Source: Muricea muricata (taxonomy: Eukaryota; Cnidaria; Anthozoa; Malacalcyonacea; Plexauridae). From it: a DNA stretch of 64,000 nt. Position numbers and translations under genes: made by a program. This document shows positions 1 to 64,000 of this stretch, in pieces. The notes beneath the pieces are model-generated. The model was not told the DNA's origin. It ran no database searches and saw only the letters and a list, made by a program, of their open reading frames with translations. Position 1 is the stretch's first letter; each line of letters starts with the position of its first letter. The stretch covers positions 2,916,501-2,980,500 of the forward strand of contig OY979720.1 of NCBI GenBank assembly GCA_963855995.1, in the 5' to 3' direction.

Positions 1-285
1 CGTAGTTTTCTTTACTTATCTTTTAAACAGTTGTCTAAACGTCGTAATTGTTTATTTTTTAAGGAAGTCAAGTAAAAAGTGAAACACCAAGTACCAACCA
101 AAGACAGAACAAGATGGGCATGCAAGAATTGATATCGACCTAAGACGTGAATCACTATAGCCGTGTGTGCGTGAAGATGTCAAGACGCAAATACTATCAC
201 AATGTACGGTTTTTCAAAGTCACTTAGAATTAAATTGTCGTTTAGTTTCCAATATTCTGAAATATTTTGTACTTTAACATTAATT
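1..285 (+). repeat. Diverged fragment of the palindrome-arm repeat (first half of the old flanking copy)
   Basis: This stretch aligns base for base, with many substitutions, to the right palindrome arm at about 19,231-19,494. Both copies start with the same cgtagttttcttt motif, and the later shared run actatcacaatgtacggttt is identical. The match stops abruptly at acattaatt, where an ACTCCGCC element begins. The homologous sequence resumes near 33,508, so this fragment and that region look like two halves of one older copy split by an insertion. No coding content is seen. Confidence 0.75.
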
Positions 286-690
286 ACTCCGCCTGCCGTA
301 GGCGAGGCGGAGTTTTAAATTCGCCCCGTTTCTGGTTTTTTTTTTATTTTTTTATTTTTTTTCGGTGTCAGAAGTCGGTGCAGCGCTCATGGGTGATACC
401 GCTGGCACAAACCGCGTGAGCCGACCTAAACACGGTTTAAACTCAATTTCTAGCGAAATGTGTCAACAAAACACGCATTTAAACGTGCATGCTAGAACAT
501 CTAAACCGCAAGAAGGTTTTACGTGCAAAGATTCTCATGCAAAATGCTTTAAAACGACAAATTCCAGCGATGTGTCGCGGTGAAGTTTTGAGAGCGTGTT
601 TCCGTCATTTTCTGGTTTATTCCTACTTTTAAGGAAATTTAGAAATTTCTACACAAGAATCAAACGCAAATTCTACTGAAATATCTACAT
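286..690 (+). mobile_element. Left end of ACTCCGCC-ended element (copy 1)
   Basis: It begins with ACTCCGCCTGCC, which folds into a hairpin with the following GGCGAGGCGGAGT, then a T-rich run. The sequence from 286 to about 690 recurs almost exactly at 27,892-27,980 plus 28,717-29,040, where the copy is interrupted by another insertion. The first 12 bases are the reverse complement of 33,467-33,478, so this may be the left terminus of a very large element. A 72-codon open frame at 365-583 is not supported as a gene because it lies inside repeated DNA and has no recognisable domain. The transposon superfamily is not identified. Confidence 0.6.
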
Positions 691-894
691 ACATACAAAA
701 TGAAGATCGGTGAAGGAACTTCGCAAAAATATTCATTTTTGTACTTTCGAACGGCGTTTTTCCTATGCTTTTGACTGAAAACACGACGAACGACACTTGC
801 CAGAGCAATTTGCGTGGCGCGTGGAATGACGTGAGCACGGGGACACAAAAATTGAGGTTATTGAGTGCGAGTTCCCTATCTGTATATATCTGAT

Positions 895-1665
895 CATAGG
901 CGGCCCAATTCAGTGTGTAGTTTCATATAGAGATCAGTGCGCACGTAAACACACTTCGATCGTAGTTTATAGTTAATTTCCTAAGGTTGGCAACTCTTTG
1001 AACTTTTTGAAATACACGGCACGAAATAAATCTGTAGTTTATCAAAACCAGAAAGAAAACAGCTTTAAAAACAACACAAATATAAACTAGGATAATTTTA
1101 CTAACCTGTTAGCAACTTTTCTTGTGAAAACAGGGCTTTAAACGGTCCGTATTTGAACGAAATATAAAGGTATTTTGCCGATTTCTCGTCTGTAACTATG
1201 CGGGATGCCCTCATCCTGCTACTGGAAAGAGTTTTAAATGACGAATCCGTGCAGCGATTGGCTTGTCAAAGTTTTAACGTTAAAAATTCATAGTTAAGCC
1301 AATCGCTGCACGGATTCGTCATTTAAAACTCTTTCCAGTAGCAGGATGAGGGCATCCCGCATAGTTACAGACGAGAAATCGGCAAAATACCTTTATATTT
1401 CGTTCAAATACGGACCGTTTAAAGCCGTGTTTTCACAAGAAAAGTTGCTAACAGGTTAGTAAAATTATCCTAGTTTATATTTGTGTTGTTTTTAAAGCTG
1501 TTTTCTTTCTGGTTTTGATAAACTACAGATTTATTTCGTGCCGTGTATTTCAAAAAGTTCAAAGAGTTGCCAACCTTAGGAAATTAACTATAAACTACGA
1601 TCGAAGTGTGTTTACGTGCGCACTGATCTCTATATGAAACTACACACTGAATTGGGCCGCCTATG
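895..1665. mobile_element. Near-perfect foldback element, 771 bp
   Basis: The element starts CATAGGCGGCCCAATTC and ends with its reverse complement. The two halves are inverted copies almost to the centre near 1,280, giving arms of about 370 bp with a loop of roughly 30 bp. The 7-bp direct repeat ATCTGAT flanks it (888-894 and 1,666-1,672), as expected of a target-site duplication. A second family member at 30,143-31,768 has the same ends but carries an extra insertion. No protein is encoded, so it is presumably non-autonomous. Confidence 0.85.
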
Positions 1666-1720
1666 ATCTGATCTGTGATACAGCTTCTTCTGAATCAGGA
1701 ACAAGGAACTTGCTCGGAGC

Positions 1721-1822
1721 ATGTCGACACAAAGTGGTAGTTTCGGCGTTCCTCGGAATTCGTCGGTTTCCGACGCTGCTCGAAGATTTTCCGAATACTA
1801 TTTTTTCAAAATTTTTCTCTAG
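1721..1822 (+). other. Short open frame of unknown status (33 codons)
   Basis: An ATG at 1,721 opens a 33-codon frame that stops at 1,820-1,822. The first part is rich in Ser, Arg and Ala (MSTQSGSFGVPRN) and the local base composition is less AT-rich than its surroundings. It could be a relic first exon or a fragment of an element-encoded protein. I see no clear splice donor in it and no known domain, so I would not call it a gene. Confidence 0.12.
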
Positions 1823-2374
1823 CTCGAAGATTTTGCTCCTTGAAAGTCCTCTAAATTTTCATGCATCCTAACTTTGTTTTAAGGTAATATGCTTTATTTT
1901 CTATCATTATTTGTAGCAAAGTACTTAGATTGTGCATAGAGATCGATTTTTGAGAGATCAGACTGGAAATAAGTACAATTTTCGAGTATTGTAAGTTTGT
2001 GCTTTCCAAGCATGGCTATGGTCGCATGTAAGATTAAGGCTACCGTTTTCAGTTGAAGTTGGTTCGATAATAATACCATGAAATCCGCTATAGAAACTGA
2101 ATGAGGTCTTGAATTGTTGAGATTGTCGAAGAAAGTATGCTGAGACAGTTCTATGTATAGAGTTGGTTCTGGTTCAAATTTATTGAAAAAAGGCAATTTA
2201 ATTTTAATTTTGTGAATTTCGATTACAAAACATGCCTTGGACTGTCGACCAATTGATTTCGTCAGGCGATTACAGACTTGTGAGAGGAGGGGGTAGCCTA
2301 ATTACTAAAATGTAGTGAAAAAAGGACTTTCCATCTAATGGTGGGAGCAGGTTGGCGGGAACACTGGAGAATAA

Positions 2375-2880
2375 AGGTCCTGTCACAATGCAATTTTTCT
2401 TGCAACTTGAAATGCAATTCTACTATTGGGAGATGTAAAATTGGCAAATGCAAGTTTCCATCACAGTTTGCTGGGGTTTTTTAACGTACCAAACATTTGT
2501 CACAAATTTACTTAAGAGTAGATTTTCCCTGTAGCAAAAAAGATGGCAAATGTCGATTTTACCAGAGTGCATGGCAGTCTGAAATTGTTTAAAAAGGCAA
2601 ATTAACGTCTTTTGAAGAACAGACAGAAGACAATAGGTTATTTTCACACTTGTGTTAAAATTTCAATCCAGTAGCTTTGCTTCTTGTCATCTTTTCCCAC
2701 GTATTCTTTCTTGATACCTGCAATGCATTCTGGTAAAATCGACATGTCGCCATCTTTTTTGCTACGGTGAATGCAAGGAAAAGTGCACCGTGTGACAGGG
2801 CCTTAAGGGTAAGAGGTGGATAGAGAAGGAGACGGAGCAGTTACAAGTGCAAGAAAAATTGCACCGTGTGACAGGGCCTT
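2375..2880. mobile_element. Nested MITE with GTGTGACAGGGCCTT ends
   Basis: The left end reads aggtcctgtcacaatgcaat and the right end carries its inverted counterpart, gcaccgtgtgacagggcctt. The right end is duplicated in tandem: copies ending at 2,804 and 2,880 are each followed by a similar purine-rich GAGGTGGATA segment, the second running to about 2,925. Inside it lies a second inverted-repeat element at 2,531-2,765. No coding content is recognised. Confidence 0.55.
2531..2765. mobile_element. Small inverted-repeat element (GTAGCAAAA ends)
   Basis: Its ends are gtagcaaaaaagatggc and the reverse complement gccatcttttttgctac, followed inward by matching GTCGATTTTACCAGA sequence. Clearly related copies of about 230 bp sit in the left arm at 8,225-8,454 and in the right arm at 22,390-22,619. 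This copy lies outside the palindrome and is more diverged. It is non-coding and MITE-like. Confidence 0.7.
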
Positions 2881-5156
2881 GAGGGTGGGAGGTGGATAGG
2901 AGGAGACGGAGCAGGATGTGGGAGTCGTGCAAGGTCGGGATGTTAAAAAAGAACAAGGAATGTTATGTTTTTAATGCCTTTTAGACTTTTCTTGAGGCAA
3001 TTAAAATTCAAACTGTCAAATCCAAACACTGTACAGAATGGCCGACTTTACGTGGTCTTTAGTTTTTACACAACCACTTGCATTGTTATCTTTTGCAGTT
3101 TGTTTACCATTTCAGTTATCTATCTTCAATAGAATTCTTTGAAATTTGTTTGTAGATCGACAAAATGCTTAACCTCCTCTCAACAACTGGCAGATTATGA
3201 AAAATGAAATTGTTAAAGGTATTGGAATATTGCATGTACAATATTGAATATGGGACAATTTGGGACGGTATAATTTTGGACATGACGGTTTCATTCTCAC
3301 CTAATTTGACGATTATTTTGTGGGTACACATACCGTGGAATCTCATGTGCTCCAGAAGCATTTTAATCTTAGAAAAAGTCAAATAATGATGAACTGTGTT
3401 TTAAAAGAAAGTTAGAATCTTATTTGGTTCAAATCAATTGAATTATGGCCCAAGAGTTCATGAAAACACATACAAAAGGCTTTCTTAAAAAACTGAAATA
3501 TCAAATCTAGCAATTTTATATGTTATGCCTCTAAACAACACAATTCTGTTTCTAAAAATTGGTACCCTACTAGACCTATATGCATGATTATACTAATTTG
3601 GACATATTTATTTTTACCCATTAAAATATAAATTTGTGTTTAATCATTCGTGTTTGTCATTATTTGACTTAGTAATGTTGGTTAAACATAAGGAGATTGA
3701 GGTGACTTTGCCAGAAACAAAAACATCCATTATTATACTAACATTTCAATATATGTAGCAATTAAAACTAACCACAGGAAATATATTTCTACTTTTTAAT
3801 TGAAATGTTTCTGTTATATGCACTATATCATATTTTTGATAAAAAATTACAACACCTATGTTATTTCCTGGTTTACTATCTCAATCATCTTTTGTTTAAG
3901 CTGGCTTTGAGTGTTCATTTGAAAGTTTGGAAAGTTCATTTGAAAATCACAATAGTTCTCAATGTTATATTGGACCCTTTAAAGTTAAAAAAATACTTTG
4001 TAATATTTTATACTACTGGTAATTTATCTTAGATACAGACTTTGTGATTTTGTACTAGAATGTTGACTTTCAAACTTTAAGGTGAACTACTTATTAAGGA
4101 CAAAATAAGCTAGCATATTGTCTTTTGTTTACAAAGTGGAACTTGTTTGGAATTGAGATGAACTGATGCAGTTGTTCTTTAACTTTATCAATTAATTACA
4201 TATCTTAAATGAAAAAGAAAACCACAACTTGCCAAATAAATTCTGTGGGCTCTTTTTATTAGCAAAGAAAAGATGTGGCAGATGTAAGAATTTAAGAGTA
4301 AAAAAGTTTCCTTGGACTAAAAAAATTGACAGTATGCCAGATTTTCTAGATAAACAAGCAGTACAGATGTTGGCCAATAATAAGTATAAGTAACTACAAT
4401 TTTTAATTTTAAAAGTTTTCTATTGATGCCTGGATACAGTAAATACTTTACCAGAGTTCTTCGTATTACATCGACTTGAAAAAGTTTTAAGTCACATGAA
4501 GCTTTTAGTTGATACTATGCAATTTCAAATTTTACAGACTTCTTAATTAACATGCCAAATTTACCTTGTTGAACATAAGGTCTTTCCTGAGAAAAAGTAA
4601 AACTGTCTGGCATTATATGGAGTAGAATAATTTAAATTAGTTTGAGACTTTGATTTGATAACAATTTTGATTTGTACTATTTACAATACAAGTGACCGGG
4701 TTGTATCGGATATACAAACCCAAGCTGAAGGCGAGATATCTGACATACACAGATGCGAATGTTGTAAATGGCTTGTGAAACTCGTCAATTTTATACATCA
4801 GATCTATAGCAAAGTGATTTTGAAAATACCGATTCTGTAAGATGAGAAAATGATTTCTTTTGTGTTTCCTGTATGATTTATTACTTTATAAGTTTCTTAA
4901 TTAAAATTACAACATATTGCCTTCTGGAACTTTTTATATTGTTTGGTTGTGGTGAATTTGTATTTTGGCAATTGAAATATTTCTGAATTTGTATGTGCAT
5001 TTCCTTTGCTTCAGTTCAAGTTTATATTTCAAATATTCCACTTTGTAATACTTGCGTGGTAATAATAATATAAGAAAACAGGTTTACATGGCTCTTGAAT
5101 ATAGTCTTTTCAACAAGTAAGTAAAGATGAATTTATACTTCAAAGAGATATGTTCC

Positions 5157-5676
5157 TAACCTGACAATGGTACCTTCCAAAAAGACTAAATTTAAATTGA
5201 TTCTTCGAATAAATTTTTTACTTTTCAATCCAAGATCAATCTAAGTTATGTATTTCTACTTTTATTTTGGTCTCTTTAACATTGAAACTATCAATTGTAT
5301 ATAAAGCACCTTCACTATCGAGTGACTTCATTAGTTGCTGGGCAAAGCCAAAGCATTGATTTTTCGGCTGTTTTCAATGAAAAATAGAATTTTGCCCAAA
5401 GTTATCTCAAATAAATTATCACAATTTGAACAAAAAGCTTCTGTTCTTGTGCCCACCAGAAAAATGAGATGTCTGAGACTTTGTTTGTATTTTTTTGCGA
5501 AAAATAGATCGCATGCACTGTTATGCAAAGAAAAGTGTAAGAGATTGGTTTCTGAAAAATGTCGTGCTACACACAATATTCTAAAAATGCTTGGTTTTTA
5601 TTCTATGTATTTTTGAATTTTTTGTTAAAAAAAATAAAGGTAGCAATGTTTAGTGCATTTCACATTGTCAGGTTAG
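5157..5676. mobile_element. Element bounded by CTAACCTGACAATG inverted ends (left arm)
   Basis: The 14-bp motif CTAACCTGACAATG at 5,157-5,170 is exactly inverted at 5,663-5,676. The mirror copy lies at about 25,167-25,686 in the right arm. The diverged copy has related ends at about 38,814-38,828 and 39,374-39,390. Two open frames (93 and 81 codons) overlap on opposite strands inside it; neither resembles a known protein, so they are treated as chance. The superfamily is not identified. Confidence 0.5.
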
Positions 5677-5984
5677 AAACGCAATAAGAAAAATGTGGCT
5701 CCGAACATTACAGCTTGGTCAATTTGGAATTTATAAAAAAATCGTTTCTTCGTTGTTTTTCGACGTTTTGAAGGGTTGTTTCGAGTACAAAAAAGTATTT
5801 TTAGGAAGAATTATGTGCCCACGTTACATGTCTCAAAGCCATCAAAATTCGTTGGTAATTCGTGCATGTATTTTTTCTGACTTATAAAAGCACAATTGAT
5901 TAAAAATAATATTTTTCTTTTGACAAAAATACCTTTCTTCTGTGAGGCTGGCTGTATTTGAAAAAGCGTTGGTCAACGCTCCGC

Positions 5985-6055
5985 CAAAACTCGTGGGTTT
6001 TCTCCGGGTACTCCGGTTCTTCCCACTGGGAGAGTTGACAGGGTAGTTACATATG
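5985..6055 (+). repeat. SINE-tail-like fragment (left arm)
   Basis: It contains CGTGGGTTTTCTCCGGGTAC followed by TCCGGTTCTTCCCACTGGG. A shorter related string, CCGGGTACTCCGG, follows the tRNA-like unit at about 11,680. That shared tail suggests a SINE-derived remnant. The mirror copy is near 24,788-24,858. There is no tRNA-like head here. Confidence 0.4.
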
Positions 6056-6532
6056 GTTATAAAAATGTGACTAACTTTTGAAAACCTTTCTACTTAGACT
6101 TGTTAAGCCTTCTCGTCATCTCTATCAGTTGCATGTTTTGAGCCACATGTTTTTCTTTGTAATTGTGAAACAACTCGTTATATGCTGGGTAAACCTTTGC
6201 AAAACTCTCAAAATTTATCACTTCAAGTTGTTTCATTGTTATAATATATTTTGAAGTATAAACATTTACTTACGTTGAAAAGACCCAAGTTTTTTAGGAC
6301 TTTGTTCATTCACTTGTGTTATTGTTCTCTCTGCCATGTTCTGTTTTCTTCTGTTGTTATTTTAATAAGTGCAATGTGTGGTAGTTAATCTCTTTTTATT
6401 GTTATTCAAATTGTATGTAATCTTTACAAATTTTTTCAATAAATTGTTTACAAAATTTACTTGTGACCCCTTTTTAATTAAAAATTCAATTCCCATGGGA
6501 ATTGAGAAATTGAATAAAAAAAATCCCCCTAC

Positions 6533-6646
6533 CCCGGCCAGCTCCCCAAGTGCCACTTCCACCTAAGTAGAAGTACTTATACATGTAGTACAAGTACTTC
6601 TACTTATTCACGGTGGAAGTAGCACTCGGAGAACTGGCCGGGGTAG
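6533..6646. repeat. Inverted-repeat hairpin element (left arm)
   Basis: CCCCGGCCAGCTCCCC at the left and its imperfect complement ending GGCCGGGG enclose a nested hairpin, AAGTAGAAGTACTT with its complement, around tacatgta. The same structure is in the right arm at about 24,197-24,310 and in the diverged copy near 37,929-38,042, so it predates the palindrome. Confidence 0.6.
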
Positions 6647-7481
6647 CCGGCAAAGAGAAGACCAACTTTGCAAGTGCTAATACAATTGCTAAGTTGATCT
6701 TCCCTAGAGAGCAGCCGCGCGTACCTAACAAATTAAAACAACAAACGTTAGTGACTTAAGTACTTAGCATGCAAATTTGATTCCCAAAGCCAAAATGTCA
6801 AGTGCCCCCCGCTGATCCTACCAACTGCCTACCTGCCTCAGTTCTAAGCTGTCTTCCTCAGTTCTAAGCTCCTGCATTCCATTCGTTACCTTCACTTTCC
6901 TCACCATCGCACAGTCACTCACAGCTGATAAACCCGCATGCACCACCACCACCCTGACTGCCACCCAATTTCGAAAATTAAAAGAGTTAAAATTTCGGTA
7001 AAGTATGCATTTTAAATGCAATTTATTTGGATATTTTAGATCAAACGTAAACAGAAAAAGCTCGTACATAAAAACAGGTGAGAATTCTATTTAAAATTTG
7101 CTTGCAAAATATAAAACTTAATTCGCATTTTTCTTAGTTAATAGTATAGATCAATTTCGTTGATGTTGGAACCTACTCTTAACTGTTTTGTTAGAAGTGA
7201 CGACAGATTTTGGTTTTTAAGCATACTTTCAAAAATTTTAATTCCTTTAATAAACCTAACCCCATGCAACTTACACACGGCGCACACCCTCGCAGTCCAT
7301 ACATTTAGCTAATAAATTACGTTATAAACAAAAAAGCAAAATAAAAAGATAAATTACGTTATCTCTAGCTACTTAAACCCACTTAGACTGAGTTTTTGAT
7401 TGAATTTTCAAACGTAAAACCTTAGCTGAATGGGCATGGGCTTTTCGTTGTGTTAACTGTTCCGGAGTAAATATAAACCTG

Positions 7482-7721
7482 GGGCCGGTTGTATCAAAGG
7501 CGTTTAGCTTAAACGGTGGATAAGTGAAATTTAAAAATCAGTTTTACACCTAGTACGGAACCGAAATTATGAGTTGAAATAGAATAAATATTTAGTTTTA
7601 TATATAATTGTTCTTCTCAGGTCAAATAACTTCAGCTGGTTTGTTTATACAACATGGAAACGTGTTTCATATTTTTGACTTATCCACCGTTTAAGCTAAA
7701 CGCCTTTGATACAACCGGCCC
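7482..7721. mobile_element. MITE with GGGCCGGTTG ends and 3-bp target duplication (left arm)
   Basis: The 240-bp element starts GGGCCGGTTGTATCAAAGG and ends in its reverse complement. CTG flanks it on both sides (7,479-7,481 and 7,722-7,724). The mirror copy spans about 23,122-23,361. The diverged copy has the unoccupied site at 37,051-37,060 (tatcaggttt), which confirms insertion with a 3-bp duplication. It is non-coding. A 3-bp duplication would suit a PIF/Harbinger-type mover, but the CTG target is not the usual TWA, so the class is uncertain. Confidence 0.8.
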
Positions 7722-8224
7722 CTGATACTTACCAAAGTCCAAGGCTGGGTCAAATAAGCATGAGAATTAGGCAAAAATAAAAAGCAATTGAAACTCAACA
7801 GATTCACTAAAGTTGTTTTTTTTTTTGGCAACTTATATCCTTAAGTGTAGATGACATGCAATTTTTAATGCCGTAATTCTCACACTTATTTAACCGAAAC
7901 GCCTTCATTTGCATGGTACCTCGCAGCTGCTCTCAAACCACCTTCGTAATTTGCTTTAGTGTACACAAACAATGACTTCATTGTTCCTGCTTACCAAAAC
8001 AAATCTGAAAGCACCAAGATACTTATCATATTAATAATCAAAGAGGATTCGCATTATGCAGTAATTACCATAAACAGACACATCACCATTGAAACAAAGC
8101 ATGCCGTATTCCCATGGGAATTTAAAATGCACAAAAAAATATAATGATCCTACTGATTTGCATGGATGTATGAACCAAATTAGCTAAGAAACAAAGAAAT
8201 GATATATTCCCTTGGGAATTTAAT

Positions 8225-8454
8225 GTAGCAAAAAGATGGCGGGTGTTGATTTTACCAGAATGCCTTGCGGTCTGAAATCGTTTAAAAACTTAAGGTAAAT
8301 TAACCTCGTTTGAGGAACAGACAGATAGGTTATTTTGTCACTTGTGTTAAAATTCCGTCCATTAGCTTATGTTAAATATCATTTCACTGCTATTCTTGAT
8401 TGATACCCGCATTAAATTCTGGTAAAATCGACATGCCACCATTTGTTTTGCTAC
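8225..8454. mobile_element. Small inverted-repeat element, left-arm copy
   Basis: The ends are GTAGCAAAAAGATGGC and a complementary end ...TTTTGCTAC. It belongs to the same family as 2,531-2,765 and has its mirror at 22,390-22,619. No open frame is worth noting. Confidence 0.65.
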
Positions 8455-8871
8455 GGTGAATTGGAATACAAGTCAAATTTTCTCGCTTTTTAACCAGAGA
8501 ACACATTCTTTAAAGGTAGAACGACGGAATTGATCGTTTACAATCGACGCCATCTTTGTTGACGTTTGAAACACATGGCAACCACAAAGTATCTATTCAT
8601 TATATCTGATCCTATCGAGCCATACATCTTTAAAGTATCATTCATAGTACGCTAAAACTAACGATGAAATAGTAAATTGACACAAGTACTTCGCTGTAAA
8701 CAGCTGAAGTAATCTGCAGAGTCAACCAAGATGGCGCTCAATCACACGAAATGACGGCATGTGCAAACCAAAAATAGTGACCAAATGCATCAACTATAAT
8801 TTAGTGGCATTATTACGAAACTTATTTTTGTAAAACGTTTAATCCTACATGTTATTTTGTTTTGTTTTTAG

Positions 8872-8917
8872 AAATATCCAAATCCAAATGTCAGAGACGA
8901 AATTTCCAAGCGTAAAG
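8872..8917 (+). pseudogene. Exon-like 46-nt remnant, possibly homeodomain-like
   Basis: A pyrimidine-rich tract ending in AG precedes 8,872 and a GT donor follows 8,917. The enclosed frame reads KYPNPNVRDEISKRK, which loosely recalls the loop and second helix of homeodomains. The mirror copy at 21,927-21,972 has a TAA stop in the same frame. No partner exons are seen. It is either a dead exon carried in the repeat or a chance match. Confidence 0.15.
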
Positions 8918-11555
8918 GTATTGTTTCTTTAAAAAATATTGTCGACATTTACCATATTTTTACCTGTTTTTTGACTCGAAAATTGACTGCCAAACTCCTA
9001 GGTATTCTATTTAATTATTTTGTTGAATGTATTTGATATCAATGTTATTTCAATCCAATTTTTTTCACTTAATTTGCTGTCTTCTCTTTTTCATTAACGA
9101 GAAATATCTATTAAATCCTCTTTGATCCCTCAATAATAAGTATCTTGTTTTCTACTAACTTGCACATTACCACTACTTTCTATTACAATGTCGTGTCTTC
9201 TCATTCTTGTGGATTGTTGTTTTGTGGGTCTTGTCGTCCAGGATCGTTCATTCTTTTCTTTTCTTGTGCGTTTTTTTCACATCCCATCACCCTTTGCAAT
9301 AGTAGAAAGAATTAAATCATGAGATGATAGTTACGAGTAATTTATAAACTATAACATATTAAACAATTATTGGATGAGGTTTTTGTGATATGCGGAATTA
9401 TCAATGTCGAGGTAAGAGTTATCAGCCGAGCCGAAGGCGAGTCAGATAACTCTTACCGAGAGATTGATAATTTTGCATATCACAAAAACCGAATCCGATA
9501 ATTGCTTTATTATACATTTTAAGTCTTTTTCCTCGAGCAATTGACGCATTTCGCCCTCGGAAGAGCTTAAAAAGGAAGATGCCATAACATGAAACAGAAA
9601 ATATCGAAAAAATGTTGTTGCCATGCCAACCATTGATGCCAACGAATACCGCATACTGTAATAATCTGCACCGTAGGCTCAACATCCAGATAACTCAGTT
9701 ATCTGCTAGCAGATAACTGAGTTATCTGCAGATTGTGTGATAGTCGCATTTATCTGCATACAACTGATCAATCACAACGCATAAAACAACTGCAATGTAT
9801 AATAAAATAGTTTATTAATTAGGCCGGCCAAATTATTGTGTAAGCTGTTAATATGAAATTTTTTTATTAAAATCTCGAGAATCATTAGTAAATCGTGAAC
9901 AAAACACAAAAGAAAATCATAGCCGTGAAGGAGTCTTTATTTCTCACACGCACACAACTTGCAGCTACCCTAATTTATGATTTTAAATCAAAATATCTCG
10001 AGAATTAAACAACACGTAAGGAATGTGTAAATTCTTAAAGCTCTTTCGAACAATAAAAATTAATATCTCGCACTAATCTCTCTCAAAAGCTCTCTCAAAT
10101 TTATTACCAATATCTCTTCAACTATTACTTTGCAGGTGAAATGTAACTTCTATCAAAACTAGCTTACTTCAAGTTGTTTGGGAATTAAGATTTTACGTGT
10201 CAACGAGATCAAATATGAATCTAAGATGGCAGACAGCGCATTAAATTTCTATCTTTACGACCAACTCCCCAACGAAAGGCTTTAATTCGCTCGAAAGTCG
10301 AATTTTGTTTTTTTATTGTTTAATGTAGTGAAAGATCCTGTGTGCTTTTTACAGCACTGCCAACACTAGCAACGTTAGTGCGAGATGTTAATTTTTATTG
10401 AAACGAAAGCTGAACTGCTAAAGAAAATAGAAACGACAAGATAAAATCAAAAAACTTACTTTCACTCTATCTTTGGATCTTCTTGGCTTCGGTTGTTCTC
10501 GTTTCATCATGCTGTTTATGGTTTCATCTGGTTGGCGCACTCTCTTCATGGAACATCACGCCGGTCCAGTAGGTAACTAGCTCACTCGTGTCCAGTCAAC
10601 CAACATAAAATAAGGAGAAAATTAATGTTACAAAATATTTTAGAATATAGGACACTAAGCGTTAATTGAAATTGACTTTAACAAACCGTACATTGTGATA
10701 GTATTTGCATCTTAACATCTGATGGAGACGGCTTGTGATTTACTTCTTATGTCGATATGAATTCTTTCCCATCTTGTTGCGTCATTAGTTGATGGTTGTT
10801 GTATTCACTTTTTACTTGGCATTCTTTGAAAAAAAAATTACGATGTTCAGAAAACTGTTTACAAGATAAGCAAAGAAAACTACGTTCACAAGCATTAGAG
10901 AGGACTAAGTAATTATAATAGGCGTGACAGGTCACAGAGGTTAGTCGACGAAGAAACTCATGGACAAATTCCCGGCATGATGATATTCCGATAGCAAGAA
11001 GTACAGCAAGTGTAGAACGTGTACGTGTAAGCTTAAACTGTATCTATGCAACTCCAAGAAAAGCGCAACACAAAATGGCGGAATTTAAAGACATTTCTGG
11101 TGTCATTTCCAGTTCCCTAACTTTCGCGGACAAATATATTTATATATTTTTCTCAAATTTTTTTGAAGTAAATCTAGATGGATTTTGTGAATAAACAAAT
11201 TAAAAAAAGTATTGCCCACGTTAGGAAACTAGAACGGGCGCCCAAGAATGCCCACAATTTCTCCAATCTGGATTATATTTATTGATTGCGCAAATGACTG
11301 ATAAAAAATAAGAGAGTAATAAAATACCAAATGGTTTCCTCTTCAAGATAGTGTCATACATGCGCGCGGCATTTCGGGATATTTGGGAAAACTCGTGTTG
11401 AAGTTGAACCTAAGGCAACATGCCAAGTACATGGATGACGCTATCCTGCTCAGGAAACTATTTAGTAATTGTCTTACAAAATGATGACAGTGAAACACAA
11501 GTCAACGCCACGGCATTTAAATTTCTCGTGTAGGATTGTTTGATCCTGCACAGTA

Positions 11556-11740
11556 ATAGCCAAGTGGCGCAATCGTCAGAGCAAACGCCTATCACATGTG
11601 AGGTCGTGGGTTCAATCCTTACTTCAGACTCGTGACACCCATGTGAGGAGTTAGTCAGTCGTGGGTTTATTCCGGGTACTCCGGTTTGCGAATGTTGACT
11701 GGATGGTTAAAATTGTAAAATATCAGTAATCACCGGAACA
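11556..11740 (+). repeat. tRNA-derived SINE (left arm)
   Basis: The sequence carries a pol III A-box-like TGGCGCAATCG and, about 40 bases on, a B-box-like GGGTTCAATCC. A tail with CCGGGTACTCCGG follows. The head does not fold as a complete tRNA and lacks a clear anticodon arm, so it is a SINE rather than a tRNA gene. The mirror copy lies at about 18,380-18,560. Confidence 0.6.
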
Positions 11741-14700
11741 CGGGTACTTAACTAAACTGCTGACGATGAGGCGGAACTCATAATGAATTAATGAAAATGT
11801 GTTTCACTGTAGTTATCATATAATGTAATTGCCAAGCTGAATGAATAATTCTCCAGTAACTACGTCATATGAATAACTTACAATTATGAGAGTAGTGGGG
11901 GGGGGGGGGCAGCATAAAGATTGAAGTAGTGTCAAGGAAGGGGTACTACCCTGACGGGTACTAGGCGAAGAAGTAGAGTAAACAGGAGGAAGAAGATTAA
12001 ATTGGAGTAAATAAGGGGGATTGGGGTAAAGAACGGGAGAAGCAGGATAAAGAAACCAGTGGAAGGGGGTGCTATCCTGGAAGGAGTACCCGGGAAAGAA
12101 GAGGGTGAACAGGAGGAAAAGTAGATTGGAGAAAAGAAAGGGGAAATTAAACGGATCAGGAAATTCAGACTTGCAATTCAAATGAAAGGCAGCTCATTGG
12201 TCATGTAAACACTCGTTGAATCATGGTTCTCGCTTGCCTTTAGCTTGGAATCATCTTTGAATTTGAACTGAAAGTCTGAATTTGCATGTTTCTTGTATAG
12301 AGTGCAGTGTATCAGAACAGAAGAGGTTTTGAAGAAAAAGAAAGAAAGAATAAAAGTAAGTTAAAATTTGTAAAGAATAATGAAGAAACTATTGGTACAG
12401 CACTTGATACATGATGATAATCATCATTATAAACTCTCTATTAATCCGGGGGGGGGGGGTATAATAGAGAATTTGCAATGATAGTAAGTATATTGTAATA
12501 TTTGGGTTTTTACCACTAAATCCTTTTGAAAGTTCTTTTTGGCTGTGGCTTCTCTCATCACAGTTGTCTGTGCTTGTCTTGCAAAATCTCTGGAATATCT
12601 ATAACGTGAAGGTCAATATTTAAGATTAGAAAAATAGAAACCGTAAAATAGAAAGAAATTTAAATCGTGGCGAATACTTTTTACGGTCTTGCTGGCATGA
12701 CAAAAAGAGAGTATAGATTTATAAGATCATGTTGATTTATCCTTTATCTGAACTATATTTAACTTAGATTTTAAAATAGATTTCACCCTGGTAAGCAGAC
12801 CGAATGGGTTTTCAAACAAGATAACATTTAATGACTAAAACGTGCACAGAATAGTTAGAGAATGCTTACATGTCGAATAAAAATCCAATACTTTTAATGT
12901 CCAACTACACAATAGCGATTTTCGTTGCATTTCTAGACTGGAGAAGAAGACGACGCCATTTTGATTTTGATTTCTCCCGACAACGGCAGATTTGTCTTCG
13001 CAATTTTTTTCCATTTCTTCGTCGTTTTAGCTCCAATTTGCTCGTTGTGTTTCTTTCGTACCTTCCTCGCCATTTCCGTACAATCAATGGACATTTATAC
13101 TCAAGATTAAGACTGTATTGAGACTTTCAAAATGTTCGTCAGGAGACATAAAAATCGAAGCTTCTTCTTCGGGTTGCAGAAGCAAATGACGTCAGACGAC
13201 CTTTGTCCGCCAGCAAATACCCGTATGTATAACATTCAATGATCTTTTTAGGAAGCTGAAAATCGGTTTTTATTGCGCGAACGAAGTGTTTTTGCCATTA
13301 TTTCTTACTCAGGTCTTTGTTCTGCTACTTTACTTCATGTTTACTTAGGTAACTTGCCAAAAGAAACGCCTGTAAGGGACAATTTTGCAATTTTTTTTAT
13401 TTGGATGCTGATGAACAAGGGAAGACTCGTTAAAGCTTTCATTGGCAAATATCTTTCCCTCCGTGGCCGAGAGGTAAAGACAACTGTCTTGACTTCGATT
13501 TTGGGTGGATCGAGGACCGGTCCAGTTCAACTGAGTTTGGTAAGAATTTAATTCTGATCGATGCTCGATCCACCCAAAACTGAAGTCAAAGCTGGGCGTG
13601 GAGTGCAGGAAAACACTAGGCAGTACCGCGAGGCCGAGGAGGCAAACGTTATTTTCCCAGCGTTGTTAACTAATATTTAAGCAAATTTCATTAACTTGAC
13701 TGTTGGGGACAGACCTGTAGGGTTGGTGCATTGAAGACTTCTCGTCGTTATTTCCCTTCGTTCAAGAAGACAAGTTGTCTTCATCGAGAAATAACGACGA
13801 AAAGACTTCAAGACACCACTAAACCACTACACTTTAAAGCTACAGTGTAGTGGTTTAGCTAGCTAAACCACTACACTGTGCCAATAATATATGGCTGACT
13901 TCTTCCTAACGCTTACGGTACGATCATGGATGCGCAAAGATGCGCAAACACATTAAAGCCTTGAAAGCAAGTGTTTTCTTTTAGGAAAGAATCAAGGACG
14001 ACAACGCTTACTAAATCAAAGCCGTCTAGTCATGTTTTAAGTACTTCAGCTGTTTAACGATCTTTTACCAGATCTTTGCAAGAGGAAAAGTAAAATTTTG
14101 CATCATTATTATTAACTTTCCGTCAGTCGTTTCTTTCTTGATCGAGCATTATATGCCATTGTGTTCAGTGTCCTTGATATAGGAGCCATATACTTATGGC
14201 CTTGGGTTTAATTCCCAAACACTGAATGGCAGTGTTTTGCTCTTCCAATGAGATAACAAGATGGCACTGTAGAACGCGTGGTTTTATATAAGCTACGAGC
14301 GTCAAGATATCCTTGATAGGTAACTATTGATCCTACAATGGACACTTATGTTCACTGCCAATAGGAACGTTTCCAACTCACAGCTTGTACATAATGGATT
14401 TTATAGGTTGTGTCACAAGGAAACTGCAGTTCGGTCGTAAAATCAACTTGTTTTCAAGGTTGCCGGGTTTTAAACATTACTGACACTGTTAATGTTGTAG
14501 CTCGGAATTGTAAAACAACGGCGGCAATGCAGTTTTCTTGTGCCATAACCTGTAAAATGGGTGGTTTTATCATTTATATAAGCTACGACCGCCAAGCTTT
14601 ATCCTTGATAGGAAACAATTGATCCCACCAACGACATTTGTATTCTCTACCGATAGGAACGTTTGAGACTTACAGCTTGTACATAACGCATTTTATCGGT

Positions 14701-14780
14701 GAGTCGTAAAACCAACCTGTTACTGCTCAGCAAACTACCAGTTCCCTCGATCAACGATAGTCGATGAAGCTTGGCGCTCG

Positions 14781-15355
14781 TAGGTTGTGTAAAACCAAGC
14801 ATTTTACAGGTTATAGCCAGGTTAGCAGTATCTGCAATGTTTCAAAGCAACCACGAATAGAAACTGACAGCCAACGTTCTGCGTTAAGGTTTGTAGAATA
14901 TACTACATGATTAGTTACAGCATGACCAGGCATATAGTAAATAACGCATTGCCATCTTGTTCCAAAGTTATCTTATTACTTGAAAGAGCTGAAGACTGCC
15001 ATGCAGTGTTTGGGAATCAAACCCAAGGCCATAAATACATGACTCCTATATCAAGGACACTGAACACAATGACATATAAAGCTCGATCAAGAAAGAAACG
15101 ACCGACGGAAAGTCAATAGTATATGCAAACTTCGACTTTCCTTCTTGCAAAGGCCTGGTCATAAAAGATCGTTAAACATAGCTGAGCAACTTAAAACATG
15201 CCTACACAGTTTTGATTTAATAAGCGTTATCGTCTTTGACTCTTTCTCGAAAGAAGACATATTCTTTACAGGCTGTACAGTGTTTGCGCATCTATGCTTC
15301 ATGCCTTCTTGAAAAGACCTCGCCATAAAAGATCGTTTAACTTAGCTGAACAACT
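14781..15355. repeat. Central spacer of the giant palindrome
   Basis: About 575 bp that is not mirrored separates the two arms. It is not unique: 14,990-15,260 resembles the right arm at about 15,870-16,170 (shared cagtgtttgggaat and atcaaggacactgaacacaa). A short segment near 15,320 repeats the kaaagatcgtt-type sequence seen at 15,163. The loop therefore holds diverged duplicates of arm material. The open frame at 14,907-15,119 is not supported as a gene. Confidence 0.7.
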
Positions 15356-18300
15356 CGAGCGCCAAGCTTCATCGACTATCGTTGATCGAGGGAAATGGTA
15401 GTTTGCTGAGCAGTAACAGGTTGGTTTTACGACTCACCGATAAAATGCGTTATGTACAAGCTGTAAGTCTCAAACGTTCCTATCGGTAGAGAATACAAAT
15501 GTCGTTGGTGGGATCAATTCTTTCCTATCAAGGATAAAGCTTGGCGGTCGTAGCTTATATGGTTATGGCACAAGAAAACTGCATTGCCGCCGTTGTTTTA
15601 CAATTCCGAGCTACAACATTAACAGTGTCAGTAATGTTTAAAACCCGGCAACCTTGAAAACAAGTTGATTTTACGACCGAACTGCAGTTTCCTTGTGACA
15701 CAACCTATAAAATCCATTATGTACAAGCTGTGAGTTGGAAACGTTCCTATTGGCAGTGAACATAAGTGTCCATTGTAGGATCAATAGTTACCTATCAAGG
15801 ATATCTTGACGCTCGTAGCTTATATAAAACCACGCGTTCTACAGTGCCATCTTGTTATCTCATTGGAAGAGCAAAACACTGCCATTCAGTGTTTGGGAAT
15901 TAAACCCAAGGCCATAAGTATATGGCTCCTATATCAAGGACACTGAACACAATGGCATATAATGCTCGATCAAGAAAGAAACGACTGACGGAAAGTTAAT
16001 AATAATGATGCAAAATTTTACTTTTCCTCTTGCAAAGATCTGGTAAAAGATCGTTAAACAGCTGAAGTACTTAAAACATGACTAGACGGCTTTGATTTAG
16101 TAAGCGTTGTCGTCCTTGATTCTTTCCTAAAAGAAAACACTTGCTTTCAAGGCTTTAATGTGTTTGCGCATCTTTGCGCATCCATGATCGTACCGTAAGC
16201 GTTAGGAAGAAGTCAGCCATATATTATTGGCACAGTGTAGTGGTTTAGCTAGCTAAACCACTACACTGTAGCTTTAAAGTGTAGTGGTTTAGTGGTGTCT
16301 TGAAGTCTTTTCGTCGTTATTTCTCGATGAAGACAACTTGTCTTCTTGAACGAAGGGAAATAACGACGAGAAGTCTTCAATGCACCAACCCTACAGGTCT
16401 GTCCCCAACAGTCAAGTTAATGAAATTTGCTTAAATATTAGTTAACAACGCTGGGAAAATAACGTTTGCCTCCTCGGCCTCGCGGTACTGCCTAGTGTTT
16501 TCCTGCACTCCACGCCCAGCTTTGACTTCAGTTTTGGGTGGATCGAGCATCGATCAGAATTAAATTCTTACCAAACTCAGTTGAACTGGACCGGTCCTCG
16601 ATCCACCCAAAATCGAAGTCAAGACAGTTGTCTTTACCTCTCGGCCACGGAGGGAAAGATATTTGCCAATGAAAGCTTTAACGAGTCTTCCCTTGTTCAT
16701 CAGCATCCAAATAAAAAAAATTGCAAAATTGTCCCTTACAGGCGTTTCTTTTGGCAAGTTACCTAAGTAAACATGAAGTAAAGTAGCAGAACAAAGACCT
16801 GAGTAAGAAATAATGGCAAAAACACTTCGTTCGCGCAATAAAAACCGATTTTCAGCTTCCTAAAAAGATCATTGAATGTCATACATACGGGTATTTGCTG
16901 GCGGACAAAGGTCGTCTGACGTCATTTGCTTCTGCAACCCGAAGAAGAAGCTTCGATTTTTATGTCTCCTGACGAACATTTTGAAAGTCTCAATACAGTC
17001 TTAATCTTGAGTATAAATGTCCATTGATTGTACGGAAATGGCGAGGAAGGTACGAAAGAAACACAACGAGCAAATTGGAGCTAAAACGACGAAGAAATGG
17101 AAAAAAATTGCGAAGACAAATCTGCCGTTGTCGGGAGAAATCAAAATCAAAATGGCGTCGTCTTCTTCTCCAGTCTAGAAATGCAACGAAAATCGCTATT
17201 GTGTAGTTGGACATTAAAAGTATTGGATTTTTATTCGACATGTAAGCATTCTCTAACTATTCTGTGCACGTTTTAGTCATTAAATGTTATCTTGTTTGAA
17301 AACCCATTCGGTCTGCTTACCAGGGTGAAATCTATTTTAAAATCTAAGTTAAATATAGTTCAGATAAAGGATAAATCAACATGATCTTATAAATCTATAC
17401 TCTCTTTTTGTCATGCCAGCAAGACCGTAAAAAGTATTCGCCACGATTTAAATTTCTTTCTATTTTACGGTTTCTATTTTTCTAATCTTAAATATTGACC
17501 TTCACGTTATAGATATTCCAGAGATTTTGCAAGACAAGCACAGACAACTGTGATGAGAGAAGCCACAGCCAAAAAGAACTTTCAAAAGGATTTAGTGGTA
17601 AAAACCCAAATATTACAATATACTTACTATCATTGCAAATTCTCTATTATACCCCCCCCCCCCCGGATTAATAGAGAGTTTATAATGATGATTATCATCA
17701 TGTATCAAGTGCTGTACCAATAGTTTCTTCATTATTCTTTACAAATTTTAACTTACTTTTATTCTTTCTTTCTTTTTCTTCAAAACCTCTTCTGTTCTGA
17801 TACACTGCACTCTATACAAGAAACATGCAAATTCAGACTTTCAGTTCAAATTCAAAGATGATTCCAAGCTAAAGGCAAGCGAGAACCATGATTCAACGAG
17901 TGTTTACATGACCAATGAGCTGCCTTTCATTTGAATTGCAAGTCTGAATTTCCTGATCCGTTTAATTTCCCCTTTCTTTTCTCCAATCTACTTTTCCTCC
18001 TGTTCACCCTCTTCTTTCCCGGGTACTCCTTCCAGGATAGCACCCCCTTCCACTGGTTTCTTTATCCTGCTTCTCCCCTTCTTTACCCCAATCCCCCTTA
18101 TTTACTCCAATTTAATCTTCTTCCTCCTGTTTACTCTACTTCTTCGCCTAGTACCCGTCAGGGTAGTACCCCTTCCTTGACACTACTTCAATCTTTATGC
18201 TGCCCCCCCCCCCCCCCCACTACTCTCATAATTGTAAGTTATTCATATGACGTAGTTACTGGAGAATTATTCATTCAGCTTGGCAATTACATTATATGAT

Positions 18301-20319
18301 AACTACAGTGAAACACATTTTCATTAATTCATTATGAGTTCCGCCTCATCGTCAGCAGTTTAGTTAAGTACCCGTGTTCCGGTGATTACTGATATTTTAC
18401 AATTTTAACCATCCAGTCAACATTCGCAAACCGGAGTACCCGGAATAAACCCACGACTGACTAACTCCTCACATGGGTGTCACGAGTCTGAAGTAAGGAT
18501 TGAACCCACGACCTCACATGTGATAGGCGTTTGCTCTGACGATTGCGCCACTTGGCTATTACTGTGCAGGATCAAACAATCCTACACGAGAAATTTAAAT
18601 GCCGTGGCGTTGACTTGTGTTTCACTGTCATCATTTTGTAAGACAATTACTAAATAGTTTCCTGAGCAGGATAGCGTCATCCATGTACTTGGCATGTTGC
18701 CTTAGGTTCAACTTCAACACGAGTTTTCCCAAATATCCCGAAATGCCGCGCGCATGTATGACACTATCTTGAAGAGGAAACCATTTGGTATTTTATTACT
18801 CTCTTATTTTTTATCAGTCATTTGCGCAATCAATAAATATAATCCAGATTGGAGAAATTGTGGGCATTCTTGGGCGCCCGTTCTAGTTTCCTAACGTGGG
18901 CAATACTTTTTTTAATTTGTTTATTCACAAAATCCATCTAGATTTACTTCAAAAAAATTTGAGAAAAATATATAAATATATTTGTCCGCGAAAGTTAGGG
19001 AACTGGAAATGACACCAGAAATGTCTTTAAATTCCGCCATTTTGTGTTGCGCTTTTCTTGGAGTTGCATAGATACAGTTTAAGCTCACACGTACACGTTC
19101 TACACTTGCTGTATTTCTTGCTATCGGGGTATCATCATGCCGGGAATTTGTCCATGAGTTTCTTCGTCGACTAACCTCTGTGACCTGTCACGCCTATTAT
19201 AATTACTTAGTCCTCTCTAATGCTTGTGAACGTAGTTTTCTTTGCTTATCTTGTAAACAGTTTTCTGAACATCGTAATTTTTTTTTCAAAGAATGCCAAG
19301 TAAAAAGTGAATACAACAACCATCAACTAATGATGCAACAAGATGGGAAAGAATTCATATCGACATAAGAAGTAAATCACAAGCCGTCTCCATCAGATGT
19401 TAAGATGCAAATACTATCACAATGTACGGTTTGTTAAAGTCAATTCAATTAAAGCTTAGTGTCCTATATTCTAAAATATTTTGTAACATTAATTTTCTCC
19501 TTATTTTATGTTGGTTGACTGGACACGAGTGAGCTAGTTACCTACTGGACCGCCTTGATGCTCCATGAAGAGAGTGCGCCAACCAGATGAAACCATAAAC
19601 AGCATGATGAAACGAGAACAACCGAAGCCAAGAAGATCCAAAGATAGAGTGAAAGTAAGTTTTTTTATTTTATCTTGTCGTTTCCATTTTTTTAGCAGTT
19701 CAGCTTTTGTTTCAATAAAAATTAACATCTCGCACTAACGTTGCTAGTGTCGGTAGTACTGTAAAAAGCACACAGGATCTTTCACTACCTGAAACAATAA
19801 AAAAAAACAAAATTCGACTTTCGAGCGAATTAAAGCCTTTCGTTGGGGAGTTGGTCGTAAAGATAGAAATTTAATGCGCTGTCTGCCATCTTAGATTCAT
19901 ATTTGATCTCGTTGACACGTAAAATCTTGATTCCCAAACAGCTTGAAGTAAGCTAGTTTTGATATAAGTTACATTTCACGTGCACAGTAATTCTCAAAGA
20001 GATATCGGCAATAAATTTGAGAGAGCTTTTGAGAGAGATTAGTGCGAGATATTAATTTTTATTGTTCGAAAGAGCTTTAAGAATTTACACATTCCTTACG
20101 TGTTGTTTAATTCTCGAGATATTTTAATCTAAATTCATAAATTAGGGTAGCTGCAAGTTGTGTGCGTGTGAGAAATAAAGACTCCTTCACGGCTATGATT
20201 TTCTTTTGTGTTTTGCTCACGATAATGATTAATGATTCTCGAGATTTTAATAAAAAAATTTCATATTAACAGCTTACACAATAATTTGGCCGGCCTAATT
20301 AATACTATTTTATAATATA

Positions 20320-20550
20320 CTGAGTGTCAAAGTTCATTTATTCCTGTTTCTTATTGGTTAAGAACGTATCACGTGATAGTGGAGAAATTCTATTGTCTCC
20401 CTGGCAACGTAGCTAAGCGGTGGACATTACTTTTATTCACCGGTAGACAACAAATCCACAAAGCCTCACGTAGCCATGTCAGGTAAAAGGTAATCCTTTT
20501 TACACATGTTTGATTGATTTGTGGTACTTTTCTTCTCTTTTGGCACTCAG
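20320..20550. mobile_element. Right-arm-specific element with CTGAGTG ends
   Basis: CTGAGTGTCAAAG at 20,320 is inverted, with one change, as CTTTTGGCACTCAG ending at 20,550. TATA flanks both ends, fitting a TA-type target. The left arm lacks it, so it arrived after the arms separated or is polymorphic. It is 231 bp and non-coding. Confidence 0.65.
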
Positions 20551-20563
20551 TATATAATAAAAT

Positions 20564-20669
20564 ACTTATTGACTGAGACCTCGGGAAAGCAGTATGTTTT
20601 GTGGACCCTCGACATCGACAGTCTCTGGTCCACAAAACATACTGTTTCCCTCGGTCTCAGTCAATAAGT
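20564..20669. mobile_element. Right-arm-specific hairpin, 106 bp
   Basis: ACTTATTGACTGAGACC at 20,564 pairs with GGTCTCAGTCAATAAGT ending at 20,669, and the inner sequence (tatgttttgtggacc) is also inverted. It is absent from the left arm. It lies 13 bp from the preceding element, so the two may have moved or nested together. Confidence 0.6.
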
Positions 20670-20764
20670 GTTAATTACTATACATTGCAGTTGTTTTATG
20701 CGTTGTGATTGGTCAGTTGTATGCAGATAAATGCGACTATCACACAATCTGCAGATAACTCAGT

Positions 20765-20988
20765 CATACAATAAGAATACATAGAAGTGCCACTCAGCAG
20801 TGCAACATGTCACACTATGTTTATGCAGTTTACTGGCTGCCACCAGCCAGTTCAGCATTCCTATTGGCCAGAAAATGCAATTGACTGGCTGAGAAAATGC
20901 TAATAACGTGCGTAATGCGACATGCGCGGCTTCAAAAACTCCAAAGGCTCCGACGCAAGTGGCCCTTCTATGTATTCTTATTCTATGG
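20765..20988. mobile_element. Right-arm-specific MITE with CTCAGT target duplication
   Basis: The left end is CATACAATAAGAATACATAG and the right end is its near complement, ending TTCTATGG. CTCAGT lies immediately on both sides (20,759-20,764 and 20,989-20,994) and once at the empty site in the left arm, within the 42-bp palindrome at about 9,690-9,730. Interior sequence resembles 45,648-45,802 in inverted orientation. Confidence 0.75.
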
Positions 20989-21363
20989 CTCAGTTATCTG
21001 CTAGCAGATAACTGAGTTATCTGCATGTTGAGCCTACGGTGCAGATTATTACAGTATGCGGTATTCGTTGGCATCAATGGTTGGCATGGCAACAACATTT
21101 TTTCGATATTTTCTGTTTCATGTTATGGCATCTTGCTTTTTAAGCTCTTCCGAAGGCGAAATTCGTCAATTGCTCGAGGAAAAAGACTTACAATGTATAA
21201 TAAAGCAATTATCGGATTCGGTTTTTGTGATATGCAAAATTATCAATGTCTTGGTAAGAGTTATCTGACTCGCCTTCGGCTCGGCTGATAACTCTTACCT
21301 CGACATTGATCATTTCGCATATCACAAAAACCTCATCCAATAAGTGCTTAATATGTTATAGTT

Positions 21364-21449
21364 TACTTATTAAGCTTTGTGGAAACACCACGTAAATTTA
21401 TTATTGCAATAATAAATTTACGTGGTGTTTCCACAAAGCTTAATAAGTA
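21364..21449. repeat. Perfect 86-bp palindrome
   Basis: The 43 bases up to 21,406 are the exact reverse complement of 21,407-21,449, centred on TTGC|AA, with no loop. It sits in a segment of about 134 bp absent from the left arm. The segment is bounded by direct repeats of atgttatagttta, one ending at 21,365 and one near 21,488. It would form a strong cruciform or hairpin. Confidence 0.8.
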
Positions 21450-22389
21450 TATTGTATTCACCATGCAAACGTACAAGAAACTTATCATGTTATAGTTTAT
21501 AAATTATTCGTAACTATCATCTCATGACTTAATTCTTTCTACTATTGCAAAGGGTGATGGGATGTGAAAAAAACGCACAAGAAGAGAAAAGAATGAACGA
21601 TCCTGGACGGCAAGACCCACAAAACAACAATCCACAAGAATAAGAAGACACGACATTGTAATAGAAAGTAGTGGTAATGTGCAAGTTAGTAGAAAACAAG
21701 ATACTTATTATTGAGGGATCAAAGAGGATTTAACAGATATTTCTCGTTAATGAAAAAGAAAAGACAGCAAATTAAGTGAAAAAAATTGGATTGAAATAAC
21801 ATTGATATCAAATACATTCAACAAAATAATTAAATAGAATATCTAGGAGTTTGGCAGTCAATTTTCGAGTCAAAAAACAGGTAAAAATATGGTAAATGTC
21901 GACAATATTTTTTAAAGAAACAATACCTTAACGCCTGGAAATTTCGTCTCTAACATTTGGATTTGGATATTTCTAAAAACAAAACAAAATAACATGTAGG
22001 ATTGAACGTTTTACAAAAATAAGTTTCGTAATAATGCCACTAAATTATAGTTGATGCATTTGGTCACTATTTTTGGTTTGCACATGCCGTCATTTCGTGT
22101 GATTGGGCGCCATCTTGGTTGACTCTGCAGATTACTTCAGCTGTTTACAGCGAAGTACTTGTGTCAATTTACTATTTCATCGTTAGTTTTAGCGTATTAT
22201 GAATGATACTTTAAAGATGTATGGCTCGATAGGATCAGATATAATGAATAGATACTTTGTGGTTGCCATGTGTTTCAAACGTCAACAAAGATGGCGTCGA
22301 TTGCAAACGATCAATTCCGTCGTTCTACCTTTAAAGAATGTGTTCTCTGGTTAAAAAGCGAGAAAGTGTGACTTGTATTCCAATTCACC

Positions 22390-22619
22390 GTAGCAAAACA
22401 GATGGTGGCATGTCGATTTTACTAGAATTTAATGCGGGTATCAATCAAGAATACCAGTGAAATGATATTTAAGATAAGCTAATGGACGGAATTTTAACAC
22501 AAGTGACAAAATAACCTATCTGTCTGTTCCTCAAACGAGGTTAATTTACCTTAAGTTTTTAAACGATTTCAGACCGCAAGGCATTCTGGTAAAATCAACA
22601 CCCGCCATCTTTTTGCTAC
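22390..22619. mobile_element. Small inverted-repeat element, right-arm copy
   Basis: Mirror copy of 8,225-8,454, with GTAGCAAAACAGATGG at one end and GCCATCTTTTTGCTAC at the other. Confidence 0.65.
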
Positions 22620-23121
22620 ATTAAATTCCCAAGGGAATATATCATTTCTTTGTTTCTTAGCTAATTTGGTTCATACATCCATGCAAATCAGTAGGATCAT
22701 TATATTTTTTTGTGCATTTTAAATTCCCATGGGAATACGGCATGCTTTGTTTCAATGGTGATGTGTCTGTTTATGGTAATTACTGCATAATGCGAATCCT
22801 CTTTGATTATTAATATGATAAGTATCTTGGTGCTTTCAGATTTGTTTTGGTAAGCAGGAACAATGAAGTCATTGTTTGTGTACACTAAAGCAAATTACGA
22901 AGGTGGTTTGAGAGCAGCTGCGAGGTACCATGCAAATGAAGGCGTTTCGGTTAAATAAGTGTGAGAATTACGGCATTAAAAATTGCATGTCATCTACACT
23001 TAAGGATATAAGTTGCCAAAAAAAAAACAACTTTAGTGAATCTGTTGAGTTTCAATTGCTTTTTATTTTTGCCTAATTCTCATGCTTATTTGACCCAGCC
23101 TTGGACTTTGGTAAGTATCAG

Positions 23122-23361
23122 GGGCCGGTTGTATCAAAGGCGTTTAGCTTAAACGGTGGATAAGTCAAAAATATGAAACACGTTTCCATGTTGTATAAAC
23201 AAACCAGCTGAAGTTATTTGACCTGAGAAGAACAATTATATATAAAACTAAATATTTATTCTATTTCAACTCATAATTTCGGTTCCGTACTAGGTGTAAA
23301 ACTGATTTTTAAATTTCACTTATCCACCGTTTAAGCTAAACGCCTTTGATACAACCGGCCC
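23122..23361. mobile_element. MITE with GGGCCGGTTG ends, right-arm copy
   Basis: Mirror copy of 7,482-7,721 flanked by CAG. The empty target is visible in the diverged copy at 37,054-37,056. Confidence 0.8.
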
Positions 23362-26300
23362 CAGGTTTATATTTACTCCGGAACAGTTAACACAACGAAA
23401 AGCCCATGCCCATTCAGCTAAGGTTTTACGTTTGAAAATTCAATCAAAAACTCAGTCTAAGTGGGTTTAAGTAGCTAGAGATAACGTAATTTATCTTTTT
23501 ATTTTGCTTTTTTGTTTATAACGTAATTTATTAGCTAAATGTATGGACTGCGAGGGTGTGCGCCGTGTGTAAGTTGCATGGGGTTAGGTTTATTAAAGGA
23601 ATTAAAATTTTTGAAAGTATGCTTAAAAACCAAAATCTGTCGTCACTTCTAACAAAACAGTTAAGAGTAGGTTCCAACATCAACGAAATTGATCTATACT
23701 ATTAACTAAGAAAAATGCGAATTAAGTTTTATATTTTGCAAGCAAATTTTAAATAGAATTCTCACCTGTTTTTATGTACGAGCTTTTTCTGTTTACGTTT
23801 GATCTAAAATATCCAAATAAATTGCATTTAAAATGCATACTTTACCGAAATTTTAACTCTTTTAATTTTCGAAATTGGGTGGCAGTCAGGGTGGTGGTGG
23901 TGCATGCGGGTTTATCAGCTGTGAGTGACTGTGCGATGGTGAGGAAAGTGAAGGTAACGAATGGAATGCAGGAGCTTAGAACTGAGGAAGACAGCTTAGA
24001 ACTGAGGCAGGTAGGCAGTTGGTAGGATCAGCGGGGGGCACTTGACATTTTGGCTTTGGGAATCAAATTTGCATGCTAAGTACTTAAGTCACTAACGTTT
24101 GTTGTTTTAATTTGTTAGGTACGCGCGGCTGCTCTCTAGGGAAGATCAACTTAGCAATTGTATTAGCACTTGCAAAGTTGGTCTTCTCTTTGCCGGCTAC
24201 CCCGGCCAGTTCTCCGAGTGCTACTTCCACCGTGAATAAGTAGAAGTACTTGTACTACATGTATAAGTACTTCTACTTAGGTGGAAGTGGCACTTGGGGA
24301 GCTGGCCGGGGTAGGGGGATTTTTTTTATTCAATTTCTCAATTCCCATGGGAATTGAATTTTTAATTAAAAAGGGGTCACAAGTAAATTTTGTAAACAAT
24401 TTATTGAAAAAATTTGTAAAGATTACATACAATTTGAATAACAATAAAAAGAGATTAACTACCACACATTGTACTTATTAAAATAACAACAGAAGAAAAC
24501 AGAACATGGCAGAGAGAACAATAACACAAGTGAATGAACAAAGTCCTAAAAAACTTGGGTCTTTTCAACGTAAGTAAATGTTTATACTTCAAAATATATT
24601 ATAACAATGAAACAACTTGAAGTGATAAATTTTGAGAGTTTTGCAAAGGTTTACCCAGCATATAACGAGTTGTTTCACAATTACAAAGAAAAACATGTGG
24701 CTCAAAACATGCAACTGATAGAGATGACGAGAAGGCTTAACAAGTCTAAGTAGAAAGGTTTTCAAAAGTTAGTCACATTCTTATAATCATATGTAACTAC
24801 CCTGTCAACTCTCCCAGTGGGAAGAACCGGAGTACCCGGAGAAAACCCACGAGTTTTGGCGGAGCGTTGACCAACGCTTTTTCAAATACAGCCAGCCTCA
24901 CAGAAGAAAGGTATTTTTGTCAAAAGAAAAATATTATTTTTAATCAATTGTGCTTTTATAAGTCAGAAAAAATACATGCACGAATTACCAACGAATTTTG
25001 ATGGCTTTGAGACATGTAACGTGGGCACATAATTCTTCCTAAAAATACTTTTTTGTACTCGAAACAACCCTTCAAAACGTCGAAAAACAACGAAGAAACG
25101 ATTTTTTTATAAATTCCAAATTGACCAAGCTGTAATGTTCGGAGCCACATTTTTCTTATTGCGTTTCTAACCTGACAATGTGAAATGCACTAAACATTGC
25201 TACCTTTATTTTTTTTAACAAAAAATTCAAAAATACATAGAATAAAAACCAAGCATTTTTAGAATATTGTGTGTAGCACGACATTTTTCAGAAACCAATC
25301 TCTTACACTTTTCTTTGCATAACAGTGCATGCGATCTATTTTTCGCAAAAAAATACAAACAAAGTCTCAGACATCTCATTTTTCTGGTGGGCACAAGAAC
25401 AGAAGCTTTTTGTTCAAATTGTGATAATTTATTTGAGATAACTTTGGGCAAAATTCTATTTTTCATTGAAAACAGCCGAAAAATCAATGCTTTGGCTTTG
25501 CCCAGCAACTAATGAAGTCACTCGATAGTGAAGGTGCTTTATATACAATTGATAGTTTCAATGTTAAAGAGACCAAAATAAAAGTAGAAATACATAACTT
25601 AGATTGATCTTGGATTGAAAAGTAAAAAATTTATTCGAAGAATCAATTTAAATTTAGTCTTTTTGGAAGGTACCATTGTCAGGTTAGGAACATATCTCTT
25701 TGAAGTATAAATTCATCTTTACTTACTTGTTGAAAAGACTATATTCAAGAGCCATGTAAACCTGTTTTCTTATATTATTATTACCACGCAAGTATTACAA
25801 AGTGGAATATTTGAAATATAAACTTGAACTGAAGCAAAGGAAATGCACATACAAATTCAGAAATATTTCAATTGCCAAAATACAAATTCACCACAACCAA
25901 ACAATATAAAAAGTTCCAGAAGGCAATATGTTGTAATTTTAATCAAGAAACTTATAAAGTAATAAATCATACAGGAAACACAAAAGAAATCATTTTCTCA
26001 TCTTACAGAATCGGTATTTTCAAAATCACTTTGCTATAGATCTGATGTATAAAATTGACGAGTTTCACAAGCCATTTACAACATTCGCATCTGTGTATGT
26101 CAGATATCTCGCCTTCAGCTTGGGTTTGTATATCCGATACAACCCGGTCACTTGTATTGTAAATAGTACAAATCAAAATTGTTATCAAATCAAAGTCTCA
26201 AACTAATTTAAATTATTCTACTCCATATAATGCCAGACAGTTTTACTTTTTCTCAGGAAAGACCTTATGTTCAACAAGGTAAATTTGGCATGTTAATTAA

Positions 26301-27980
26301 GAAGTCTGTAAAATTTGAAATTGCATAGTATCAACTAAAAGCTTCATGTGACTTAAAACTTTTTCAAGTCGATGTAATACGAAGAACTCTGGTAAAGTAT
26401 TTACTGTATCCAGGCATCAATAGAAAACTTTTAAAATTAAAAATTGTAGTTACTTATACTTATTATTGGCCAACATCTGTACTGCTTGTTTATCTAGAAA
26501 ATCTGGCATACTGTCAATTTTTTTAGTCCAAGGAAACTTTTTTACTCTTAAATTCTTACATCTGCCACATCTTTTCTTTGCTAATAAAAAGAGCCCACAG
26601 AATTTATTTGGCAAGTTGTGGTTTTCTTTTTCATTTAAGATATGTAATTAATTGATAAAGTTAAAGAACAACTGCATCAGTTCATCTCAATTCCAAACAA
26701 GTTCCACTTTGTAAACAAAAGACAATATGCTAGCTTATTTTGTCCTTAATAAGTAGTTCATCTTAAAGTTTGAAAGTCAACATTCTAGTACAAAATCACA
26801 AAGTCTGTATCTAAGATAAATTACCAGTAGTATAAAATATTACAAAGTATTTTTTTAACTTTAAAGGGTCCAATATAACATTGAGAACTATTGTGATTTT
26901 CAAATGAACTTTCCAAACTTTCAAATGAACACTCAAAGCCAGCTTAAACAAAAGATGATTGAGATAGTAAACCAGGAAATAACATAGGTGTTGTAATTTT
27001 TTATCAAAAATATGATATAGTGCATATAACAGAAACATTTCAATTAAAAAGTAGAAATATATTTCCTGTGGTTAGTTTTAATTGCTACATATATTGAAAT
27101 GTTAGTATAATAATGGATGTTTTTGTTTCTGGCAAAGTCACCTCAATCTCCTTATGTTTAACCAACATTACAAAGTCAAATAATGACAAACACGAATGAT
27201 TAAACACAAATTTATATTTTAATGGGTAAAAATAAATATGTCCAAATTAGTATAATCATGCATATAGGTCTAGTAGGGTACCAATTTTTAGAAACAGAAT
27301 TGTGTTGTTTAGAGGCATAACATATAAAATTGCTAGATTTGATATTTCAGTTTTTTAAGAAAGCCTTTTGTATGTGTTTTCATGAACTCTTGGGCCATAA
27401 TTCAATTGATTTGAACCAAATAAGATTCTAACTTTCTTTTAAAACACAGTTCATCATTATTTGACTTTTTCTAAGATTAAAATGCTTCTGGAGCACATGA
27501 GATTCCACGGTATGTGTACCCACAAAATAATCGTCAAATTAGGTGAGAATGAAACCGTCATGTCCAAAATTATACCGTCCCAAATTGTCCCATATTCAAT
27601 ATTGTACATGCAATATTCCAATACCTTTAACAATTTCATTTTTCATAATCTGCCAGTTGTTGAGAGGAGGTTAAGCATTTTGTCGATCTACAAACAAATT
27701 TCAAAGAATTCTATTGAAGATAGATAACTGAAATGGTAAACAAACTGCAAAAGATAACAATGCAAGTGGTTGTGTAAAAACTAAAGACCACGTAAAGTCG
27801 GCCATTCTGTACAGTGTTTGGATTTGACAGTTTGAATTTTAATTGCCTCAAGAAAAGTCTAAAAGGCATTAAAAACATAACATTCCTTGTTACTCCGCCT
27901 GCCGTAGGCGAGGCGGAGTTTTAAATTCGCCCCGTTTCTGTTTTTTTTTTTTTTTTTTTATTTTTTTTCGGTGTCAGAAG

Positions 27981-28708
27981 CATTGATCTGGATAATACTG
28001 GATCGCGCATAGAGTGGCATCAAGTGAAGCCAGCAGAGATGACGAATTTGGAGTACCAAGATGGCGGACAATCAGCATTTTCAATAGATAAATAAACTTC
28101 CTTATTTTAAGGAAATTTACGGAAATTGAAAACTCTGCTTAAAAGATTACTCTTACACCCGCAAAGAACACTGGACCTGGAGTACCAAGATGGCGGCGAT
28201 GGCTTTAAAATTTTATTATGTATGCGCGATCCAGTATTATCCATAGAGATTATAAATAACACTAGAGAGGACATCGAGGGTAAAATTTGGGAGCGCGGCT
28301 ATTGGGGGGCAAATTCAAGTCCCGGATGTTCACTCATTCACGATGTCCCAGGCAAAAAAGTCATTTTAGATGAGTTTTTCTGCTTTTTGAAATGTTTTTC
28401 CTCGTAAAAATATTGAAAATATAATTTCAGATCGTCTAAAATAATAAAAACAATTGAAAAAGTACTATTTTGCCCACAAAACCGGCAGAACGACCTCAAC
28501 AACGATGAGCAAAACATTTCATACAGATTTCTGCTGTTGCTAAGGTGGTTGCTAAGGAAGCATTAGCTCAGCCAATAAGCGCCTGGCCCTGCATCCGGGA
28601 CTTGAATTTGCCCCCCAATAAACGCGTTCCCTTTTGTTACCAGTGAAAAAGATTACAATGCCTCCTCTAGTGTTATTTATAATCTCTATGGTATTATCCA
28701 GATCAATG
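27981..28708. mobile_element. Insertion with 8-bp target duplication (hAT- or P-like non-autonomous element)
   Basis: The ends are CATTGATCTGGATAATAC and its exact reverse complement. GTCAGAAG flanks both sides (27,973-27,980 and 28,709-28,716), and the unoccupied site is visible once at 367-374 in the sister copy. Eight-bp duplications are typical of hAT and P superfamilies. The element holds a second insertion (28,241-28,691). Without it, about 270 bp remain with a further inverted segment (GGATCGCGCATA and complement). No transposase is encoded. Confidence 0.85.
28241..28691. mobile_element. Nested insertion with CCATAGAG ends
   Basis: The ends CCATAGAGATTATAAATAAC and complement enclose a longer inverted segment (gcaaattcaagtcccggatg near 28,308 and its complement near 28,593). 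It sits in the TIR of the outer element between TATTAT duplicates (28,235-28,240 and 28,692-28,697); the duplication reads as 8 bp if the CC is counted as target. The open frame at 28,126-28,407 crosses the element boundary and is not a gene. Confidence 0.7.
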
Positions 28709-29302
28709 GTCAGAAGTCGGTGCAGCGCTCATGGGTGATACCGCTGGCACAAACCGCGTGAGCCGACCTAAACACGGCGTTTAAACTCAATTTCTAGCGA
28801 AATGTGTCAACAAAACACGCATTTAAACATGCATGCTAGAACATCTAAACCGCAAGAAGGTTTTACGTGCAAAGATTCTCATGCAAAATGCTTTAAAACG
28901 ACAAATTCCAGCGATGTGTCGCGGTGAAGTTTTGAGAGCGTGTTTCCGTCATTTTCTGGTTTATTCCTACTTTTAAGGAAATTTAGAAATTTCTACACAA
29001 GAATCAAACGCAAATTCTACTGAAATATCTACATACAAAACACTTTTTTTAACATGTAATAGTTAACAAAAAGGGACAGGAAGGTTCTTCATCAAAACAT
29101 TGCTCCAGAAATGTTTTAAAACGGCAAATTCTGATAGACTCCATCATTCCATGATTAAGGAATGAGTCTAGGAAATGTGTTCCTAATTCTAAACACGTTG
29201 TGATTGCTTTCCTTGGTTTTCTATTTCTACCACAGGTCACCCGGAATGCTACAGTGATAATATAGCGTTCAGTGGGACAGCATCTGTTACATAATGTATA
29301 TA

Positions 29303-30139
29303 TTAACACAAAGGTTGGCTTAGGTTGGCAAGTAAATACAAATTTGAACACTCGTACAAAATTTAAACCACAAAAAAATCTGCAAAAAGACTTCGATATT
29401 CATTTAAAAACATACACATATTGAGAAGGCATACCTGAAAATCATATACGTTGTATTTTTGTGTCAATTCAACATTTTTTACCCAACGAAATTCGCAAAA
29501 AGTCATCAAATTTTTAGTTGATTTTCGCTAAAACTATGCGCGATGCCGGCTGCCTGCCTTACGTCACAGGAAAAAGCTCCCTGATTGGCCAGGTGAAAAC
29601 TCAATTTTTTTACCGCGAAAGCAAAACCGGGGAGCTACGTAATATACAATGAATATACAATGCTTCTTCTTTTGAAACTTTTCACATCTTTAGCACTTCA
29701 GTTTAAAATTTTTCGCAGTTGTTTGCACTTGTTACTGAGTTGTTGTTTTTAAAAAAGCTTTCACTTCAAATTTCCCTCCGCAGCGTTGGCGTAGCTCTTT
29801 GAAATTTTAACATTTCTCCCCCCGGTTTTGCTTTCGCGGTAAAAAAATTGAGTTTTCACCTGGCCAATCAGGGAGCTTTTTCCTGTGACGTAAGGCGGGC
29901 AGCCGGCATCGCGCATAGTTTTAGCGAAAATCAACTAAAAATTGGATGACTTTTCGCGAATTTCGTTGGGTAAAAAATGTTGAATTGATACAAAAATACA
30001 ACGTATATGCTTTTCAGGTATGCCTTCTCAATATGTGTATGTTTTTAAATGAATATCGAAGTCTTTTTGCAGATTTTTTTGTGGTTTAAATTTTGTACGA
30101 GTGTTCAAATTTGTATTTACTTGCCAACCTTTGTGTTAA
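29303..30139. mobile_element. Foldback element with TTAACACAAAGG ends
   Basis: The left half (for example tttgaacactcgtacaaaat, then gccttacgtcacaggaaaaa) is mirrored by the right half down to a centre near 29,720. The total is 837 bp with arms of about 330-400 bp. The left arm has a short local duplication of the AGGTTGGC segment. No coding content. Confidence 0.75.
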
Positions 30140-30142
30140 GAG

Positions 30143-31768
30143 CATAGGCGGCCCAATTCAGTGTGTAGTTTCATATAGAGATCAGTGCGCACGTAAACAC
30201 ACTTCGTAGTTTATGATATAGCTAATTTCCTAAGGTTGGCAACTCTTTGAACTTTTTGAAATACACGGCACGAAATAAATCCATAGTTTATCAAAACCAG
30301 AAAGAAAACAGCTTTAAAAACAACACAAATATAAACTAGGATAATTTTACTAACCTGTTAGCAACTTTTCTTGTGAAAACACGGCTTTAAACGGTCCGTA
30401 TTTGAACGAAATATAAAGGTATTTTGCCGATTTCTCGTCTGTAACTATGCGGGATGCCCTCATCCTGCTACTTTAAATGACGAATCCGTGCAGCGATTGG
30501 CTTGTCAAAGTTTTAACGTTAAAAATTCATAGTTAAGCCAATCGCTGCACGGATTCGTCATTTAAAACTCTTTCCAGTAGCAGGATGAGGGCATCCCGCA
30601 TAGTTACAGACGAGAAATCGGCAAAATACCTTTATATTTCGTTCAAATACGGACCGTTTAAAGCCGTGTTTTGACAAGAAAAGTTGCTAACAGGTTAGTA
30701 AAATTATCCTAGTTTATATTTGTGTTGTTTTTAAAGCTGTTTTCTTTCTGGTTTTGATAAACTATGGATTTATTTCGTGCCGTGTATTTCAAAAAGTTCA
30801 AAGAGTTGCCAACCTTAGGAAATTAACTATATAACAAACTTACTTGCAGGGAGGTTGGTTCGGGATTAACGCACCGAGGGGTCTGACAGCTGTTCGAACC
30901 TACCGAGCGAAGCGAGGTAGGTTCGGACAGCTGTCAGACCCCGAGGTGCGTTAATCCCGAACCAACCGAACCTGCAAGTAAGTTGGGTTTTTATCCCATA
31001 CTAAACTTATCTTCTTGTGTTGTTTTCCGAGGCTCGCTGAGTCGCCGATGTATTTTGTCAACATTTTCTCTTCTTAAAATTATTGGTCTCTTAATATTTC
31101 TTTATCATGGTCTCTATTATCTTTAGTTTACAATTTTTCGTTTCTTTTTGCTTGGTTTCTGTGACGTCTTTAGCCCAAAAATGTTCTTTAAAGTGTAGGT
31201 TTAATCATCAGCTAAATTTTGTTCGCCATTGTTGTTGAGCAGCTTGAGGCGGACGGCAGCGTAAGCAGCAAGCAGGTAAGTTCGGGTTTTTGTAACCAAT
31301 CCATTGACATAAATACATCTGGACTGCCTGCTCGCAATATTTTCGCTTGAATTTTGCGTTATCAGTTCAAAATCACGAAGGCTGACGAATACTGACGAAA
31401 AATGACGAATATGAGAGTGATTGAACATCGCTGGCTCTTAAATAATACAAAAAATACTGGTCAGCAGTCAACTTCATGAGCAAACACTCTCATATTTCGG
31501 CCATCTTTGATAACGCTTTTCAAAGCCGAGCTGGCAGTCCAGATGTATATATGTCAATGAACCAATCAGAAAGCCGGTTTTATCGATAAAAGAGAAAAGC
31601 GGGTAAGTTCGGAAAAAGCAGGTTAGTTCGAAAAAAACTTACCTGCTGAGAACCAATCAGAAGCCCGCTTTCATGACACATATGGGATAATATCATAAAC
31701 TATACGAAGTGTGTTTACGTGCGCACTGATCTCTATATGAAACTACACACTGAATTGGGCCGCCTATG
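30143..31768. mobile_element. Foldback element (CATAGGCGG family) with an internal insertion
   Basis: The ends are identical to those of 895-1,665, and the sequence from 30,143 to about 30,829 matches that element apart from small gaps. About 865 bp (30,830-31,695) interrupt the second arm after aattaactat. Outside the insertion, cataaactatacgaagtgtg continues the arm. Confidence 0.75.
30830..31695. mobile_element. Insertion inside the foldback arm
   Basis: This block is absent from the sister element at 895-1,665. It includes a strong hairpin at about 30,845-30,985 (gggtctgacagctgttcg with its complement, loop rich in cgaagcgag). It ends near cacatatgggataat, which partly matches an internal tatcccatact at about 30,993. 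Target duplications are not clear. The minus-strand open frame at 31,201-31,428 has no recognised domain. Confidence 0.5.
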
Positions 31769-32394
31769 TTTTAAAATATATACATTATGTAACCACTAAC
31801 AGATGCTGTCCCACTGAACGCTATATTAGAACTGTACGCATTCCGGGTGACCTGTGTTTCTACCTATGTTGAGATGCTAATATTTCGTGCAAAATGATTT
31901 ATTTGCTTGTAGGATCTCATGTAATTATAAAAGGTAAGAGACATTTTACATTCCAATTCCAGAAATACATAATATTATGTTAGTCTAAAGTTCCCAACAA
32001 ATTATATCGTGGATACTTCAGACTTCAAACTTAATAGCTTTGTATTTTTTTTTAATTTTTGTTGTTTTTATGAGCGATTTTAATACTTGTTTTGTTAGAA
32101 CGTCAACAGTCATAGCTGAGTGCGGCATTTTAGTCTTTACCTATAGTATTTATAATAACTTTCTTTATAAAAGAATTGACATGTTTATTGTTGAATAGTT
32201 GACTCAGAGAAAGGATTTCAAATTGGATATCACAGAAAATACAGATCACAGAAATACTTTTAAGTCGATTACTGCAAAGATTGTTGCTATAATTATTAAT
32301 ATAGCAAGAAAAAAACTCAAAAATGCCAAATAAAAAAAGGAACAAAATTTAACTTAAATTCTAACTTAAATTTAGTAAAATTTCAACTGGCACT

Positions 32395-33006
32395 TTCTCA
32401 ATTTGCCAAAACTTTATCAGACACCCTGCCTATATACCAATGTTTTAACTGACACCTGAAGCTTTCTGGAAGTAAATACTTTGTCAGCATGTCGAAAGTC
32501 TAACTGACAACTTGTGGGCATGTACAGGTCAAAGTCTAACCGACATCTTGTCAACAAGCCAAAAGCCTTACCGACATCTTGTCAACAAGCCAAAAGCCTA
32601 ACCAACATCTTGTCACCAAGCCAAAAGCCTAACCGACATCTTGTCAACAAGCGAAAAGCATTACCGACATCTTTCAACAAGCCAAAAGCCTAACCAACAT
32701 CTTGTCAACAAGCCAAAAGCCTAACTGACATTTTGTCAACAAGCCAAAAACCTAACCGACATCTTGTCAACATGCCAAAAGTCTAACTAGGAGCATATCA
32801 ACATGTCAAAAGTCCATTTCAAAGCTTGTCCACATATCAAAAGACTAACTCAGATCTTATCAACATGTCAAAAGTCTGGTCGAAAACTTGTCAACAAGTC
32901 AAAATCCTTACCAACATTTAATAAACATGCCAAATATTTACCTGACACCTTATCAACACATCAAATATCTAATTCAAAACTTGTCAATATATCAAAAGGC
33001 TAGCCA
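32395..33006 (+). repeat. Minisatellite, 31-bp period, about 19 copies
   Basis: Central units read like CCGACATCTTGTCAACAAGC followed by caaaagcctaa. Copies between about 32,540 and 32,800 are nearly uniform; those towards both ends are degenerate. The array sits between two near-identical copies of ttcccaacaaattatatcgt plus about 11 more bases (31,991-32,021 and 33,012-33,042). The 66-codon open frame at 32,803-33,003 is only the repeat being read through. It is not a CRISPR array: there are no unique spacers, and the unit is continuous. Confidence 0.9.
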
Positions 33007-33466
33007 ACATTTTCCCAACAAATTATATCGTGGCTACTTCAGGCAGTGTGCTACAGAATAGATTTAATAAATTAATGGATTTAATACATTGATGTATTGT
33101 ATACACTTTTAGTAAAATTTTCTTTACTTGCAAAATAAAACAGCTATATGTTGGAGGTATTATGGCAAAAGAATCTTGTTTAACATATGTACTATGAAAG
33201 TCTTTAATTTAAATTAAATTCTAAAAACTGCAATCCTACTAGGACTCTGGACAGAGTGCCTGGCAGGTCACTCAGACATTGATTTTTGGTTATCTTAGTG
33301 ATTACATAAGATGTGCTAGCAATGTCTTAAGATGCCTTGGAAGGTACCCTAATAATAATTGATTTAAAAAGGAATTAGTTGGGCAGAACAGAAATAAGTG
33401 AATATACCCCACCCCCAATGAACGCTCTAGTTACAGCCCTGCCTGGTTTTGTGCCCATTTTCGTTT

Positions 33467-33478
33467 GGCAGGCGGAGT
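33467..33478 (-). repeat. Right terminal motif of the ACTCCGCC-ended element
   Basis: GGCAGGCGGAGT is the exact reverse complement of the 12 bases at 286-297. About 30 bases later the diverged repeat copy resumes. A nearby aacgccttagcaggcgt hairpin follows. No matching target duplication is seen, so this is a candidate terminus only. Confidence 0.45.
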
Positions 33479-33987
33479 GAACGCCTTAGCAGGCGTCTTG
33501 TTTTATCTTTATTTTATGATGGCTGACTGGATATAAATGAGCTTGTGACCAACTGTCCCATGAAGAAAACCATACCAGATGAAACCATAAACAGTACGAT
33601 GAAACGAAACCAACCGAAGTCACGAGCATCCAAAGAAGGAGTGAAAGGGTTTGTTGATGTTATTTTGTCGTTTCCATTTTCTTTGTTAGATCATCGTTCG
33701 TTTCAGTTAAAATGAATACCTGGAACTAACGTCAAAACCACACAAAAATTTAATGGTCTGTTCGCCATTTTTGAATTTATTAATGCTGATTTTGGTGATG
33801 TGGCACGCTGGTTAGCACGTAAACCATTCCCAAACAACTGAATGGATATGGTGTTGAAAATTGAGGAAAAACCTAATTTCAAGCCACCCTGCTTGTCACG
33901 TAGCATGAATGTTCAAAATAACCTAAGATAGCGGGAGGCTAATTTTTGTAACAATTCCAAAATAACTTGGTAAAATATTACAATCTA

Positions 33988-34149
33988 TATGCGCAGGTAA
34001 TCAATTTATGTTTCGGTTACTAATATGATTCTATCCCCAAGTATCCCCTAACCCTAACCCTTAACCTTAATCAAACGCCTAACCCTAACCTCTTCTACCC
34101 CTAACCGTTGCCTTTGTTACTAAAACATAAATTGATAACCTATGCGCAA
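33988..34149. mobile_element. Foldback MITE with telomere-like core
   Basis: Ends tatgcgcaggtaatcaattt and the near complement aaattgataacctatgcgca flank a core with ccctaaccctaaccc (from 34,046) and cctaaccctaacc (from 34,078). These are short runs of the CCCTAA animal telomere motif. The core is too short and degenerate to be a telomere. Confidence 0.55.
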
Positions 34150-35280
34150 GCATGGGCCGGGTGAGGTAACGGTAGATAACAGTTGATAACGGCGTACATA
34201 TTAATATACAGTTACCTAATATTCCCGCATGCAGAACTTAGAATTACCCTAATTCATGATTTCGAATGAAAATATCTCTAGAATTTAACAACACTTAAGG
34301 AAGGTGTAAAATAGTTTTCCACATAATTCCAAAAGTTCTTTCGCACAAGACAGACTCGAATTCATTGCCACGTCCTTTAATTTTACTGTATAGTGATATG
34401 TAAGCTAACGTATATTATAACTTAGTTTCCTCAATACATGCATTCTACAATTGAGATTTTCACTGGTATGCAATAGAAATATTCCTTGTTTTTCGAAAAG
34501 GACTCAAAAGGTGGAAAGCTAAAGAATGCAACGTGAATCGAATATCCAATGTCTATAGTGCAAATGTAAGTGAGCAAGAAAAAAATTTTGTCCAAAAATT
34601 ACATACGATTATAAGCGAATCAAACCTCGTGTTTCTCGTTGAAATCTCAGAGGGGAGGGGGGGGGAATTCAAGCATTAGTGGGATGGAGGGGTTGGAAAC
34701 TCCATTAGGGAGCTTAAGATCGACAACGCGGCAAGTTCGAAGACGCGGTGTCAATATATAAGTACAGGAAGAAGCTTTTTGGAATTTGATTGTTTTAATA
34801 ACCATATGAAGCATGTTTTAGTAACTTACAAATATTTTTGTTGGCCAAAACGATATGCTTTCTGCTATAAGTTGGACTTCCAAAACGCTTCTTACGTCGT
34901 AGCATGCTTTCGCGTTGCCCAAGGGACGTGATAATTCTCAGTTTGATGTTGTATTAGACATGGCTACGCACTTGAGAATACCCCTGGGACCACAAATTAT
35001 TCATGGCTGTTGTCTTCGATAAAAATATCTTTTGTTATGAAGCCGCGTCGTTGAGCTGCCGCGTCGTAAATCTTAAGGTCCCTATTGTTTTTGTGGGCGC
35101 GGCTGTTACCATTTTGCCAGGAAAGCATCGAGATTTAATGTTTTCGGTTTGATTTAAAGAATGTTACGGTTGCGAAACTTGTAGCTTGGTCTTAAAACTT
35201 TTAACGAGATTTATGGTTGTTAAACGTTGTCGTTCAGTCTTGTTTTATTAATTATTTTCTATAACGTTATCATGTGTTTA

Positions 35281-37120
35281 AAACAACGAGGAAATATGAC
35301 TTGATATTCTTATTTCCCAGGAGAACATACTATTTCTTTGTTTCTAGTTACATATGCATGAAATCAGTATGATTATTATATTTTTTCGCATTTTTAATTC
35401 CCATGGGAATACTGCTGCTTTGTTTTGATGGTAACGATGTCTGTTTATGGTGAGATTTGACTTTATAATGAATCCTCTTCGATTATTAATGCGATAAGTA
35501 TCTTGGTCAGGGTTGCCAGATCACTGCATTTTTGAGGCCAAATCGTCATTAGAGTAGTCAAGTAAACAAAGGAAACAAAAGGCAAGTACAAAGAAAAACA
35601 AAGAGCATTGTTGAAGATTTGGCCTCAAAAATGCAGTGATCTGGCAACCAAGATTCTTGGTGCTTTCAGGTTTGTTTTGGTAAGATTGGAACAATGGAAA
35701 CAATTAGGTCATTGTTTGTGAGCACTAAAGCAAATTACGAGAGTAGCTGCGACGTCAGATGAAGACGTTTCGGTTTCGGATAAATAAGTATGAAATTGCG
35801 GTGAAGTTTTATAATTTGAAGTATATAGAGTAACTATGCTACCTATAAGGGAATTAAAAATGGAATGTCAACTACAGTTAAGGATTTAGATTTCTTAGAC
35901 TTAGACAAGTATCAGTTTTCTATTTACTTCGGACCACTTAACACAACGAAAAGGCCATGCCCTTTCAGCTAAGGTTTTTTAAGTGCTTACGAAACCGCCC
36001 TGCTTGTGACGTAACATGCATATAAAAAATAACCCGAGATGGCGAGAATATCTCGAGAAGAAGCAAAACATTGAAGCAAAGTGCATTAAAAAATTTTTTA
36101 ATATAATCGTACGCATCACCTAACAATTACGATTTTTTTCATTTCCAAAGGTGATGGGGTGTGAAGAAATGCAAGAGAAAAAGGTCAGAATGAACCTTCC
36201 AATATAACACTGACCACAAAACAATAACAAGCCACAAGAAAGAGAAGACGCGATATTGTAATAGAAAGTTGTGGTAATTTACAAGTTAGTAGAAAACAAG
36301 ATACTTGTTATCTACAAATCAAAGGGGATTTAAGTAAATCTTATTCTTAATTCTAATTGAGAAAAATTGTTGCTTCTCGTTAAGAAAAAAAATAAGAAGC
36401 AGCAAATCCGTTTAAAAAATAAGATGAACTTCCACAGCAAAAGTTTAAAACAACGAGGAAATAAGACATGATATCTTTTGTCAATTCCCAAGGGAATATG
36501 CTATTTCATTTTTTCTTAATTAACTTTATTGACACATGTAAGAATATTGGGATAACTTATTACACTTTTTTTGAGCACTTTAAATGCCCAAGGGAATACA
36601 ACATGCTTTGTTTCAATGGTAATATTTAAATTCATGAGACTTGACAAGATAATGAATCCTCTTTGATTGTTAATAAGTATCTTGGTGCTTTCGACTTTGT
36701 TTTGGTAAGCAAGAACAATGGAACATTTAAGTCATTGTTTGTGTGCACTAAAGCAAATTGGGGAAGTGGTTTGAGAGCAGCAGCGACATACCATGCAAAT
36801 GAAGGCGTTTCGGTTAAATGAGTATGAGAATCGCGGGAAAGTCTTTGAAATATTTCGATGCTTCTGAACTGTGTAGAGTAACTGTATTGGCTATATAGGG
36901 ACAATTTTATGTCAACTACGGTTAAGCATTTATGTTTCCACGGACGAATCTGAATGAAAAAATAACTTTGATTGTTTTTCGCATTTCAAATTGCTTTTTA
37001 TATTTGCATAATTCTCATGCTTATTTGACCCAGTCTCAAACTTTGGTAAGTATCAGGTTTATATTTACCAATGAACACAACGAAAAGCCCATGCCTTTTC
37101 AGCTAAGGTTTCACGTTTGA
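35281..37120 (+). repeat. Tandem duplication of about 1.16 kb inside the diverged copy
   Basis: Sequence from aaacaacgaggaaatatgac (35,281) repeats from aaacaacgaggaaataagac (about 36,443). Both blocks contain the CCC-NN-GGG motif and the stretch ending cgaaaaggccatgcc or cgaaaagcccatgcc. The arms carry this block once. The two units differ at many sites, so the duplication is old. Confidence 0.65.
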
Positions 37121-40100
37121 AAACTCAATCAAATTCTCAGTCTAAGTGGGTTTAAGTAGCTAGAGATAACGTAATTTATCTTTTTATTTTGCATTTTTGT
37201 TTATAACGTAATTTATTAGCTAAATGTATGGACTGTGAGGGTGTGCGCCGTGTGTAAGTTGCATGGGGTTAGGCTTGTTAAAGGAATTAAACTTTTTTAA
37301 AGTATGCTTAAAAAACCTGCCGTTACTTCTAACAAAACGGCTTGGACTGAGTTCTTAACATTTCATTGCTCTAGTATTATTACAGTGTACTGTGGCCAGA
37401 CATTAGGGTCAAAAACGCGTGTTAAGATTTGTACTTACGTAAGTTCAAGTACATTCAAGTAGAAAGCTCGCCTGTTTTTGGTTTACGACCTTTGATGTTT
37501 GTCCATTCGACATTTTCTGTCAACGTTTGACCTAAAATGGCCGAATAAATTACATTTAAAATGCATACTTCACCGAAATTTTAATTCTTTTAACTTTCGG
37601 AATTGGGTGGCAGTCGGGGTGGTGGTGGTGCATGCGGGTTCATCAGCTGGGAGTGACTGAGCGAATTGTGAGGAAAGTGAGGGTAACGAATGGAATGCAG
37701 GAGCTTAGGACTGAGGAAGACAGCTTAGAACTGAGGCAGGTAGGCAGTTGGTAGGATCAGCGGGGGGCACTTGTCATTTTGGCCTTGGGAATGAAATTTG
37801 CATGCTAGGTACTTAAGACACTAACGTTTGTTGTTTTAATTTGTTAGGTATGCGCGGCTGCTCTCCAGAGAAGATCAACTTAGCAATTTGCATTAGCATT
37901 TGCAAGGTTGGTCTTCTCTTCGCCCGCTACCCCGGCCAGCTCTCCGAGTGCTACTTCCACCAGAAATAAGTAGAAGTACTTGTACTATATGTATAAGTAC
38001 TTCTACTTAGGTGGAAGTAGCACTTGGGGAGCAGGCCGGGGTAGGGAGATTTTTTTATTCAATTTCTCAATTCCCATGGGAATTGAATTTTTAATTAAAA
38101 GGGGGTCACATGTAAATTTTGTAAACAATTTATTGAAAAGAACTTGTAAAGATTACAATTTGAATAACAATAAAAAGAGATTAACTACCACACATTGTAC
38201 GCATTCAAATAACAATAGAAGAAAACAGAACATGGCATAAAGAGGACAACAAACATTGCCCTTAACACAAGTGAATAAACACAAGTTAAAAAAGAACGTT
38301 AAAACACTCGGTCGTTTCAAGATAAATGTTTGTACTTCAAGATAAATAATCATAAAACAACTGATAGAGAATTGTAAAACATGACACCATGTTGTTTCAT
38401 AATTACACAGAAATATATGGCTCAAAGATATAATAAACTAAAGAAATTGAAATAAGAGCATTCATTTTCCTTTTTGTCAACGTTAATGCGCGAAATAGTG
38501 ACCTATTACAGATGAACTTTCTCATAAAATTGACTAATATTTTTACCCAAATATTCAAAGCAATGATTTATACGTTTTTAATAGCTAAGCAAAACGGACT
38601 AAACTTATGGAAATACGAGAATATACGTCTTTTGAGCTAAACTGGCAATTTCGTTAAATAAATATCCTTACCACTAAATTGCCTTGACCATTTGTAATAA
38701 ACTTATCAAATGAATGTGTAAAAAATTTACGAAAAGCATCTTTGTTTTTGTCTGGTTCAAAAAAATTGAAAAACAATCATTTTCATCTTATAAGCCATAT
38801 ATAACATGTTCCTTTTTTAACCTGACAAGACGTAAGTTACATGAGATAAAGCCAAATTTATAATTTATAGTTTGAAAATGCAACTGAACTAAAACTTCAA
38901 ATCATATTTCGTAAAGTTAAATCAAAATCTATGTATTTTTCGAACACAATTTTAATTTATTTGTTTTGCTCAGAAAAACTTTAAATACAATGAACTGTTT
39001 TATAAAACATAAAAAATGTTCTACAATTTTAATTTCAAAATCGGTTTTGTCAACAACTCAACTTTTCATTTTGAAAAAACTTCACTAATTTAAAAACAGC
39101 TGAAACTATATTCCAATTTAACTCACTTAATATATGTGCAGTGTGCAACAGCTTAAGTACTAATTTTAGCATATTCCTTAGAATTTTCTTTCAATTCTTA
39201 TAATTTTAAAAAGGCAACAAACAAAAAGTGGACGTTTTTTCAAGTAGCAAATTGAAATAAGCTAAATAAGTAACAAATATAAACAAACCTAGTGGCAACT
39301 CGATGCATAGAATATTTGAATGTCTGCACAGGAAAAAACTTGAAAACAATGAATTTTGATTATTTAATAATATTCTTGTCAGGTTAAAAACAAATCTCTT
39401 TGAAGCATAAGTTTTATCTTTACTTACTTGTTGACCATGTTCAAAAGCCATGTGAACCTGTTTTCTTATATTATTATAATTATAATGACATAGTAGAACT
39501 GTTTGAATATAAATTTGAAATGAAGCAAAGAAAATGAAATAAACTTCTCAAAGTTAATTTTATTTGTCAAACATGAATGAACCAGAACAAGCCAAAAAGT
39601 GAAATAAAATAGACCAAAGAACATTTTGTAACAAAATTGCTTCACTAAATCTGATGAATTCATATATGCATAAAACACATTTTCACGTGACAATTCCTTA
39701 AATTTTTGATGGTTGTTTTCTTGTAAGTTCATTAAAAATCATTTTGTTGTCTGGTTGTGGTTCTCTTTATATACAACAATAATCAGTTTTTAAATTTAGT
39801 CAACTCACACTATACCATAATGGAGAGTAGCTTTTGGTGCTTCAGTTCATTTGTCTTCAAACCAGTTCAACTTTGTAATGCAGCAAAGCTCAGTTTATAT
39901 TTATACTAGATAATTTAACCTCAATAGTTTGTTCTAAAATTGAAGCTACTGTTGAAAATCACAGACTTAAAAATCACAATGGACAATATCAGTTAAATTT
40001 CCGGCTTCAGCAGCACAATTGTCAGGGTTAATGCTACTGTGTTAGAACTAAGTTTGTGGTTTTTTTCAGATACTCTAACTGTGATTGGTAAGCAGACGAC

Positions 40101-41380
40101 ACATACTATTTCTTTAAATGTGAAATTCACGTGAGGTCCCAAAATGCATGCCAATAAAATGTTTCCAATGATTGTAAAAAACACTAAAAATCAGAGACTT
40201 GGTCAACTAAGTTTTTTTAGTGCAAATGCATTAGACTGAAAATCGAATTAATGTATTTTGGGTTCTCAAGATGTGACTCATTAACACATAATTTTCATTC
40301 ATGAATTATGTAACTCGTAGTGTTTGACAGGGAAAAATAATAAAAAAGGATTATTTCAACCTACATGTTAAGTAAAAGGCATGATTAAAGTGTCATAATT
40401 TGGGAAAGACCTAAAGTTGCTTTTCTTAAACAATTCATATTAGAAGCACAGACGTCGGGTTTCAACGAGCCAATTCTTTGTGATTTTCAAAGGGAGATTT
40501 CAAACTTGGAACAAACAATGAAAGTCAATTGAAAGATGAGAAAATTGAGATAGTAAATCAGGAAAATAATTAATTTAGTCATTAACAATGCTTGAACATA
40601 AAGGAAACCAATTTATCATTATTTAGCTTTTTAAAAAGTTTGTATAAAATCCTTTATGTTCAAAAATAAAATCCTTTGAAAATTATGTGCTTGTTTTGAC
40701 CTTTGGCAAGGTGGAAAATTACCAATTAACTCCAATTAGAAACATACTAACAATACTAATAAAAATAAACAGCTAAATTTTCATGGTGATATTCTGAATT
40801 TCAGGCAGTAACCTAACAATTGTAACTCAAGAATTGTAACTAAATGATCTTTTATCAGAATTCCATGTTCCTTTTGCGACTTGACTGATGTACAGAAATT
40901 TTCCAACACTTTGTTGCTACTTTTAATTTTGAAAACTACAGACAGCCACTGATCACAAGCAAGCCCATTATGTTCAAATCATTTTGTAATTAAACAAGAC
41001 AAGATAATATCAAGACCTTTTTGCATACTTTCCATCAATGAGTGTTCCTTTGTTGTGATCGGCAAGATGTCATCAGTCAACAATTTGAAGCAATCTTGGA
41101 ACTGGCAAGGTATATCTAGAAAATATCAAAGATGAAAATTGAATGTTAAGGATGTTTCTCAAACAAACTGACAGATAGACTATCCTGAATGTTAAAGATC
41201 AATAGAAGAAAGATGACACACCTCTTATTTTGCAATCTGCAAGTTCTTGAGAATGAATGTAAAACATTGTGATAATCTACAAATTTTGAAGAATCTTATT
41301 TAGGATATGAATAACTGAAAAGATAAAACCATAAAAAAAATATAACAAAGAAAGGGGTTGTGTGATAATTTAATAATACA

Positions 41381-43971
41381 TCAGTTACGTATATCACAAA
41401 GCATGCATAATCCCTACACAGTCTTAAAGGGGGGGGGTATATGCTCCTGGATAATAAAGCCCTGCAGTCATTTTCCAACTGGCAATCTCCAACCCTTTGA
41501 GCACAGAAAGCACTCAGGTCTGAATTTGCAGAAAATCATGCCAACAAAATCACAACCAACTAAATTATGCCACATGGCCTTGCCTTTCTTCCTTTCTCTC
41601 ATTAAAGACAAACATGTTTCATAGCTAGTAGCCATCAGCAAATGGATTTTGTCCTCCAATCATGGACTTCTTCTGCAATTGCTTCCACCCACTCCCTCCC
41701 CCACCTCATGGCAAACATTTCAACACATTTTTAGCAAAAAAGTCTGTTTTCATCCTAAGGGCAGATTCAACCCCTCCCCTGGCATCATGGAACAAATCTG
41801 CAATCAGTGGACAAATCTATCCGTCGACAGTTCTTTAGCATATTTTGTTGGGCTAATTTGGACCCCCGTCATCACTCTTTTCAAAATTTAAAAAATTAAA
41901 ACTTTGTACCAAATCTAACCCCTCCTCCATCTTGGAACATGTCTGCACTCAGTGCATAAATCTACTTATAGACAGTTCCTTAGGTAGTTAAGTTAAAATG
42001 TTTTGTTGGGCTAATTTGTACCCACTTTATACAAAATCAAAACTTTGCCTTTAGTATTTGAATCGGATTTCAATTTCAACTAAAAACAGCAGTCCTTCTT
42101 TTATGAGAAGCGATCGCCATCGTCCAAGCTTGGAAGCCCAAACTTCAACATTGTAGCCAATCCAAAGTCATAAAAATTGATCTCTGCGAGCGACCTAGAT
42201 AGTATACAAAAGATAAATACCTTAATACAAAGTAGATGCTTTCCTCCATCATGCTTTCCTCCATCATGCTTTCTCCGTCTTGTGAAAATAAATTTGAAAA
42301 AATTCGGAAAATTTCGAGTACCGCCGGAAACCGAAGCTCACGACTTTCTGTCGACAAATTCCGAGCAGGTCTCGCATATTAATTAGTTCTGGTCCTTGCT
42401 CGACCCGCCAAATGGCAATGCTCTGGATACGAGTTTGATCACACTTTGATCCAGCGATTACTTTGCACACAACGCTATTTGCAGGTAAATTAACAAATCA
42501 GAATTCGGAATGGTACAAAGAGAATGATAATAAAATATTCAAGCCCACCCTTACATTAGGATGTTCAGGCACATAAAATATTCAAGCACATACATAGAGG
42601 TACCACTGGTACAGCCCCTTGTACACGACCAAATTTTCTTTGAGAAATTTCAAGTCAAATGTCACCGTGTAAATAAATTAGGAATTTTTTTACAAAATTA
42701 TAGAAAATTCTCAATTTACGTGTTCAAAATGTACGCGAGTTCGTCAAAAAAAAACAACTTGACATGTAAAAGGGGCTTACAGCTCAGTGCATTTTGACCG
42801 CATGACCATGCAGACGACCAAAAGACATAGAATAAACGAATGGAGAACTTTTAAACTTTAAAGTTCAACCTACTGATCTGGCCAGATAAAACTTAAACTT
42901 TAAGCTATTTTTTAAATTCATAGCATTCCAGCATTTTTTAACGGTTGAAACAAACGTGATTCGTTGGATAGCACTATCCAGAGCCATCAGTGTATAGTAC
43001 CCAGAAGATTCGAAGCAATTCAGTAGATAGGTATTGAAACAAGCCAGGGCCTCTTTGGAGGTCAACTGCTTCATGATCAACCTACAACTAACCCCTTCAG
43101 AAGCCTTTCCAACTGAACTAAGCCAGTATTTGACTCTTGGTTTGGTTCATCTCTTGATAGCTCCATCGCTAAAAAATTCTTACCAGAAGAGGTAAATACC
43201 AACCTAAAATGACCAGGCTTTGTAAATGGATAAAAGTCATCATTGTTTACGATTCATTCTTTAGAAAACCAATTTCTAACCAACCACTCACAAAGCTTGT
43301 TAGTACGGGTTGGTGGCGACCAACCAGAAGTCCGCAACTTGGACCTGTATTATAACATTCACTAGTCAACTAGGTGTAGTTTAAATGTTCTTAAATTAAG
43401 GCAATTGAGGCATTTTCGACCAAAAAACCTAATAAGGGGTTGACCTGCACTGTTTTGAAGTATTTTTACCACAAAACCCAAGGAGTTAACATTTTTAAGG
43501 GTTAACCATTATTTTTTGCAATTTTCAACCGGAGATTATAAAAGATTATGCAAACAATAAAAAAAAATTAGGTTTATTTATTTTAATCGATCTTAATAGA
43601 ACAACTACATCTGAAATTAAATTGTTCCAAAACCACGGCACTACGTTTAATAAATCTGTGGTCTGTATAACTAAAAAAGCATGGGGTTTAACGTTTACCT
43701 TTTGGATTTAACCTCTTGGGTTTTTTTGTGAAAAAGTTCCTGTAAAAAGGCTAGTACCTCAGGTTTTGTGGCAATCTCGTTGTATGCTTTACGTTTTTAA
43801 TTATAAAGATGTTTGTTTAAAATTTGCATGACAAAATTTGTCAATTTACATTATTTAAAATGGAGATTTTTGGTGATGTTTAATTACCGTCCCTGCCAGC
43901 ACTATTGTTCAAGCTCATCATTTGGAAGCAGCTGTTAACATTGTGACACTGAAAGAATTTGAGGTCAAACA
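41381..43971. other. Intergenic sequence without supported gene
   Basis: It contains a G9 run at about 41,430 and an imperfect direct duplication of a block with gacagttctttagcatattt at 41,780-41,870 and 41,930-42,030. There is also a 15-bp tandem repeat, tgctttcctccatca, at about 42,237. A small palindromic motif (ctggatagtgctatcca) occurs near 42,970. Open frames on the minus strand at 42,264-42,470 and 42,865-43,080 have no recognisable domain and no convincing splice partners. Confidence 0.5.
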
Positions 43972-45056
43972 ATGTGTAAAATTGCTCTTTTTGGGATTTT
44001 TCTCAAGCTTGTTCTGCATGTTGGTACCACTGAAGGAAGCATTTGTGAAGATATAAGAAACGATATTGAAAATCGCACTACCGCATATAGTCTATTATGT
44101 TCCAAATATGACCCTTATCTCATCGGCTGTTGCAATGCCATAAAGAAAGAACTTAACTGGAACCAAAATTCGTACGGTAGGGACTGCCAAGGTACGTAAA
44201 AATCGTCATCCCATTTTGAAGGCTCTTCAGTTTAGTTTTCATTTTCATGGACAGCACGATTTACCTCAAAAATTAAACAATCTTGTAGCTAAAAGCTGTG
44301 CTGACCTTTACAAATCAGCTGGAGTGACACAAGATGGTGTTTACACCATCAATCCTGATGGTTTCGGATCTTTCCCTGTCAGGTGTGATATGAAGACAGG
44401 TGGAGGCGGATGGACAGTCTTCCAGAGGAGACAAGATGGAAGTGAAAATTTTTTCCGTAATTGGTCAGATTATAAAGCAGGTTTTGGTGATCCGAACGGA
44501 GAGTTCTGGCTGGGGTTGGACAAGATACATCGTTTATCCAGCTCGGGTCACGATATTTTAAGAGTTGATTTAACAGATTTTAATGGCGTTCAACGTTACG
44601 CACAATACGAAAAGTTTAGAGTGTCCGGTAGACCTGATATGTATCGAATAAATATTGGCTCCTATTCCGGTAAGACACTACGCACCAATCACTGAAATGT
44701 ATATTCAAACAATTCTCTGCGAAAGACAACAGTTACAGTAACCTAACAGTGAACAGGTTTATCTGTTTAAAGATTTAAATCAATGTTTCTTCGTTATTAC
44801 AGGTGATGCAGGTAATTCGCTTGGTTACCATAACAACATGCAATTCTCGACAGTAGATAACGACAAGGACAAGAGCAGTGGTAATTGTGCTATTTACTGG
44901 AAAGCCGGATGGTGGTACAAGAGCTGCGCCCATGCTAATCTTAATGGTTTGTACCTGGGAGCTGGGAAAACACACTACAGTGGAAATCATTGGCGTGACT
45001 GGAAAATGAACTCCCTGAAGAAAGTGGAAATGAAAACACGTCCAAGCCAGTTCTAA
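43972..45056 (+). CDS. Fibrinogen-related (FReD) secreted protein, 3 exons, 284 aa
   Basis: Coding exons are 43,972-44,191, 44,289-44,669 and 44,803-45,056. All junctions are GT-AG and both introns are phase 1, giving 284 residues. Residues 1 to about 22 look like a signal peptide (KIALFGIFLKLVLHV). Residues 23-74 form a small module with Cys at 25, 43, 53, 54 and 72. From residue 75 a fibrinogen C-terminal domain follows: CADLYKSAG, DGVYTI, FPVRCDM, GGGWTVFQRRQDGS, GEFWLGLDKIH, then the DNDKD calcium loop before NCAIYW, and SCAHANLNGLY. The domain is complete and ends in a normal stop. In this family (ficolins, tachylectins, angiopoietin-like proteins) it binds acetylated sugars or receptors outside the cell. 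There is no collagen or coiled-coil segment, so it is not a classical ficolin. The start is the first ATG before the hydrophobic leader; upstream untranslated exons cannot be excluded. Confidence 0.92.
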
Positions 45057-45389
45057 CGAACCACAAGTAACATTTACATTGATTTCATCTTGTTATTGAT
45101 TGATAATTTGATTTTTAAAGCTCCTAAAAATTTTACGAGCCAAATTTTTAATTAATCTATACTTTGGAACATATAACATTCTATCAGAACGTGTACTAGC
45201 TTAATAGTAATTTGATTATAATATTCTTTACACATTTATAATTAGCTTAGATGTAGTTTTTCTTCGATGGACTTTAACGTGATTTAAAGCACCTAGTTAT
45301 ACAAAATAATTAAATAATTAATTAGTAGCTGCGTTGTGTAGTAGCAATTTAATTTCACATGTCGTAATCTTTCTATTAAAGTGGATTAA

Positions 45390-45395
45390 AATAAA
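45390..45395 (+). terminator. Candidate polyadenylation signal
   Basis: AATAAA lies 334 bases downstream of the fibrinogen-domain stop codon, in AT-rich DNA. It is plausible for that transcript; no cleavage data are available. Confidence 0.35.
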
Positions 45396-45647
45396 TTAAT
45401 TTTATGAGTTTATTTTGTTTGCATAATTTCTTATAGTCATCAGAGTGATAGTAAAGTGCAACTATGGAAACATCAGTATTAAAACATTAAATTACCAAAC
45501 GATATCGCATCTAATATGGAATCATTGTTGAAAGACATACTGAAAAAGTGTTGATTAACATCACAATATTTACTATACTCACAATCACAGAATGAGAATT
45601 AAACAGAAGAAAGACTCGAGTCGAATACTTTGAAGTTTGTGTTTCCC

Positions 45648-45802
45648 CGGGCATGTCGCATTACGCATGCTCATTGCGCAGGTTTTGACCATTGAATTGC
45701 ATTTCCTGGCCAACAAAAACATTAGACTGGCTGACCCGCCATTATTCTGGCCAGTAAACTGCATAAAAAGAGGGGGTCCTGTTGCACTGCTGAGTGGCCC
45801 CA
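45648..45802 (-). repeat. Dispersed repeat related to the right-arm-specific MITE
   Basis: The order gcattacgcatg, gaattgcattt, ctggcc, agtaaactgcata and gttgcactgctgagtggc is the inverted, diverged counterpart of 20,800-20,930. Clear terminal repeats are not seen. Three small overlapping open frames on both strands fall inside it and are not genes. Confidence 0.5.
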
Positions 45803-48800
45803 CTGTTTGTTTCCTATACTGTGCAAAATAAAAAGTATAGCAACAGTCATTGCACATACATAGCATATATAGAGGATATTACACGGTGGCGCGAAGATAT
45901 GAATATTAGTTTCGAGTGGTGAAAACAATATTTTTATATCTTATCTTTTATTATATTGTTCGAAGTCGGAACAAGCTGACAGAGAACAAGCTAACATATT
46001 TTTCACATCTTCACTAGTGAAAAAATGGAAATTACGAGCGTTTTAGTTTACGGTAAAACACCCATAACCATGTAATAAATTCAGATATTAAATATTCAGT
46101 GTGAAAATAGTGATGGGTTAGTTCTTATTTTTGGCCTTAAACGTGGAAAAAATACTAGGACATAACGTTTACCCATTTCATGCTGAAAGATTTGATTTCC
46201 TATAGTTAGTACATGAGATAGTTTGGAAACTCATTACAATAACAATACAAATCATTATCTACGTTTTGCTCTGGTTTATGCAGAAATAAGGTTCTTCATC
46301 GTTACGTGGGTATTGTATTGGAGGAAAATTGGCTATCCGCTACATCAACAATTAATCAATTCGAGAATTGCTAATTCGTGGAAATTGGGCGAAACACAAT
46401 ACACACGTGACGACGAAGGACTATTATTTCTCCATAAAGATTGACTAACAATCTCTTCGGGAAGTCGTAAGCACAGCTCTTAACCAATGAGCGTTCAGAA
46501 TTCACAAATGCTATATTATAAATTCATATATTCGAGTTCTGCCTGACTAATTTCTTTTGAAATCAACCCTAATAACAACTGGCTCAAAAGAAATACGGGC
46601 AGAACACCAATATATGCATGAATATATGAATATACCACCACCACCACCTCCCCTCATACCACTCCACCCCCGCCAACTAACGCTCTCGTTATATACAGGC
46701 CTGATAACAGGTCACCATTCACATGATTTTGAAGAAAATGTAATTAAAGAAAACTTAAACAATGTGTTTGTACTGGCATGCAAAGTTTAGCAAAGTATAA
46801 ATCATATTTGACTTAATCTATTAGGATTTAATGAATATAAATTTAGGAACAAACATAGCAATGACAACTCATTTTCTCTAATATCGCTTCATTTCTACTG
46901 TAGATCTATAGCGGAATTCTTGTAAATACTTTTTATTATTTCTAACAATTGGACACTAAAATTGGGCAAATTATGTAAAAAAATCGACCCAAATCAATAT
47001 AAAAATTGTGAAACTTGAAAATACTCTATATAGCTTAACCATGCATTATCAACCCACACAGTGTCCATAAAGTGACTTTCGTTTTGTCCAATTGCATGTA
47101 CAGTAAATATCGAGCATACATAGCCGTGAAATCGTTTCACTTTGCTTTTAGTCAAAGCGGATATGAGATTACCTTAAAAGTTTATTGAAGTTAATTCCCC
47201 TTAATTCATTTATTATTGTTTCCTGAATTGAGGCCCATTAAATTGTTGTGCAAACTCAATCACAAAAATGGTGTAGGTCGTATTTGATTTTATTGCTTTG
47301 TTACACTTAATCCGTATGAATGACAAGCTCTAAATCCTTGTAAAATAGATATAATCGAGAACAATTAATGTTGCGCAAAATAAATCCTGGGAGTTTCTTA
47401 AATAAACTATAGAAAACCAAGTGGCGCCGTTCTGACATTACTGGCGAAACGTTAACTTTCTATATATATGAATTAACTGCACGAAATCATTAGGTTGAAA
47501 TACGTTATCTGTCTTAATTTTGGAATACTTTCTACAAAGAATTAAGTTTCCTTAAAGACATTTAGTTTAATTTTAGTTGTTACCGAAAGATTTATATGTA
47601 ACACTGTAATGAAATGTATATGCCTTGTTGAACTTGTTCCAAACTTTGTTCCTTGAAAATCCTCGCTAAAATAAAGTTTCTGAAAGAACAGTTGGTGGTA
47701 TAGAAGGGATAATGATTACTTTACAGACTAAAACTATTGATGATTCACTGACAGTGTCTTTTTGTAAGATAAGTAAAGGGATGTTTATGCTACAAAAAAG
47801 CTTTATTAGCACATTTTCTATTGTCAAAACAGCGGAAAGTGAAGAAGGAAATTAGTTGGGATTGAGTGTTTATCATATCACATTAACACAAAAATAATCG
47901 CAAGACAACAAAATGATTAATTAGCAAACATCACTGCCCACCGAACCACAATAAAACCATAGAAACACAAAGCATCAGAGACAGAGTAAAACGCGGAATA
48001 GGGAATTTCTGGAGTTATGTACTCCTGAATTTTGGATACCTTGGAATGTTGTTCTCATCTTCATGAATCAACTTACATGTCATAACGTGTATGCTCAGGT
48101 TAATACGGAACTGTGAATGGATCTGTCTCACGTGGTTTTATGGATTCACAAGCTGTTGATTCGTGGGCTTAAAGACCTCTAGGGTCCGGACCGGGCTTTC
48201 CAAATATTAAGTAATTTGTCCTTCGAGAGGAATCAATAAAAATGCAGAATCCAGAGGCGTATTCCATGTTACCTACGTAACATGACGGAGCAGCAGTGAA
48301 CCTAAAAAAGATCAGTGAACTTCTTAATGGTGTTTACTCAACAATCACTCTAAAGGGTAACTATATTAATTGACGCTGAAAAGGTAGTGTTTGTATTCAG
48401 TGCTACGTTATAAACGCGGAATCACCAGGACACAGAATCATGACTGCAAGAATCATGAATGCAAGAATCATGAATATAAGAATTATGAATGCAAGAAGCC
48501 TGGAACTCAAAAAGAATTGGAACATCGCTAAGAAAGTCAGAACAAAACTTCTAACGTCTTTCGGGAATATTTGTCTTGAACACTAGCTGGATAGGTTTAG
48601 TAGTCATAGGAACTGATGTCTTTAATTTAAAAAATATTCGAGACTTTCGGCCTTGACATAATCAGGCCAACATTGGTTTAGCCTTGTAAGTAGCTTAGCA
48701 AGGGTTAAATTTAGGATTCGCAATCCATGAATGGAGAGTTATCTTTTAAGCACACGCAATGCAGTTGTTTGCCAATTACGGAGTCCAGTTTAAACATTCC

Positions 48801-48948
48801 GTTTTCCATTCCGCGTTTCCGCTTTTAGAGTTTCGTCCACGAGTCAAGTCAGTGCGCAAATGTAAATGATTATGACATTACCAAAGCGTGGGTCGTTCAA
48901 CTCAGAGAGCTTTATTTAGTCCAACACTTTGCCAAGGAAGACATCAAA
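45803..48948. other. Intergenic sequence upstream of the homeobox gene
   Basis: This is AT-rich, mostly low-complexity DNA with no supported gene. Small features are a CCA run near 46,630 and a tandem array of about 15-bp units (aagaatcatgaatgc) at about 48,440-48,500. The last 150 bases before 48,949 are less AT-rich and presumably include the 5' untranslated region. No TATA box is evident. Confidence 0.45.
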
Positions 48949-51631
48949 ATGAACAGCGCATATCTTGGACGGTTGAGAATGGATCAACAGTTCAACGGCT
49001 ACACGCCGTATTTCTACACACAACCGGGACACCAATTGACAGCAATGCATCCCGCACCTCCAGTTGTACCAATGTTTATGCCCTGCATCGAAAAATCCGA
49101 TGCAGTTCCCATCTCAAAATCTTCAAAATCGTTTAGTATAGAAGATATCTTACGTCGTCCTCATCCCAGTTCCTGTATCCCTGACCGTTCCTTCCTCTCA
49201 GGAATTAGTGACATAGCAGGGAGATTCGACTATAGATTTGGTCAAGTGCCTTACCATTGGGAGAGAAGAATGTGGCCATCTGCACTGTCAGAAAAATTTA
49301 CAGGTAAAAATTAGGCAGATTTTGCCGTTTTAAGTCCCTCTTCTTATTTCGTCCTAACTTATTATAGTTAGCACATGATTTATTGCGAATACTGTAATAA
49401 ATGACTTTTCTTTCCAGTTAACGAACTTGATACAAAAAAGCTCGAATCCTAACTGGACCCAGTGCTCGGTTCCTATTATTTACTATTTACCATATACAGA
49501 TGTTTCTGTTACGTAAACTTCCAACAGAAATCGATACAACTGGCATTTGAAGTCCAGATCATGATTTGTTCGCGAGCATGAAGCTTTGTGCTGTTTCACC
49601 ATTTTATGTTTATTCTTGTTCCCAATCTGTCTTCATGCGTTGCAGTGTATACAGCGAAATCAATGTGATGAAGTTACCTGTATTTTAGGGAACATAGGTT
49701 AGGTTACCAGTATTTTAGGAAACATAGGTTAGGTTACCTGTACTTTAGGGAATAGAGAGCACACTGGTTCTTAAAAAACACTATTATACTGAGAAAAGAG
49801 CTTGTACAGCACAGGTATAGAGAGATGAGGAGAAGTTTTCACATGGGTTTTCGATATATAGATCTGCTCATCCTGCTCTATGACTTAGGGGAAAACTTTT
49901 GCCTAAATAATTTTCACCCTGGGTGTTGTTCGGAAACCAGTTCAGTTGTTCATCGTCGACGTAAGCCTTCTAGGCAAATTTAGCAGCAGCTTGCATCGTG
50001 ATACATTGGTGCCGAATCGCGGATCGTTTTATTTCTTATGTGAAGCTGTAGAAATGCGCAAACTAAAATAGTAGATCCAGGCCGTTTGTCGACCCCTCTT
50101 CGAACTCACCTCCAAAACCGAGTGCACGAATTTAGGAAGAAGAGGAGCGAAAAATGAAAATATATGGAAAACGTCCAAACAATAACATTTGTGAATCAAT
50201 GGATATCTATAAGTGAACATCTTAGCGAGCACAATACAAAGCTGTATAGACCAGTTGAAACAATGATCAAAATCATTTAAATTTATGTCTCAATTGTTCT
50301 TGTCAATTTACGAGGCTTTAAAGATGCATTCGTTTTTCGATTTTTGTCTTTATATTTTGTTCCCTTAAATTATTGGCAACGTTATTCTGGCTTTTATGCA
50401 CGATAATCTATCTTCAACATATTAATCTTTCTTTTGGCACAGTGTAGGATGAGTGCGTATAGAAAATAAAAGGCGTCATGTTTAATTCTCTTTCTACCAG
50501 AGTGAGCATCTATAGATATTGACGGCACTTTAATCGGCTATTAAGATTTGAGTGGCTTTTTAATTAATTTGCGTGTACATCCCACTCTAATATTTACACG
50601 TTAAATCTCCCATGATTGAGAATCAAGTCTTTGTCATTGGCACCTGTCCAAGAAGTTAACGAGACTAATTGCTTGATTTTGATTTTATAAAGATTTTAAA
50701 AAGCTTTTTACCACACGTGGCTAGAAAATAGGCTAAATTATTTTAGTTGACTTAAATGGCTAACCATTGGGCTATTGATTGGCTGTTTTACTTAGAAACA
50801 TTTACTACTCGAGAAATGTGCATCTAGTATGTAAAAATAATACAAGGAAAGGTACAGGTTCAAAGTATAAAACTGTTCTTTTCCCTCACTGGCAACGTTA
50901 GTTTGATATATAAAAATAAACTGCGTATCTACACTCTACAATTTAAAAATTTATAATTCGTGCCATTTCCTGTATAAAATATGAAGTGGCATGGTGAAGT
51001 GGTGTTTTTATACCTATACACCGGTACAGCTGAAAAATAGGCCTGAACACGGTGGAAATCGAACCTACGGCCTTTCCAAAAGATCTGACTGCGTAAATAA
51101 CATCAAAACACAATTAAACTATGAAGGATTTGGTATGTGTATGCATGTAATGGAGTTATAAATTATGCATATAATATGTGTACATTTCCATGCATTAAAA
51201 AAGGCATTTAGCGACTCTGCAGAAGATTCTACAGTATAGGTAAACTTTTGATCTGGTCTCTATTCTATGTCAAGTATCTCCTTGTCTTCCGTGCAGATCC
51301 AAACTCCCCCGATCATGATTCTTATTCCGAGAAGGACTTACTTCGAAGGCGAAACACCAGACCGACATTCAGCGGTCGTCAGGTTTATCTACTGGAGAAA
51401 ACATTTCAACAGACAAAGTATCTGGCTGGCCCCGAGAGAGCCCAACTCGCTTACACATTGCGCATGTCTGAAAGTCAGGTGAAAGTTTGGTTCCAGAATC
51501 GCAGAACAAAATGGCGCAAAATGAACTCTGTGGTAGCAAATAGCACGGAAGAGAAAGCTCCGGCAGTATCAACATCCCCTGAAGAAAAGCAACAGAACGA
51601 CTGCGGTGACTCCGCTCGAAACAACAGATAA
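48949..51631 (+). CDS. Nkx6-like: NK6-class homeobox transcription factor, 2 exons, 229 aa
   Basis: Coding exons are 48,949-49,303 and 51,297-51,631, joined by a phase-1 GT-AG intron of 1,993 bp. Residues 62-70 (FSIEDILRR) are an EH1-type motif, which in NK6 proteins recruits Groucho/TLE corepressors. The homeodomain spans about residues 136-195. It carries the NK6 signature [23 protein letters not shown] and [16 protein letters not shown], with Trp183 (position 48) and Asn186 (position 51) intact. The match to vertebrate NKX6 homeodomains is close across the whole domain. The tail after the homeodomain is short (about 34 residues, Glu/Ser/Thr-rich). NK6 factors are DNA-binding repressors in neural and, in vertebrates, pancreatic fate. 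The start is the first ATG of a continuous frame; a second Met at residue 11 is possible. Confidence 0.93.
49673..49750 (+). repeat. 30-bp tandem repeat in homeobox-gene intron
   Basis: Two full units and one partial unit of gttacctgtattttagggaa plus cataggttag follow one another in intron 1 of the NK6-like gene. Internal differences are few. Confidence 0.7.
51000..51110 (-). repeat. Possible SINE remnant in homeobox-gene intron
   Basis: On the minus strand, GTAGGTTCGATTTCC resembles a pol III B box. The context (gaacacggtggaaatcgaac on the plus strand) looks like the 3' half of a tRNA-like head. No A box or tail is clear, so support is weak. Confidence 0.25.
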
Positions 51632-52692
51632 ACCTGCTTTCATCATTGAAGTCAGATCAACATAAAAACGCTTACACATAGAGTGTATATTTTATGACAC
51701 TTAACTGTACACATGTACATGTACAGTACAAATACTGTATCCTAGAAATTTTAGAATCATAGTTGTTTCCTCACCGGAATCGCATTAAGAAGAAGTATAA
51801 ACTCGTACATTTTCATGCACTGTGTATATTCTATTATCACTTAGTAATCTGTCTTATACCTATATATCTGTGATGTAAATAGTAACGCGATGATGTAAGG
51901 GAATTTGAAACGGTGTCATGAAATATTCAGTGCGTAGATTTTGTTCTGAAGCTTATGTTGTTGCATGAGCCAATATTAAATAATGTATTCCATGGATCCA
52001 TTGTTTTCAATCAAATTTATAAGTATTGTTTAAACAAAACCGTTGAAAGTGCTTGACGGGTGTAGCAAAGTACAAGTGAGTTGATGAAAGACACGATTAC
52101 GACGAATTATTCTTTAATGCTTACTTTATCCCTGCATCTGAATCATTAACAATTGCCAAGTGATGTCCCAGACTTAGTTTGCTCAAGGTTAATCCATGCT
52201 ATTTCATTCAAACTAATTAGAAGGCGTGACTGTGTATTAGTTCAATTGGAATTCAATTAAATCGCTAAATTTGCAAACAGTGAGCAGTAATTACGAAGGA
52301 GCATTAATCCTAGTTCCGCATTTTAAGTCATATTCAGATCATTTTTTGAGAATCAAAATGTGTCACGGCAACTCAATCAGAAATTGGCATACAAGTAGTA
52401 AATAACAACCAAGTAGAGACCCGGTTATAATTTTTTTGTAATGCTATAAGAATAGTTTTCATTTTTATATTCATACCATAATTTACATAAAAATTTATCC
52501 GCGTTCTCCTATCGTGATTGATAGTAACAATAATTGTCACCGGTCATTAAAACAAATATGTGTTCTGTATTTGTTTAAAATCTGCAGTTCGTTTCCAGCG
52601 GATGGAAGTCACTTTCATCACCATTCCTCTCCTTCGACTTGTTGATTTATACCAATTATGAACTCCAAATCATTTCTTACCCGATTTCATCA

Positions 52693-55600
52693 TTATTCAA
52701 CTTTCAACATTTGAGCGAAGTCCTCCTGTTTCTGTTGACGTAATTCAGGTTTTACCTTTGTCCGTTTCAACTGTCCATCCCTAAGAAAGAGAAATATAGA
52801 ATCAGCTCTTGTTTCAGAATGTTTCCATCTGCCTAATTTACCAAACTGCCAACTCAAAGGAAATTTGTCCCAAATTTCAAGAGGACTTTCCTCAACAAAA
52901 CTACAACTAAGTTTCAACAAGTTTCGCAGGGAAAAAAATACAATTGATAAAAAAACAGGAAAATGGATTTTACCCGGTAGTTTGGCCTACAGATACGCCT
53001 TTTACTCACGATCTTCATGATAATTTTCTAACAAAGCTTGATCTTTACAGTATTTTGGTACACTATCTAGGTACAGCATTTTGAACGCTAAAGAACAAAA
53101 CTTTATGCCCAGCTACAACAAGTTACACATACTGTAACCTTTAGAGACTCAAATGGCAACTTAACAGTATTCATGTGAGACCTGTCAGTACTACAAATAC
53201 ATACCATATCAGATCAACAAGTCCGCCTTGTCTTGCAATATCCGCTTTTACTCTATTCGCAAACTGAATAGCAGATTCATCCTCGTGTCTCGTCACAGGT
53301 GGGAGATACCAAATATCACAGACTAATGCCCAGCTTGACATAATATCCAACAAATAATGAACCAAGGAGTACTGGCTAGAATTCCAGAACGCATTAGAGA
53401 ATAAAGGATCGTACTGAAATACAAGGAACACACAATAAATAACTCACTAAACATAACTATGGATTCTGTCTCAAGCTATCCCACCACACGTGTTAACATT
53501 GTTATACTTTCTCGGATTTAGATTGGAGATGGGACAGGCAATAAAAGTTTGAAAAGATTGCATAACATGTCCTAATGATGTTGACACAACTCTGGTAATG
53601 TTCATCTGATGGAAGGAAATTTCCACCCTCCCTCCGCTCCAAAATGGCATCTTAATTCATTCTGATATAAATTAAAAGACTACGTTAGAACACGTTAATT
53701 TCTTATGATAAATAAATATTAAATAAAATCAAAGAAATTTAAAAAGTTCCAAAACAAGGCTCGTTTTGCTTTAAAGTGATTATCTATTTATTATTGCAAA
53801 GTTTTCAGTTGGTAAGCTCCGATCTTAATCAGTGCAAATAATGATGATCAACACGCAAAACGTACGAAGGATTCAGAGTGATTGTTTCAATTTATACCTT
53901 AATTGCAACAGGATAGATGATTCCACCAATTTCAAAACTTCCTTTCTTAAACATCATTACAGAAGTGTTGTTTATACACGTTCCTAAAATATGTTTTAAA
54001 AATCTTGAGAGACCTGACTCACTCCACTACTCCTGCAGATTAACCAAAATGAGAAAACCTCGAGCTGTTTTACATTCATTAGGCTAAACCCTACATGAAC
54101 CCAGGGGTGTGTGTGTGTGGTGGGGGAGTGGCTAGATCTCTTTAGGCACTGGCCATGATGGACTAAATTTTGATCCAGGCAATACGGACAAATTCTTTCA
54201 TCACAGCTATAAAAAGAGCATCTTAAAATTAGTAGAATTGTAAAGTTTGGTTGCAAAATATTGTAAATACCGGAAAATATAGCCTTTTGAAATTTGCAAA
54301 TTTTGTATAATAATATTAATTTTGTATTAGGCATGAGGGTTATATTTTCTGTTATCTGCAAGATTTCGCTACCAAACTTTGCAGTTCTACTCATTTCAGG
54401 ACGCTCTTTTCCGCGGTGTTGAAAGGTTTTGCTCAGTTTGCTTGGATCAAGATTTAGTCTATCATGGGAATTGTCTACTAACCACCACATTGCATGCTCT
54501 CTCAACATTCAAACTAACACATGAAAATACTTATTACACACATTATTATAATTAACAATTTGTGTTTAAATACACCTCAAAAATGAATGCAAACCACAAT
54601 TTTTATTTAGATAATGCAATAAACCAATGCAAGGAACATATAGGTAAAGTATATGAAAAATAGGCACATGATACCTTCAGGAAAAATTAAAATGGGATCT
54701 TTGCTGGGGTCTTCTACATGTTCTCGCAGTCTTTACAATTCAAAAAATAAATAAAAAAACCAAAGTGTTATTATGTTTTGTTTCAAAATTAATACATGAA
54801 AGGTGCTAAATGTGCGATGTTTTTAAGAAGCTGCATGATGCTACAAACCTTTTAGCCACAATTAGTCGATCTTTTATTTCAGATCTTTCAAACCAGATAT
54901 GATCTTGTGCATTTGACAAAGATTTTTGCATAAAGCCAAAAAGGCCACCTTGGTTTTGTCCAATCTGAAGAAATTGTGAAAACAAAGACTTGATACTTCA
55001 CACTTGTTGAGTAGAAGTTTTACCTGATGTGCAGAAATATAAATTTTGAAAAATGTTGCTCCTAATAGTAAATCCTGACTACCAAACATCTTTTGGTATT
55101 TATTTTTACCAAAACTTACAAAAGAATAGTTGCCATCACAAGCTAACATAATGGCATCAATTGGAGATGTGTGATTAGCCACACAAGTGCCACCCCCTCT
55201 TGCTTTATTTTGTCTATATTGAAAATAAAGTCAGCAGATCATGGTGTTAATTAACTAAGGACTGGCATGTACTGCAGTAATAAGTGGAGTGTGCTAATTA
55301 TGCTTAGTTGCAACTAAACTGAATTGCAAAGGACACAGCTCAACATGACCAAGTTAAAGGCTTTCTACGGTGTTTATAACATCCACCTATTGGTGGCCAA
55401 CGAGCTATCATGGACAAAGCTTGAAAAAAATATAACCTGCCAAACTAATTTTTTTTGCAGGTCAAATAGCATTTAAGCATTTTAGGTATGAGCTAAAAAT
55501 TCAACATTTCTAAGTAGTCATTGTTCTTACGAGTTATGGCAATCAAGTGAAACAAACTCACATCAAACTCATCAAATGAATTTCACTTGCCATTTGTTTC

Positions 55601-58600
55601 TAAATTTGGCCGTCCAGTTTTATTTTCACATGCAATCTCGAAAATATGGACGGCTTTTGGCCATTGGCAGCCCACTATTTTGAGCCCTGAGCATTCAGTC
55701 GCAATGGAAGCATCAGTTAAGAGTAAACCAAACCCACAGGTTCCGCCAACTTTTCCTATGGGAGGAAACTATGGCAGATTTTTCCATTGAAAATAACTTG
55801 CATATATTAAGTACTGTATCATAAGTCATTTCCAATGGGAACTGAACCAATTGAAAAGCATGCTACAAGAATTACATCACCAAAGGCCCACATATCTCTT
55901 ACTACACACAGCAATTTGAAATTCCAAAATTGGAATGGTGATGGCAAAACCATATAGCCTTTCAAGGTTCTACAAACCTGTTGTGAAAATTAATAACAGC
56001 AGATAAACCACGAGCTAAGACTCTAAAGCCAATTAACATTGCTTTTCGAGATAGAAATTTTCTAAATCTAGGATAAAAAGAAATTATATTAAGACAAAAA
56101 AGGTATTGTTACCATATTCAATCATATACAATTCTGATATATATCATTAAATGACATTATATAAAATAATTTCTACTGTACTTATTGTCAGGAAGATAGC
56201 CAATGAAATATGCACTAACAGCAATGAAAAGAATTCCAAATGCAGCTAAAGTGATTCTGTTTTTAAGTAAAAATAAAAAAGTATTTTTGTGCATAAAATA
56301 ATATTCAAATACTTATTAAGAAAATATTATTGTTTTTTTTAGAACTGACAGCTATAGCTATGTCAACTTACCTTACAGGCAGAAATATAACATATCTTAC
56401 AAATAATCCAATTGCCCAAATAATGGTCACTTTTAAACTGGAACAAATAATGTTTGCAACAAGACATTACAGGCCAGTACATCTTTAGCATATTGAAAAG
56501 ACATTTAATATAATTTATAGATGGTATTATCCAACATTGTTGACTGAAGTCAGTAGTGCTGAGTTAAACTCTACAACTTAAACAGGTCTGCAACCTATAT
56601 TTCTAGCATAAAATAACAAATAGCCTAGATATATAATTATTTTTCATCTCATTTACACACCCCATATTTTTGGATGTATTATTTCTCATCAAAAGATTCC
56701 AGTTCTCTAATTCTAAAAAAAGTAATTTGTTCATATTTACATATGAGCTCCACATTTTACTGACAAATTGAATAATTTTGTACAATTTGCCAACCGCTTT
56801 AATACATTTACCAGCCAAACACATTTTGCATTCCATTTTTAAGCCTGGTTTCCCCTTGGTTTTACTCATTAACTCTCCCCAAATAAGGTCACTCCCCTAT
56901 TTGCACCCTCCAGTGCCTTCCTATGATACACAGGTCTCTGGTACCAGCCCTGCAACTGAATATGACTTGAATATGGTCATATAGATAATGATATTGATAC
57001 CTTCAGCAGTAAACCTCTTTGTTACTTCATCGTCAATGATTGCCTATGGAAAACAGTACAATACTGAATGCTTGCATGTGGATGAGTCCTATATGCTGCA
57101 ATTTCAGAGTGGTCTGGACATCTTGACGGTGAATCATATCTATGTGGATATCAGAATGTAGCTTCATGTTTATTGCAGCTATAATCTGTCCATGTAATAT
57201 CTCAGTTATTGGGCGATTCCTGTCATCAATTGTACCTCAGTTCCACTTTTAAGAAAATCACAAGCATCTGTCATCTTAAACTCTCGCTGTAAAGTTGCAA
57301 TTGACCTATTTCTAGGAATTTTCCCTTGTTCTTTTGGGACATCTCCTTTTTCAATAAGAACTGGTAAAAAATAAAAGACTACATATTTAGAATCTTAATT
57401 TCTAAAAACATAAAGACGTTAAATACTAAAAGACAGAAACATACAAGTTTATATAAACATAAATTTCAATGCAGACACTGCCATTGTCAAGCATTTTTAA
57501 GTCATTATAATTAGTTATATTATAATTAGATTATGTAATTATATCTAGTTGATTACAATTAGCAATTATAGTCACTATTAGTTTACTATAATTACTAATT
57601 ATAGTTAAGTCCTCACATACCCATATTATTTGACTCCATTGAACTCCTGCCATACTAAAAATCATAAAGTTTGAAGGAAAACTAAGGTGAAAAATTATGA
57701 GGATAACCTCAAATATTCAGGATATACATGCAAGTCAATGATACAAACTGGACTGGACCTAGTGCATGGAAATGGTTGGATTCAGCTTGTGTATAACACA
57801 AACTGATACCCTTAAGACTTAGTGCTATCCACTGACTTGACATTTCCAATTACAATTTCAGGAGCCAATGCATAACTGCCAATGTAGTTTAATGCTAGCT
57901 TTGCATATCATGTGTAATATATTCTGTGTATGAAATTTAAAGCTTGCAAGTGCACATGTGCAAATGTTGTTGCACACACATGTACTTTTGTTTGGAAATT
58001 TGACAAACTGTATACATGGTTTGAGTGCATAACATGCACTAAAGGTACAGTATGAGCATGTGCTTAAGTAATGTGCATGCATGTCATTATGGCACATATA
58101 ATATCATTCATATAATAATAATCTTCGTTCTACAACAGTAAGTTTGGCCTTACAAGCTACTAATCACTGAACATGCCTTTTTTATTGCAGGTGTGCATAT
58201 AGGCTTTCAAAAAAGATCTTCTGTGCCAGACTCTAGAGTATGGCAGTTTTCTACGAGATCTTGGGTGCGAAGAAGGCACCAATCTTAGGTGCAGGTGTGC
58301 AAAACAGATGCCAAGGGCGGATCATGAGTGAGTTAAGGGGCAAAAGTAACAAAACGTGTTAAAAATTAGAGCTTTGGGGGCAGATTGAATAGCTAATTAA
58401 TTGCTAATTTTTCTCTATAAAAAATCTTGGGGGTACCGTTGACATACCTGCAGTCTGGCTTCTGTGCATGTCACACAAAGTTGGCAGCCCAGCAAGCATA
58501 ACTTAAGTATTATAGGTTGTTTCTATGCTATTCAAACAATCATATTGGGAAATCCAACCTCAATGGTTAGGAGCAGTGCAATTTTTGTTTAAATAAAAAA

Positions 58601-59447
58601 TTAATGGGGGGGGGGGGGGGTTCAGATCACGTTTCATGAGAGGAAAAACAGCCATTTAACATTTCACAGGTAAAAAATTAGTAATTTCACGAAATTTAAT
58701 GAACTCGCTTTTAACCGTGTAAATTTAACACCTTTCTTACCCGTCAGCCTATTTTTACATTGTAGAAAGTAAAAAGCACCATTGAAAGCTCAAATTTGGA
58801 CGAATTTTTGTAAAAACAGCCAATATATGTCGAAAAAATGAAGAAAATAAATGCATTTAGTAAAATTGTTGTAACCAATGCATTGTACTTTGTTCTTTAG
58901 CACTTATTCCTTGCTACTCCTCCAGCAGCCAATCACGGCTCAGGAATAGGCATGTAAATCACATTTCCCGACACAAAAATTCGTCAAATCTCATTTCACA
59001 ACAACAAATACTGGCAATTCACAGCTCACGAAAAACCCTTTACCACCCTCTAAAAAGTGCTTGACTCACCTGACCTGTGACCACATCAGGTGACCTGACA
59101 TAGGACACCCCAGTGTGAGAAACCACTTTCTCGCTTATTTCGAAAACTCAGAAAGCGAGAAACCCGCTTTGTACCCGCATTTTTTTGTTAAAGACAGTTT
59201 CCTTCGTATCTAACTTAACATCAAAGTTATGTTTTAAAAATATTTGACAAATTCCAACATAAATATTCCTTATTGTTCTACACCACCAAATAAATCATAC
59301 CTTGATAATTTTAACGAGAAGTGTCGTGTACATGTGTCGTATTCCTAATGAAATGTTTAAAGCAGCTGGAATAACGATGACTACAATAATTAAAACGACA
59401 TAAACCAACCATGCTATTAACAAAGCTCCTGTAAACGTGTCCGCCAT
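52693..59447 (-). CDS. GPAT4-like: Glycerol-3-phosphate acyltransferase 3/4-type (LPLAT family), at least 13 coding exons
   Basis: Coding exons in order: 59,447-59,301; 57,360-57,236; 57,043-57,001; 56,712-56,661; 56,437-56,372; 56,256-56,182; 56,067-55,978; 55,213-55,120; 54,964-54,849; 54,730-54,675; 53,983-53,898; 53,413-53,205; 52,780-52,693. Every junction is GT-AG and phases agree, except between the first two exons. There a small exon of 3n+1 bases is missing from my model; the homologues have a segment like WATLRMERGAKEKN at that point. The seen exons encode about 415 residues; human GPAT3/GPAT4 have about 434/456. Exon 1 carries a membrane segment (LLIAWLVYVVLIIVVIVIP), and two more hydrophobic stretches follow in exons 5-6. 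Acyltransferase motifs are intact: NHTSPID (catalytic His/Asp), WFERSEIKDR, FPEGTCINNTS and YPVAIKYDP. The C-terminal part, VWYLPP-like and QFANRVK plus ARQGGLVDL, is diagnostic for GPAT3/4. The family makes lysophosphatidic acid from glycerol-3-phosphate and acyl-CoA in the ER for triacylglycerol and phospholipid synthesis. GPAT3 versus GPAT4 cannot be separated here; one ancestral gene is likely. Confidence 0.94.
58609..58620 (+). repeat. Poly-G run in GPAT intron 1
   Basis: An uninterrupted run of about 12 G lies in the long first intron, within otherwise unremarkable AT-rich DNA. The intron between 57,361 and 59,300 should also contain the missing small coding exon. Confidence 0.6.
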
Positions 59448-59557
59448 ATTTACCAAAAATATTTACAACTTTGTTCGATACTTCATGTTACGCTGGTGTT
59501 GTGGACATCACCATACTCGCAGTCGCTAATTCATGGAGAATTACTAAGGCCGGTCCA

Positions 59558-59672
59558 CTTCAATCGTATCGTAGCGAAACGTAGCGTATTTCATTGTGTC
59601 CATATCATTCGTTCTGCTTGAGTGTTCACGAAACAATTAAATGCGCTACGTTTCGCTACGATACGATTGAAG
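59558..59672. mobile_element. Hairpin MITE just upstream of the GPAT start
   Basis: CTTCAATCGTATCGTAGCGA plus nine more bases at 59,558-59,586 is exactly inverted at 59,644-59,672. This gives 29-bp arms around a 57-bp loop. It starts 111 bp upstream of the GPAT initiation codon, so it may overlap the promoter or 5' untranslated region. No target duplication is obvious. Confidence 0.75.
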
Positions 59673-62600
59673 AGGAAAACCAGCTTTAGCGCAATGATCG
59701 CATGTTTATTAGAAGGACACGCTCTAAAGCCTAAAGGATATGACTTGAACAGGAAAAGTTTTTAGTTCCTTTATGGCAGCATGCTTTCGATTTCTCCTCA
59801 CTAACTCCCTCCTCCCCCTATTCCACCCTCCATCACTTTTCTAATAAATGTTTCATTCAGCACGCATGAAGAAAAATATGCCTACACTTCTTTCAATACC
59901 CTTCACACAAAAGATCTACCATACAACAAAAGACGTACAAGTTGATTGACTCTACGTGTCTATCACCAACTCTGGTGTAGGTTGTGCCGTAGAACATTTC
60001 TTGTTATTGACCTGACCACCCAACGGAAACTACACTTATACAACAGAGACTGTGATCAATATATCTTGTTTTGATAGCCCCGTTCAACTTTATCGTTTTT
60101 ATCACTCGTTCTTCGAGTTTAATCGTTGCCAAATATCGCATAGTGTTTTCCGATAAAGCGCGTCATAAGATCGCATCCATTCCAGCTCACTTTGAAAACT
60201 TCTATATCATCTGAATGGTAGTCATCCACAGTAGTTTTTGTAGTAATCTGTATTCAACCGGTGAACTCACTGACATCACAGTTTCGAATAGAATTGCTTG
60301 AAAAGGACCCTCCAAATTTCAACTTTACAGAACAAGCATGTTTGTCACATTTTAACTTGTCTCAGACATTTTTATAGTTTCCACATGTGGTTCAATTCTT
60401 GACCACACTGGAAACTTCGAACTAACAGTTTTCGCACATTTTGTGGTAAGCCAGTTCAACACAAACAATTAGGCGTAATCTAGCATCTGATTTGGTGACC
60501 TTTTGAAATCCTAGTCCTTGAGACTCGCACCACGTTCCGTGATAGTAGTAATCCTGTTTTAATGGCTTGTTTTTTTAAACTTTTACTGTCTCAACCGGGT
60601 CTTCAATTTTTGTACCTTGGACCTTTGTCAACTATTTCATAACTCAAGTTGGACTGTCATTTTAATTCCACGTTAGTTAAAATTTACTTACAAGATAAAA
60701 CGTTGCTGATTAAGTATGATCATGCAGTCATCAGTGACAACTACACAACAATTACAGTTATACATGCATAATTTGCGCAATATATACTATACATAAATGT
60801 CACATTTATCAGTGAGGAATTTAAGTTGACTTGTATTTTAAAACAAGCCACAAAAATTCCAGACTACACTGTGGTTTGATAACACTTCCTGTCTACAATT
60901 CAGTAATTGAAATCGGAATTTTTTATTGTGCGATATTCAATTTTCACCTTGATATCTCAAGATAAACGTTGGCCAATTACCTGGGTCACAATAATAAAGT
61001 TTGAATTGGACAATTAAAGAAACATTGATATGCAGCTGTCGATAAAATTGTATGAAATTAGTAATTGATGTGTGTATTGGTTCATGTGTGGCCAATTGAT
61101 GTCATGTTTCCTGTCATTGTATTTTGTTGAAAATCAGAAACGGAATAATTGTATGGGTTTCACCATCGAAATTTAAAGCGGTTACATGTTTCTAACACGA
61201 CAATCCACAGGTCATAATGTAAAACGTTTGACCGTACGTGTAATAAAAGTTAAGTTATAATTACCCTCGTCATCATGTAAAACAATGAATTCACAGCTGC
61301 AGGGAAGGAGGTTTTAGAACAAGTATGATAATATAATTGGGCAAAATAGAGCAAAGTGATTGGCTATATGTCTGAATGGCTAATGTTACACTGTCGTTTA
61401 GTTTGTTGCGTGAGTTGTGCAAATATAAGTTCAGGCCACTTAAGTAGAGTGCAAAATAACTAGTTTCTAGAAGAATCTGTGTATTTCAAGACAGACAAAA
61501 CGTCTGAAGAACAAATAGAAGGAATGTTCAGTGAGAAAAATCAACTGACATTAGACAGAGCTTAACGTAAAATAAGGTATGGATCATTACTCTAACTGGT
61601 GGTTGGTTCAAGTCTCTTGGAATGGATCGGACCGAATATTGCAGATGCTGGTGTGTTAAAAATAAGAATGAAGTTATTTTTCATCAAGTAACTCTGTGTG
61701 TGGGATATCTAATTGCACTTGAACTATGTGCTTCAACGCAATGTCTTCTCTTGAATTGATGGATAACGGCTGGCCATTCATTGGCTGACAGAACTTGAGA
61801 AACTTTTTATATCGTAAATTAGACATCAGACAGACAAAACCACTGATGGATTTGATATAGATAAGACTATTGGATTTTATCGCCGTAATCATGCTCAATG
61901 CTTGTGATCATACGCAAGTTCAATTGCTCATTTCCACATTGATAAGAGATTGATAAGAACCCAATCGGCTACGAAAACAAGTGAATCGCGATACGGGTCT
62001 TTCTCAAATGAACAGTCATGCAAAACGGCTCGGTATAAAAATAGCACACACGTAGAAGATAACGCAGAAGATAATTTACTGCAACGAAGTTTGTGTGCAA
62101 GTCCTGCTTAATGCTAATGTGTAAACAGCAAGACTGAAATGACTTTTGTTGGCGAGATGATGGAATCTTATCCTAAAATCCACCACACTACACTAGTTTT
62201 TGCAACAGTTATGAGCTCGGTGGAAATAGATTTGGTTAACCATCGGCATACCTCTCTTTTCTCAAATTATCAAGGCACAAGATCTTTACCGGATCTAAAA
62301 TCATGACTCAAATAATTGGACAACTATATCTTCAACATGATATGACGTACTGCCAGATGCTATTTCGCCCACATACAGCACAAAGATCAAGCAAAATCCC
62401 ACCACATGCTTGCGAAATATATACCCTACAAATTTGTAAGGATTTAAACAACAGGTCTTAATCAACAGGTTACGATTTTAATGAGATTCCTAAACGACAG
62501 TACAAAATCTACAACTACAAGGGATATTGAAAAACAATTATTTATATAATCAAAATTTCGAAACTAAACCTCAGAACCTATTGTTTTTACTAAACCAGAC

Positions 62601-64000
62601 AGGAACTTTAATTGTATTTATGTATGCACCTAAAACGCCCACTTGGCTTTGGCTCAGATTGATTGAAAACTGAACAGAGCACAGACAGACTTTTACCCAA
62701 TAATACCAACAAATTTTGTTAAGGATGCGACTATATATTGATGCTTGATTTTAGCTTTTACATACTAAAACACTAAATATTTTATCGCCTATTATTAAGC
62801 CAGGTTTATACGTGTTCACTGCCAGAAATGTTTGACAGGCCAACGAATACGTCAGCAATATCCAATCAACAAAGTTTATTTTGGAAAACTGTGATAACAA
62901 TGAAGAATATTGTTGTGTAGGCATGAGGATATGAAGAGAGTTGGGGACTAATTCACCAACATGAATCAAAATTGTCTAACACCTCCAAACGTTCTACCAA
63001 CTGCGGTGGTGGTGTTACAGAAGTTCGAATGACACTGACCAGTGTATACGAGTGATGTGACATGAGTCATGCAGCAACTCGGTGCGTCAACCTCCCTCCC
63101 CCATAATGATTTCGGATCGGCTTTAAAAGAGTATGCTTTGAAAGGAATGCGACATAAATTAGCTCTCAAGTGCAGAACAGTACTTGTCAGATTCAGGCAA
63201 ACATGATGTCTGCCATACACGACTTACTGACGTGTGTTCGCGTTGCGTATAGGCTTGTGAGCAAACAGTGTGCACATTCCTGTAGGATATTTGACAGTTT
63301 AATGCAGCAGAGCTCTGTATTAAGTTTACACAATCTGAGAAGAATTGCACGATCAGTTGTAATGTGTTTAAGGAGCTATGAGGGATAGCGAACAAGCAAA
63401 CTGTCTCTTCTACTTTTTTTTTTCAGTTATGTATCAACTTTTTCTGGAGGCCTGATAAACTTTCTCTCTATGTCTGATGAATTTTTTCACGACGATCTGT
63501 TACTTTTTGCTCAGTGCGTTTCGATTCTACCTGAGATATGTTTGTTGTTTTAGACTGGTTTTATCCGCTCTGAAAAAACTTAAGGGCGCGACGGTACGAC
63601 GCCAAGCGTCCCCGCTAGACATAGATAATGACAGACTTGCAGTTTTATGTTTTGCTTCGATGTATTTTTTCTCAGGTTGACTGAAAAGAATTTGGATAAT
63701 CTGCGTGGAAAAATAAAAACATTTAAAGCGTGCCGTGCGCTGCCTGGTTCTTGTTTAATAATGCGATCACACGGGATTTTCACGAGGTCACCTCGAGACA
63801 CCAGGACGCTTGGCTCGGGGTGACGCTGTCAATTAGCTTAACCAGCTATTATTACAAAGTAGGAAGTTAGCATTCGTGTATAAGCAGTCTTAAAGAAGTC
63901 GGAGCAAGCAAAGGAATTTTACACCACATGGCTTTTAAGTTTGGGGCATTGTATGCCACGTGTAACGCATGGTGAAACGCCTGAACTATTGTTTAGTAAT
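59673..64000. other. Right-end sequence without supported gene
   Basis: Short open frames occur on both strands (for example 61,674-61,898 minus and 63,170-63,388 plus), but none has a recognisable domain or convincing exon neighbours. A TATA-like TATAAAAATA lies at 62,034-62,043 with nothing coding recognised downstream. The stretch 63,580-63,830 is less AT-rich and carries the short inverted motif gccaagcgtcc twice, about 200 bp apart. Distal regulatory DNA for GPAT or an untranslated exon of an off-window gene remains possible. Confidence 0.4.

Follow-up and report, generated by a model that had tools for sequence, protein, structure and literature searches.

What a near-perfect palindrome of about 25 kb is doing in the genome of Muricea muricata, and where it came from, is the question raised by the window, the whole stretch of 64,000 nucleotides analysed here; palindromes with 12-kb arms are expected to be unstable. 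Self-BLAST bore out the original prediction of such a palindrome, resolving it into a left arm of 11.8 kb and a right arm of 12.5 kb, of which the outer block (2952-9357 against 27891-21487) is 99.56% identical over 6406 bp and by itself puts the match far beyond chance. Further inward, a second block (9798-14550 against 20317-15561) reaches 98.97%, followed by smaller blocks up to 14788/15350. The parts of the palindrome are as follows:

2952-14788, plus strand: left arm, from self-BLAST and arm alignment
14789-15346, plus strand: central spacer of 558 bp, with 98.7-100% identity in the 19 other copies examined
15347-27891, minus strand: right arm, terminating in ACATTCCTTGTT, from self-BLAST and arm alignment

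The spacer had been placed at 14,781-15,355 with a length of 575 bp, of which its existence holds and its size is corrected to 558 bp. Likewise, the near-constant sum of paired coordinates that had been claimed is found in the outer part (30,843) and drifts inward, because 134, 230 and 363 bp are additional in the right arm and 25 bp in the left. Divergence between the arms is patchy, with about 0.1% over 2952-8370, about 2-4% over 8371-11029 and about 0.15% over 11030-14575, and the indels of 134, 230 and 363 bp fall with the diverged stretch. The long palindrome, known here from the assembled sequence, is real.

It is also not alone. The genome searched comprised 453,007,491 bases in 74 contigs, with the window on contig C5, and for a 2-kb piece across the left edge of the palindrome the best 40 of 1525 candidates were all reported at 100% identity (rounded). 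A 40-mer from the outer arm (up to three mismatches) occurred 259 times in forward and 253 times in reverse orientation, giving approximately 512 arm ends, while the reversed 40-mer used as control had zero occurrences genome-wide. All of the first 100 of the 512 listed places matched without mismatch; 84 of them formed 42 inward-facing pairs, 16 were unpaired, and no outward-facing pair within 35 kb occurred among these 100. One pair spanned 12,428 bp and the rest 24,176-28,103 bp, with a median of 24,932 bp across the 42 pairs. From about 512 ends we infer about 250 near-identical copies, which together would take up about 6.4 Mb, equal to 1.4% of all bases searched. Solo arms as the source of the unpaired ends were rejected, as six of the seven examined (out of 16) keep the palindrome centre and the opposite arm at the expected distance and are complete palindromes whose other end only diverges from the search word; the seventh does not. 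A unique inverted duplication is likewise rejected by the genome-wide matches to the arm edge and the 40-mer, and the suggestion of a rare, isolated structure (sex chromosome, amplicon or recent inverted duplication) is not supported in view of about 512 arm ends.

The same data bear on assembly, since the main alternative originally put forward was a head-to-head joining of two haplotypes, to which fold-back reads, reportedly described as artefacts, can be added. The same centre and edges recur at many sites, a pattern not expected of a local haplotype join, the 42 pairs among the first 100 of the approximately 512 ends have closely similar spans, the flanks differ from copy to copy, and other copies repeat the asymmetry of the spacer as well as the arm indels. 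The one locus in favour of such a fault is C8:11987232 (L049/L050), where the flanks are identical on both sides beyond a truncated element (0 differences in 801), and overall we regard an artefact as highly improbable. At L049/L050 the identical sides point either to an inverted duplication of greater length or to a fault in assembly.

Two structural variants were noted within the family. A half-size palindrome (L047/L048, C4:3809194-3821621) of 12,428 bp with arms of 5,924 bp corresponds to the full form with an asymmetric deletion in its centre. In a centre variant (L098, C4:2629795-2631195) the spacer breaks off at 14836, where it connects to the opposite arm at 14495/15616.

Where the mobile unit ends was determined by following 38 arm ends outward. 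Eighteen, the window included, continue through 2951-1666 and 895-665, 14 join a second element at position 2187, and six match neither type. Among first-type ends, 16 of 19 reach TT|ACTCCGCCTGCCGTAGGCGAGGCGGAGT and then pass into unrelated DNA: 14 of the 16 fetched 5' ends begin at the exact 28-mer, in 14 of 14 cases after TT, to which the window left end and end c2R are added, and the remaining three (L049, L050 and c2L) are truncated about 100 bp short. At the other side, all six 3' ends followed (five of the 14 second-type ends plus the window) stop at GGCAGGCGGAGTGAACGCCTTAGCAGGCGTCTTGTT, again followed by unrelated DNA. The flanks thus turn unrelated at these 5' and 3' ends and not at the arm edge; 2952-27891, previously taken as the full extent, does not mark the ends of the mobile unit, as the common structure reaches beyond the left edge to 286. 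The junction at M1/2187 was considered as a unit boundary and rejected, being internal. In the window, the unit is composed as follows:

286-33502, plus strand: composite unit of Helentron-like 5' end, putatively captured palindrome and downstream Helentron-like element with 3' end, from ends, flanks and empty site
286-313, plus strand: palindromic repeat ACTCCGCCTGCCGTAGGCGAGGCGGAGT at the 5' terminus, directly after TT, from end comparison and folding
286-693, plus strand: A1, fragment from the 5' side of a Helentron-like element; in another copy, the opening 398 bp of the downstream element A2 match it at about 87% identity
888-1672, unstranded: fold-back insertion of 785 bp, 98% self-inverse; other first-type copies pass from 895 to 1666 without it
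2187-2951, plus strand: M1, outer arm segment, mirrored at the far arm in other copies and missing from the window right arm
27892-33502, plus strand: A', downstream Helentron-like element with nested insertions, joined directly to the right arm
29322-30130, unstranded: nested element inside A', bounded by terminal inverted repeats of 311 bp, from self-BLAST
32531-32917, plus strand: 31-bp minisatellite inside A'
33467-33478, plus strand: 3' subterminal inverted repeat GGCAGGCGGAGT, exact reverse complement (12/12) of ACTCCGCCTGCC at 286-297
33481-33496, plus strand: 3' stem-loop ACGCCTTAGCAGGCGT with a 6-bp stem, followed by the CTTGTT end at 33502

The 5' repeat (282-311) folds at -10 kcal/mol, equalled by one of 200 shuffles, and the fold of the 3' stem-loop is not exceptional (equalled by 20 of 200 shuffles). 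In copies traced outward on both sides, one end is of the 5' type and the other of a different, 3' type, except in C4:3559070 (L058, L059), which has the 5' 28-mer at both ends with differing flanks. The window copy departs from the common plan, in that its right arm lacks M1 and adjoins A' directly, and this A' belongs to a subfamily 91-94% identical over most blocks to the same element in five other copies (89% in one block of about 179 bp), whereas the downstream elements of those five are 98-99% identical among themselves. Furthermore, taken together with the bases next to it, the 28-mer has 602 + 520 occurrences genome-wide, indicating a larger Helentron family of which the palindrome-bearing unit is a part. 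A fold-back insertion of about 700-785 bp is present towards both unit ends, at 888-1672 and, inside A', at 30140-30835. At another site (L052, C3:37805147-37805947) the 3' end of a neighbouring Helentron lies immediately against the 5' end of a palindrome unit, so that the two stand in tandem.

The DNA on either side of the window copy supplied an empty site, made up of two parts:

1-285, plus strand: left flank, diverged arm homolog matching right arm 19231-19494 and extending left beyond the window
33503-41363, plus strand: right flank, where the diverged homolog resumes in separate blocks, from arm 19493 to 27775

The copy therefore sits within a diverged homolog of its own arm, that is, a paralogous empty site. 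When the flanks are joined, TAACATTAATT|TTATCT matches TAACATTAATTTTCTCC of the arm, which denotes insertion into a T-run, and no target-site duplication was present in this one paralogous empty site. Identity of the homolog to the arm ranges from 70 to 89%, block by block. Leftward it takes in the palindrome centre but no more than 1.1 kb of the opposite arm, with its own inverted repeat 76% identical, and the next 11.6 kb further left have no match to the arms; on these alignments, the homolog could be either an old copy with one arm lost or the locus from which the palindrome derives. A genome query with 33600-35200 gave one full-length match among the best 40 of 1396 candidates, in a list dominated by a 380-bp repeat. 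This repeat (34704-35087 in the right flank) has dozens of copies at 94-99% identity, also on contigs C1-C3, among the matches listed. One block of the homolog, 37513-38237, is 92-93% identical to the arms, in surroundings of 72-83%.

The arms appear noncoding. The mirror-image open frames remarked upon earlier are present, but close to chance in number and length by simulation: the longest arm frame has 125 aa against a simulated mean of 131, and frames of at least 55 aa number 55 against 54.3, with a mild excess only for those of at least 80 aa (17 against 12.0, sd 2.8, maximum 18 in 100 simulations). Pfam gave no match for 14 frames, namely 13 of the 66 listed frames of at least 55 aa in 284-15346 and one in A', so that coding cargo was rejected and, among these 14, no transposase gene was seen in the unit. 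Moreover, known RNA families and tRNAs were absent at the thresholds used.

Taken together, the palindrome is probably carried as cargo by a composite Helentron-like rolling-circle transposon of the non-autonomous (HINE) kind. HINEs are described as noncoding, with palindromic subterminal inverted repeats of 12-15 bp, a 3' stem-loop, tandem repeats and insertion at T-rich targets without target-site duplication (PMC4067079). The palindromic subterminal repeats, 3' stem-loop, minisatellite and T-rich target without duplication found here fit a non-autonomous Helentron, and in detail the unit resembles HINE/DINE-1 elements in being noncoding with 12-bp palindromic subterminal repeats, 12/12 complementary (ACTCCGCCTGCC, GGCAGGCGGAGT), in the 3' stem-loop near the end and internal tandem repeats, and in the target, with TT before 16 of 16 full 5' ends and no duplication in the one paralogous empty site (PMC4067079). 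It differs in that its stem-loop lies 6 bp from the end compared with 8-35 bp published, that its 3' subterminal repeat lies 24 bp from the end, outside the published range of about 38-60 bp, and that a palindrome this large is not among the HINE features described in the sections of that source drawn upon here (PMC4067079). A 3' subterminal repeat about 20-40 bp from the end is given for Helitron2 ends in Fusarium (PMC5148889), which the 24-bp spacing fits, and we therefore take it as variation inside Helentron/Helitron2.

For cargo acquisition, the accepted route in Helitrons is bypass of the terminator up to the next downstream one, with captures of up to 39 kb in maize (PMC6431247). Such a bypass would directly produce the order observed, i.e., a piece of 5' Helentron, the palindrome and a whole second Helentron: A1, a 5' fragment without its own terminator, would have been copied through the adjacent palindrome to the terminator of A2, the next Helentron downstream, with Rep/helicase supplied by an autonomous Helentron, and the composite would then have multiplied in one recent burst. 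As in Helitron capture, this involves read-through to a downstream terminator, and the unit of about 30 kb stays within the 39 kb of maize, whereas a 25-kb noncoding palindrome takes the place of gene fragments as cargo and the composite itself has reached hundreds of copies, unlike the captures covered there (PMC6431247). In the window copy, the last six bases of the right-arm terminus ACATTCCTTGTT are those of the true 3' end of the unit (CTTGTT), making early termination plausible; this copy may have terminated at the arm edge, beside a resident Helentron. Against the composite-Helentron reading stand the 5' sequence at both ends of C4:3559070, which simple rolling-circle copying does not predict, the truncation of 3 of 19 5' ends, the 6 of 38 arm ends of neither type, the deviating plan of the window copy, the unremarkable 3' stem-loop and the lack of a visible transposase gene.

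Two long inverted arms around a short spacer, and the 28-mer at both ends of C4:3559070 with different flanks, could also come from a giant fold-back or terminal-inverted-repeat transposon with its own transposase, next to which the Helentron pieces would be later arrivals or chance neighbours. For Galileo, 191 copies are given for one genome, the longest of 9,021 bp, with a 7-bp target-site duplication, and its TIR-only copies of up to 9 kb share with the present unit long inverted repeats, a spacer and the lack of a transposase, in the portion of that study used here (PMC4168063). The present palindrome differs in its 25 kb and in the missing duplication at the one empty site, compared with 9,021 bp and 7 bp in Galileo (PMC4168063). 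Besides the empty site, the followed ends, which are unlike each other at the 5' and 3' sides and built as in Helentrons, and the flanks, which become unrelated at these Helentron-type ends rather than at the arm edge, make a fold-back transposon unlikely. For the composite Helentron, the machinery is ordinary as far as seen and the cargo is unusual. Our literature search on coral and large palindromes, foldback and giant transposons, Helitrons and octocoral transposable elements, covering mostly titles and abstracts, with subscription journals and preprints largely outside it, returned no description of such an element. If correct, this reading would demonstrate movement of about 30 kb by Helentrons, and the hundreds of near-identical copies would offer a natural experiment on the survival and copying of long palindromes and on what keeps their arms alike.

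That last point can be addressed by comparing arms within and between copies, and the predicted arm-to-arm exchange is supported. In 13 copies, the arms of one copy differed by 4.08 per 1540 bp, compared with 7.05 between copies, and none of 5000 permutations was as low; variants found on exactly two arms were on both arms of one copy in four of four cases (0.16 expected). Over the outer 5.4 kb of three fully compared copies, identity was 99.83-99.87% within and 99.39-99.65% between copies. Exchange is not uniform, as within copy C2 the inner arms reach 98.39% identity, which is below the identity of copy C2 to the window copy (98.54-99.25%). In the diverged arm middle, the window left arm matches the right arm of copy C2 at 99.55% and the window right arm its left arm at 99.38%, implying that this middle is older than the dispersal. 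Furthermore, the strand of the spacer is linked to its offset in 19 of 19 other copies (copy C2 and 18 picked for spans of 24,863-24,969 bp; arm side inferred from the offset except for the window and copy C2), and three further copies, from unpaired ends, fit. The window copy is the exception and thus probably underwent an arm-to-arm crossover. Taken literally, C5:5477294 and C4:5902605 also contradict the linkage, but a displacement of about 0.66 kb at their right ends makes it inapplicable to them. In four copies with two differently typed ends the 5' type lies beside the same arm, and C4:3417775, with one end typed, has it opposite.

Within the composite-Helentron reading, we attribute the likeness of arms within copies to such gene conversion after insertion. 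Long arms kept alike through arm-to-arm exchange are familiar from the sex-chromosome palindromes of mammals and willow, from which the present ones differ in being dispersed, mobile and apparently gene-free. As rolling-circle transposons are believed to have a single-stranded stage, during which arms of this kind would pair, the likeness could instead arise during transposition, by the single-stranded palindrome folding on itself and having its mismatches repaired. The within-copy likeness (4.08 against 7.05; four of four doubletons) suits this, as does the persistence, in both copies compared, of the unpaired blocks of 134-363 bp that repair would skip; ordinary arm-to-arm conversion, however, accounts for these data too, and an exchange of markers is seen in the window copy, which makes repair in transposition the less likely account.

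The copies also appear unevenly distributed. Among the best 40 of the 1525 edge matches, all are on contigs C4-C15, and the first 100 of the 512 40-mer places, which reach as far as C6, divide into C1 0, C2 0, C3 4, C4 27, C5 40 and C6 29, although C3 has 60.7 Mb, C1 at least 118.6 Mb and C2 at least 68.8 Mb, compared with 17-19 Mb for C4-C6. The Helentron 28-mer, in contrast, is common on C1-C3 in the first 100 places listed. The palindrome unit thus seems to avoid the three largest contigs, among the matches listed; if correct, this would be a case of mobile copies restricted to some of the chromosomes. A bolder proposal, which we consider somewhat less probable again than repair in transposition as such, is that the strand folds into a 12-kb hairpin at each jump and its arms are repaired, so that mobility itself maintains the palindrome, kept mainly on small chromosomes; if true, this would be a self-renewing mobile palindrome.

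Finally, host genes lie beside the insertion, a fibrinogen C-domain gene at 44144-45056 and an Nkx6-like homeobox gene at 48829-51631, whose homeobox frame (51212-51631) is Nkx6-like. Some unnamed relatives of this frame score higher still, and the best matches among named relatives are in the octocorals Dendronephthya (74%) and Xenia (70%).
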